Translations under genes and position numbers: made by a program | The notes under the pieces: model-generated | Database searches by the model: none | The model's input: the letters and a program-made list of their open reading frames with translations, nothing else | What the model was told of the DNA's origin: nothing | NCBI GenBank assembly: GCA_001630475.1 | Contig: KV419409.1 | Coordinates: forward strand, 616,360 to 680,359 | From: Sistotremastrum niveocremeum HHB9708 | Taxonomy: Eukaryota; Basidiomycota; Agaricomycetes; Sistotremastrales; Sistotremastraceae | DNA length: 64,000 bases | Direction: 5' to 3' | In this document: positions 1 through 64,000 of the stretch, one piece after another | How positions within the stretch are numbered: the stretch's first letter is position 1 | Layout of the letters: each line of letters starts with the position of its first letter

Positions 1-657
1 TTAGCGCCGCTTCCTTTTCTATTGTTACGAGGAGCATCTTGTTGTACCATCGGGACTGTTGTTTGAGTACCATTCAAGGACCGCGCTAAGAACACTTTGA
101 CATCAGTCTATTGGTGGTGCGAATAGATCTGAGCAGAAAGTTACCTTGGGCATTACTATTATTTCCTCCCACTCCCGAGATGAAGATAGCCCCGCTAACA
201 TCTTGTACATGTGAATACAAATGCAATTATAATTCAATAGAGGATACACACCAGTCTCTGAATAAGTTTGTGTTTCCGCCGCACCATCTGGATCTGCCAC
301 CAGCTCAGAATTATCATTGAGAGGAGATGCTCCAATATCGGTGGGAGATTCAGGGAAATCCGCATCTGGAGAAGCACAATCCGATGCGTCGGAATCATCA
401 TCAGAGTTTCCGAATATATCTTCAACAACTGCGCCAAGAACAACACCAGTTCCAACAGCCGGCGCTGACCTTCCCACGGAACCTAGTTTAGGTGGATACT
501 TCTTCCGCCCCTTATTTGATCCCGGCGAATCGGGAACAAGCACTGGAACTGAATGATGCTTTTCTGGAGAGCTAGAATAATCGTAATAACCCGAATCTGC
601 GGGAGAGAGCGGGACCGAGCCTGAATAGGCAAAATATGAATGTGTGTCTGTATGCAA
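1..657 (-). CDS. Partial gene, Ser/Pro/acidic low-complexity protein, runs off left edge
   Basis: I do not recognise this protein. Read on the minus strand, an open frame from about 650 down to 252 is rich in Ser, Pro, Asp and Gly, with a basic patch (GRKKYPP), a Gly/Val/Ala stretch (APAVGTGVVLGAVV) and an acidic run (GNSDDDSDASD). Frame continuity suggests introns at 202-251 and 95-144, each 50 nt, joining a Gly/Asn-rich piece (ISGVGGNNSNAQ, exon 145-201) to a last visible exon at 1-94 that is still open at the window edge. The true 5' end is unresolved: no in-frame ATG opens the frame, and a CAG acceptor near 648 suggests further upstream exons. Nothing catalytic is visible. The splice model is inferred and the reading frame is moderately convincing. 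Confidence 0.45.
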
Positions 658-2728
658 CGGTCAGTCCGCATGATTATGAATTCAGAATAAGGTACAACCG
701 TCGAAATTCGTGTATGTGGAGCTTGCGTAGGCCGTGTTTTGGGGCTCACTCCAGCGATGAGGTTGAGGTGATGGCATGCTGGCCGAACGACGATTACCGA
801 TTGGTCGGAAGTCTTGAGGAGGAACGGCCTCCTCCGCTACGTCCGCTGGATGGTACCAAGTGGAGACTCCATTGTGTCGATAATACCTTATATTTGATCC
901 AAAATATCAGGTTTATCAACGAGCACTCAAATTTTCAGAAGTACCAATATTTTGATCTGGATTTTCGATGTCAGTTCTCTTGACTTGTTGACTCGCCGGT
1001 TGTAGTACTCACTTCGGGTCCCAATGAGTGTCCCAACCGACAGGAAGAGGTCTTGGGTCCATTCTCTGCGCCATGATGGGGGTGACGATAAGACAGGGAT
1101 TGTCTAGTACGCTCACCGTCCTCGTCTCCTTGAATTGCTAGTAAGATCGGCAAGCGCCGACATCGGTCCAGACAAAGGCACAAGTAGCCACCAGGTCAGC
1201 TCTCAGACCCCAGTCTCGAACATGTCTCAGAGCATCCAGAAGCTAGTGCTATGGGCTACACCAAGGGCGAAGAATGCGGGGGAGGCTTGTCCAGATGCTG
1301 GCGATTACTAAGCCAGTTCGGGGAGCGACGAAGGAATAAACGCGAGAGATTCGAGGATACCGTGGGTCGCATTACCTGCGCTCGGTACTCTGGCGCTCGG
1401 AGATTGCCAGTTTCTAAATCTTGAAGCGGTGTGCCAATTGGCTTGCGCAATTGAGGTTCTTGGCCGCTCCACCTGTCAATTCTTCAGAGTCTTCACACTC
1501 CACCAAGCAGGAAGACAAGCCTAAGGAACAATAAATCTAGAGATAAGCTGGAGTGGTGAGTGACTCGCGGCAGTTGCCAAAAATGATGTTAGAAGAAGAC
1601 CAAACGGTAGGCTCACTATAGCTAGGATGGATCTGCAGCTGAACCAGGAAAGGAGACTAGTATAACATTGACGATCACTAGCACGTTTCAATAGTTCTTC
1701 CACTGAGTTAAGTCTTGCGTCATTCATAGCTGGTTTTGTGCGGCGACACGAGTTCAGCTCATTTCAGTCGGCAGAAGGAAGTAATAGCCGTCTGTGTTGG
1801 ATGCTGTCCCCTCAACCTGCGCCGAAGGTCCCTAAACATCCTGGAGCGTTCTCATGATGCATTCAGAGCGTACCATGTTAGCCTGTTCAACAGGGTGATT
1901 TTCCTGTGATGTAGGAATACCCGTCGAGAAGCCGCCTGGCAGTGTCGTGAGATCGCTCGAAGTGATCACATTCTTGGTTGAGTTGTATCGGAATTTATCG
2001 GCCGAATATGTTCAAACTCCGCACAACCTCTTGACGCATGCATTGATGCAACATTGACGACTTGACGGCCTCTAACGATCTTCCACTTCGATTTCAATAC
2101 AGGACTGGCAATCCTTTTTTCGGATGGATTCTGGTCTCTCAATCTGTTTTCACGGAATTCATATCACTAAATGTGGTTACGCGAAAATAAAGCGGAAATA
2201 CCTGAACTGTGACGGACGGAATGCCTTGTCCGCTAACCTTGCGGACAAGAATCATCTCGATCATGCTGCTTGTCTCCGAAATTCCCAAGGAAACTCAATC
2301 TGAACCATCGTTGTTTCTCCCCATGACGCCACGAGAAGGGTTGCTGGAGGCTTTTCGCTAGATGAATGCCATCTTATGGCCGTCACTCCACAACCAACAC
2401 ACGACTTGATGTGAATTCAAAGGGTGTCGTGTAAATCATCAGCAAGGATCAACGGGGCTTCTTTCCTGGAAAGCCAATGAGATCTTCACAACATTCTATT
2501 CCTTGTTCTATTCTGAAACGTTGTTGCAACATTGTGCTCGCCTGGAGTCATTTTTAGCACTTCTACGTCTCCTGACCGCTGAGGTGCAGTTCTCATCGCC
2601 AGTGATGCTCCACAAATGTTCACGAAGAAGATGCTGAACCCGTTCGACAATTGAATCCGACGTCGCAATCGTGACTGTACTCTTTCCATTCGACGACTTT
2701 CAATCTGATTTTGCAGCTCGTCGAAGGG
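658..2728. other. Intergenic stretch, no supported gene
   Basis: Only short open frames without family resemblance or good splice context occur here. The last ~100 bases form the promoter of the secreted-protein gene that follows. Confidence 0.5.
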
Positions 2729-2735
2729 TATAAAG
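2729..2735 (+). promoter_or_regulatory. TATA box of the small secreted protein gene
   Basis: TATAAAG lies about 100 bp before the ATG at 2830, with a CT-rich stretch between them (2755-2825) that suits the transcription start region and 5' UTR of a highly expressed basidiomycete gene. Confidence 0.55.
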
Positions 2736-2829
2736 GATCGACTGGTTTCGCTTTCACTTCTCCAGCAGCTTCAGCTCTCTCATCTTCAGCTCTTCCATCA
2801 AATCCTCTTCTCTCAGCCAGCCTTCTACA

Positions 2830-3558
2830 ATGTTCAAATTCACCGCTAGCTTCTTCCTCGCTATCTTCGCCCTCCTCGCGGTCGCCACGTCCTTTGTCAG
2901 TGCTTCGGCATTGCCAGTCAACAGCCTCGAGAAGAAGAACCAGCAGCACATCTGTGAGCTCGTCAATGTCAAAGACGTCGACGTCGCTCTTGCTGCTATC
3001 GGTGACTATTCAATTTGGCTGAGAATATTCAACATTCACTTACTAGAGCAACAGTCGCCGCCAAGGGCGTCATCACTGCCGACCTCCTCGTTCAATTGGA
3101 TGCGGCTGTAGAAGTCTGCGCTGACGCCATTGTCGCTGCTAAGGCTGTCATCGATGCCGATGTCGTTGTTGACGCTACTGCCGCCCTCTTCGTCGTACGT
3201 ACCATCGCACTGAACACTAGGCAAAACTTTTGAAACTGTCATAACAGGCTATTGAAGCTGTTCTCGTCGACCTGGACCTCGCCGTCGTTGCCAAGCTCCT
3301 TGTCAACATCGACCTTGACGTTAAGCTCAAGGCCATCCTCGACGCCATTGTTTTGATCAAGGTCGATGCGAACGTTGACGTCGGTCTCGCGTATGTTTGG
3401 TCCCTTCTAAATAAATTCTCGACGCTCATTATTTCATTTATAGCCTGGCCATCGCCGTCCTCCAGGTCTTCGCCGACATCAAGGTCTTCGTGTTCTTGAA
3501 GGACCTCGATCTGACCGCCATCGTCATCGCTGCTCTCGGTCTCGTCGGAATCTTGTAA
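2830..3558 (+). CDS. Small secreted protein, Ala/Val/Asp-rich
   Basis: Four exons: 2830-3001, 3049-3194, 3248-3390 and 3444-3558, giving 191 aa. Introns are 47-53 nt with GTGACT, GTACGT and GTATGT donors, and the phases close exactly. The N-terminus (MFKFTASFFLAIFALLAVAT, then SFVSASA) is a clear signal peptide with likely cleavage near residue 27. The mature part is a monotonous alternation of Ala, Val, Ile, Leu and Asp (for example DADVVVDATAALFV), with almost no aromatic residues before the C-terminus, suggesting amphipathic helices or a small self-associating surface protein. The C-terminal stretch (IVIAALGLVGIL) is hydrophobic enough for a membrane or interface helix. Codon use is strongly biased to C-ending codons (GTC, GCC, CTC), unlike neighbouring F-box genes, which points to high expression. 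No family is recognised; small secreted proteins of this look are common in Agaricomycetes. Confidence 0.85.
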
Positions 3559-3750
3559 AGACTGACTGACAAAGGAACTCTATACGATGTAGTTGTAGCT
3601 TGCGCTTCTTGTCTTGTGTCTTGCTAGCTATTCTCCAATATGTCTCATGTCTGTGTCTCGCTAACTAGTGTTTGAAAGGAAATCGTGTTTAGTATTGTAG
3701 CTTCTATCAGAGTGTGACTTCGAAGTGAGACAGCCGTCGAAGCTATTAAC

Positions 3751-5267
3751 TCAGTACTGAAGAATATGAACCGTATCAATATCACTGTGGTGCACAATCA
3801 GTCTTCCCCTCGCCGCATCGAAATTGTACACCAAAGAATCATCACCAAGCACACCCTCGGGACAGGAAAGCCCAATCCAGCGAGCAGCACCACCTTCCTC
3901 GTCGGGTAACTGCAACAATTTTACGTCGATGAGTCGAGGCCCTTCGTCGTGTCGTTCACATAATAGACTTGAATTGAACTGGGCAACGCCCTCGATGTTG
4001 TAAGCCATATCCCTCGTATGAGGCACTTGGTTCACTGCTGAGATCGGCCGCCAATCCCTGAGAGAAAGAGATAAAATCTCAGAGGTTGAGGCCCTTTCCG
4101 ACTGGCAGAAATCAAATTCAGACATTGCGTCGTCGAGGGGATCTGGTTGACAGAAGAAATCGAGGACCCATGGTGATGGACCAGCGTACAGCCGTCGTAG
4201 ACCGAGGGCTCTCCAAGATCTCGGGCTTTGATACACTATATGAGGTTGGATGAGGATTTCGGCATACGTCGATGATATAGCAGGCATTAGTGTCGGAATA
4301 TCACAGGTGAATATTCTGAGAAAGTGGGCGTCTTGGGGAGCTGTGGCATGTATGATGAGACGGGGCCCTTCGGGGTCAAGCCAAACGTGAACTAGGTGGA
4401 CGTGCTGGAATAGCCGGATGAGATTTCTTAGACCTCCCAGAAGCTGACACTCACTGACCAAATCGTGTGGCATTCGAAGGATTATCCCCGTCTCATCTTG
4501 CCAATTGCAGATGAAAATCGCCTCCCTCGACGACGCAGTCACCAAAGGCCCTTTGATCATTGGGTTGCAGTACCAGATCTCGGGCATCTTGATTGCGATC
4601 GATTTTTGATATTTGAGAGTGTGATTAGGTTCTCTGTCCTCCCCGTGAAACGAGAGTTCGAAGATATGCAACCGACAGATACCGCCCTCTTCGGACCATC
4701 GGCAAGCCATGACGACTTTTGAATTATCCTGCGACAATTCATAGACACTATCCAAGCACCAGTATGCTGACTGGTCTGTGTCAGATGGATTGGAGACAAG
4801 TACGACTCCTGTCACGAGATCATGGACTCGCACAGCTCCGGTTTCATCCAGGACGACGAGGTAGTCGTCGAAGAGGTGTATGCGAGACGGCGAATCAATT
4901 TCGAAGGTATACTGTTGAAGACAGGAAACAGATGGGGAAGCAGATTTGAGTCTGTTCCGCAGAGATACGCTGCGCGATGCATAACGATGAAGGGCCTGAG
5001 GGTCAATTGTTGCCAGATTCTGTCCCAAAGGAAGTGCGATCCTGGATGCATCGATGCAATTTGCAAGCATGCTGCGTTGACTAAGAACCAACGAGCGGAA
5101 ACGTGGACTGGTCTGGTGCGTTCATGTCAATAGATTAAATGAGTGCCATGATGGCATGATGGCACGATGGGGAGAAAACCGACTTGTGAGAGAGAGATCA
5201 GATCAGAGATATACATTTTCTCCGATATCTCAACGATGATCTCTGCAGGTAGATCTGCAAGATCCAT
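3751..5267 (-). CDS. G1: F-box protein with propeller-like C-terminal region
   Basis: Putative SCF ubiquitin-ligase substrate receptor of 463 aa. Exons on the minus strand: 5184-5267, 4459-5112 and 3751-4404. Exon 1 encodes the F-box (MDLADLPAEIIVEI, then YISDLISLSQ) and ends at the conserved phase-0 junction; exon 2 opens TSPRFRSLVL. The 54-nt segment 4405-4458 could be read through in frame. I take it as an intron because it has GT-AG ends (GTCAGT donor) and sits where G2, G3, G4 and G7 have their second intron. Family landmarks: LFDDYLVVLDETGAV, GPLVTASSREAIFICNW just before intron 2, and the terminal ARGRLIV...VHILQY. F-box proteins bind Skp1 and recruit substrates; the substrate here is unknown. 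No WD40 signature repeats are evident, so the propeller fold is an inference. Intron 1 starts GTCGGT, a weak donor. Confidence 0.85.
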
Positions 5268-5634
5268 GCTTCGACACTGAGAATCTCGGTGGATGGTGGT
5301 TGCGGCGGTGGACAAGAATGCTCTGATCATGATAGACGCCCGTAGCCAAGGGATAAAAATCAGGAACAAACAACATAATGTGAGTAAACGGTTGTATTAG
5401 CACATTCTGCACGGTACAAGGTAACGAACGAGAACAACAAATGGGTGATCCTACGATAGTCAAAAGCAGCCAGCGCGTGAATGAAATAGGTGGAGATCGT
5501 AACTAGCGATCTTCGTCGAAATGATATCGATCTCGTAAGGAGAACTAATGTAGAGGAACAAGATACTAACGGTAAATCAAATAACGAAAGCGAGAGATGA
5601 GGAGGTATGTAAAGAGGCTCCAAAGCAACCTGGC
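5268..5634. other. Spacer between G1 start and the SH3-like membrane protein gene
   Basis: About 370 bp, serving as promoter region for G1 and 3' flank of the next minus-strand gene. No gene or clear motif seen. Confidence 0.5.
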
Positions 5635-7308
5635 TTAAGAGAAGTTTGACCAACTGATGACTTCACCACGTCCCCATGTCGGGCCATTCGACGAAGGAAC
5701 AGGGACTTCGACGACAATGCCGAGACTACTGCTTCGCATGGGTCTTTCCATAGCGATAGCTAATCCAGACGGAGAAGGTGAGAGACACCAAGTAGGAACC
5801 GCGCCAAGCTCAATATTCAACTGAATATCTGCGTGCGCGTCTCCTCGCTCGTGATCAGGTTCGGCGACGGAGTCGAAAGAGAATTTCGACTTTAGGGGAG
5901 AGGGAGAAGGGAAGGGAGAAAGAGAGTCGGACTCGGAACGGAAATGACCCTGTGCAGCGGTGGTGACTTTCGGCGAACCGTTGGAGGAGAATACAGAGGG
6001 TCGTGATACGATACTCCAACCATCATCGTACGACGTGATAAGCGTCATCTTCTGTCCAGGAGAGACGAGGAGCTCGTCCGGTAGCAATGGGGAGAAAGAT
6101 TGATACACCGTGACTTGCTTCTGGCTTTGACTCAATCTATGGCTCGGAGATGTCGGTCGAGAAAGCGAAAATAGTTTGGAGGAAATATAGGGCAACTTCG
6201 GCGTCTTTGGGAAGGAGAACGCCTGTGATGCAGGAGAGGGAGGGTGCGGGAAATATGAAGGTGTGGGAGGCACTAGACCTGCCGATGTTGCCATGGTCGA
6301 CGCTGAGGCTGGGGTTTTGGCCGTCGGGGAATAGAACGAAAATAGGGAAGAAAATGAATGTTGTTTCTTCAACTGCGAGCGTGAAGTATGGGAATGGTCG
6401 TCTGAAGAAGATCCAGACTCAAACGAAAGGAAGGAGGCACGACCTGCTGAGAACGTGGATCCGGCTTTAGGAGAATGAGGTGTTGGAGGCACGGATAGGC
6501 CAAATCCGTCAGCACTCAGAGGGCTGCTCGGTGATGGAGCATGGGCTCGGAAAATTGAGCTGAGTATGGAGCCTCTGGAAGGTGAACGGCTGTGGATAGG
6601 CGACTGTGAGGAGCGTTGTTGATGATGAAGAGCGAAAGCGAAGGGTGCGAAAGGACGGGGAACAGTGCCATTCGCCTCATGATGCGATATGATCTGGGCC
6701 GGTGTCGGTGATCTTGGAAGAGGAGAGTCAGGCGCGTTCTCTGCTCTCAGCGAGCGAGAGTTGCCGGAGGGTGGCACAATGATGGGTGGAGGGGCTCGGG
6801 GATTGGATGGAAGACCATATCGAGTAGGTTTCGGGGTGACGGGAGGAGATGTTTGAGGAGCATGCATAGCAATGATTGCTCTCGCAGGCAGAATGATAGA
6901 CGACGTTATCCTATTTCGAGAGAACGCGTTGGCCCGTGCATCGGGGGTGAAACCCATGAGATCACTGGCCACAAAGAAAATATGTTAGCATCTGAAGACC
7001 TCTAAGACGAACCAACCACATTACCTCTCAAAGAGCTCCTGCTTGGTCTTTATGCCAGCCCTGGTATCATCAGAACCCTCCACACGTATCTCAACCATCT
7101 CATTCCTGCTTGCTCTTCGCCTGCTGGCCCGTCTGATGAACACATACGCCAACCATACAGCCAGGACGATGGCAATGACGCCGACGATAATAAAACCTAT
7201 GTACTCCGTCTTGAATCCAGCATCGAGCGATACTGATGGCACTGAATCGAGGCCACCTAGCACGCCACCTCGAACGACGAGGTTGTTCGATTGAGAACCT
7301 GGAGCCAT
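5635..7308 (-). CDS. Single-pass membrane protein with Ser/Pro-rich tail and SH3-like domain
   Basis: Two exons, 7025-7308 and 5635-6964, with a 60-nt intron (6965-7024), give 537 aa. The first ~35 residues are short and probably extracytoplasmic. One strong transmembrane helix (about residues 36-58, GFIIVGVIAIVLAVWLAYVF) is followed by a stop-transfer cluster (IRRASRRRASR). Residues ~100-370 are disordered and rich in Ser, Pro and Thr (many SP/TP sites, PPTP, RSPSR), as expected of a phosphorylated cytoplasmic tail. Near residues 378-425 comes an SH3-like segment: VYQSFSPLLPDELL, then SYDDGWSIV, which matches the ALYDY...DDGW pattern. Fungal proteins of this layout act as membrane scaffolds in polarity or cell-wall signalling; that role is inferred. 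No signal peptide is visible, so it is probably a type III membrane protein. Confidence 0.8.
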
Positions 7309-7711
7309 CTCAGACCTGCTTCGACTGACGGTCGAAAAAAGGAGGGACGAATAAAGGAAAGGAACGGCCTGCGAGAGTCCCAGGACTCAAAAACGAGACA
7401 GAAAGGTGAAGAGGAAGAGGATAAGGATAAGTTGAGTTCAATGTCGGAGATAGGAAGGGACCTCCCTAGCGTAATTCGGTGCATGACAACGAGATGACAG
7501 GCTTCTGCTTCCGTCGGCAAAATTTTCATCGGCCCCTTTGGAAGAACTTGAGCTAACGGCGCGGTCACGGTGATCTACGTCCAACGGCCTTCGATTGTAG
7601 TGAAGTGGAAGACGCTCAATTCGTGCCTGTCAGTTTGGAAAAAAATTCGATGGCAGCAGGACTTGAAACCTGATCGAGACTGGTATCTCGGATTCTCAGG
7701 CTATTCTTACA
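7309..7711. other. Promoter-side spacer plus target-site duplication copy
   Basis: Upstream region of the SH3-like membrane protein gene. The left 9-bp target duplication of the MITE (ATTCTTACA) lies at 7703-7711. Otherwise nothing seen. Confidence 0.5.
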
Positions 7712-8448
7712 GGATGTAAGGTCCGTACAAAGTATGACATCATAATAATCAGCGTCTATATGGATATAAACATGCTATGTCCGAGATTCCCTGATCTCGG
7801 TGAGTTTGGCGTTACGTCCGGGATCACTCCCTCAAGCGCAAGCCAAATTTTGACCAAGTCTTGATTGGCGATTTCTCTCTATTTTAACTTTGGTTTTGGT
7901 CGATTAATTCGTTGATTTTGTACATATACATTCAATATGATAAGGTACATGTTGCGCTCTATGGGAGGTCCCTCACGGGAGGGGAGAAAAGGAAAGAAAA
8001 GAGGGGGGAGGGACTCCGAGGGAGAGAAAAAGAGAGAAAAAAAAGATAAAGGTTGGAGAGGATAGGTGGGCGCGGGGAAGGCGGGAGTGAACAGATTGGT
8101 GTGTTGCACTTACCGTCGCGCATGAAACCCCGTCTGAAACACCCTGTGTCGCTCCTCGACGATGCGGCGGGCGCGTTTGGTTGTGGCGGCTTTTTCTTGG
8201 TCTTGAGAGGGATCTTGTGATTTTTCTGGCGGTTTTCAGGAGCTGCTGGCGCAGGACGCGAGCCCGAAGTCAATCAGGGGTGGCGAAGATGCAGAAGAGT
8301 AGCAATAGGGACGGGTAGGCGGCGGCGGCGAGCAGAGAAAGGATGAGCGGGGTTTGAAAATCATTAGAGTCGGAAGCACGGAAATGGACAATCCCGAGCG
8401 GGATTATGTTCGGATCATGATGTCATACTTTGTACGGACCTAGCTTCC
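7712..8448 (-). mobile_element. MULE-type MITE, copy 1 (737 bp)
   Basis: Non-autonomous DNA transposon. The ends are inverted repeats: the left starts GGATGTAAGGTCCGTACAAA and the right, read inward, starts GGAAGCTAGGTCCGTACAAA; both continue into AGTATGACATCAT. It is flanked by a perfect 9-bp direct duplication, ATTCTTACA, at 7703-7711 and 8449-8457. Target duplications of 9-11 bp with long inverted repeats are the hallmark of Mutator-like elements. No transposase is encoded. The interior carries a long pyrimidine tract (on the minus strand) and a ~100-codon open frame (7959-8273) that is also found in copy 2 at 44.4 kb. Orientation is given by that frame. Copy 2 is inserted in the opposite orientation with a different duplication, so the two are independent insertions. 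Confidence 0.92.
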
Positions 8449-9863
8449 ATTCTTACATGTACTTGCCGAGACTGCCGATGCCGGCGGTCCCATACGGCAT
8501 AATAATATGCGGGGAAATTGGAGCTCATTAATTCCTCTGTTGCCATCGACTTATAGCTGACAGGTCATAGCAAACTTTCTGTAAAGAAACTCGCGAACAT
8601 GGCGCAACGAGACGATATATGAACTGAGGCCACTGTGAGATGAATATTATCGCCCTGATCCAAGCCGTTGCGGCTAAAGAGAGTGCATATGAACTGAGAT
8701 CATAGCACACACATTTTGACTTTGGGGAAAGGTGTCGCTAAAGGGGCTGTTTGACAGATTTGTCGTGACTGTTCCGACTTGAGAAGGGAGGTCAAGGTTT
8801 TCCGATCGAGGCTCCACCGACGAACTGGTGACAGTATCCAACTTTTCCGTGGCGCTCGAGATTCCAGAGGTTGACAGCTGGGATATGAGCGTCGTGGGAT
8901 CAATTATAATCTTACCAGCTGATTCCAGACTGCCCGAAAACTCGTCTTGACTTGTCCTTTGCATCACGGACGGATGCCGGTCTGGACCCAACATTTTCGT
9001 CCGGATAAGCCAGAGGAAGCTTCACCAAGGTCGAGGTATCGATGCAGCATCTATCTCTCAAGAGGCGTCGTCGTAGATCCACCGCAGACAGAGATCAGAT
9101 CAACGGTGATCAATTGCTGATCATCACGGCCGATGATGTTGATCAGATGTTCAGCAGCCTAGGTGCGCGCGCCATGTCATGAATAAGCCAGAAGAATATC
9201 ATCGAGCCCCTCGCATCACAAGAGCAGTGGAATCAAGAGAGACATCCGAGGGACCAAAGGAAAGCAAAGCATGAATAAATATTACGATATCCTTCCACGC
9301 GGAGTTTAGAACGCAGGGGTAACCTTGCCCAAGAGAATCGAAGCATGAGTATGAGTTCTGGAGATAGACATATTTCAGAATGCGCCGAGAATTTTTACCA
9401 GTCGAGATACGATTGAAAATAGATGGGACGACAAGTGGCATGCATTATGAAGGGTTCAGGCGCGGTTACTTGATATGAATGGGAGGATTTCAAAACAGAA
9501 GGCACTACTGTTCATCCGAATAAGTGAAGAGTAGTGAGACTGCAGCTGAGCTGGTGAGATTCCAATCTGTAGCAGCGCGCATCCAGGCCGGGAGTCTTGC
9601 CGGGAGTTCTCCCAAAAAAATAGATGAGCGAATCGCCGATCAAGATCAGTTCTAACGCACGGTCTTGTTCTACAGAGTTATCAGTAAGCACATAGACATT
9701 TTAAACAGATGGTAATACGATTCCATCACTTTCTCTCGAGTGTTGATGATGAACGTTCGAATCCAGAGCCAGACCAAACAAGGCCAAACACTGACGTGCG
9801 TTGGTAAACCAAGCCTCGAGCTCCAGATATGGCAACTCTCAATATTCTCTCGACCAAGCCATC
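8449..9863. other. Intergenic stretch, no supported gene
   Basis: Begins with the right-hand 9-bp target duplication of the MITE (8449-8457). Short open frames on both strands show no family resemblance. The right end is the promoter of the C2-domain gene. Confidence 0.5.
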
Positions 9864-11114
9864 ATGGCATCTCGTAAATCACTAGGAACTCTAGTTGTCG
9901 TAGTTCTCAAAGCGGTACGTTCTCGTTATACCGCAGTTTCTCCGTCCTGACGAGTCTGGCAGCGAAACTTGATCGATAACCACAGCTTGTATAAGCAGGA
10001 TCCTTATACTGTCGTCAGATTCCAAGGAGCAGGAAAACATGTAAGTCTTTGATACCATCTTCTACTCTGAGAATGACTTGAACGGAAGTAGACCGATGTT
10101 GATGTAAAAGGAGGCCAACATCCGGTATGGGACGAAGAGCTGCACTTCGATGTGCGGCCGCCCACCTCTGACGGCGAACGGCTGTTGAAGGTTTCCTGCT
10201 TCTCAAAAGAGAGCAAGGTCGATCAGCCGTTGGGAGAGGGACAGGTAGACGTCGCGGAAACCTTGAAGACTGGCGAATTCGACGGTGAGCCGAACCGTGT
10301 CTGTCTATCCGAAAGCATATCTCACGCATCCTGTAGATTGGATTCCACTTTCGATAGACGGAAATCAGAGAGGCGAAGTCTACATAGAGATGACCTTCTT
10401 CCCTACTGTAAGTAACACCAAAATCGACCATAGCAGTCATGACTGACGATGATCCGCTCTCAGGCCACAACCATCCAACGCAGACCTACGAAGATGCCAC
10501 AGCATAATAGGATCTCCAGACCTCCTCCGACTCCTCCCAAAGATAAGACTTCACCTGCGTCCTCGGCTTCAAATTCGCCGAGACCAACACCTCACCTCAA
10601 CCCTTCTCCCCTACCCCAACCGAACTCTCGATACAATCAACAGCCGTTCCTCTCCGTCCCAGGAACGGCGCCTCAAATGCCAGAACCCACGCATCATGCA
10701 CCATCGGTACAGCCAATCCCAGCTGCTCTTCGCCCCGGACCAGCCCACCACATCCACCCCACCCAGCCAGCAGCACCAGCACCAGATCCCCCAGTCAAAC
10801 CTTTGAATGCTCCTCCCCCACGCTTACCCCCACGTCAAAAACCACCCCCTCCTTCCCACCCCTCATCATTCCTCCCGAATCCTTTCGATTATTCTCCAAC
10901 GCTACCGCCTAGAGGGCCATCTCCTTCATCATTGGATGATCGGACACGAAAGAAACAACAGGAAGAAGCTGACGCTCGTTATGCTGCTAGTCTTGCAGAA
11001 GCTGAAGGGATTGATCTTGAGAGATTGCGAGCTGAGGAAGCGGATGCGGAGCTTGCGCGTCGGGTCGCACAGGATGAGGGACCTGGGCAGGTTCCAGGTG
11101 GGTGGGTTCCTTAG
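9864..11114 (+). CDS. C2-domain protein, Fic1/Inn1 ingression-protein-like
   Basis: Five exons: 9864-9914, 9963-10040, 10092-10284, 10337-10407 and 10464-11114, giving 347 aa with consistent phases. Residues ~8-112 form a C2 domain: LGTLVVVVLKA, RNLIDNHSLYKQDPYTVVRF, then HPVWDEELHFDV and DDWIPLS...GEVYIEMTFFP. This matches the single N-terminal C2 of fungal Fic1/Inn1-type proteins, which work at the division site in septum ingression. The next ~170 residues are Pro-rich with many PxxP stretches (PPPTPP, PPPRLPPRQKPPPP), suited to binding SH3 domains as Inn1 and Fic1 do with Cyk3 and Hof1/Cdc15. The last ~55 residues are charged and helical (RKKQQEEADARYAASLAEAE, then AELARRVAQDE), resembling ubiquitin-interacting or short coiled-coil helices. 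Role in cytokinesis is inferred from architecture. Confidence 0.85.
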
Positions 11115-11250
11115 CTGCGTAGGAACTTGAGATGCCTTGTCCATTGGTGACCGTATCATTGCAGAGCACTCCAATTACAGCGCCCTGGGGGCCTGGATAG
11201 TGACGGTGTCTGACATGGACTTGCATATTAACCTGAACAATACCCTATTA

Positions 11251-12794
11251 CTAGTAACGAAGGATATGTATATCGTTCTTCTCATTGACCAATAACCTTC
11301 CAGTAGTCTGATCAAAGCCGAGTATGGTGCAAGCCTTTCGAGTTAGAGAAGGTGGGAACTTGAGTTTTATCCAGCGATTCCGCTCCGCGGTTGTCACCGA
11401 CCACGTAAGACGCAGAAATTCAGGTCGAGCTTTCGTGTGTCTCTCCTCTTGTCTGAACGGCAAGGGTGTGGACGCGGAGGAATCACACAGAATGAGAACG
11501 AACAAGTGGCCGGGAGATGCACGGATAGTATGGGGATCGCGGATGGGCCTCCAGTCTTCTAAGGAGAGCGACACAAGGGTGGATGAAGCTTCACGATAAG
11601 GGTGCGGAGGTTGTTGTGCGGTTGCGGTTAACGGATGGAGGATGTCGAGGACGAACAGCGGATCGTCATTGGATGGAAGACGACGCAATCCTACCGATTT
11701 CCAGAGACGTTTATCGAATCCGGGAATTTCGGGAATGAAACTGGGCTCGAATAACTGTTTGGGCAACGTGGTCACCTGGGAGGGATCAAACGAGCGCAAG
11801 CCTGAGGGAATGGGGTAGATGCAGATTGGAATGGTGCTCAGTGGCCCCGAATAGCCAGCGAGCTTCATGATGAGCGTTCCATTATTCGGTTCGACCCAAA
11901 ATTGGCTGATTCCTGCCGCCTAAGGGGACGTGATTGAGAATTCTAAGAAGACGGGAACGAAGAGTTCACTCACAAACCCTGGGAAGAACGACAAGAAAAC
12001 TGCCGTTTCCTTTTCCCAATCATAGATCAAGATTGAATCCCAGTACGTAATGAAGATCAAAGGTCCGTTGAGAGTCATGCTGTCCTCGCTGGCACTTGGT
12101 ATCGAGACCACTCGCAACTCCTCACGCCAAATCAAACGTTGACGTTGTCCTTCCGAGAAGGAAAATGTCAACCGGTAAACCCTTAGCAGCGACAGGTCTG
12201 CATCCCCATCGAACCTGCAAGCCAGTTCCGCTTGAATGATTTCCGAACGACTCTCAGACAACTGCCATTTTGAGGCATAGACCACCTCGCCCTCTATCGG
12301 TCCTGCGCTGAAAAGGCATTCCAAGCTTTGAATGTCGTATGCCCGTGCTTCTCCTCTAGAGTAACTGAGGAGTAGGATATAGTCGTAAAGGAAGCACCCG
12401 ATAACAACTGAGCCCGCCGATGCGCGCCAAATAGAGGGTAAAGTCGTAAATCCTGAACATGGAAGTAGAGACGTTGCCTCATGCACCCGCTTCGATAAAG
12501 CTACAGCTGAACAGGCTCTCGCGTGGAGGGTGGTTGCGTCCACTGATGATAATGAATAGCCCATTGGAAGGGGGATGATATACGCATCAGGGGAACTGGC
12601 TAGCAGCGCCCGATGATCGAGAACCATTGAACGAAAGGCAGAACACGTCTATGAAAATGGATTCAGGAGTTAGACGTGACGAGGCGTAAATCCCAGCTCA
12701 CTTGCGATAAAGATATGAAATCCGCCACAGTCATTTTCTGCCATATCTTCAAGATAAGCTCGGTGGGGAGAGCATCCATCATCTCGACCGCCAT
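11251..12794 (-). CDS. G2: F-box protein with propeller-like C-terminal region
   Basis: Three exons on the minus strand: 12702-12794, 11974-12648 and 11251-11919, giving 478 aa. The start at 12794 is preceded directly by an in-frame stop; alternative ATGs lie at 12782 and 12779. Exon 1 is the F-box (DALPTELILKIWQKM, TVADFISLSQ), followed by the family phase-0 intron and TCSAFRSMVL. Landmarks: FLYDYILLLSYSRGEA, GPLIFITYWDSILIYDW before intron 2, and the C-terminal FDQTTGRLLV...DIHILRY. The second intron (11920-11973) uses the acceptor CTTAG, chosen because it alone keeps phase. It is nearest to G3, with which it lies in tandem 370 bp apart. Predicted Skp1-binding substrate receptor with unknown target. 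Confidence 0.85.
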
Positions 12795-13166
12795 TCACGA
12801 AAGGTCTGTCTTGTGTGGTCTACAGCAGCCTACCATCTTTGCCTTGTCGCTTAAGTATGCGAGGATGAGGCGGACTTCGAAACTCAAGCCGACGGAGCAG
12901 ATCTGCAGACCAAGCGGACCTATCGCTGTCATCGCTGCTGGACCAGACCTCTCGGTGAAAAAAGCAAATATGTGATTAAGGTCCTTATTAGGCCCACTCA
13001 ATTCTAGTTCTCGGACCTTCAGTTTTCCAGTTTTATGAAACGATGAACTGCTCGAAGAATTGGACGGTCGCAGTTCTTTGTGGACGTATTTACATGACAT
13101 TTCGGCGTTAGGACCGGAAACCAGGTCTACCATCTATTGGAAAGGTGCTAGTTGATATGGCGCCCG
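12795..13166. other. Spacer between G3 and G2
   Basis: About 370 bp. A 112-codon minus-strand open frame runs into the G2 start region but shows no family resemblance, so I treat the stretch as the G2 promoter plus G3 3' flank. Confidence 0.45.
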
Positions 13167-14674
13167 TCAGTAATAAAGAATATGCATCGTGTCCCTTTCC
13201 ATCAAAAGCAATCTTCCACCCAATCGATCAAATCCAAGTTCGAAAGAACTTCTAGGAAGTGAATCCGGGAGCGACAATTCGGTCCAGGCAATGGGATCAG
13301 CTGGCCTATCATGAAGCTTTAGAAATGAGACTCCGTAGGGGGAAGGGTCAGTCCTATGTATGCAGAGCGGAGGAGAATTCGATAGATAAGCGTCGTGGAA
13401 ATCGAACGTATAGAAATCTTTCGAAGAGTAGCTGAGGGATTTGGGCGGAGACATGAGGCCCCAATCTGACACTGACAGGGTCTGAAGCTCGACTCTGGGT
13501 TCTGGCGCTGAATCATGCGATGAACTCTGCGGGAGCTCTCGACGGAAAGTCGGAATGGGGCTGGACAGGATATCAAAAAGCCAGCATGACGACGAGCGTC
13601 GCAGACCGAGGGCAGTTCTGATGGAATTCCCTAAGATGTCCGCGCGATAGGCTAGCTTAAATTTCGTGAACTGATCGGGCCACGGATGAGATGTGGACAT
13701 AAGGAGTTCAGAAATGCGACAGGTATATATCTCCAGCATAGTCTCTCCATCGATAAACAGAATTAGCTGGTCTTCTTCGCGATGCAGCCATGTTCTGCCT
13801 ATCTCATCGTCCTGGAGTCAATAGTTAGACCGAGGTGCACGTACTAAACGGAGGCAGATGCTCACCAAGTTCTCAGGAAAGGGCACAGATGTCCCGGTGT
13901 TTTCTTCCCAGTTACAGATGAGAAATCGTTCTGAGCCTTCAATGACAATCAACGGCCCATGGAGAAACAATCTTTCGTAACTAGCTTCATGAGGCAGACC
14001 GATCGTGAATAGCTCGTGTGTAGTGAGAGCAAGGGGCTCATCAGATTCGGATAGCCGGAAAGAAAATCTGTACACGTCGACGCGTCGGTCTTCGTAATGC
14101 GAGACGACTGCGCTTGGCATGATAGCCAGAATAACTTGTGAACGATCAGGTGACTGTTGGCAATCTACCAACCGAATGTCCTCGTCTGGTAAGGTATAGT
14201 TGAATAGCCCCTGCTTAGTTCGCAAGTCGAAGAGACTGATTTCGCCGCCGACGTGGACGATAACGAGAATGTTGTCAAATAGGAAGATTGGGTGCAAATA
14301 GGCGACAGGGAACTCGTGGAATAGCTTCAGCTTTAGATGTTTTTTGCAGGGAACTGTTGAGTCCCTCAATCGTCTCAAAAGTGAGATCGTCTGAGCGGCG
14401 CAGAAATGGAGGGAGTTCGAGTCGATATTTGTCAAGGATGAGCCGAAGGGAAGGGAAATGATATGTGAGTCAGGGGCGCCAGCAAGGATGCTTCGGCGTT
14501 CTCGGATGAGGGCCCTCAGCTCGGTGCATGTCTATCCACTGATCAATAAGTCTCATAGGAAAAGATGTGACAAAAAGAGGTACAGACTTGGGAAACCGAG
14601 ATCAAATCGTAGACGATTAAATGCTGCAGGATCTCCAGAATAATTTCAGACGGCAGTAGGTCCAGAGCAGTCAT
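13167..14674 (-). CDS. G3: F-box protein with propeller-like C-terminal region
   Basis: Three exons on the minus strand: 14588-14674, 13866-14531 and 13167-13811, giving 465 aa. Exon 1 (29 codons) is the F-box: ALDLLPSEIILEILQHL, then YDLISVSQ. Exon 2 opens TCTELRALIRERRSIL. Landmarks: LFDNILVIVHVGGEISLFDL, GPLIVIEGSERFLICNW immediately before intron 2 (donor GTGAGC), and a C-terminus FDRLGGRLLL...TMHILYY. Introns are 56 and 54 nt. Exon count, intron phases and length are almost identical to G1 and G2, so the three are close relatives by structure although sequence divergence is substantial. The frame is intact throughout, so this copy looks functional. Partner Skp1 is expected from the F-box; the target is unknown. 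Confidence 0.85.
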
Positions 14675-16596
14675 CAGAACTCGCAAGAGAAGGTGCTTTA
14701 TGCCCCGGACTGGCGATTATGCGTACAATGAAATGATTACTCTCGTAATAATGTAAAGCCTTGCGAGCAACTTTAACTGACTGGCCACGACAGCTTGAGC
14801 GTTATGGCCAGCGACCGTCAGGGAATGATCGGAGTTGGAAATCTCAGGCTTGATTATTTCGCTGCGACTCGCGGCCGTCGGTGGCTTATTCTGTCGCGAC
14901 TCTCAGCGCTGTCTACAATCATCCAACATGGAGAAGTCAAGCTGTAAAAATCAATGAAGACTCTCATCGATGCAAGCCACAAGAAAGACCAGAAGCACTG
15001 GATGGCTGACTTTCGGGTCTGAATCACAGCCATCATGATACAGAATACTAGGAGTACCCGCCATCTTGAGCATAGCGTCACGATCAGAGGGAGATGATGA
15101 TGGTTCTTCTTTCGAGGTGCGGCAGGCTTGTCTCTTGATCACATATTTTCACTGAATCGGAGGTCTCAGGCTTACTTGTCATCGGCAGCTGTTCGAGGAC
15201 TACTAGTACGACCAAAGCTCAGATGTGTCTCGTGCGAGTTCTCTTTTGCTTGCGCCACCAATTTATACACGCTGCTTCCATAATATGCCGGTCAACGGCC
15301 TTCATTTGATCCTACAACTTTGAACTGCACGTCCCGGAGATCCCTTTCCGTGCCTTGTAGCGCCATCTGACGCACTTTTTGCTTGCTTACTGAGTATCGT
15401 GTCCTTATTATGCCTCCCGTGGATCCCAATTGTCGCTCTTCTTTGGACCAGACAAAATCGCTTTGCTCTCAGCAACACCGCTATCCCCAGCTAAATAGCA
15501 TCCGTAACTAGGCATCTATACACGGCAACTACGTTTTGCTATGCCGGAGTCGACGTCACAACAGCGGGACTTTCTCATCATCAACGAAAGAGTCTGCCCG
15601 TCTGACCATGTGTCCGAGCTTGTGTGTCTCGTGGTGCATGCTCTCTTGTGCTACTGCGGCAACCCTCTGCTACTGATACTTCTCTTTTTCTGTTATCGTC
15701 GTTCATTTCCCTGCTGCTGTCCTGACACGATGAGCCTTTCGAGGTCTACCAATTGTTTTATACACCTTTCAAGGCCTTGGCCTTGTGCCGAAGTATCACG
15801 AGATTGACTGGGCGACTTCATACATACAGAACAAGGTGTGCCTGTTTCAACTCAATGGCCTGTTGTCTCATCTTTTCGGGTGTACACACGGGTGTTCGAT
15901 GACTTTCCTTCTCGAAGCTTTGTCTGACAATAATCGGCTCCATGATTACCTTGTAAGACAAAAAAATCGGCTGTCTGACGGAAGGTCGATCAAAGGCGCT
16001 ATGAAGACTTAATTCAGACTTGCCTAACAACTAAAGCTTTGTCTCAATCCTTTTTGTATTCTAATTCATGTCCACTTTGACCTGGCGACGAGGAAGCTTC
16101 GCTCGGCTACCTGAGCGCTCCCCCCGTTAACTCCGCGCGGAGTTTCACCGGGGCGCATCACCTCTCCTTGAGTCCTTGTCCTCCAAATTTGTGTCTTGAA
16201 ATATGTCCTCCTAGATCCAAACGCGCTCTTCGTCGATGTCTTGAATCTGGCTTGAATGAAAATCTGGTCCCTTGTTAAGATCTTGAATCTGAGCCAGCGG
16301 ATCTATATTCCGGAGCGTCCAATTGTCAGCACGTGGCCGCTCCTAATCCGGTGTCACAATTAATTTCCTTTTGTTTTGGCCTCTATTATGTTTACGGATT
16401 GGTCTGAGCCCCCTTCAGGGCATAGCAGAGTCGCCGTACAAATGAACGCTACGCCTGTCTGTCTCACCCAATTATCGTTTTCCCCGCGTCGTCTCGCTTT
16501 GTCGCTGCAACTGGTTTGCCAGCTTGTATCTCTCGATTTTTAACTGAAGATTCCAACTGTCCTATATTCGACAATTCGTCGCTGTGCATTATCGCC
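14675..16596. other. Intergenic stretch, no supported gene
   Basis: About 1.9 kb between the divergent G3 and the plus-strand acidic protein gene. It contains scattered open frames under 95 codons with no resemblance to known families. The right part is CT-rich on the plus strand and probably carries the promoter and leader of the next gene. Confidence 0.45.
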
Positions 16597-17735
16597 ATGT
16601 CCAGATCTTCTCCGGTCATCGAGCATGTCGCGTGGATGGACGAATCGTTGTCGTACCTCAACTCCGATCCTCAGTTTATTTTGTCTGGCAGTCTCTTGGG
16701 CCCAGAAGCTAAGGATCGAGCATGGGGGAAGCAGGTAAAGGCGTTCTCTGCGACTCTGATCGGGTTGACGAATTTGTTTTTAGCGTGTAGCCCGTGACGC
16801 GACACTCACAAGGGAGCTGCGCTCACCTTCTCCTGATTTCTCCGACGAGACAAGTACCATATACTCCCGCCCCGACTCACCCCCTTCCTTCCTACTATTC
16901 GACTTTGACGATGATGAGATCGCCGTAGTTCCCGACTGGTCTTCGCCCGATGGAACACTTTCCTATCAGTCGTCAATAATGGAACCCTCTTCTCAACGCC
17001 TCACTCCCACCCCTTGGACTTACGATCCATCTCCCGATAGCCCTGTCTCCGACTATGAAGACGAATCGGAGCTCGGGACTTCCACTTCGACCTCATTCTC
17101 CGTCACGGATTTTGACGAGAATCTAGAAACCAACACGATTGTCATCGACGATCTCGCCCATCAGCTCTTCCAGAAATGTCGTATCTTTTCTCCCAGCGAT
17201 AAACACCTCGACAATATCGTCTGCGAGTCTTTAGCTCCTCTAGATGAGCAACTCCGATATTCTCCCAACGACTCGTACGCCGACGTCTGTTGGCAATCCA
17301 CTTCTCCCAACCCTCCGCCTCCGCCTCCTCGTTCCTCTCGTAACAGAGGCCTATTTGTCGAAGAAGACTCGGATCAGAGCTTCAGCACCGCTCGGTCGAG
17401 CCGCATCCGTTTTCATCTTTTAGACACTCTTCCCGAAGATTCCGAATACGTATGTCATCAATATCTTGCATTATATCTCGTAACTGACATACATTCGGTC
17501 GTAGGACTCTCCTTCATCCACCTCGACGAGCAGTCAGAAGCCTAACCGAGCGATTTTCCCTATCCGTCTCGGCAGCCTCTCGGACCAGGTCCACAGCGCT
17601 TCCGGTCACCCTGTTGGTGCTTCGCCACAGTGTGTAGGTCCGAGCTCCAAGACCAAAGGGGAGAAATGGAAAGACGTCCGACGGATGGCAACTGGTGTTT
17701 TCGGATCGTCATCAAAGCGTCGGCAGAGGGCTTAG
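16597..17735 (+). CDS. Acidic Ser/Pro-rich protein, unknown function
   Basis: Three exons: 16597-16734, 16784-17449 and 17505-17735, giving 344 aa with all junctions in phase (donors GTAAAG and GTATGT). Start chosen at 16597 for its better context (CGCCATG); an in-frame ATG also lies at 16516. The protein is dominated by Ser, Pro, Asp and Glu (SPSPDFSDETSTIYSRPDSP, FDFDDDE, SDYEDESELGTSTS), with a Pro run (NPPPPPPRSS). A slightly more ordered piece lies around DLAHQLFQKCRIFSPSDKHL and the C-terminus is basic (SSSKRRQRA). No domain is recognised. Composition suggests a largely disordered regulatory or nuclear protein, but this is only inference. It sits between divergent F-box genes G3 and G4 with no sequence relation to them. 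Confidence 0.7.
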
Positions 17736-18354
17736 GTTACATTGGTCGACATATATCTGCTGTTCTACAACACACGCTTTCTTGTTCCTGTTTATCCACC
17801 TTATTTTCGCAAGCCAAATTTCTCATAACTACGTTCATTATAATTCGTTCTTTTTCGTTGTGACTTTCTTGGTTTGATTATTGAACTTGAACTGTAGTTC
17901 GTTCGGAGAGTAAGATATCGTGTAAACTGATGGAGTAGTCTCATCTCAACGAGCTAATGAGTGGATCATGTCGAGGTATTGGGAGAGGTTTCTCATGTGA
18001 TCCTGACTATCCCAACATGCGACGACGATGCCCAACCCGTCGAATCTCACGATACATACCTCACAAAGCGAAAACCTACATTCTTTGTACGAACGATGTG
18101 GCTGTTAGAGATCAGATGATCATGATCTATGCGAAAATCTCTCGAACTAAGGTCACCATCATGACTGAATGCTTTCAAGTGAGAATTTCTTCAGGACTGC
18201 CAAATTTATTATGTCTCCAGAACCCCTGGTCGCGAAGACATACATGTAGACGGGATCCTACATAGAGAACTAGTATTCAATTAGATGCAGATGATCGTCC
18301 TCGTATAGCAGGAGTCGTCCGCGAAGATGATCAAAACCGAGAAACGAATCCCTT
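17736..18354. other. Convergent spacer, including the out-of-frame tail of G4
   Basis: No independent gene seen. Positions 18270-18354, read on the minus strand, still encode the lost C-terminus of G4 in another frame (see finding). Confidence 0.5.
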
Positions 18355-19792
18355 TTAAAGGAAACGGGGACTCCGATCAAACTTTGCATCTTTCTCAGGA
18401 AGTTGCAATCGTACCCATGCAGTCATGAGGTTGTGGCTATCACCAAGTTTCAGAATATATATACAGTTCTCCCAGGTATCGATGATTACCGGTAAACGGT
18501 TGTCGATTTGTTGAGACATAGATCCCCCTGTAACCTGAAGTGGTCTGATGGTGTCGGAAATTTCGACATTTTTACCTCTGCCTTCTTCCAGGTTGAAGCG
18601 CAGGTGACTGATTGTCATCGCCTCGCGCGTACCATTGCGTTGAGGAATCAGGCTTTCAACATGATTTGACTGCGGAGTTCGGCGCACCCACACGGTGGGA
18701 TGCAAGACCATTCGAAAGGGTTGCCTGAATTCCTTGAGATGGACCTCAAGGTCATTCCACTGGAAGTCTCTGAGATTTTCAGAAGAAGTGTTCCAAGCGG
18801 TTCCTTCATCCTTTAAAGCAGGTAACGCGATAGGTAGCTTGATCGAAGCAAGGACGAATTCGCAGGCGCGGCGGCAAATTGTGGAAATTGACTTGAAACC
18901 GGGATGAAAGCACGCATCAAGACGCTCCTAAAACCGCGATGAATGATAGAGCAGTCATACATTATATCGAGACTTACGAAGTCGGCGGACGCCCTTGAGG
19001 TGAGCCACAGGGCAGACTTCTCGACCCAGTTGCAGTAGAGGATGCCATGTCTTCCTGTTAGAAGAATTCTGTCACCATCGACTTTCATACTCATGACTCT
19101 AACGCATGCAAGAGGGTCGAATCGCGTTATAAACCGAGTTTTCACTTCGCCGAAGTTCGCATCACAGATCGAGTATTCCTCCACCTGTATAACATAACCC
19201 ATCTCGTCCGAGTGGTGGCAGAGGGCAGCGATAACTTTCCTTGCTGAGAGGACGACCTGGTACGAGGACTTGTGGATGCTCCCATACTGGTGTCGAGAGG
19301 ATAGCCCATTGCTTAGCTTCAAGAGGACTATGATGTCTTTAGGACCCGAGAAATGAAGTACGACATAGTCATCAAGAAGTAATTTTCCGGGGCCAGGGGA
19401 CATTTGGGAAAGAGGTGGGAGCGGAAACATAGAATGCTTTTTGACGTTCACCCTATCCTCCGAGGAAACGGGACTTAGTCTTCGAGACAATGCGACAGCT
19501 TGAGCCGCAGCACGAAACGACTCTCCAGGACCAACATCATCATCCGTGATCTCCCCGAAAGGCAATGGTATGATTTCTGGATTGGTAGAGGAGAGGAAAG
19601 CCGATTTATGGGTCCTGATCAGTTCGCGCATCTTCGAACACGTCTGTCGTGGGCGCAAGGCGCAATGAGAACTCGAGGCCTGTGATCAACGAAGCTGCAA
19701 CGTACCTGAGCGAGATGGACGATTTCCTGAACGCTCAATGAACTCATGAAGAGAAGACATAGCTCGGGTTGCAAATCATTAAATTGCACCAT
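18355..19792 (-). CDS. G4: F-box protein, C-terminus cut short by frameshift
   Basis: Three exons on the minus strand: 19706-19792, 18978-19643 and 18355-18927, giving 441 aa. Exon 1 is the F-box (FNDLQPELCLLFMSSL, SVQEIVHLAQ). Exon 2 begins TCSKMRELIRTHKSAFLSST and includes LLDDYVVLHFSG and RILLTGRHGILYCNW before intron 2. Exon 3 begins ERLDACFHPGF. It is the closest relative of G7 at 42.6 kb, sharing long identical stretches (KMRELIRTHKS, NGLSSRH, ILYCNWVEKSALWL, NLRDF/LHWNDLE). The frame stops at 18355, whereas the family signature FLGFDHLRGRLLL...LHLIEY follows in a different frame down to a TAG at 18270. The protein therefore lacks about 24 conserved residues. It may be a recent pseudogene, a tolerated truncation or a sequencing error. 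Confidence 0.75.
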
Positions 19793-20371
19793 CTTTGATC
19801 AGGTTCGTGCAATGGTTCAATGTGCGTTTGGCTGTAGTGTGCACTCAAGGCTGCAAGGTTCGATTCAAGAGCAACCTTGCTTACCTAAGCGCGCTAGCGC
19901 CGAACGACTGAATCAAGGGCCATTTCATCAGATTCGAATTTGGCACGGTGTCCAGTCATTTATATGTAAGCTGAAACCCGTTTATTTTCCTCCATAAGTA
20001 AAGACAGTTTCACGTGGATGTACCAGTGAAGTATTTCTAAAGAATGACGGTGGTGTGGCACCGGCCTTGGAGCGACGAAGGTCGAAGGAGGTCAAAAGAA
20101 AGGAAAGGTGGGAGAAAGACAGTGAGGGTCGCTGAAGCGAGAAGGTGGTGGTACAAGCAATGGAGAAGTGCATAGGGCGCCGAAAGGCAGTCGAGTAGAA
20201 ACTCGAACAAAAGAGCGAATGAAAAGAATGAAGACGCCGAACAAAAGAATGAGTGGAAAGAACGAAGACATCCAAGAAATTTTTCCAACATAGTGAGCGA
20301 AGAACAGATATAGAGGGAACGATCGAATCGGGTTCGAGCTGATCTCCGAGGGAGAGAAAGAGGGGAAGCTC
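19793..20371. other. Spacer between the chitinase 3' end and G4 start
   Basis: About 580 bp containing the G4 promoter and the chitinase 3' region. Open frames here are shadows or noise. Nothing else seen. Confidence 0.5.
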
Positions 20372-22022
20372 TTAACAAGAGCCGTCGTCGGTCCAATCTC
20401 CTGCAGCACCTGCGCGAATGATCAGTCATCATTTTTGTCGAAATTGGAATTTAACTCACCGCCGGGGGCGTCGCTCTCGCTCCACCATTTAGCAGTCCAG
20501 AGATGGCCACTACAATGTATGTCAGTATGCATGAACGTCATTAGTAAGAAATTTCTCACTTGTAAGTAACTTCCGACCCGCCGGTGTACGCGACACCGGA
20601 TTGCCAGGCGGCAATACCGGAGCACTTGCCTCCAGCAGGAGAGGTAGGAGTAGAGGATTTCGTAGAGGAAGTGGTGGTAGTGGATTTGGTGGTCGTCGTG
20701 CTCGAAGTCGTAGTAGTAGGAGGGGGAGCAGAACCACCACCGTAAGGGAAGCTCTGAGCACGAACAGATTGCATCATAGCAGAGGTAATGTGAGGATATT
20801 GCCAGAACATGGCACCGGCGTTCCATCCTTTCGCTTTAGCCTGACCGAGACATCCGGCGAGAGTGCCGAGGTCCATGTAACCGGTGGTGGCATCTGCGGT
20901 GGTTGCGGGTTTTCCGATGACGAGCTTGCTAAGGGGGACGCCGAAGGCGTTGATTTCGAAGATGGAGGAGCCGGGGAAGTCGGAGTTGGAGGTGGTAAGG
21001 AGCGTGGTGCAAGTCGTATAGTCGGAGCCTTGGTTATAGAACTGATAGACGCAGTCGAGTCAGCATGAGCGCCGCCAGAACCCTTCGCAAAACTCACCTG
21101 AAGGTTGTACCAGTCGATGGAAGATCCGGCGCCAGTGTCGACAGCGCGGTAGGCACCGTGGGGGTAGAGGCTAGTGCTGGAGGTGAACCTATTCGGCGAA
21201 GAAAGATGACGTCATCAGTGAAAATTTCTTCGCTGAGAAATACGCTACGCACCAGGGAGCGACGGGTGCGTGAGTAAGGATGTATTCTGAGAAGGATATC
21301 AGACCGGGAACTTGGTGAGATAAGGTTGAGTGACATACGTCCGGCGGGAAGTTGGGCCCTCAAAGCTTTAGTGAATCTATCGGACCGGTGTCAGCAGCCG
21401 AAGAATGCCACTCAAGGTGCGAGAAACGAACGTGATGAGCCAGGTCTCAGCGGAACCGGTGCCGCTGTTGATGGCTGTGAAGTCTTCATAATCAACATCG
21501 ACACCGTCGAGCTAGGATTGGTCTATCAGTTTCATCGATGTATACGAAGGAGAGAACGTACACCGTATTGCTTGACCCAGTTGGCCAAAGTGACTGCGAA
21601 AGCGTTAGGGTCGACACCGGAAGTAGTGGGCGAATCGGTAGATCCGAAAGCGGAGACCATCAAGGAGATGCCGTTCGCGTGATAGTCGGCGAGAATAGAA
21701 GCGCGTTGGGTAGCGGCCATTTCTTCCCAGTTCTGAGCTTGGTCCTGGGCACCGGAGTGGGTGTAGAACGAAAGAATGAAGACATTGATGCCCTGAGCGA
21801 CGCGCGTTAAATCAGGCGATAAACAAGAATACTCGTTATAGGACTTACGGCCAAGGTAGAACTGGCTGGGGGAGTGAGCCAGTCGTCAGAATAGACGACC
21901 CAACGGGGGGCGGGTGCTATGAAGGTAGAAGCACGCTTTTCGATGGGGAAAGCCTTGACGAAGGAAAGAGAGGCGAAGATTGCCGTGAGGGCGACGCAGA
22001 TGGCGCGAATGTTGAACAACAT
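20372..22022 (-). CDS. Secreted GH18 chitinase with C-terminal CBM5/12 chitin-binding domain
   Basis: Endochitinase-type enzyme hydrolysing beta-1,4-GlcNAc polymers. Nine exons on the minus strand: 21849-22022, 21562-21792, 21432-21511, 21339-21376, 21253-21286, 21098-21188, 20560-21041, 20460-20509 and 20372-20409, giving 405 aa. The signal peptide is MLFNIRAICVALTAIFASLS FVKA, followed by a possible KR site (FPIEKRA). The GH18 catalytic motif LDGVDVDYED lies at residues 136-145, with Glu144 the expected proton donor; GINVFILSFYTHSG, AGQYILTHAPVAPW and MFWQYPHITSAMM are also typical of the barrel. A Thr/Ser linker (TTTTSSTTTTKSTTTT) precedes a CBM5/12 domain (CSGIAAWQSGVAYTGG...NGHLWTAKWW...AGDWTDDGSC). 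Codon bias to C/T-ending codons and a good TATA box suggest strong expression. Likely roles are wall remodelling or digestion of other fungi or arthropods. Confidence 0.93.
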
Positions 22023-22163
22023 TGTGAAAGATTGTGTGGGGTGGATGGTGTCGGTATTGAAAGGCTGTGGGGAAGGGAGGGGAGGAGGAGGAGAGCGAAG
22101 GAGAGAGGCGGCGGAAGCAGAAGAGGTGCCGTGAGGAAAGTCATTGAGAGCTTTGGAAGACGT

Positions 22164-22171
22164 CTTTTATA
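22164..22171 (-). promoter_or_regulatory. TATA box of the chitinase gene
   Basis: TATAAAAG on the minus strand about 140 bp before the ATG at 22022, with a CT-rich leader in between on the coding strand. Confidence 0.55.
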
Positions 22172-25100
22172 GATAGCCGTTAGCTTCTAGCGGTCCGTCG
22201 AGAGTCTTGTGTTCGGACTCTTTCGGACGACGCGGGTGATTGGAACCGCACTGCGAGCAGACAGAACGAAGTCGCTGTCGTCTCCTCTGAGTGGATTGTT
22301 AGCGGTTTTCAGTGCGATAAGCCATTCTGAGCCTCAGACGATGGGGAATATTGAAGACGAAAACCAGAATGGGGATCTCAGAAAGCAGTCAGGTGTTTTG
22401 CGGAAGAATGAATAGAACGCAGAAGAGACTCAAGCGAGATTGCCACACCGTCAGATGGCGCATTTCATGAGGAAATGTCATTAGCAGCACTGTAAGAAGG
22501 TTCGCAGGGAAGGCGTACGAGAAGCGATGCGCAAGATTGTCGATCGTCAAGTTATTTCTGACCCGCATGTCATTAGCAAGAGCAAGTTTTATCGGGGGCA
22601 TTCGGAAGATAGGCCTTGTGCAATCGTCTAGCATAAGCAGCAGTTATAGCATGGACAATATATGACCTGTGGCTTCTAATGTTTCAATATTCCCCTCAGA
22701 ACGACTCAAGAATATTCTGTCGGTCGCCAGATAGGGAGAGCTTTCATCATATTAACACGCGATAAGCTGAAACCGAGTCGTCGATCAAGCATTCCAGCCA
22801 CAGTCTTTGAAACAGCTTGCTCGACCGTCAAGAGCGTTGGACGGATACGTCAGTCAAAGAAGCCCAAGAGATGGTTGCAACGGCTAATGCTCGTTAGAAC
22901 GCAAGGTCGTCTGAGGTCGCGGGCACATGCTGCAGCGTAGATGATAGTCGTAGCAATAAAAGATAAAGAGAATGTTCGGACGGATGGTCGAAGGCGATAG
23001 TCTCGTGGCATGGAATCACGTGGGCGCTGTTCGACTTTTCTCCGACACTTAGCAGCCAAAGAGCATCCCCAACGCGTCTTGGGCTGCTCACTCTCTGAAA
23101 AGCAGCATACTAAGCAATTTTTGGAATCAAGACACCGTCCGAGACGTGACGCCTATCGAATCGATTGGGACTCCGGCTGCTGCAGCTGATCATCAACTGC
23201 CAGCGTGGCATGGTTCGGCTTACCCGGATAGCATTTTGTGCCCGTTACTGGCCTTCGAGGAAGCGTTTCAAAGGCTTATGAAGCCGATAAGACATATAGC
23301 AAGACGCCGCTATCCATACGGTTGACGGTCGAACGTTATCTTCTTGGCTCCATTCGGTTCTGTCGGTCTATCCTCTGGGCCGTATTCCAAGACGTCCTTT
23401 GGTCAGCGTCGAGGGGGGTAATCCTACCTTTCTTCTTGCTCTCATGTATACTGATGCTCCCCCTCAGGTCATCTCTACGCGTCCCGCCTTTGCCTTGACT
23501 TTCATGTCACTGTCGTAAGTCGTCTGCTCGTCCAAGCGCTGCAGCATGAGGGCTCACCTCGCAACAGGACCTCGAATTGTCGTCCCTTCTAAGGACAATC
23601 ACATGGCTCTATTTCAACGCCGTTCACAGTAACAGTATCGTCGTCAAGGGTCGCCAGTTTCGACGCACGATACCTGCAAGTACGTGAGTCCTTTCAAGCT
23701 CTACTCGCGAAGAGATAAGAATACAGCAGGTCAACAGAAAGCTAAATAGCTCAGCACCGCATTCTCAAAGCCTCCGAGTCCGCAATACCCGCTTCGACAA
23801 CGTGTTCAGCATCTCAGCGATCATCCGAGTCCGAATCTCCCACTCTCCTCCGACGCCTTCGCAGCCGCAGCCGTAGCCGATCCCACATCCACCTCTCATT
23901 CTAAAATCACTATTAAATCGGCCCTCCCTTGACCCCTGTCTCAACTGCCTCCTTCCTCCTTTACGGCTTCTCTCTGCGTCGTGACAAATCCAGGCGCTTC
24001 AATGGCGTTCTATCCCTGATATTTCTCCTAATCTATCAATCTCCTGATCTCGCCCTGAGTCAAAATGCCTTCAGCGAACGCAGAACACGGAAGTCCAGAC
24101 CCTCGTTTCTTACCTTTAGTCAGCTCTCTCTTTGCCTTGCCTATAAATCGACTTGACGCTCGGGCGCCGATCACCCCTTCAGCCACTTTCACAAGATTCG
24201 ATGTGTGTATGCCGAGCTTGGAATGAATTACATGGACTACTGCGAGCGCTGGAGTCGTGGATGAAGTCACGGCTGCGCGGCCACGGACGAATATCTGTAT
24301 GGGCTTCGCTTCGACTCCTCACTCATCAAGCATTCTTTCGGGGCTCATCTGAATGTTTATAAGAACTGGCACCACGAGCTTATATCATTCCTTCGGCCAC
24401 CTTGCCTACTCCTCGCTTGTGTCGATCCCGAAGCTGGCTTTGCTTCCTGATGTACCATCGACCCTGTTCTCTCAGTCATTTATTCCCCACTTACATCGAG
24501 CGCTTCCGCGTGTCCTGCTGATTATACCAATGGCACAACGATTCTTCCTCCATTGCAACTTCCACCGTACAAAACAAGAAACAATTCCGCACCGCAAGCG
24601 CCACCCAACGCATCGAAACCCCACGGAGACCAAGTCTTATCTCAAATACATATCACCAGCACCGACACCTCCAAATCCTCCCAAAAACATCCTCCATCTA
24701 ATTCGCTCCCGTGCCGGCCAATTCCACCCTCGGAAAAATCCCGATATTTCTCTTCTCAAAGAGCCAAATTTGTTCCTATCCTCAAATATAACAAGTCAGT
24801 CTTCTGGTTCAGGTCTTACCACGGGTCCACGGGTCCAAGTCCGCCCCTTCTACCCCTTCTTTCGATCGTGTTGCTGACTGAGCTTCGTTCCACTATACAC
24901 GTGCTCACATACCTAATAAGGCATATCGCTACCCTATCGGCGTCTTCGGAGTCTCAGCGTCTCAGATGTCTCACGCGTGTTGAGTTTGCGTAAAGTGTAG
25001 GTATTTATATGGGTGGGAGTAAGGATTGAATAGGCTATATGATGTGGAAAGAACTTGTGAATGAATTGCTTTGCTTCACTCGTTCAGACAGGAACTTGAC

Positions 25101-25367
25101 GCGGCGCAGCCATAGTTCACAGTTCAGTGCTAGTGCGGAAGAGATAAATGAGATAATTAATGCTGGTATTGGCTACAGTGCGATTATATAATTTTGACCG
25201 AGACCGACGTGCTATGGGGGATGTATGTGAAGAGTAATAAAGCATGCGGCAAGAAAACGTAGAGTGGTCGAGGTCGAGGTCGATAAGCAAAGTAAAGTAT
25301 ACAGGAGGCAGCTAATATCTTGGCGTATTCGGATCCGAAGACTAACGTTCCTGACACGAGAGCGAGA
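22172..25367. other. Intergenic stretch, one unexplained coding-like patch
   Basis: 3.2 kb. Around 23300-23700 on the plus strand, short frames read YLLGSIRFCRSILWAVFQDV and LELSSLLRTITWLYFNAV, with GTAAGT and CAG signals between them. The reading phases do not join cleanly and I recognise no family. Other open frames (24353-24993) are overlapping and unsupported. It may hold a decayed or small gene. Confidence 0.35.
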
Positions 25368-26350
25368 TTAAATAGCAGCACGCATTTGGATTTGACGATT
25401 CTGTAATCCCCTTTTCGACCCGACGGCTTGTCGGAGATCGTACCAGAATGTTAGGAGATAGAATGTGAATCCGAACGCGATGAACCATTCGAGGACGCCT
25501 GTGGTATGGGTTAATATTTGGTGTGAAAGAGGAAAGGATGAACGGACCTCCTACGTCGGGTTTTGAGTCGAGGACGATACCGAATGCGATAGCAGCGGCG
25601 ATAAGGATGAGAGCGATGATCGATTTAGCCATATACGATCGTCGTAGTTTATAATAATATACGAAATCTTTGTGCAGCCATGCATACTACGCACACCATC
25701 ATTGGCATCTCCCACTAAAACATAAATGACAAGGCTTACCTCTGCGACGGTAAATATCGCGGAAATAGCAACGCCGACGATGAAGATGAGCAAAAAGAGA
25801 CGATGGAGGGATGGATGGCGTTGGGTGTCGAATATCGAGAGGAGGATTATACCGGCGCTGCCTATTACGGCGCCGATGACGGAGAGGACTGAACAGACTT
25901 TTTCACGGGTGCGCATGTTCGGGAGAAGTCTTTAGATAAATTAGCACGAATGTGAGAAATAGCGTGAGGGGACACGGACCTTCCGCGATGGCGCAGCCAT
26001 CTTTCGATTGATAGTGACAGTGTTAATGATATGGCGGTGATACAACAGCCCGTGATGAATAGAGGCTTCAACCCTCGTGCACCGATATCGGATATGTCTT
26101 CGTTGGGAATGTCAGAACCACGAGCTCGAATGCCGGAAGCGAAGAGATGTAAGACGCACATGCAATCTTTCCTTGCATGGTTGGATACATCGGTTGTCCC
26201 AAAGCAAGCCATACTATCAACATCACCCAAAGCATAACTGATTCCGAAAAAATGAGCCAGGGGTAAGATAAAGAAACAATGGAAGAACTCACCGAACCAC
26301 ACCACCGAACCGATAAGCGGGATCAATTGAGGATATTGACGGATTCCCAT
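25368..26350 (-). CDS. Frag1/DRAM/Sfk1-family multi-span membrane protein
   Basis: Six exons on the minus strand: 26293-26350, 26160-26237, 25980-26097, 25740-25929, 25548-25686 and 25368-25498, giving 237 aa. All phases close; two introns use GTCCGT donors. The chain has five or six hydrophobic helices (for example VMLWVMLIVWLALGQPMYPT, LFITGCCITAISLTLSLSIE, LIFIVGVAISAIFTVAE, SIIALILIAAAIAFGIVL, EWFIAFGFTFYLLTFWYDL). The motif KIAYISDIGARGLKPLF, a 'P/Y-ISD-G' loop after the first helices, followed by a charged ERWLRHRGRLLPNMRTREK loop, is characteristic of the Frag1/DRAM/Sfk1 family. Members include yeast Sfk1 (plasma-membrane PI4-kinase and lipid asymmetry), PGAP2/Frag1 (GPI-anchor remodelling) and DRAM (autophagy). 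Which of these it matches cannot be told by eye. Confidence 0.85.
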
Positions 26351-29338
26351 GTTTTGTATCTTAACTTCAACTCGTCTTCAACTTCGTCGGTAACAGTCCA
26401 GATGTTCTAGCTCAATGCGGGTGCTTCGAAGCGGAAGATTCTTGGAGGTTAGGAGAAGAGATAGGGTAAGGTGGAGAGCGAGGGGTAAGACTAGTGGGAG
26501 TAACTTGTAGAGGAGCAGTAACTGAAGTACGAAGGCTTTGGTGCCTGCTTGAAACATCCACCGGTACCGCAGATCCCAGTCCGAGACTTGACGTCATCCA
26601 AAGCCGAACTATGGCTCCCAGTGCGCCGCATCGAATGACGCAATCGATGGCATAGCATGCACTATATGAAGCTTCTACACGCATGTACGCTCCAGATAAA
26701 CCACTTTGTTCTCAGTCATCCTTGAAGACAGCAAAACCGCAAAGCAGGAATCAAAAAGGTAAAAAATCAAGCACAATCGGCAAACCCCGATAATCCTCGG
26801 TTCAAGCCTCCGAAACTCGTCAAACCGATCGATCGACCACAGTCCAGACCTCTACGGACATTCCGCCCACCTCACGTCAGCAGCTAAATTCTCTTGACAA
26901 ACCTCCCACCAGGATTTCATAATCACGCACACAAAATCAGCCGGTAAAGCCCAAGTAGCCGGTCGGCTAACCTGCGGTGAACCTCGGTCACTCCTGATCG
27001 GTCCACGCGGCTCGGTGATAGAGCGGATTTCGGTGTTTAGCGTCGGCTAGGTCTAGACTGCTCAGGCCCTTGGCCTCGGCAACGGCTTCAGGTTCCTTGG
27101 ACTTGGTCTCAAACTCTCACTCGCTGGAAGCTTGACCATTTGGACATCCATCTATCGATGACATGAGGCGCGGAGCGACCACTGCACAGATGAGTACTAG
27201 GCGTATCTCAGTATTGATTATCTCGATAATAGATCTTACGGCACGGTCTTGGTATTCTCTGTGTTGCAGGCAGCGCCAAAATTTGAACGTTAATGCCTTC
27301 AATCGATCGATTAAGCTAATGGCTCACTCCGTTGCCCTCTACCTTTGTCCGTGATCCGCACACGATGAACATCTTCTCAGTAATTTCCGTCCGTCTCTTG
27401 GTCCGTCTTCTTCTCGACGAGATACGGGAGACTTCCGCCTTAAACGTGGGCTCGTCCACTTGACTTGGGTTTGCGCGATTTACATCCGTCGACGGTGGAC
27501 CGCATGCCGGAATGCGCTTTATCGACGATCAGTGCTATTGCTGTCAGCGAGCTTCGTGCTTTATTATCTGCTATAACCTTGCCAACGCTATTCACCCTCA
27601 ACACTTCGTCCTCGATCGCGATCTACGAATGGTTCTTCCTGATATGACAAGGAATAGACTTTTCACTGGTACTGGCAATTTCGGAACGGAGGGTTTTCAT
27701 CAATATGACTGAGAAGCAGGCACGACTCAACACGTTCCGCCAACCCATAAACTTCCCCTTGCCTCGCATCGACGACACGGGACGACGAGACGATCCTCCA
27801 CTTCGGCCCCATATTTCCTCTAAAGACTTTATTCACCACATTTCATATCCGTCCTCTCAGACTCAGACTGGCTTTACGACTCGGAACGTCGAATGCATGG
27901 ACTGCACATGTCTTCCCGCCGTATGCCGTCTATTCTTGGATTCGCATTCGCACTCGTGCTGGCGTCACATTGCGACACGGTGCGCCCATTTCGCCTTTTG
28001 GTGCATCGATTCGATTTATCGGTGTGCGCATGGCATGGTATGCCACGGAAGATTGAGATGAAGCACTTTCTTTCTAATCCACTTACGGCTTATTTCGGCT
28101 AAGCGCTCGCGTGGAAATGGTGAAAATGTTGGTGCAAGTCTTTCGCGTCGACCTGTCGTTAGTCTGTCTGCTATTGTTTCTATGGCAATGCCATTGAAAT
28201 GCTATTCTGATCGTGAAGTAGACTAGACTAGGCGATGATCGAGACTAGCGGTAGGAATATTCGTCATGATTTCAGAAGATGGGGAGGAAAAGCCGGGGTT
28301 GATCGCAGTGCTTGAGTCAGCTTATAAACAATGTTGGCGTTTTGATGCTAAAACGCACCATGATGCTCCTCTTTAGGCATGCCTGGAGTATGCTTCGGTC
28401 AGACGCTGATCATGCGTCAGCGTATCATGTTGCAGGAACGTGCCAGTGTCTGCATTTTCGAAATCCAAAAATCAGCTTCCGTTTCGTTTAGGCAGGGGCT
28501 GGTGCAGAATATTATGCGGTGCGGTGCAGAAATGAAGGGAGGGGCATGGTATGACGTCGTATATATTGGTGTGAATTTGGAAAGAGGTCGTACGAGCATG
28601 GAGGAGAAGCTAGGTCGGGTATTGGAATAAAGGAAGGAAGCTAAGGCGAAAAGGTCCCGGGCTCGTGGTTTCCGTGGAAGAATTGGATTAGTGGAGTGAC
28701 GTTGCTTTGTGTGCACAGGTGGCGTTTTGGTGTGAAGATGACATGCATCCGGCGAACGGTCAGTTGTGACTTTACTTTCCTTACTAAGGCGGGCGCGAGG
28801 CGGAGGCGCACAAGTCCAATGCAGAGAACGAAAACACGGAAACAGACGACGTTGTTCGCGCGAGTGGCGATTGCGTCACTGGTCGACGGGAAGTTGATCG
28901 TCATAGCTGCTCGAGCGTTGCGGTAGGCTCAAGGGAGAACTCGGCGAAGCTGTTGGTTGAGGCTCGGAGACGGAGAATGGGCCGTGCAGCGACTCGGGCG
29001 CTAGATGGACCCTGAGTAAACAAGACCCTGGAATAGGGGTCCACTTGCTCAGTCAGCGAGTTCCCGATCAGGCAACCTGCGTCACACCAGCAATCCGGCC
29101 CATGCCGTCGGAGTTCTAACCGAGTCTGAGTGTGGGGTTCTCTTTCGGATCCCGGAACCGTCGGAAAAGAGAACCAGAGAACCTGCAAGCGTTGTCAGCC
29201 CAGCCCCCGCCCGCCTCTTTTTGCCTCAAAGCTCGTCTGGCTCCTTCCTCTCCTCCATTTCGCCTTCCCTGCTGCCCACTGACTCTCGAGCATTAAAAGC
29301 ACCTCTTTCAACAACACCAAAGCATACCCATACCGCAG
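26351..29338. other. Intergenic stretch, no supported gene
   Basis: Nearly 3 kb between the divergent Frag1-like and DsbA-like genes. It contains AT/GC-balanced sequence with short frames only. I see no tRNA, transposon end or recognisable protein fragment. Confidence 0.45.
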
Positions 29339-30433
29339 ATGGCTGTCGTACAGACACAGCCGAACCTGCCGCCATCGCCAATCTCAGACGATACATCTAT
29401 TGGAACCAAGACGCCCCCTGCGCTCTCCAGCAATGCCACTGCTGCAGAGACACCAAAGGGCAAAGAACCCAGGACGATCAGCGTCGTCGTCGTCGCTGAC
29501 ATGGTATGCACCTCTGCGACTCAGCTTCGCCATATTTTTCCCTAATAGGAATATCCATTTCAGATCTGTCCATGGTGTTACATTGGGCTCAAGGAGATCG
29601 AAAAAGCCATCCAAGACCTCTCTGTCAATCTCCTCCCCAATACACCCCCTAAATTCGAGATCGAATATCGACCGTACCCCCTCAACACACAATTCGGATC
29701 AGATGACATAGCCGTCGAGAAGCGCGCACATTACGAGAAACGTTTCGGCGCAGACAGACAACATGATATCGAGGAGATGATGAAGAAACGGGGTCGTGAA
29801 GCTGGAATCGAATTGTCAGTCCCTCTGTTCTTTTCTTTTATCGAGAGGGGAGTGCTCATCCTCCTTTTTTGTTTCTTCTCTTCTTCGCTTTCCGCGATGA
29901 TGCATTGCCTGCCCTCCATCACATACAAATCCTTCGAACATCACTAACGCAATCCGTTCAACTTCTTCGCTTCAAACAGCAAATTCGGCGGAATGATGCG
30001 TCAGACGTTCCGAGCCCATCGCCTACTTTGGCTCTCCTACCGTCGCGGCGGTCAAGCCCTCCAATCCGCCCTCCTGCACGCCCTCTACCGCGCATACTTT
30101 GAAGAAGAGAAGGATATAGGAGATGTATCGCTGCTTGCATTCTACGCCGATCAGGTCGGGTTGATGAAGCGTCAAGAAGCAGAGAAGTGGTTACGGAGTG
30201 GTGAGGGCGAAGAAGAAGTGAGACGGTTGGTCGCTGTTGCTCAGCGATGTGGGATTACGGGTACACCGTTTACGGTGGTCGATGGAAAATGGGCTATCAG
30301 CGGTGGACAGGAAAGCGGTGTATATTACAAGGTTCGTCCCCCCTTCTCCTCCCCTATCCTCTCCGTCCTCGCAGGATGCTCATGGGCTTCGTTGTAGATC
30401 TTCGAACGACTCGCGAAAGGCGAGATGAAATGA
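29339..30433 (+). CDS. DsbA/FrnE-like thioredoxin-fold oxidoreductase
   Basis: Four exons: 29339-29503, 29564-29814, 29980-30331 and 30398-30433, giving 267 aa. The core motif is ICPWCYIGLKEIEKAI, with active-site Cys57-Pro-Trp-Cys60 at the start of the thioredoxin fold, then EYRPYPLNTQ, GIEFKFGGMMRQTFRAHRLL, a helical insert (FEEEKDIGDVSLLAFYADQV) and GITGTPFTVVDGKWAISGGQ with the cis-Pro (TGTPF). This is the cytosolic DsbA/FrnE type (DSBA-like thioredoxin family), often annotated as a 2-hydroxychromene-2-carboxylate isomerase or dithiol-disulfide isomerase relative. The N-terminal ~50 residues are Pro/Ser/Thr-rich and lack a signal peptide, so it is probably cytosolic or mitochondrial. Intron 2 (165 nt) is longer than usual here and starts GTCAGT. 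Likely role: thiol-disulfide exchange or glutathione-linked detoxification; substrate unknown. Confidence 0.9.
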
Positions 30434-33400
30434 CGAGACGGAATGCAATACTTCTTAGACAAGACCTCTTATCGGGACGTCCTCGATTCAACGTCAAACT
30501 GGGCAATCTTCACGTCCCCTCCCCCTTTATTTAATTTCTTTACGTCCCTCCCTCTCTCGCACATCTATGCTTTCCAATATGCTTCCCTCTCCTCGCAATA
30601 TATTGTCAAATACAAGTTTGTCGACTCGTCATCTTTCCTTTCTTATCGTCTGTGTGTGTTTTATTTGTTGCCTCGGCCAATTCTTTGCTATTTCCTTTCA
30701 CCCGCTTCCTCGTCTCCTCTCTTTGTCGTTCACGATGGAGAGAGCGATTGGGCACGGACTTTCATTTTCTCAGATTTGGGGATGGACGCTCCTTTCGTTG
30801 TTTGTCTTTCCACTGTGATTCAGTACTATCATATGACGAGAAAAAAGGGAATACGTTAAGATGAACCTTGGTTTCGTATACGCATCGATCACACTAATTG
30901 ACGTTCCTGATATTGGTTCTTGTTCTTGTCGAGTACTTTGTTTCCGTCCTTCCTTCTTTCTTCTCCTTTCTTCTTCCCTTTTTTCCTCATTTTCTTCATT
31001 TTCTTCACACGTGTACAACATCATCGTCATCGTTCTCTTGAACTTCTTGTGTAACGAAAATCTGATCCGTATACGTACATGTAGTACCCTTACTTGTCCT
31101 GAATGATAATGATCTAACCCGGAGCCGAATCTGTCAATGATGCCCTTTAAGTTGATCTAATTTCATCTAATCAAGTATTATAGATATTCATCAATCCAGG
31201 GAAATCAACGTATCATGTACGTATTGAGCCGAGGTGTGGACGAGAGAGACCCTATGCCTGTGACTGAACAGGACAAAGAATGGATAAAGAGGAAATAGGA
31301 GAAAATAATTAGGAGATCAGGATAGGATTTCAGGAGATCGAGGCGAAAGATGTGAAAGAAGAGCCGAATCCTCGGGCCCGCACCTCTAAATCTGATCAAG
31401 GACTGAACAAGCGCTGGGCGTCTCTCGGCATTCTTTCGGTGCGATATTTGCAAATTTGAATTCGCCGATCACTTCCCTTTCTTTGCTCTTTTGCACTCAA
31501 ACGGCGAACGGCAGCGGACGCGGACGCGGAGATTGCACGCCGATTTTACCGCTGAGCCGGATCTTTGGGTTTGGTTGATGAATGGCTTGGGCGGCTATCT
31601 GTGTTTTGCTGGCTGCGCGTTCCCTTGAACCTTTCTTGGTGTTGTGTGAGGGTTTCGAGCCCTTTGATTATCCCCGCTTGGATTGAAGTTGGTTGAGGCA
31701 CTGAGTGTGCTTCTTGGACTAGAAGACCGTATGTGATGTCATTCTGGATTAGTGCTGGGCACGGTGAGACCGCGCTGTAGCTGCTGCGTCGACGGCCCTG
31801 GCCTCATTTCACTCATGATCAATTCAACACACAGACACGATACCAGCGGATACTCCCAGCTCCAGAATAAGTACTAGACGCTCGATGATCGCATCCCCTC
31901 AGTAGCTCATGCGACTTACCCCGCCGCCGCTCGCAGAATATTTCTTCGACTCATGTGTCCATCGAGATATTCCGAGATCCTATAGCTTGACTCGCGCTAT
32001 TCTGATCGACTATCAATGCTCGTCGAAGCGCTCGTTTTCCGTCCCGAGGTGGAGTGGGAATATGAGGTCATGAGAAAGTCTGGAAAGTCTAATGCTGTTC
32101 CCGAGTTCTCCTTGTGTGTGCATTCCGTGATTATGTCCCTTCCCGGGGGTATGTATCGAATCTTGGGCGTTCGATGGCAACGAGCTGAATTGTCTTCTGA
32201 AAGGTCGTCATCGTTTGATTTCTTCTTATTGGGAATTTTTCTGAAACTCGTTTCGTTCGTTTTGGATCATTTCCGGATTTTTTTGTGGTTGTAAATTCCG
32301 TGCTGAGTGGTTTGCTGAATATTTTACAGATAGACTTTCAGGTACAACCCCTCGCGAAGCGCAGTATATCGGTCCTTCCGAGTCAAGATCCAGATCCGTT
32401 ATCCTACGAGTACACCGCACCCCTCACGAGTCCACAACAAGACACCGGGCAAAAACGTGGACACTTACTCCCTTTATCACCTCGGAACCGTATCTCTACC
32501 CCGTGTCCCGTCGATCGTCCGAAAAGAACGGAGTTATGTTTCATTTTGGACTAATCTAGATTCCTTGAGTCGCCGAGTCGACACGCTATGGGAATTTTCG
32601 TTGATTAACCTAATGCGAGATTAAGGATCGACAGGCCGTGTTCCTTGGGTTCGTGTCTTCTTTTGATGTTTGTGTTCCGGTGCTTCTTGATGAATTTAGC
32701 TGTGTGTGATTTTTGAGACGTCATCAGGGCATTTCTTGGGTTGCTGGATTTATTCCTGGGAGGAAGATATTAGGATTGTGCGATCAGTGTGAGGGTTTCG
32801 CGTGGTCTGTGTGCCGGAAACAGATCTCAAGGTGAGTCTTTATTTGTCGAAAAAACCTGAGTGAGGACTACCTCCTTTGGGCGATGCTTGAGAGAGAAGG
32901 CGTAGTAGTGTGGTGAGCATTGCCATTGATCACGGACGTCCTCCAGCTGTCACCGCAGTCTCGGAGGAACTGAAGCTGTCTCTGACAGGACCTGTAACAA
33001 TCAACATCTCGTCATGGGTCAAGATCAGTAGCACAGGGAACACCGGCCTGAATATCATTCACAGGACTCACTCGCACAAGTACGAGAAAGAACATACTAC
33101 AAACACATGTGTAATCGTTTCACTACTAGAAGCGCTTCTACATAAATCGAGGTGAGTCCGCCTGGGTATCTTATCAGACCGGGGAAAGTATGACGTAGGT
33201 GAGCTGGCGTATAGCAGAGCATTCTGTTGGAAGAGATCAGGTTGAGATGGGCGTCTATGGGCGTCAAATACCTTGATTGTTCGGGTTCGAATGACATCAT
33301 CGACGCATGGCCTTCCGAATTTCGTTCGCGCACCCCCGGGCGCTACGTTCTCAATATCCTGCTCAGGGACCACTTTCTTCTCATGTTCATCAATTCGAAC

Positions 33401-34607
33401 AGTCGAACCGAATGAGAGGTGTTCGGTAGACTCACGCTTGTGAGTGGTTGGAAGATGATGACGTCGTGTTGTCGAGTCGAGAACGTGGAATCCAGGTGTG
33501 TGTTTTGCTGAGTGCTTCTGATCGTGATGTTTGTTGTGCTGTGCCTGATGGACATCCGGGGATTGAATAGAAGACCTGATGATATCATCGACTCATTCTA
33601 TTGTTGCCTCGAGCCCGCTACACGACTTTCCTGGTCGTTTCATCGCAGTGACCGAATAGATCAACAGACTTTGTGTAACCGGCGCCGTCGTCGTACTCGT
33701 GTTCCAGTCTGCGATTCTCACGATGCACAGCATTGTGGGCTTGTCCAACGGGCCCAACGGGCCCCTGAATAATCGTGAGATCTAGGTCTAGTTACTACGA
33801 GACGTCAAGGTGTTCACGTCAAGTCTCCTCTTGTGATAGTAACTCGTCTCAAAGTGCTTCCCAGTTTTATTTATCGGAACGTCATTGAGCCATATGACAT
33901 GCCCGAACAACGGGAAACTTCGAAACGTCGAAGAATGAGCACCAAGAACAAGTATTCGTAATTCCGAGATACTTCTCTGCAAGGTCAGAATTTTCAAAAG
34001 ACATGACCTACGGGTACTCAAGAATATACTTTTGCTGTTTGGAGGGATTTCCTAGCGAATTAATGCTCCATATATAGATTTGAAAGGTGGTGATTATTCC
34101 TTCCTTTTCAGTAGTCTAATTTAAGCCTGATCCCACCTGAGTTGCGATGTCGTAGTCATTCTCTCAATTTCCCTGCACCAGCGATTGGGAAGGAAATAAT
34201 ACCTGGAGGAATCTAGAACTACAGAGGAAAAACGATACCACGGAGTAAAATGATACTAATCCTACTTGAAAGCCTGAGAATAGCTCCGAGAACATGCATT
34301 GACTGTGAGCTCGACTGAGGAATATCTCGTAACATTTCCTGCGGTCGTCATTACGTTCCTAGTTATGAACTTTGCGGAGTTGAGAAATAAATGACTTAAC
34401 GCTACTATCTCGAATATATTTATTCGATCATGAAACAGCTGGTTTGAACTGTAGTGACAGTGTAGTCGCTGTATGAGCGATTTCATGAGCAATCGGGCAA
34501 GTCGGGGACCTCGGCTATCAGTTTCAACATGGCTCCGGCATAACCCGAACACCCTTGCTTTCTTCCTGTCATCAGCTTCGTCGTCTTTGCCATATTGCGC
34601 TGCGAGA
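30434..34607. other. Longest gene-poor stretch, no supported gene
   Basis: 4.2 kb. The left end is the T-rich 3' region of the DsbA-like gene. A plus-strand frame near 32285-32640 is longer than its surroundings in two overlapping phases but has no start, splice context or family resemblance. GC-rich short repeats (AACGGGCCC twice) occur at 33748. The right end is the G5 promoter. Confidence 0.4.
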
Positions 34608-36305
34608 ATGACTATGTCAGCACCGGAACCATTCTCATGGACCAAGAAGAAATTTCTTGACCTACCTCCGGAGATAATACTCAAGACGATGAACGGGATG
34701 GGCGTCAAAATGAGCGTTCGCGATGTCGTGAACATAGCGCAAGTAAGTTTCAGTACAACATTCAATGCGCCTTCTTGATGAACTGAACTTCTGTGTTATT
34801 ATCTGAAGACATGCTCGAGCCTTCGAAAACTTGTTTTCGAAAATAAATCTGTTATTGAACACGCACAACTTGCACGCTCTCAGTTCGCCCCACGGTCCTC
34901 CGCTAAAGGCGATGTCGTCTCAAGAACTTTATGCTCGTGCTGTAAAGTCTTCGACACTCTCCGCACGTCTGAGCAAGACGGAGAGTCCGTTGGACTGTCG
35001 TTCGGAAGTCATATACGACCTTGGCAAGTTGACCGCGGATTTGGCAGAGCCTGAGCGAGCAGACCACTCGCATTTCTTCGTATACGAAGACATCGTAGCT
35101 TTCTTGTTGAAGGACGTCCTATTCGTTCTCAGGCTCGGAGAATCAGGACACGTTCAAGAACATGTTCAAGTAGAGTTGGCTCAACGATCTTCGGTGGGTG
35201 ACCGGGTCGAATATCAATTGACGGACGATGAAACATCCCTTCTCATCGCGTCCGCCGGGGATGAGTTTGGTGATACGTCTCCAATACAGGTCCACGAAGT
35301 CTCCATCGATCCGAATAGCTTTGGAAGAACAACGTGCCACCTCGAAGTTAAAAATATCCCACAGTCGTACTTCATGATCACTTTACGCGACCCATACCTC
35401 GCTCTGGTCGTAATGGAGGAAATTTTAATCATCGATTGGAGGCGGAAGACCGCCGTTAGATTGCAACTCCTGCCTCAAGACCCAGAGGGTTATGAAGACC
35501 TGCGAGACTATGTGGACGTCAGTGTTCTCAACATCCTTTCATGCACTCGAACTCATCTTCATCGCAGCAATTCACCACGGTTGTCTTTCACCCCACGGAA
35601 CCTTTGTTAGTTGCCTTTGACTCTTGGAGGGCGCAATATCAACTAGCAGGGATATATCTCGTGGATATTCCGACTGATATGTCGGCTCTCACTCCGGAAG
35701 GAGATGCTTCGCATTTAACAATTCGTCAGATAGATTCCCGTAAACTGCCACGGCCAATCATTCCCCATTTCCATGCCTCCGTTTTCCCCACGGGAATCTT
35801 TCCAAGCGTCAGCCAATCATCTTGGGTCCTCGAACTATTCATCCAAGGGCGAGAATGTCGAGATTTCATCCCTAATGATCCTGATGTTGAGCCCGATGAC
35901 GGAAGAGGGGACGTAGAAGTCGCCCAGATCTCGCTCGATCTGTCCGAATGGACAACCACGCAACCAGAGATATTATCGGAGAACGTCATACATCATTACC
36001 GAATCGACATCCTAAACATGCGTGGCAATCGTTTTTTTGGATTCACCTTCCCCACCGACACCGTTCCAGGCGAACGTCAAGTCATTGTCCCTAAATTTGA
36101 AGACGGCCATGGTTACGGTACCTCATGGGCTCGCTTGGCTATACCTGCATCTATACCTGCCGCCTTTGAGGTGTCTCGCTACGGACCGATTCATTCCCCT
36201 TCCAGCGAGATGAGAAGCTGGCAATCCGCCATCTCTTGTTTCGATAAAACCACTGGACGTTTGTTTGTATATCTTCCGGACGGACTGCATGTATTGCAGT
36301 ACTAG
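34608..36305 (+). pseudogene. G5: F-box gene broken by a 2-nt deletion in exon 2
   Basis: Member of the F-box family, tandem to and closest to G6. Exons: 34608-34742, 34809-35517 and 35568-36305. Exon 1 encodes FLDLPPEIILKTMNGM, then MSVRDVVNIAQ. Exon 2 opens TCSSLRKLVFENKS in the expected phase, but the rest of the exon (LLNTHN, MSSQELYARAVKSSTLSARL, PYLALVVMEEILIIDWRRKT) is in another frame. Exon 2 is 709 nt, one codon phase out, and comparison with G6 (AATAAGTCCATAATATTG against AATAAATCTGTTATTG) places a 2-nt loss near 34850. No alternative donor or acceptor that I tried restores phase. Exon 3 is intact and ends FDKTTGRLFV...GLHVLQY. Translation would stop soon after the F-box. A sequencing error in this draft is the main alternative. 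Confidence 0.75.
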
Positions 36306-36662
36306 ACAATATTTGGGGAAACCTTGATGCGACATTACTGAATACTATTCTCTATTGCTGCAAGTAATAATAATAACGTATGCCAGCTAATGTACCGTAA
36401 AATAAATCATGTCCCAGAATGAATGAAGTCGGGACTCCCGTTGCATCTCGAGCTGTTATTATCCTTGTGTTCTCTGTGAGCTTTTGCATGCGTTGCATGA
36501 CTCGGCGCGGGCGTCGCCAGATGTACCACAGCACTGGCTTGTTTTGGTGACAAAGATTCGATTATAACCGAGACTGACCGGGCATACCGGACATTTCGGG
36601 GACCTCGGTTCAACTTGGCCTCGGCATAATCCGAATCTCTCAACCTCAACCTTATCGGCTTC
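36306..36662. other. Spacer between G5 and G6
   Basis: About 357 bp acting as G5 3' flank and G6 promoter. A diverged repeat of the segment upstream of the G5 start (GGGGACCTCGG, TGGC..CGGCATAA) shows that the tandem duplication included promoter sequence. Confidence 0.5.
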
Positions 36663-38356
36663 ATGTCACTGGTCGAATCACCGCCATGGACCCCCAAGAA
36701 TCTCCTTGACCTGCCACCAGAGATCATCCTCAAGATAGTGAACGGGACGAGCGGCAAGATGAGCGTTCGGGATATCGTGAACATAGCGCAAGTGAGGTCA
36801 ATCCGCCTCAAAGGCGTCATCTCGGTAAACTGATTTTGCACGGACTTGATTTCAGACATGCTCGAGCTTCCGGAATCTTTTTCTGGAGAATAAGTCCATA
36901 ATATTGAACACGCACAACGTGTACACTCTCAATCTGCCTCGAGGTCCCGCTCTGACGGCAATGTCGTCTCAAGATCTCTATGCGCGCGCCGCAAGATACA
37001 TCACGATCTCGGCACGCCTGAGTAGCGCACGAGCCCCATGGCAATGTCGAAAAGAAGTTGTACACGACATAGGCAAACTGAGCACAGAACCGAATACGGG
37101 ATGGCCTTTCTCGCATCTATTCGTACACGAGAACATCCTTGCTTTCCTCTTAGGAGGATCCTTCCTTATTCTAAGGCTCGACGACTCAGGAGACATCCAA
37201 GATCACGTCGAGATAAATTTGACTCCGCAATCTGCGTCAGCCAGCTTGGTTGACTATCAGTTGACGAACGACAATACTTCGCTTTGGATCGCATGCGCCT
37301 GGGACGGGCTTGGTTATCACGCACCAATCCACGTTTATGAAGTTTCCATCGAGCAAGTTACATTCGGAGGAACAACACGCCACTTCCAGTTGGATAATGT
37401 TGGCAATCACTACTTTATGATTACCATGCGTGACCCTTACCTCGCCCTCGTCGTCATGGAAGAAATATTGCTGGTAGATTGGAGGCGGAGGACTGCTGTC
37501 AGAATAGAACTTCCTTCTAGTGACCCGGAGGAATATTGGGAATTACGAGACTATTTAGATGTGAGCGATTCTATATTTTCTTCGTTTCTCAAACTTACTA
37601 GACTGGTGTTACTTGTAGGAAATTTCTACAGTGCTCTTTCACCCTACGGACCCTCTGATGATTGTCTTTGACTCCTGGCAACATCAATATCAGCTGGCGG
37701 GCATTTATCTGGTGGATGTCCCGCATGACATGACATTCATCACTCCAGAGCTTTCTCAAGATCTCTCGCAATTGCCAGTTCGTCGTATAGACTACGAGAA
37801 ACTGCCGCGATCGATCATACGGTACTATAGCGCCTGGGTCATCCCAATTGGGATATTTTCAAAGGCTCAACATTCTTCATCGCTCGTCGAATTATTCATC
37901 AAAGGACGTGAATGCCGAGAGTTCATTCCTATCGACCCAGAGGTCGAGGTCGAGAATCCCCAGATCGAGACTGTAAAGGTCGAACTACGAAAGGGAGACA
38001 AAGAGGTGGCTCGGATTTTCCTCAATCTGTTCGATTGGACGACTACAGAGCCAGAGATATTGCCGCACACCGTGATAAAGGATTGTCGATACCCAAGCAT
38101 CAGTCATCGTGACAATCATCCCTTTGGACCCATGTTTCCCATCGACACCGAGTCTGAGGAACGTCAAGTCATTGTGCCGAAATTTGAAGACGGTAATGGA
38201 TATGGCGCCTCATGGGTTTGCTTGAATATACCCGAATCCATACCCACTACTTTGCCTTTCTCGGCGAGTTGGAAGAACACTCTGTGTGTTTTTGATAAAC
38301 ATTCTGGACGACTGTATATGCATCTTTCGGACGGACTGCACATACTGCAGTACTAA
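36663..38356 (+). CDS. G6: F-box protein, intact partner of G5
   Basis: Three exons: 36663-36791, 36856-37560 and 37619-38356, giving 523 aa. Exon 1 holds the F-box (NLLDLPPEIILKIVNG, MSVRDIVNIAQ). Exon 2 begins TCSSFRNLFLENKSIIL and includes MSSQDLYARAARYITISARL and PYLALVVMEEILLVDWRRRT. Exon 3 begins EISTVLFHPTDPLMIVFDSW, then YQLAGIYLVDVP, and ends FDKHSGRLYM...GLHILQY. A ~20-residue acidic/charged insertion (EVEVENPQIETVKVELRK) sits in exon 3 compared with G5. It is about 45-60 residues longer than G1-G3, mainly in exon 3. All phases are intact, so this copy appears functional. It is predicted to bind Skp1 through the F-box; the target is unknown. Confidence 0.87.
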
Positions 38357-39491
38357 AGACTCCACTAGCGAAAGGGTTGAAGGGAGGATTTTATAAAGAA
38401 ATAATGGTTGCTATTTTTGCAACTGGGATATGACGTCGTATGTCAGCCAGTGTACCATTACGATAGAGCATGGTACCATAACACAATTTTGAAACATCTC
38501 TCTGGTGCTCTATTCTTGTTCGTCTTTGGGAGTCTGTGGTTCCTGCCAATGATCGAAAATATGGACGCCTCGAGAAGTACTCGATGTATACTGGACGGTA
38601 CCACAGCGTATCACGAGAGACAAGAGATGGACGGATTCCGGGTAGCGATTACCGTGGGCAAGCCTTCGCCTCTTGAGAGAAGAGTGCGACTCAGACACGG
38701 CTGTGAGGCTACTGAATCCACGAGACCGTAGATCCACGAAAAGATTACCGAAGAGAACGGCGGGTTGATCAATCGAAGATACAGAAGTGTGATTTCATGA
38801 TAGGAGTGTATTGACGTGCTGATCTGCTGTGCAATACCTTCAATTGGCACTGGTTTGAGCACCTCGCGCATCTCAGGGGTGTCGAAACGGCGCTAGATCA
38901 GATTGATGTGGTGCCGCGATTGAAAAATAGACGGTGAGATCATTTGCCGCGAATAAGGATAATGCTGTCATAACGGGCCTTTTCTTGGGTTAGATTGACA
39001 AACTACGCAAGGACTGCGTAAATGAGTGACCAACCGTAAGTCTAGTAAGCTATGGAATTAGTTGGCGGGTAAGGCTGCCGCGTTCAGAGAAGCTTATCAA
39101 TTCGAACTGTTTTGAGCAAAATCATGATGTCACTCCAGAATATTCGTAGTGAAAATATTGAAGTCGAGAGCCCAGACGAACGCTATGCTTGAAAGTGGCT
39201 GAGCATGGGAGCACTACGGCGCCGTGAGTGAGGGTCGAGCGGTGGAAAGACGATGCACAGCTGGCGGCACAAGAAATAAAATCACGGGAACTGTCGGCTT
39301 CGGATCGGGAAAGGAGAGCGCGGCCCGAAAGACTGGGATCGGAGTTACCGCATTTAGAGGCCGCATTGCACCCTCTCGCTTACGGCGCCTGCTCCTCCTG
39401 CCTTCTACTCCCTCCCACTACATCCCTCCCGCCTTGTCTCTCTTTCAGCCATCCACCCACCAACTACTCTTATTCTTATCCTAGGACGGCC
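38357..39491. other. Spacer with promoter and CT-rich leader of casein kinase gene
   Basis: About 1.1 kb. The last ~120 bases before the kinase ATG are strongly pyrimidine-rich (39370-39470), as is usual for transcription-start regions of housekeeping genes in filamentous fungi. An in-frame extension of the kinase ORF to 39228 exists but has no homology. Otherwise nothing seen. Confidence 0.5.
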
Positions 39492-41829
39492 ATGACAACT
39501 CATGTGATAGCCTCCTCACACAACCGGGATGTCTCTTCACCCCATGCCCACCAGTCTTCCTCGTCGTCGATGCACAGCGGCGGAACAGCCGTCATTGGAA
39601 GTCACTATAGAGTCGGAAAGAAGATTGGAGAGGGCAGCTTTGGCGTCGTGTTTGAAGGAACTAATTTGTTGAATGGAGCTGCTGTGGCGATCAAGTTTGT
39701 GAGTCTGGTTCAAATCGAGCGGTTGAAGGAGCCTTATTGTTCGACGTTCGTCGCTACCAACGTCAGGAACCTCGGAAAGCGGATGCACCACAATTACGAG
39801 ATGAATATAGAAGTTACAGAGCGCTCAATGGAACTCGTGAGTTAAAGCATGCCGTCGTCACGGTGGAGCTAATTGTTTCGGAAATATAGCTGGTGTACCC
39901 CAAGTGTACCATTTCGGACAGGAAGGACTTCACAACGTATGCCTCCATGGATTCAAACAATGCTTGTGTTCATCATGAATATTAGGTCCTCGTGCTTGAT
40001 CTCCTGGGGCCCAATTTGGAGGACCTGTTCGATATGTGTAATCGGAAATTCACAATCAAAACTGTCTGCATGCTGGCTAAGCAAATGGTTCGTGTCGCGT
40101 CTTCCTGCCCCCATTCCACCTCCCCGTAGTCGTGCTTGGTTCCTTGCATCCGACTGTGACCGCGGATATCGTCGTTCCTGGTCGAGCCAGGCATCGGCGC
40201 CGCAGATGACACACATGGCCTAGTCAATCACGTGACCTCATTCTCACTAATGTCTGTCTTCATCAGCTCACACGAGTGCAAGCTATCCATGATAAGAGTC
40301 TGATATACAGGTTTGTGTGTCACTTTTCCGCCCTGACCTCCCATTCATGAGATACACGACAACAGGGATATAAAGCCAGATAACTTTCTAATCGGAGCGC
40401 CTGGAACCCGTACCGCAGGCCTCGTCCATATAATAGATTTCGGTATGGCAAAGCACTACCGCGATCCTCGGACACACGTACACATTCCTTACCGTGAACG
40501 AAAATCCTTATCGGGTACCGCTCGTTACATGTCGATAAATACGCATCTCGGCAGGGAACAGAGCCGACGAGATGATCTGGAGAGTCTGGGTCATGTGTTT
40601 ATGTACTTTTTGAGAGGAGGTCTGCCGTGGCAGGGGTTGAAGGCCGCAACTAATAAACAGAAATATGAGAAGATCGGTCAGAAGAAAGAGAGCACTCCCA
40701 TAAGCGAGCTTTGCGAAGGATTCCCTGGTATGTATCGGTCTACGTCGTCCTCATAATTCGATGGCTGACCTGAGGCTATCGCAGAACATTTCGCGACTTA
40801 CATGAATTACGTCCGAAAGCTCGGATTCGACGAGCAGCCTGATTACGACTTCCTTCGAGCGCTCTTCGTCAAGGTGCTGCAACTTATTGGAGAGACTGAC
40901 GACGGTCAGTACGATTGGATGGCGCTGAACGGTGGTAGAGGATGGGAAGCCGGTAACGTAAGTAATTTTTGATATGATAAAGTCTGCGACATGGCACTAA
41001 ACCACTTCCATCACAGACTCCGTCATCGCTGCTGGTCCAAGCACATGCTCAAGCTACTCCTCATACGCCTCACAGGAGTCAACGTCGCTCGCATCATCCA
41101 AATGGTGGCGACAGGACCGATAGACGTGAGAGGGAGCGAGAGAGAGACAGGGACACCAACGGGCCCAATACTTCCGCCGTTGGCGTATCACCGCTTATCA
41201 TTCCTTCACCCGCCGCGATCGCCAAGAAACGCGACAGGGAACGTGAACGTGATAGGGAGCGGTTGGGCACCGAGCGCGATAGGGCCCTTTCGATCTCGCC
41301 TATCCCTCCTGCTAGTCGGCGCGCCAGTGGCATGCCATCGGCCGTTGCTGGAACTCCTACCAGCTCTCATCCTTACGCTTCCGCCGCTATGTATATGAAC
41401 GGTACCATTGGCACTGGGACGAATCCCAATGCGACTACAGCCCCCAGCACGCCGACAGTCAATAATCCGAATGCCGCGAACGGTGTCAATCCTCTCGGGA
41501 ATAGTATCAGGAACGGCGATCCGACGAACACCAGCAACTCTCACATGCGTGATCCTTCGCAGCCTCAGATGCGAACGCCGTCGAATCAATATAAGCCTCT
41601 ACCTACTCCTCAGCCGTCGAGCCCTACACCAAGCGAAAGGGAGCAGCAGCAGGCTCAAGTTATTTCTCAGCAGCAAGCACAGAATATGCAAAAGAGGATG
41701 TACATGCCCCAGGAAAGCATGAGAGTTGATCCGAGAGTCAGCGCTGAGGGACGACAGGCTATGCAGCGAGGCATGGAGATGGAGAGGAGGAGTGAGAAGA
41801 GGGGCTTCTTCGCGAGTTGTTGTCGATGA
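39492..41829 (+). CDS. Casein kinase 1, Yck-type with C-terminal palmitoylation motif
   Basis: Ser/Thr kinase of the CK1 family, 605 aa. Eight exons: 39492-39698, 39767-39836, 39890-39936, 39986-40087, 40267-40310, 40366-40727, 40785-40957 and 41017-41829. The glycine loop IGEGSFGVV starts at residue 45, with Lys68 in VAIKF. The CK1-type catalytic loop is YRDIKPDN (Asp158, Tyr instead of His), DFG begins at Asp181, and the CK1 substrate-recognition segment [20 protein letters not shown] follows. After the kinase domain (ending near residue 335) comes a long Gln/Asn/Pro/Ser-rich tail with an Arg/Glu/Asp stretch ([11 protein letters not shown]). The protein ends GFFASCCR; a terminal Cys-Cys pair is the palmitoylation site that anchors yeast Yck1/Yck2 to the plasma membrane. 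Expected roles: morphogenesis, endocytosis, nutrient sensing. Start chosen at 39492 because upstream residues show no homology. Confidence 0.95.
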
Positions 41830-42644
41830 ACGGGACATCGTACTCGAGCGGTATGTTCCCATTCCAGACCTTCGGGGGCTACATCTGACACGCACTCGCT
41901 CAGGTCGTTCCTAGATCTTCGTCCGCTCGCTCGCTCACTGTCACGCAAACTGTTATGCCACCCATCTTCTTGAGTCTCTTGGCGATCCATCTGTCACCTC
42001 TCATATTTATCCGCTGCTTCATATACGTCCATGCTTTCATCGCTATCATCTCGCATTCGGAAACGAACGACCGCATCACGACACCAACGTTCCACACGCA
42101 CGAACGTCAGCACGCTCCATCAACGCAACGTTCCCGTCATTCGCATCACTTCCTATCACGATGATGTATTCCCGACTTCCACTCTTCAGTCTTCAAGATC
42201 TCGTCCACACGACACCTGCACATCCATCCGTCCACCTGTACAAATATATCTAATGTCTCAGGCGCGATACCGCGCAGTCTGACAAAAAGCTCCGGAAGAA
42301 GATTCTTTTTTATTTTCTTCCGCTGGTCTATTTGGGATTACTTGTAGTCTCTTTTCTTTCCTTTTCAGGGTCGTCGATTTTCTGTCGGCCTTTTCTCTCT
42401 CTATCTTTGTCGTGCATGTTAGCGCTGTGCGCTTGCGGACTGATGCATACGATGACCATGGATTAGTACTTTACATTTGCCTATTGGAATAATATCTGCT
42501 TTCTTCTCCTTCCAATGACTACGCCCACAAACTGGCGCTTCAGTGCGTAATTCACCACCAGCCGTTCGCTTAGGTAATCAGCACGGTAGCTCTCACCCTT
42601 GCTCTCACTGCAGCCAAACGCTCATTGCACGACCCTCATTAGAG
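41830..42644. other. Spacer, casein kinase 3' region and G7 promoter
   Basis: About 815 bp, T/C-rich in the middle (42300-42400). No gene seen. Confidence 0.5.
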
Positions 42645-44165
42645 ATGGTGCACTTCAATGATTTGCATCCCGAGCTATGTCTACTCTTCATGAGTTCCTT
42701 GAGCGTTCAGGATATCGTCTCTCTCGCTCAGGTGCGTAGCTACTTAGTTCAGATCAGGCTTTGGTCCTCATTCAGCCCTTGCACCCATGCCAGGCCTGTT
42801 CGAAGATGCGCGAGCTTATCAGGACCCATAAATCAACATTCCTCTCCTCCACCAATTCCCAAATCATACCATTTCCTCTTGGGGAGCTCACAGCTGATGT
42901 TGGCCCTGAAGAGTTGTTTCGTGCTGCGGCTCGAGCTGCCGCATTATCTCGAAGATTGAATCCCCTTTCCTCGGACCATAGTGCGAACGTCAAAAAGCAT
43001 TCCATCTTTCCGCTTCCAGCTTCTCTTTCCGTCATTCCTGCCTCCGGGCCATTGCTTCTCGATGACTACATCGTGTTTCGTTCAATGGGTCTTCGCGATT
43101 TTCTATGCCTCTTCAAGTTTAGCAATGGGCTCTCCTCTCGGCACGACTATGAGCTCATTTATGAGGAAACGTATCAGCCTATACCCTCGAGAAAGACTGT
43201 TGTCGTTGCTCTCTGTCTGCTTGGCAAGGAGACAGGTTCAGGTTATGTTTTACAGGTGGACGAATACTCCATCTCTGATGAGAACTTTGGCAAAGTGGAT
43301 ACTCATTTCATTATGAGATTCTATCCTACAACATCCCGCCTAATGCTGAGTATGAGAGTCGAAGGGAACGGACTTCTCGCAACAGGAAGATATGGCATCC
43401 TATACTGCAATTGGGTCGAGAAATCTGCCCTATGGCTCAAACCATTGCCGACCACCGAATTCGTAAGTTGTGATGTAGCGTGTTACTTCTCTATCATTCA
43501 TCGCACTCCAGGAACTTCTCGATGCGTGCTTTCATTCCGGTTCGAATTCAATCTACATACTTTGTCAAACCGCCTGCGAATTCGTATTCGCTTCATTCAA
43601 GATGCCTGTCGCGCTACCTGCTTAGAAGTTCGAGGGAGCTGCGTGGGACACGACCTCCGAAAGCCTCAGAGACCTCCATTGGAACGACCTGGAGATTCAC
43701 CACAAGAAATTCCGGCAACCTTTTGGAATGGTCGTGCAGCCGAGCCTTAGGGCTTGTGAAACAGTGCGGTCCACTTATCTTGAAAGCCTGATTTTTCAAG
43801 ACAGCGAGGAGCGGCCGGCGATGACCCTCACTCACCTGCGATTCAACCTGAGAGAAGGCGAGGGTGAAAGCGTCGAGATTTCTCACACCATCAGACCAGA
43901 TGCTCGGGAATCGATGGCTTTACGAATCAACAAGCATTTACCGGTACTCGTCGCCCCAACGGAGAATTGTATATATGTCCTGAAACTTGGTGATAGCTCC
44001 AACCTCGTAACTACTTGGGTCCGATTGCAACTTCCTGAGAACGATGCCAGATTGGGATGGCTTCCAACATTGGATCGCCGGTTCTTTAAGTTTCTCGGTT
44101 GTGATCATCTTCGTGGACGACTCCTGCTATGGTCGGACAATAATCTGCATGTAATTGAGTACTAG
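42645..44165 (+). pseudogene. G7: F-box gene with in-frame stop in exon 3
   Basis: Closest relative of G4. Exons: 42645-42731, 42794-43462 and 43512-44165. Exon 1 is the F-box (FNDLHPELCLLFMSSL, SVQDIVSLAQ). Exon 2 opens ACSKMRELIRTHKSTFLSST and includes LLDDYIVFRSMGL and GLLATGRYGILYCNW. Exon 3 opens ELLDACFHSGS and runs 37 codons to a TAG at 43623-43625, where G4 has a Leu codon (CCTGCTTTAAAG against CCTGCTTAGAAG). Beyond the stop the frame continues with full family homology (SLRDLHWNDLE, MTLTHLRFNLREGEGESVEI) to FLGCDHLRGRLLL...LHVIEY and the normal stop. Translation would give ~289 aa lacking the last third. Readthrough or a sequence error cannot be excluded. The gene is otherwise intact, so inactivation must be recent. 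Confidence 0.8.
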
Positions 44166-44414
44166 TCATGTATTTAGGACTCAGCTGTATATCTTGGCTA
44201 CCAGGAGTTCTACAGACGAATCCTGGATTCCTGACGAAAATTGCACAATCGGGTGTGATCATCTTCGGATTCGTCGCTCATTCATGGAGACTTAGACGTG
44301 GATTTTTTTTTCATGTACTAGTAGTCGGATGTTATACTCATTGTGGAAACAGTGTCTCCTGTTTGCGGATACAAGTGTGATAGGACTGAGTTTGAATTGC
44401 CGGGAGCCCAGTTG

Positions 44415-45168
44415 GGAAGCTAGGTCCGTACAAAGTATGACATCATGATCCGAGCATAATCCCGCTCGGGATTCTCCTTTTCCGTGCTTCCGACCATAAT
44501 GCAGGCCTAATGATTTTCAAACCCCGCCCATCCTTTTCTCTGCTCACCGTCGTCTTCGTCGTCGTCGCCGCCGCCGCCTCCTCGTCCCCATTGCCACTCT
44601 TCTGCGTCTACGCCACCCCTAATTGACTTCCAGCTCGTGTCCTGCGCCAGCAGCTCCCGAAACCCGCCAGAAAAATCACAAGATCCCTCTCAAGACCAAG
44701 AAAAAGCCGCCACCACCAAATGCGTCCGCCGCGTCGTCTAGGAGCGACACAGGGTGTCTCAGACGGGGTTTTATGCGCTACGGTAAGTGCAATACACCAA
44801 TCTGTTCACTCTCGCCTCCCCCGCGCCCACCTATCCTCTCCAAACTTTTTTTTCTCTCTTTTTCTCTCCCTCTTCCCTCTTTTCTTTCCTTTTCTCCCCT
44901 CCCATGAGGGACCTTCCATAGAGCGCAACATGTACCTTATCATACTGAATATATATGTACAAATCAACGAATTAATCGACCAAAACCAAGAGTCAAAATA
45001 GCGAGAAACCGCCAATCAAGACTTGGTTAAAATTTGACTTGCGCTCGAGGGACTGATCCCGGACATAACGCCAGGCTCACCGTGTTCAGGGAATCTCGGA
45101 CATAGCATGTTTATATCCATATAGACGCTGATCATTATGATGTCATACTTTGTACGGACCTTGCATCC
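44415..45168 (+). mobile_element. MULE-type MITE, copy 2 (754 bp)
   Basis: Second copy of the element at 7.7 kb, in opposite orientation. Left end GGAAGCTAGGTCCGTACAAA; right end, read inward, GGATGCAAGGTCCGTACAAA. It is flanked by a perfect 9-bp duplication, GCCCAGTTG, at 44406-44414 and 45169-45177. The interior is nearly identical to copy 1, including a ~95-codon open frame (44623-44907) and a C/T tract with long T runs. There is no transposase. It lies between the end of G7 and the start of G8, only 93 bp upstream of the G8 ATG, so the G8 promoter must lie largely within the element or be driven from it. Confidence 0.92.
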
Positions 45169-45261
45169 GCCCAGTTGGACCGGACTTTCAAACTCAGCAG
45201 ACAGAGACGACGCTCGAGTCGGTACAACTCCTATAGCATTCTACTGGCTGGACCTAAGAGA

Positions 45262-46885
45262 ATGGAAGACTTCATACTACGCTTACCAGATGAAATAATC
45301 GTCAATTGCGTGTTGGGAATGACCCTGGAAGATTTACGTAACGTCGGTGCGGTGAGCGCTTGTTTTCCAGAGAAAATCTTCGGTCGGGTACTGATTGTTG
45401 ATGGCGCGCCTCTCTACAGACATGTCGACGATTTCAAGACATCCTCATGACACAAAGAAAGCCGTGGTCTACTGCACCGGATAAATATCGACTTCCTCTT
45501 CCTATGGGCAAGACTTTCCAAACCGTCTCGATCGATAAAATTTATTGGCTGGCTTGCCGGGCTGTGACTTTGCAAAAGAAGTTCGACCGATATGAAGTCA
45601 CTCCTTTACGCGATGAGCTTCAACCTAGAAAAGCTCTGATCACAAAGTTCATGTCAGATGCACAGGGCTCTTCTTATCGTAATAGGCCAGCTGGACTATT
45701 ACCCGGGGGACGCATCATAGTGGCACACTGGACGTGGCTCATCAAGTTCTATACGATTGATGGAAAAGCTCTTCTGCCCGAAATCACGTACGATGGGTTA
45801 TTGGTAGCTATAGACTGGACCACTAGCGACAATGGAGGAACGACCACACTTGCACTAATTGTGGAAGGTCCCCCGTGAGTTTTCCTTGCAACTTTTTGGG
45901 ATGTTCTTACAGGCCATACAGGAGAAAAATGATAGCCTACAGCCTCATTTACACCGTCACAGCCCGGAATAAAGAACGACTGAACATAAAGAAGGTCATC
46001 GAAATCGTTTTACCACCCAATGGTGGCAACGAATGTCGCTTGTCGCTTCGTGAACCTTATGTCGTGGTTCTTGAGGGAAGGAGCGCTAGCGTCACTGTCG
46101 CAGATTGGGTGACTGGGAGAAATTTCCAGTTCACTTTTAACGATACGCATGATCGAGTGGGTTCCGTTCTCCGTGATGCAAGCTCCTCATAATATCTTTG
46201 TCAGAATCGCGCCATAAAGCGAATAGGCATCCATCCAACGGAACCGCAGCTGATATTTCAGTTTATGACCTATCATGAAGGCATTTGGATTGAAACCCTC
46301 TCCAACATCGATGACTTTCTACTCCCCGAACCCAAGCCCAGCAAATCTTTAAACGAGAGCATCAACTCAGCGATTACTTTTGTTCAACAGTTCGCCGAAA
46401 CTTCAAGCACAATAATCATCCCTCTCTATAATATCGCACGTGAAACCTCGGACCATATCTTTGAAATGGTATTCACCCTGGATTGCCGAGATATCAATCC
46501 TCCAAGACTGTGCACAATATCCTTATCTCTCAAACCCTCAGAGTCCAGATGGAGATTCCACAATCACGGCTCAATTCCAGAAAAAGGACATGCTCTGACT
46601 TTCAAGACATCGCAGGGCGATACCGTACTTTCCTTTTGTGAATCGCCGCAGCGTCTTATGGAGTTTGGCTTTGATACTCATTCCATTCTCCCCGACTTTC
46701 GTGACAATCTTCGATTCATCTTTCCACCCTATCCCAGCTATTGGGGATGGGGGATCTGGGAAAAGAAGCTTTGTCTTCCAAGACGGATTGAAGATGGCAG
46801 ACGCTATGTTATACAAGCTGTCGACAATATTCATGGATTTGCGTTGGTGTGGACGATTCAGGGGATGTGGCTTGTGAAGTATTAA
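45262..46885 (+). CDS. G8: F-box protein, subfamily with 'PGGRI' core
   Basis: Four exons: 45262-45351, 45420-45874, 45913-46156 and 46205-46885, giving 489 aa. Exon 1 (30 codons) is the F-box: MEDFILRLPDEIIVNCVLGM, LEDLRNVGA. Exon 2 begins TCRRFQDILMTQRKPW and has LPLPMGKTFQTVSIDKIYWL, LLPGGRIIVAHWTWLIKFYT and AIDWTTSDNGGTTTLALIV. Exon 3 contains PYVVVLEGRSASVTVADW; exon 4 contains IGIHPTEPQLIFQF and GIWIETLSNIDDFLL, ending GFALVWTIQGMWLVKY. Its layout matches G9 and G10, with one intron more than G1-G3. The C-terminus replaces LHILQY with a related MWLVKY. The frame is intact. The start codon is 93 bp from MITE copy 2. Presumed SCF adaptor with unknown substrate. Confidence 0.87.
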
Positions 46886-48337
46886 CCCGGCGAGAGCTTC
46901 GCGATTTGAAGTATGAAGGGGTCGGAAGGTTCGTCTTATTATGTTATGAATACTCTACATATATATCATTCTGACTCACCGCTCATATAGTCGCATAAAA
47001 GAATAATGCAGTCCGCATCCATGCGGCGCGCTAGATTCCAGAGTTATTTGTCGAGGACCCATTTGAGTTTTGAACGAGACCAAACGAAGCAGCGAGTCAT
47101 ATCAAGTTAGGTCTCACGTCTCAAATATCCTGGCTCGCCGAACCCATAAAAGTCGAATACGTACAATGAAGAATAATTCGCACGCAGAGTGTACCTATAT
47201 GTCAAGCCACTGACCACATTCGATATTCTGAAGATAATTATTGATCAGCGTCGAGCTCGCCGTCGTCCAAGACCAAGCTAAGACAGAGACTCACCTCCAG
47301 CGAAACAAGACCGGCAAACCTCGTCGAAATGAAGTTCAGAGTCCTTTCGAGGGGTCGACCAATGAGACATCATCCTCCGTCGTAACGATCGTCTCAAAAG
47401 AAATCCATGAATCAATTTCTGGCTCGATGCACAAGCGTAGCCTGACTCGGAGGCACATACTGTTCTCTTAAACGATGGAAACCGATCTCTTCAATTCCTA
47501 TCCGGCACTGCTAATGAAAGGAAGTCGCTTGATGATTTTTGAGTCACTCGATGTCGGCGTCGTGGATTCGCACCGAGGTATGAGTCCGTATGACTGCCTC
47601 CCCTTGAAACAGCCCACATCTTCCTAAACGCCTGAATATCGAGATGAACCATTGATAAAAGGCTGACTCTGGGTCAATGAGTGAACGGATGCCTTCGAGA
47701 TTACCAGGTGCTTGCACTTGGTCTCTCCCGTCCGGGATGTCACGTGACAAGAATTAAGTTGTACACTTTTCACTTTGTACACTTTTGTTGACNNNNNNNN
47801 NNNNNNNNNNNNNNNNNNNNNNNNNNNNNNNNNNNNNNNNNNNNNNNNNNNNNNNNNNNNNNNNNNNNNNNNNNNNNNNNNNNNNNNNNNNNNNNNNNNN
47901 NNNNNNNNNNNNNNNNNNNNNNNNNNNNNNNNNNNNNNNNNNNNNNNNNNNNNNNNNNNNNNNNNNNNNNNNNNNNNNNNNNNNNNNNNNNNNNNNNNNN
48001 NNNNNNNNNNNNNNNNNNNNNNNNNNNNNNNNNNNNNNNNNNNNNNNGTCGAGAGTACTTCGGATATCGATACTGGATTGTCGCTGCAAGGGAATGTCGA
48101 GTCTTCATCTGAGACATGCGTCGGCCTTCAAGTGTCGATGATGGTGGTCTCACCGAATCTTTGAATCGATCTCCGACTGAAACAACTACAAAGGCTCGCA
48201 CCGCACCTGGTCCCTCCGCGGCTCCGCGGCCCTAGTTCGAGAAGGAGACGGGGTTTAACTTGTAAGTGATCTGAATTTCAAACTCAGCCGACGTTCCATT
48301 TCTATTGCTTCCTACAGCCCTGGCCGGATCAGAGGCA
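46886..48337. other. Spacer containing an assembly gap
   Basis: Sequence between G8 and G9. Positions 47793-48047 are 255 N. Just left of the gap TTGTACACTTTT occurs twice within 35 bases (47759-47787), a hint that a repeat caused the gap. Open frames reported across the N run are artefacts. G9's promoter lies just right of the gap. Confidence 0.8.
47793..48047. other. Assembly gap (255 N)
   Basis: Undetermined bases; gap size may be estimated rather than measured. Confidence 0.99.
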
Positions 48338-49986
48338 ATGAAAGACTTCATGCTACTCTTACCGGATGAAATGATCGTGAACTGCCTGTTAGAACTATCT
48401 CTGGAAGATCTACGCAACGTGGGGGCGGTGAGCGCTTGTTTTCGACTGGAAAGAAAATATTTTGTGAACTGATAGCGCGCCTTGGTGCAGACATGTCGAC
48501 GCTTTCAAGATATCCTTACATCCCAAAGAAAGCCTTGGTACGCAGCTTCGGATGTGCATCGACTTCCTCTTCCTATGGGCAAGACCTTCCATACCATTCC
48601 GATCCAAGAAATCTATGGGCTGGCTTGTCGAGCAGTGACATTGCAAAAGAAGTTCGCAAAAGACGTAGTGGCACCTTCACCCGATGATCTGCAGCCTAGC
48701 AGAGCTTTGGTCACGAGATACCTATGTGATGCACAGGGAGTTTTGATTCGCCAAAGACCGGCCGGAATACTCCCAGGAGGGCGCATCGTCGTGGTATACT
48801 GGCTCCATCTGATCAGATTTTACACGATCGATGGAAACGCGTTTATGCACGAAATACGGTACGATGGAGCACTACAAGCCATAGAATGGACGAGTGAAGA
48901 CAACGGAGCAAGGACCACAGTCGCAATAGTCGTTGAAAGTCGAACGTCCATGTGCGTCTGTAATCTTGTGATTCCGGATTTTTTTCTTGAGACCAGATTT
49001 AGGAGGAAGAATACATTGGTCTATGATCTCCTTTACACCATCACAGACAGGAATAAAGAGAAATTGTCCATCAAGAAGCTTGCGGAAGTGGACCTTCCCG
49101 AGAATTTTCGCGAATGCTACACTTTAACTCTTCGTGATTGTTATATTGTTCTATTCGATGGAGCAGGCATCAGAGTTATAGATTGGAACGCTGGGAAACG
49201 ATTCCAATTCTTCCTCATCAATGTGGATGACGATGACGATGACGACGACTTTCGGGAAGTGCGTTATGATTTTTCTGTCAATGATATTCGTTAAACTCAT
49301 AGTGAATTCGTCAGATTAGCGTTCTTCAAAGAGTGGACATTCATCCAAGTCGCCCTGACCTGATCCTTCAATTTTCTACCTATTCGCAAGGCATCTGGAT
49401 CGAAACCCTACCCAATATTGATGAACTCCTACTCTCCGAAACCAACTCTCAAGAAACATGGAAACAGATCAGCGAGCCACCAATCCATTTCGTTAAGGAG
49501 TTTCCAGAATGCCTCGACACGAAGGCTACTCCTATATCGAGGATAGAGAGAGATACATCCGGCACCTTCGACATGGTGTTCTTGCTGGAACGCGCACCGG
49601 AAGACCCCCCTTCAATCTGCTCAATATCTCTATCTCTCGCAGATTCTAGCCTGTCGTTCAAGGATCATGGCTACTGTTCAGTGATACGCGATTTCACTAC
49701 TTTCAAAACATCACGTGGTGATAAAGTTCTTGCGCTCCGAGAAGATTATCAGAGCCCAGATGTCTCCGATTATTATCCCGACAAGGGGGACCGTCATGAT
49801 GATCTACGCCTTATCTTTCCACCATACGAAAGCGCCGAATATCCAGGTTCACCAATACGAGAGACGAAGCTGGGTCTTCCGGAGTGGTTGCAAAAATGCA
49901 AACGCTGCGTTATTGTTGGCGTCGATCATATCTACGGGTTCGCGTTGATATGGACTGACTTCGGGTTGTGCGTTGTGAATTATTGA
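48338..49986 (+). CDS. G9: F-box protein, intact relative of pseudogene G10
   Basis: Four exons: 48338-48427, 48491-48951, 48997-49258 and 49315-49986, giving 494 aa. The F-box exon is MKDFMLLLPDEMIVNCLLEL, LEDLRNVGA. Exon 2 opens TCRRFQDILTSQRKPW, with LPLPMGKTFHTIPIQEIYGL, ILPGGRIVVVYWLHLIRFYT and AIEWTSEDNGARTTVAIVV. Intron 2 (48952-48996) is 45 nt and could be read through in frame; the G8 and G10 counterparts have stronger splice sites at the same point, so I splice it. Exon 3 has CYIVLFDGAGIRVIDW and an Asp run (VDDDDDDDDF). Exon 4 ends IYGFALIWTDFGLCVVNY. It is highly similar to G10 at 57-59 kb. The frame is intact, so this is probably a working copy. Target unknown. Confidence 0.87.
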
Positions 49987-51132
49987 GAATACGTGGTTCA
50001 CAGCAGATCAATGATGGCCAGCACTGTGTGGGTCTTCACTTGTATCGATACCATGGTGACGACAATCTGATTGTGATCTCCTGCAGCCCGCTCTTTTGAC
50101 ATAGACGAAGGCAGTATTCGTCATGGACTTCGGGCGATAAGTCGTATTACTCGGCTGAAACGTTCTTCCCTTTTTTCGTTCACAACGTCCCATACTCCTA
50201 GCGATCCCGCAATATTCAAACCATAACCCAAACGCGTTCAGCAATCGGAAAAGTGCACAAATCGTAGCCTTGGACGACCTTTGTGCTCTGGTACTGTGTG
50301 TCCTTGCCTGTCCTACACGAGCGGGACACAGAAACTAGCACCAGGCCCTCCAAAGACGGACTTCACAGTAACTTTCCTATCCTATCTCGAAGATGGGAGA
50401 GGAAGTTGGAGTCGCGGACGGAAGTCACCATCAAACTACTCGAGAACGCCATACGATCAGCTCTTGAGAAAAGCGCTGAACGTTCCCCAGTCATCGTCAA
50501 GACATACTTTACATCACCATATCACATCCTTCTTCTTTATCTTCTTCTTATGTTAATTCTCAATATAATACATAGAGAAAAAAGAAAAACGAAGCCGAAG
50601 AGCAAAGATTGAGAATGAATAAGCGGTATAAGTCACGAAAAGAAATCAGAGGACGAATGAAAGGGGAGAAGGAGGGCTATGTACTATACAATACTGAAGA
50701 GCGAATGGGGAATGGAGAGGGAAGAATGGACATCGAAGGGGTGTGTGTGTGCTATGAAGGAGAGGAGTGGAAGAAGGGCAAGGACGGTGAGTAGGGATAC
50801 ACAGGAAGGCGTATTTCGGCTGTGGGAGTTACGGGATACGGGGGAATGATAAGAAGGAAGAGGTGTGAAGGAATCGGAGGGATGGAAGGGGATTAACGGG
50901 GTGGGGGGTACGAACAACGATGGCGACGAAGACGAATAAGAGGTTGAGGGACCGTGGGACGTGTATAGTCGCGGTGATGGATGAGTGGAGAACGACGAAT
51001 GAAGAAAGAGTAACGGGGAAGCATAGATGCGAAGAGGAGAGGAGAACGACAAAGAGATCGAGCCAAAGACCCCGAATCCGAATCCGAATTCGAAGGACGG
51101 AGACGAAGGGATCAAAGGCCCGAAAGCAAACG
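49987..51132. other. Convergent spacer between G9 and the DUF6533-type gene
   Basis: About 1.15 kb. The right half is purine-rich on the plus strand (GGAGAGG-type runs), forming the 3' region of the minus-strand DUF6533 gene. No gene seen. Confidence 0.45.
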
Positions 51133-53623
51133 CTACCATCTATACCTCTTCTCTCTCTCTCCCCCACTCTCCCTCCCGCCCCCACTCCCACTCCCACTAT
51201 CGCCCTCTGCGCACCCGTAAGCGTGTCCTTCCTCAAGTCCGATAGGCGAATCACGTTCCATACCCTCGACCACAGTGCTAAGTCTTCGGCCTGGAACGCA
51301 GTCGATATCTTCTTCGTCTTCTTCGTCTTGGTCGTCGAACCATCCACCTGCGTCGTCGGGGAGTTGAGGGGTGTCGATGAATGAGCCTTCGTCGACGAAT
51401 GTACGGGGGTGCGAGTGATTCGGACTCCAGGACGGTCCGTTCGTCGAATGAGCGTTCGAGTGTGACGGCGAATGAGCGTTGGAGTGGGAATGGGGAGGAG
51501 AATGGGGATATGAGTGTGAGGGCGGATGTGAATGCGAATGCGGGTACGCAATCGGTAGAGTCGAACTGACAGCAGGAACAATCTCGCGATCAACCTTCAA
51601 CCCCGGTGCGAAACTCATCTTCATCAACCCACTCCTTCCATTCCTTCCACCCCGTTCATCTGCATTCCTCGCGTCCCGCTCGGCGTCTTCGTTCGACAGA
51701 GGATCCGGATAATATTTATGTTCCATCTCATGAAGATGGAACGACTCTTCTGACATCTCCCCAGGGGTGAGATGAACTTCATGCGCCCCATCCCCTCCAC
51801 TACACCCTCCGTCGTTCTCGTTGCCGTTGTCGCCGGTATAGTCCCCTTCATTCTCAGTTTCACCCTCCGAGTCTACGACGACGAAAGACTCGGATATCCG
51901 ACTCGGTACCCTCGGTCCCATCCTCCCCCGCGATCGGGTTCGTGAAGTGTTGGTGTTGGTGTTGTTGGTAGAGTTGGACAGGGAATGGATAGAACGGAGG
52001 TGAAGGAGCATACGGCAGACAAAGACGCAGTGGAATATCGCGATGGGGCCTTCAAGGAGACGACTTAGGTTACTCTATATGTCTATTAGTAGGGAGCTTG
52101 ATTGAGGTGAGGAGGAGGGGGGACGTACGGTTGTGGCTTTTAAAAGGATAAGATTTGCTAGGGACGCGACTGTTATAAACGATCAGTTAGGGGAAAGTGG
52201 AAGGTGGGAGGGAGGAGGGAGGGATGGGGGACGTACCGAGACAGAAGAAGAGGTAATGTAATCCTACATCCAAAGCACTCAGATCCTGCAAACGGATTGA
52301 GAGAGGAAGAGGGGAGGGGACGTACCATCGCGATGCATAACTTCACTCAAAGGTGTCCTCGAACTGACATACGAATTCCATACACTGTACACCGCCACGG
52401 CCGAAATCACTATCCACCCATCAGCATAAGTCCCATCATCACCGACATCGAGCGTAAAGAAGAAATAGGGAGGGAAGGAAGAGGGAAGAGGGAAGGGGAA
52501 GGGAAAATGGAAGGGGGAGGAGGGAGGGGAGGAACGTACGTAGTTCCCATACGGCGAGGATGATAAAGTTCCCGAATATGAAGAAATCTTTGGTAGGTGG
52601 TGATATGGCGGTTACTGAACATCCAAATAGAGGTGTTGCGATATTCGTAGCATCTACCACCAAACGTAGCGTTAGCAAATTAATAACATAAGAAGCCTCC
52701 CTACGGTCGGCAGGAGGCGGGACGTACAAACGACAGATTTCGACCAAAAACCTATGAACGTGATGCCGACGGTGACGGAGAGTATGAAGATAGTTAAGAT
52801 GGTGTAGTATATGAATCGGTTTGTGCGGAAGAGGGCGATTACTTTTAGGAGGAGGATTGCTAGTGTCGCGCGCGTTAGCAAGCGTAACGATCAGCGAGCG
52901 AAAAGGAGCGAGGTAGGGGGAGGAGAAGGGAGGGGGGAGGAGAGGGAGAGGGGGAAAGGGCGTACATTCTGCGAGGAATATGCTGACGAATGCAACGGCT
53001 GCTTGAGCGCGTAGGACAACTGCACAACCCTACACTCATTCATCCCCATCAGCACTCATCACCTTCTCACCTTCACATAGATACGACGTACATCAGGCGA
53101 TACATTCCTCATGTCATAAACTACCCAAATCATCAGCATTCCATCGAATCGAACTGACAACTAAGGAAGAGGGAGGAGGAGGAGGACGTACATAATAGTT
53201 GGAGGACGGCGGTGATCATTGAGCCGTATCGTGCGACTACGAACATTGCTTGAGGGAGGGACCACGGGGGACGCCATATGTATGTGAGCTAGAACGGTCT
53301 CAATATCGGAATGAATTCGAGGAGGGGAGGCGGTGGAAGTACTTCGTCGTTGAATGTGAGGAGCCAGTCGTATACCTATCAAAAATGAGCGGACTGTTCA
53401 AATGGGAGTTGTGAGAGCTGACGAGGATAGAGGTTGAAGCGACTGTTTTACTAACAAGTCAGAGATAGTACGACGTTGCGAGAGGATACGTACGAAAGAC
53501 AGACTGAACGAATCGTCAGCGTGCTATTCGGGAAATCTGGAAGTATGGGAGACGTACCTGGAGAGTTACAAAGTCCTTGTATCCCGTTATCAGCTCATCC
53601 AACAACTGGGCAACAGTCGCCAT
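51133..53623 (-). CDS. DUF6533-type seven-helix membrane protein with long Ser/His-rich tail
   Basis: Thirteen exons on the minus strand: 53558-53623, 53494-53503, 53423-53442, 53343-53375, 53192-53288, 53092-53120, 52966-53029, 52728-52859, 52540-52653, 52326-52409, 52237-52263, 52129-52169 and 51133-52074, giving 552 aa with every phase closing. Exons 2 and 3 are only 10 and 20 nt. Many donors share GTACGTCC. The N-terminal motif LASTSILVYDWLLTFNDE, then LTYIWRPPWSLPQAMFVVAR YG, is the DUF6533 signature (YDWLLTFDDE...W...RY) found in Agaricomycetes. About seven hydrophobic helices follow (for example QAAVAFVSIFLAESILLLKV, FILSVTVGITFIGFWSK, FIIL AVWEL, LISAVAVYSVW, LHYLFFCLVASLANLILL). The cytoplasmic tail from ~residue 270 is acidic, then carries His-Ser repeats (HSHSHPPSHSYPHSPPHSHS) near residues 415-450. 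Function unknown; receptor-like topology. Confidence 0.87.
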
Positions 53624-55137
53624 CCACACACACACTCTCTCAAACGCTACAACCTGAATCTGCCTGCTCCAAATCCGCCGAATAGCAGCACTGGTGATTC
53701 CCTTCAGTCCTCCCTGCCTGCTATACGTTCTTCAAATCCCAAGACGACGAACAGACTGTTCGGACTGGACGTGGAGACGCAGACTCAGCGTAAAGACAGG
53801 ATATCGTCGTGTCGTGGAGAGAAGGAAAGAGGAAACAAGCCCTATATCATTTCCCTGAATCCTCAACGGAAGCGACGGCACACGGCATGAAAAAGGGTCC
53901 ACGAAGCCGGTCGGAGTTGAATAAATTTTATCCTATCGGAAGTCTAAGCGCTCCAGTTCCCAACTTCCCACTCATTTGTGATTTTGATGGCGTCGCCTTC
54001 TTGGATACGGGGTACCCATGGCCAAGTGACCTGAAACACTTCGGAACTCAATCCGGTATCGTTGGCGGTTAGAGTTTGTGTACAATTGAGCGCGATGGAG
54101 AGCAACGAGCCCCTAAGCTACAGCAGTACAATAGCACCTCACTGAGACGCTATCAGGTGAGCACGAGGAAGGCCCAAGCGAAGGAATCAATTGACACCTT
54201 TGATAACTCTGTTATCCATTGACTTCTTTCCTATTCGAGCGAGAAGCACTGCTTGATAGAGTGAGTCGTTCGCACGGTGGCGCTAGATTTCAGGACGTGT
54301 GGGAAAGTAGGGATGGGTTGCGGCAGATTCCTGAAGTGATGGTGCTTCTGCGATCGACGCTAGTGCGTGAGGGTGATGTGATCGGGACACGTGAGTTGTC
54401 GTTGCTGGCCGGTTTAATTCCACAGGTCCCACCTTGCATCTTCACGAAAGGCTTCAGGAAAGGAATGGCTGAAACAACTTGTGAGAATGAGAGCGCTAGG
54501 ATGTCAATCAGCTTGCCTCCCGCATTTCGCATTTCGACTAACCTCCTTCCAAAAATCAAGGTTATACGGGTGATAACGTGCCGAGTCGAGGGAATTTTTG
54601 AAACTACCGACAGCCGGGCCAAAAATCATCGCACGTTCGAACTTCGAACGCCCACTCTCTTCGATATCGAGCCTCGAGTCGGATATTAAACACTCAAACT
54701 GACGAATGACGAGGCCGAAAACCGAACCTTCCGTCAAAGTCAATCATTACCTCTCCTTCCGTGCTAATCATTCGGATCCCGAACGCCTAACGAAGCACGT
54801 CTGTTTTTTCACTCGGTCCTGGGAATTTTAGAAAGCGAATGGAGAGCATACATGTGGCGTATATATTCCCTCGATGGGAGCGTAAGCGTACGATTTAGCG
54901 TGGGCATCGTCAAGCATATGGTCTTTGAGTGGCCGATGTGGCGTCACCGAGCTGTCCGAACAACCCAAACATATGCAAATGCGACAAATATTCGTCGGAC
55001 ATCCGAGGCTACAACCGTGCGCGTCTAAGTATCTGACATAATTTCACATGCTCCCCTGCATTCCGGCTACTGCACCGGTCATATGCCTGCGAACCCTCCT
55101 ATTACTCCTCTAAGCTCATCCTCCTCACACTCGAACC
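53624..55137. other. Intergenic stretch, no supported gene
   Basis: 1.5 kb between divergent genes. A 156-codon plus-strand frame at 54219-54689 resembles nothing I know, and an antisense frame of 110 codons overlaps it, so I do not call it. The right end is the hydratase promoter. Confidence 0.4.
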
Positions 55138-56574
55138 ATGTCCATTGATCTTGCCAAAGCTGTCGGTCACGAGCAATCTGATCTTCCCGTAAGTCTTTTC
55201 TCCTTACCTGATCAGAGTCGTACGGAGACTGATTGGGATGGGGATGGGGGATTTGAATGTGTAGGTTAAATGGAATAAGAGGGATTTATTGCTTTATGCT
55301 GTTGGGATTGGGGCGAAAGCTACGGACCTTCAATTCGTGTATGGTACGTCACCCAATTCATCCATATCCTTGCCCCAGTCAGTGACCGTTTTAATAGAGA
55401 ATCGTAAGTGTGGCATTTGAGTGAGAAAGACATGGCCTGATGGAATGTAGACCCCGACTTCGCCGCATTCCCTACATACCCCGCCGTCCTAGTTCTGAAA
55501 GGTATTTAACTCCTCCACTCTATAAGAAATCATAGAAGCCCGAAATAATTTCCCTACTCCAGGTGCTTCAGAAGACGTAAGCAACTTCGGCGAAAAAGCA
55601 GGCGACCCAATCCCCGGATTACCTCGGTTCGACCCCAACAGAATCGTTCACGGCAGCGAGTCTTTGCAAATCATCAAACCAATTCCTTTAGTCAGCGGCG
55701 ACGGTTGGAGACTCAAAAGACGTATATCCGGTGTACACGAGAACAGTTCGTCGGCTATTTTCCAATTTTTCCTGGTCGAAACTCGCGTCACGGTACTTAT
55801 TAAAATGATAATATAGAGACGGGCGTCATCGTCGATACTGAAGTATCCTTAGTCGACCCCTCTGGCGACGTTTACGCAAAGATCTTCGTGCGTACCCTTA
55901 CCCTCTCCTTCCCTGATCCAGTGGTCTGATACAGGTAGCAGATGGCAACATTCAACGTAGCAGCAAAAGCAACCGGTCAAAAATTCTCCAAAGTAATCTC
56001 CTCCCCCCCTCCTTCCAAAGCCCCTCCAAAATCCACTCCCCCAACCCACACAATAACAGAAACAACATCTCCCGAATCCGCAATCATCTACCGTCTTTCC
56101 GGAGATTTTAATCCCTTGCACATCGATCCTAAAATCGGTAAATTCGCAGGATTCGGAGGACCAATTCTTCATGGGTTGGGGACTTATGGGTATGCGGCGC
56201 GTGCGGTTTTGGAGGCTGTTGGAGGTGGGGTTGGGGCGAATTTGAAGTATTTTTCGACGAGGTTTACTAGTCCTGTTAAACCTGGTGGTAAGCCTCCTCT
56301 TCCCTTCTTCTTCCCTTCTTCTTCCTTCCGTCTTCGGTGCGAGTGAACGGTGCTGATGGGGACGATAGATCAGCTTGAGACGAGTATCTGGGAACTCGGT
56401 CCTGGACCAGACGGAACTGTCGAAGTCGCATTCGTCACTAAAGATTTAACAAGCGGGAAGGTACGCTCCTTTCGTTCGATGACGTCATTTCGTTTCTGAC
56501 TTTGATGTGATGCGTAGATCGTCCTTGGAGGTGGAACGGCTTATGTGAAGAAAGTGACGAAGAGCAAGCTTTGA
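55138..56574 (+). CDS. Peroxisomal MaoC-type (R)-specific enoyl-CoA hydratase 2
   Basis: Hydratase-2 acting on trans-2-enoyl-CoA to give (R)-3-hydroxyacyl-CoA in peroxisomal beta-oxidation, equivalent to the C-terminal domain of fungal Fox2 but free-standing. Nine exons: 55138-55188, 55265-55343, 55398-55403, 55451-55501, 55563-55745, 55817-55887, 55942-56287, 56369-56460 and 56518-56574, giving 311 aa. Exon 3 is a 6-nt microexon. The N-terminal half is the degenerate hot-dog repeat (LLLYAVGIGAKATDLQFVYE, FPTYPAVLVLKG, IVHGSESLQIIKPIP). The C-terminal half carries the catalytic hydratase-2 motif YRLSGDFNPLHIDPKIGKF with Asp and His, then GFGGPILHGLGTYG. The protein ends KSKL, a type 1 peroxisomal targeting signal. 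The residue usually Ala or Ser six after the catalytic His is Gly here. The Pro/Ser/Thr linker (SSPPPSKAPPKSTPP) joins the two halves. Confidence 0.93.
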
Positions 56575-57340
56575 ATGTTTGAATTGAGAGTTGTGTATGC
56601 GATAGGTATTGTATGGAATGTATCATTAGGGAAAATTTATCTTGGAATTTCTTCGTTTTCTCGAAGTCTTCGGGTGGAGCGAATTTTTCGCGTGCGTTGG
56701 GAGGTCATCGTTTGCAAAGAATTCTACCGTATTGTTCAACTTGAAGATGTATTGGAGCTCGGTGCTTTTCTTGTCTGTGACTAGTATGACTCGATATCGA
56801 ATTATGCAGGGCGAGATGGATAGCGGTCGTGGAGTCATGGCATTGATAACAGATTTATTACAGATGTTTTCGCGGTAATTATCCTAAGTCGGAAGAATGA
56901 TACCACCAGATTCAAATGAGGAGGGAACAAAATTTGTTGACTCGAGGAAAGTGATGTGGACGAATCAATATCGGACGAAAGGCCAAGATGCATATGGAGC
57001 GGGAACGATAGAGAGATGGGGAGTGTGTGTCATACATGTAGCTTACCACGACAATATTAATGGGGATACAAATGATCTATACACAGATAGCTCTTGTGGG
57101 AGGGAGAAGAATTATCAAACTGTGCGACTGAGAAAGTAAGGTAGAACGTATAAATTGAGGAGAGGAGAGGAACAAATAATCCGCTCGAGCTTTGTGACGA
57201 GGGCTGTTTTCGTCTATGACAAAAGACTGACATCGGGGCTATGCAAGCTTGCAGTCAGAAAATTGTCAAGGCTGGAGCCCGGACATAGGAGAGACGCACG
57301 TAGTGCTGAATATTGTTTGGTTGTCAAGGATCGCGCGTGC
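56575..57340. other. Convergent spacer
   Basis: About 770 bp; 3' flanks of the hydratase gene and of pseudogene G10. Nothing seen. Confidence 0.5.
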
Positions 57341-59056
57341 TCAATAATTCACGACGCACAACCCGAAATCGGTCCATATCAACGCGAACCCGTAGATATC
57401 ATCAACGCCAACAATAACGCAGCGTTTGCACTTTCGCAACCAATCCGGAAGACCCAGCTTAGTTTCTCGTATTTGTGAACCTGGATATTCGGTGCTTTCG
57501 TAGGGTGGAAAGATAAAGCGTACATCATCATGACGTTCGCCCTTGTCGGGATAATAATCGGAGAGATCTGAGCTCTGATAATCTTCTAGGAGCGCAAGAA
57601 CTTTATCACCACGTGAGGTTTTGAAAGCAGTGAATTCGCGTATCACTGAACAGTAGCCATGATCCTTGAACGACAGGCTAGAATCTGCGAGAGATAGAGA
57701 TATTGAGCAGATTGAAGTAGTGTTTGAAAGTCCAGTCCACGTGACTGCAGGCAACCGCAGGTCGTGGTGGGGTCGTGACTGGACTGCAGTTGCCGGTCAT
57801 CTGGATTTCTGAAAATCAGGCAACTGGCAACTGCAGTCATGACCAGTCGCAACCGTGGTCGCAACCGAGGACCCTTAAGGGCCCTCAGACAGGGTGTTCC
57901 CAGGGTATTTTGGGTCTCAAGTGACCATTTATGGTCATGTATTCATCAAATATGGTACCATATGGTGTTCCTATGTGTTAATACACACTATATGACCACT
58001 AATAAGACTCAAAAACAATATATAAATGAATAAAATAATGGTTTATGCCAGTTATGACCTCAGTTGCTGGCCATGACTGGTCAGGCAACTGGTCTTTTTG
58101 TGACTGGTTGCCAGACCCTGCAACCGGTCGCAGTTGCCAGTCATGCAAAATTTTGACAGGCAACCGGACCGGCAGTTACCAGTCATGGGCAAAAAGTGAA
58201 AAAGTCCAGTCGCAACCGGACTTTCAAACTCTAGATTGAAGGGGGGTCTTCAGGTGCGCATTCCAGCAAGAACACCATGTCGAAGGTGCCGGATGTATCT
58301 CTTTTACTCCTGGATATAGAGATAACTACTTTGTTGCGGCATTCTGGAAAATTCTCAACGAGCTGTGTTGTTGATTTGTCAATCTGCTTCCAAGCTTCAT
58401 GAGGGTTATTTCCGGAGAGTAGGAGTTCGTCCATATGGGGTAGAATTTCAATCCATATGCCTTCCGAATAGGCATAGAATTGAAGGATCAAGTCAGGGCG
58501 ACTTGGATGAATGTCGAATCTTAGGAGATTGGTACTCTGACGAATGAATTATGAGTTCGACGGACATCATTGGCAGAGATAATCAAAACGCACATTGAAG
58601 AAGAATTGGATTTTTTTCTCAGTGTTCCAGTCGACAACGCTGATGCCTGCTCCGTCAAATAGAGCAACATAACAATCCCGAAGAGTTAAAGTGTAGCATT
58701 CTCCGAAATTCTCGGGAAGGTCCACTTCTGCAAGCTTCTTGATTCTCAATTTCTCTTTATTCCGGACTGTGACGGTGTACCGGAGATCATACACCAATGT
58801 CTTCTTCTTCCTATATCTGTTGTCAAAAGAACTCCGGAATTCCAAAAATAAGGACGTACATAGACATTTTATCTTTAACGACTATTGCGAGTGTCGTCCT
58901 TCCTCCATTGTCTTCACTCGTCCATTCTATGGCTTTTAGGTCTCCATCGTACCGTATTTCGGGCATAGAAACCTTTCCATCGATCGTGTAAAATTTAATG
59001 AGATGCAGGAAGTATGCAACAACAATGCGCCCTCCTGTATGGCCAGCCCAGCGTTG
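57341..59056 (-). pseudogene. G10: truncated F-box family pseudogene split by a hAT-like element
   Basis: Remnant of a G9-like gene on the minus strand. It begins abruptly near 59056 inside the PGGRI region (GGRIVVAYFLHLIKFYTIDG), so the F-box exon and about 130 N-terminal residues are missing. The next family intron is present with a good donor (GTACGT) and CAACAG acceptor (about 58811-58857), followed by KKTLVYDLRYTVTVRNKEKL, CYVALFDGAGISVVDW and, after another intron, FDIHPSRPDLILQF. The frame then meets APEDPPSI at 58234, where a 516-bp element interrupts it. Across the element the frame resumes at CSISLSLADSSLSFKDHGYC and runs intact to the terminal FGLCVVNY. Apart from truncation and insertion there are no obvious stops, so decay is recent. 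It is too broken at its 5' end to make the family protein. Confidence 0.88.
57718..58233. mobile_element. hAT-type non-autonomous element (516 bp) with 8-bp target duplication
   Basis: Terminal inverted repeats TAGTGTTTGAAAGTCC (left) and TAGAGTTTGAAAGTCC (right, read inward) fit the hAT terminal pattern YARNG. The element is flanked by a perfect 8-bp duplication GATTGAAG at 57710-57717 and 58234-58241, the hAT target size. Subterminal regions are crowded with CAGTTGCC/GGCAACYG and CAGTCATGAC words in both orientations, as expected of hAT transposase-binding sites. The AT-rich middle has no coding capacity. It sits within the last exon of pseudogene G10, replacing nothing; removal of the element and one duplication copy would leave a continuous frame. 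Confidence 0.9.
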
Positions 59057-60077
59057 CATAAATCATCAAGAAGGTCAATTTTCCAGAAGATCTCAGATTT
59101 CAGGCTGTTTTGTCAGATCTTTCATCATTTTTGGATCTTTTCACCTGTTTTGGCAGATCTTTGCAGCAGTTTGGTGTTCTTTCTTGAGAAGATGTTTTCT
59201 CATTTCACTTCTGGACATGTTTTGCAGAAGATGCTTGCAAAAAACGTACTTTTGCTGAAGATGCTCTTGCACAGCTTGCAGGTAGCCTGAAGATCTTTTC
59301 TGGACTCTGCCAAACTAAACATGATTACTAAAAGATGTTTCCATGTTTCTCAACATGTTTTCACTTCCCATTCACAGCAATCACAGTGTATTGCAATGTC
59401 TATTTTCTTTTCTGAAACATCTTTCTCTCTCGTTAAGGATCTTTACTCGGACTATTTTTCAGATGATCTTGCCACCACATGATCTTTCCTTCCATGTTTT
59501 CTTCTTGCCAAGTAAATGGGACAACACCACGTGCGTGTCACCTTGGTGCCTGACCACACATGACAACCAGAGCACATGACCTCTGCGCGATCATGTGATC
59601 CAGTGACATCACCTCCGAGACAGGCCGGCCTAACGTTCCTCGGAGTTTGAACTGCCTTCATTGTTCTGCAGGACCAATTCTTAGACCGAGTGCAATTGTT
59701 CAGATCTTTGTTCAGTGAGCTCGGGGGCTGGTGGACCTTCACTAACCTATGTTTGGACTCTAACACTGTATGCCTGGCATATTTCCTTCAACAAGGCCTT
59801 GTAAAAGTTAGAGGAAAGCTGGTTGTGACAAAATTAGATTAAATCTCCGCTTGAAAACAGACAGGGTCATACGGGTCTCCGGGTCTCAGAAGCCCCCTTT
59901 GGTACTCTTCTCTCCCCTTCGCCTTGTTCCCCAGAAGGAAGTCTCTGCGCGCCAATGTCAGTCCTCTCGCGTGCCCTCTGCTCTTGCAAGGCAGCCAGTT
60001 GTCCTTTCAAAGCCCTTGGCAAAGTATGCCCGATATTCGGATCCCCGAGACCGGACCTAGTCTTGAGTAAAGAGACG
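59057..60077. repeat. Repeat-like block at the broken end of G10, possibly LTR-derived
   Basis: Non-coding sequence that starts exactly where G10 homology ends. It is dense in related words (AGATCTTT, AGATGTTTTC, AGATGCT, CATGTTTTC) between about 59075 and 59480, then becomes more balanced. GGTTGTGACA near 59820, followed by an A/T-rich spacer, resembles the 3' end of a gypsy LTR, but I cannot find a matching TG start, primer site or second copy. The last ~230 bases are the upstream region of the next gene. Confidence 0.35.
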
Positions 60078-62502
60078 ATGGCCGAGTGGTTAAGCTCCAC
60101 GTGTAAATTCTGCGGCGACCTGGGCTTTGATCATGTTAATGCTTGGATGCTAGAGGTAGGCATGTGAACTCGTGATGCATCCTTCTAATCATTTTCAGGA
60201 TGAGCCTGCTCCCTCCTCCGCAAGCGCTTTGCCGGCTTCGCACTTGGCCAGTTCAGCTACTCTAGGCACACCAGCTCCGCCTCCACCCTATGCCGCACAA
60301 GCGCCTGGGGCCGTTGCCGTTGCTCCTGGTCTCTTTGCGGATGCTGCTGATCGTCGTCAAGCTGCAGTCGAGCAGGTGTTGACAGCAAGGAATGTGGAGA
60401 ATCAGTATGCTCATCTGGCAGCGGTGAGTCAAGTGCTTATGTGGCTGCCAATGGTCTCACGTACCCCAGTTCATGAATAATGTTGAGCCGACCACGAAGA
60501 GGGGCTCTGGTTCCAAGCAGCAGGGACCTAAGAAGAAAGCCAAGGTTGAGGGCGGCGACGTCACCACAGTCTGCTTGGTTCTCCTACCAGATACCGATCA
60601 TGTGAACGCCGCGCAGGGTCGTGTCATGGTGCATGCAGGGTCAAGGAATACAAAGCTATTGGCCATTTATCGGGAGAGATCGAAGATGGATGATCCCACG
60701 GACGCACCTTTTGGACGGACCAAGCCTGGTTATACCGCGCCATCGGTCAACTTGTGAGTTCCAGCACCGTGTTATTACCCATGCTAATGAGTGATCAGGT
60801 TGGCAAAGTTGGCCGAGCTTGGGCTCTGCGTTATGCTCAAGGTTCGAAAGACGGATCAGCCAGAAGATATTCATAGGAAGATCAAGCATGCCTTTAAGCA
60901 CGTGGCTTTGTTTCCAAAGGAGGAGGTGGTGGGCTATCGGATCTTGCAGGCTGAAGACACTTCCCAAGGCCGTCCTAGGGTGTTGACCTATTACGAACCG
61001 GCGGATCCCAATGTAGCGTTGGTCGAGCCTATTACAGGCAACGCGCTATCTTTGTGAGTCATCCGTAATGCTAAGCGTACTTGAGACTCACATATTTATA
61101 GAGTTGGCAGACGGGTTCACGAAGCGCCCGGTGAGATGAAGTATGAGCTGATAGCCTTCCTCGCCATGAAGGCCACATATCCCAACATCCCGTGGCACTA
61201 CCGCGGGAATTTCGTATTTCTGACACCGGAGGATGTTGTTCTATACACCAGACAACGCAAGGGCAAGGCTAGAAGGCGTGACGTCACCCCCGAGAATGCC
61301 GAATGGGAGCATGACGTCATCGGGACTCTGGTGCAGAGAGTGAGCAGGAGGAGAGTGAGCATGAGACGTTGGCTAACCCAGAGGGTGAATACATCGGCGC
61401 GTGGAATCCAGCGCAATCTTCTGGTCCCCCTTCTACGCGCGCGTCAACCCGGGCTAGCGGTTCTACCGCAGTGACCACAGTGACCACTTCGACTACTCCC
61501 AGCGAGTTTCTGTCTGATGAAGCGGTGAGGATGGCTCTCATGTTGTTTTATGCTTGCGCTGACCCACGTCTTAAGATCTTCAAGAAGTGGGGAGTGGACG
61601 CACCTGTTCCGCTGGACAACAAGGTTTGTTAGAAATTGTCAAACTGGAGTCATGCCGAGTTAACTCACCGAACAGTGGCGAGAGAATGCTGCACTCCGAG
61701 ATATTGAGCACCGCGACTGGATCTCCCGAGACGATGAAGAGAATGCTCGCAACAAGGCTGTATTTGCCGCGGAAGCATGCTGCACCATCGCATTGGTGTC
61801 AAATATTCGATACTGCGAGGGGTCTAAGATATTTGTTAGTGCGGTTACCTAACGTCTTCACTGCGGCGGTACTAACAGCGGCTTCAGCATGAGCGATCCG
61901 TGATCTATGCCAGTCTTGAGGCATTGTACTATGCCGCTCAATATGCCGCTCGACAGATCGCATTCGGCGATGGGAACTTCAACGCCCTCCGTAAAGGGCT
62001 GCGTACTTTTGACGAGTTCCTGGAGGCGATTCCCATCCAGGATATTGCACCCATCCCTGGTTCGGAGGAGGAGTTCGAGGCCTTTAGTAATGCGATCTAT
62101 TTCGGAGACGCTGCTCGGCCAGGCCTGCGAGAGCATGTGGAAGTGATGCAGAAGGGGATCGAGGTGTTTGGGAGGCCCTGGCAGAAAGCAGAAGAGGTCT
62201 CTTACGAACGCGCGATTGCGATGAGGTCTCAACTGGCCACTCGTTTAGGAGCCATACGGTCGGTGGTATCCATGTTCAAACTGAGCTCTCTGATGACACA
62301 TGATGGCAAACCTGCGAGAGTGTACTTGGATCCGGAACCCTGCTCAACTAAGGTTGCCCACGGGTTGAGAGTCACCCGGGTACCCGTTGCAGGTACCCGC
62401 CAAGACCAGGTACCCGCCATACTGGGTACCTGCCACAGCCAAACCCGGCGGATACGGGTTTGGATTCTTGAGACGACGGGTTACCCGCCGTACCCGCGAT
62501 AA
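60078..62502 (+). CDS. Unidentified eight-exon gene, 3' end merged with a transposon-like sequence
   Basis: Exons: 60078-60155, 60199-60423, 60470-60753, 60799-61053, 61102-61277, 61337-61623, 61676-61834 and 61888-62502, giving 692 aa. All phases close; introns are 43-59 nt. The N-terminus has a CxxC (MAEWLSSTCKFCGDLGFDHV), then an Ala/Pro-rich part (TPAPPPPYAAQAPGAV), a basic patch (GPKKKAKVEGG, nuclear-signal-like), a compact region (VTTVCLVLLPDTDHV, HRKIKHAFKHVALFPKEEVV, PNIPWHYRGNFVFLTPEDVV) and a helical C-terminal part (VIYASLEALYYAAQYAARQI). I recognise no family. The gene could be a host gene or a product of a repeated element, given the repeat-rich surroundings. From about 62349 the frame runs through GGTACCC-rich sequence typical of a hAT end, so the last ~50 residues are probably not original. 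The intron 61278-61336 is inferred because the uninterrupted frame loses the downstream reading phase. Confidence 0.55.
62349..62500. mobile_element. hAT-like terminal fragment, rich in GGTACCC repeats
   Basis: Starts TAAGGTTGCCCACGGGTTGA, fitting the hAT end pattern YARNG followed by the GGTTGCC...ACGGGT sequence common at hAT ends. It then contains repeated GGGTACCC, GGTACCTGCC, CGGGTTTGG and GGGTTACCC words in both orientations. The opposite terminus is not found before the window ends, so it is a fragment or a long element whose other end lies outside. Confidence 0.5.
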
Positions 62503-63530
62503 TCAATATATATATTATTTTTAGGTTAAATCGATAATATATTTGGTCATCATCATCGATCATCACGTGGTGTTTTGTTCGTAATCGACATGACTCCGCA
62601 GTCATCGCTCGTCGATCAGTTCGTGGGCGCCTATTCAGCACAGCTGCTGCTGCATCATCAAGATTCACCTCGCCATCGTCGATCGACATAATATTCTACT
62701 GTATCTCTTGTCCCTATCACAGAGTCGCAAAATCCCATTCCATCTACCTTCTTCATTATGACCATCGATGGAACTCGCTCGCGTTACCCCAAGCTATCCT
62801 GCGTCACTTTTGTGACTTTCGTCGGCGCGTCAATGATCCTCCTTCGCGTCTCTCATCTCAATATCGGGACTCTGGAGCTGAATAGTGGGAGCAGACGATC
62901 ATCATCATTGCAGGTCCATGTTATATCTTCGTGTGTTTTGATTCGTCGTTTCATTTCTTATACTGACTCAAAACCTTACTACCATCGGCCCGTCATCGAC
63001 CATGCTCTCTCCCATCATCCACAACGCTCTCTCCCGTCTCTCCCGTCTCTTCATTGGTCTCTCCTCGTCCAACGCGTCCGTTTCTCTTTGAAATCACCCC
63101 TGTCCTTCGATCGTCAACGCCTCGCCGATGACACCTCAAGTTGCCACTTTCGCCACAATACCAAGTTCGACTCTTGAACCGACCCTCATCCTCGCCTGCC
63201 TCGACCATATCCAGTTTCCTTGACTGTTCTCACCCACAAGACTCGGATGTGTGCGTGACGCAGAATCATAGCTAAAACCTATATCTGTATACAGATTCAT
63301 GGCCACGAGGGTCAGACCATGTAGATAAGTTGATGACCACATATTTTATAAGGACATTTATTTCATGTAGATATTGTTAAGTACATGAAATTTCGGAAAA
63401 ATATTGAATATAATGCGGAATTTCTTGGGATTTACGTAGCTCAGTAACGGCTGCTCCGTTTGGGCTGATTCTTGTCACGTTGTGATCAGGGAAAGAAGCA
63501 GACCCTGATGAGACCCTGCCAAGAGACCCT
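62503..63530. other. Spacer, no supported gene
   Basis: AT-rich at first (possible continuation of the hAT-like element), then CT-rich around 62990-63110. A 139-codon plus-strand frame (62758-63177) looks like read-through of low-complexity sequence and is not called. Confidence 0.4.
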
Positions 63531-63790
63531 GAGCCAAACAAATGCAAACATCAGGGTCCCAGGAGACCCCAGGCACCATTTTTTGACGCCGTTTCAACCG
63601 TGACAGTCACAGGGTGCGCTTCTGAACAAACAAATACAAACAAAGCAGGAAAAAGACCCACTGGGGGTTATTTTGCGCTGGGAACGCAATGGTGAGGGTC
63701 TCAGGGTCCAGAACCAAACAATACCAAACATTTGGACCCCAGGACCCACCAGGCACCAAATTTTGAGCTCTTTTCAATGGTGCTGCCCAT
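63531..63790. repeat. Degenerate tandem repeat, about 90-bp period
   Basis: Three related units begin at about 63531 (GAGCCAAACAAATGCAAACA), 63623 (TGAACAAACAAATACAAACA) and 63711 (GAACCAAACAATACCAAACA). Units 1 and 3 also share CAGGCACCAwwTTTTGA and TTTCAAyCGTG-like tails. AGACCC/GGGTCT and CAGGGTCC words surround them. Probably part of a transposon or subtelomere-type repeat extending past the window edge. Confidence 0.5.
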
Positions 63791-64000
63791 TTTAGGTAAT
63801 TCTCAGGGTCCAGGTTCATTGGGCCCCCAAATGGGGTAAAAGGGCTCAATTCTGGAAGCTCTCAGTCAGGGCTATCCAACGGTGAACATATCAGGCCAAA
63901 TTAGGTAATATGCTACCTGGTCACCCCAGCTGCCCAATTCTGGCCCATCCCTGCTATTCACAGCACTTCAGGGCTGTCCCAGAACTGTTGGGGTATGTTT

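Follow-up and report, generated by a model that had tools for sequence, protein, structure and literature searches.

In the F-box/WD40 receptors Cdc4 and Fbw7, the propeller holds the substrate for ubiquitination, and F-box/propeller families are probably common in mushroom-type basidiomycetes. Receptors of this type (FBXW) carry an N-terminal F-box followed by a propeller, an arrangement shared, by prediction, with the family described here, although the latter lacks Pfam-recognisable WD40 repeats and consists of many fast-diverging copies. A second likeness is to the expanded F-box families of mushroom-forming fungi, which likewise have many F-box genes per genome. The available text of published reports gives 210 F-box genes for Flammulina filiformis, 80 of them developmentally expressed (PMC7567395), lists F-box genes among the orthogroups found specifically in fungi with complex multicellularity (PMC8893723), and describes 61% of the F-box proteins of Macrophomina phaseolina as having no other recognised domain (PMC7991009). 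The FBA2 and FTH families of Caenorhabditis are also lineage-expanded and under overall purifying selection, but their C-terminal domains are unlike those of the present family and, in the available text of PMC8665587, omega peaks at the C-terminus in most nematode pairs, whereas no such peaks occur in the pairs from the stretch described below.

The stretch analysed (the window) spans 64 kb, positions 616360-680359 of contig C16 in a 34.7-Mb, 111-contig genome, presumably that of a fungus and probably of a mushroom-type basidiomycete, and contains nine F-box genes (G1-G9) and one fragment (G10). Spliced models were assembled manually from the open frames and GT-AG sites of the genomic sequence, the second-intron sites being chosen likewise. 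G1-G4 and G10 lie on the minus strand and G5-G9 on the plus strand, which confirms the orientations of G1-G9 assigned by an earlier, sequence-only reading of the locus. That reading's shared first exon of 28-45 codons, ending in (S/A)Q or GA and lacking only in G10, was also recovered: exon 1 has 28, 31, 29, 29, 45, 43, 29, 30 and 30 codons in G1-G9, in that order, and ends in SQ in G1-G3, AQ in G4-G7 and GA in G8 and G9. The phase-0 GT-AG intron reported directly after it is present in all nine models (53-71 nt), and a further phase-0 intron (48-58 nt), which lies at a matching position in 9/9, had been overlooked, giving three exons each. The motif TC(S/R)xxR, by contrast, had been ascribed to every member and holds strictly in only four of the nine genes (G2, G4, G5 and G6), with TSPRFR (G1), TCTELR (G3), ACSKMR (G7) and TCRRFQ (G8 and G9) in its place.

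Uninterrupted reading is confined to five models: G1 (3751-5267, minus; exons 5184-5267, 4459-5112 and 3751-4404; F-box PF00646, 26.2 bits), G2 (11251-12794, minus; exons 12702-12794, 11974-12648 and 11251-11919; F-box-like, 28.3 bits), G3 (13167-14674, minus; exons 14588-14674, 13866-14531 and 13167-13811; F-box-like, 31 bits), G6 (36663-38356, plus; exons 36663-36791, 36856-37560 and 37619-38356; F-box-like, 24.7 bits) and G9 (48338-49986, plus; exons 48338-48427, 48491-49258 and 49315-49986; F-box, 25.7 bits). The second intron of G1 is 54 nt long and in frame, and exons 2-3 can read through it. A 255-base run of N (47793-48047) lies immediately upstream of G9. Exon 2 encodes 218-256 residues and exon 3 214-245 in these five models, together 435-480, so the earlier estimate of a ~420-480-residue C-terminal region stands for the clean copies, but G4, G5, G7 and perhaps G8 carry lesions that had been missed.

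The F-box in the clean copies is real, with 5/5 above the Pfam gathering score for PF00646 or PF12937 in a full-length scan that covered the five clean models. Every one of these Pfam matches straddles the exon 1/2 junction. The genome encodes SCF partners, Skp1 at a single place and cullin-matching sequences at three loci. As for the C-terminal region, its description as having no recognised substrate domain agrees with the sequence searches: no Pfam family was matched at cut-off in five full models and 54 exon rows, WD40 repeats (PF00400) were matched in 0/5 full models and 0/54 exon rows, where HMMER filters discard most matches above E 0.1, and PDB profile searches with the region did not identify the domain. 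The description nevertheless applies to such searches only, as the predicted structure is a beta-propeller whose closest matches are WD40 proteins. AlphaFold2, run on window sequences, among them 3754-5112 of G1, returned a beta-propeller with pTM 0.71, and Foldseek found WD40 proteins nearest, with E down to 7e-9 at a TM of only about 0.4, Cdc4-Skp1 and Fbw7-Skp1 being among the matches; the F-box was not resolved in a second structure prediction. AlphaFold2, Foldseek and VIA called a predicted propeller for G1 and a half-propeller for G9. The beta-propeller fold is well supported by these models and its WD40 type is likely, which places the region with a well-characterised domain family at the level of predicted fold, though in no Pfam family. 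The C-terminal domain is probably a divergent propeller-type substrate receptor, and the earlier proposal of a receptor role keeps its footing as far as the predicted fold is receptor-like. The family would behave like FBXW by fold, yet it escapes filing as such by sequence, because a propeller is predicted and PF00400 repeats have no match.

The available portions of the open-licence literature yielded no account of how the C-terminal region of such a fungal F-box family folds, which does not imply that none is in print. Matches in a viral Foldseek search included F-box, BTB and WD40 proteins of giant viruses, the best match of the search being at E 1.3e-7 and no closer than those from the PDB. 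Among minor Pfam candidates, a TFIIIC_sub6 match in G3 (E 0.24) fell below cut-off, and AIPR_N (E 0.00095), Glyco_trans_4_2 (0.031) and IntS9_C (0.095) were taken as chance because each matched a single row of 30.

The array is most probably one part of a large F-box/beta-propeller protein family with rapid gene turnover, its members acting as SCF substrate receptors through presumed Skp1 docking and substrate binding, expanded in this lineage and shaped by birth-and-death evolution. The F-box would dock on Skp1, bridging to the cullin and E2, and the propeller loops would bind substrates and present these for ubiquitination, after the manner of Cdc4 and Fbw7. Duplication, in tandem or inverted, would supply new copies, and small lesions and transposon insertion would lead to their decay; birth-and-death evolution had been proposed before, and the tandem and inverted pairs, the lesions and a copy split by insertions all accord with it. 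The locus probably represents an ordinary expanded ubiquitin-ligase family whose docking domain is missed by standard sequence tools, and no new system. The claim of an undescribed system is not sustained, as the window holds only a small share of the family's places and large mushroom F-box families are on record (210 genes in the available text of PMC7567395).

Four query proteins, with their matches merged, identified 110 non-overlapping exon-2-like places on 26 contigs (E<=0.01), counted after rows matching exon 1 or exon 3 alone had been removed by hand (e.g. 3/41 for one query set). Nine of the 110 fall in the window and 25 on C16 between 465 and 697 kb, and about half of the total are weak, short matches. 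G9 alone matched 53, which may belong to a wider superfamily, since these matches are mostly limited to the first ~60 residues of exon 2. Ten of these distant loci were read by eye, and each has, close by, a frame whose end carries G, hydrophobic residues and an aromatic in last place, with G-R-L in 5/10. F-box profiles matched at least 23 places genome-wide with PF00646 (E<=0.001) and at least 98 with PF12937 (E<=0.01; 150 of 263 candidates scored).

A tree was built from 30 full-length rows, aligned, out of 46 exon-2 matches. Distributing window rows and other C16 rows over it needed four changes, at least three of them on well-supported branches, and window rows fell on one side of a branch in 0% of 200 bootstrap trees. 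On this tree the window genes are not one clade, nor are they significantly clustered, because 90/500 shuffles were as low in changes. G1-G3 grouped with moderate support (92/69), and G4/G7 and G5/G6 each at 100/99. G8 and G10, neither of which is in the tree, were placed with G9 by similarity, and the position of G9 is itself unsure because the tree carries a long-branch warning, G9 foremost. What had been read as a ten-member family therefore comprises nine real genes and a fragment, but these represent about four subfamilies of one genome-wide family, and the array is not self-contained: exon-2-like places are spread over 26 contigs, and no single clade unites the genes of the window.

About half of the ten copies are damaged. 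In G4 (18270-19792, minus; exons 19706-19792, 18978-19643 and 18270-18927), frame is lost relative to G7 late in exon 3, with an early stop at 18355-18357. Exon 2 of G5 (34608-36305, plus; exons 34608-34742, 34809-35517 and 35568-36305) is, by eye, two nt shorter than that of G6 near its start, and frame is lost unless splicing differs. G7 (42645-44165, plus; exons 42645-42731, 42794-43462 and 43512-44165) has an in-frame TAG in exon 3 (43623-43625), and the exon 2 frame of G8 (45262-46885, plus; exons 45262-45351, 45420-46156 and 46205-46885) is broken near 45875-45921. A possible, if doubtful, explanation is that several of these lesions reflect misassembly or missed splicing, leaving more of the ten intact: those in G4 and G5 are small frame shifts, removal of a 47-nt GT-AG intron would mend G8, and a 42-nt GT-AG intron (by eye, unsupported) would bypass the G7 stop. 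That stop, however, corresponds by eye to a sense codon in G4, with no indel involved, and G10 is broken by two insertions with target-site duplications.

G10 (57340-59037, minus) preserves the 3' portion of a G9-like gene, and its first exon is missing; its end had been put at 59056, but homology to G9 stops at 59037 and both insertions had been overlooked. The likely 5' part lies 17.7 kb off on the same strand, and the two pieces overlap by 6 bp in G9 coordinates. An insertion of ~17.7 kb, from 59038 to 64000 and on to C16:693110, splits the parent gene with a 6-bp target duplication and has a 26-bp inverted repeat (84.6%) at its ends; its first 1.2 kb had no second match in a genome search, and eight frames gave no Pfam match above cut-off. 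The second insert (515 bp, 57718-58232) has ends TAG[T/A]GTTTGAAAGTCC and an 8-9-bp target duplication, occupies at least 37 full-length places in the genome including its own (40 of 248 candidates scored), and appears to be a hAT-like non-autonomous element. Gene conversion is suggested at the 3' ends of G9 and G10, because their last 378 nt (49610-49987 and 57340-57717) are 94% identical against 78% over the remaining shared stretch.

Across pieces of four window pairs dN/dS was 0.18-0.56, with bootstrap intervals that extend beyond 1 for two short pieces, G4/G7 exon 1 (29 codons) and the G9/G10 3' end (126 codons), and the family is under protein-level constraint. Overall omega was 0.25-0.50 in three pairs, with G4/G7 at 0.50 (dS 0.50). 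It is unlikely that the copies are mostly relaxed, decaying duplicates of little present function, as the lesions in G4, G5, G7, G10 and perhaps G8, together with the G4/G7 value, might suggest, given five clean three-exon models, splice sites in nine genes and an omega of 0.25-0.30 in both G5/G6 and G8/G9.

Quite unlikely is a conflict repertoire, in which the propellers would recognise proteins of foreign, parasite or allelic origin and positive selection would drive their divergence, a scheme put forward for the F-box families of nematodes. High copy number, clustering and decay are consistent with it, and loops tolerate more protein change than strands (pooled pN/pS 0.50-0.51 versus 0.39-0.40 over 9 and 7 pairs, in a set where 2/24 exon-3 rows deviate from plain translation, probably in the first residue, M, only). 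The entropy contrast between strands and loops is weak (p 0.20 in exon 2, 0.03 in exon 3). One of four pairs outside the window, a young pair (C24 27k/29k, exon 3, dS 0.31), also has omega > 1.5 in 5/23 sliding windows. In G4/G7, G5/G6 and G8/G9, however, positive selection in the receptor region was not detected, with 0/137 sliding windows above 1.5, saturated dS being set to 0 and power thus limited in G5/G6 and G8/G9. At the same size of 45 codons, C. elegans F-box pairs show peaks in 73/95 (available text of PMC8665587). The conflict role put forward by the sequence-only reading is unsupported, because dN/dS is below 1 in the window pairs and none of these sliding windows exceeds 1.5. Very unlikely, finally, is a set of about a hundred SCF receptors, with propellers too diverged for sequence libraries, that recognise non-self, parasites or transposons and not fixed developmental targets.

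Taken as the expanded F-box/propeller family preferred here, the window genes could be treated as propeller-type substrate receptors, open to ordinary SCF tools. A good many F-box proteins of fungi are listed with no further domain, and here a large family with that appearance is probably united by a single hidden receptor fold.

Genes between array members gave partial, sub-cut-off matches to Pkinase and Frag1 (39228-39842 and 25868-26377). Two inverted copies of a ~740-bp element lie at about 7712-8448 and 44415-45168; by eye, the copies have inverted ends of 28 bp and are flanked by target duplications of 9-10 bp. The element has seven near-full places genome-wide, both window copies counted, and one copy terminates about 95 bp upstream of G8.
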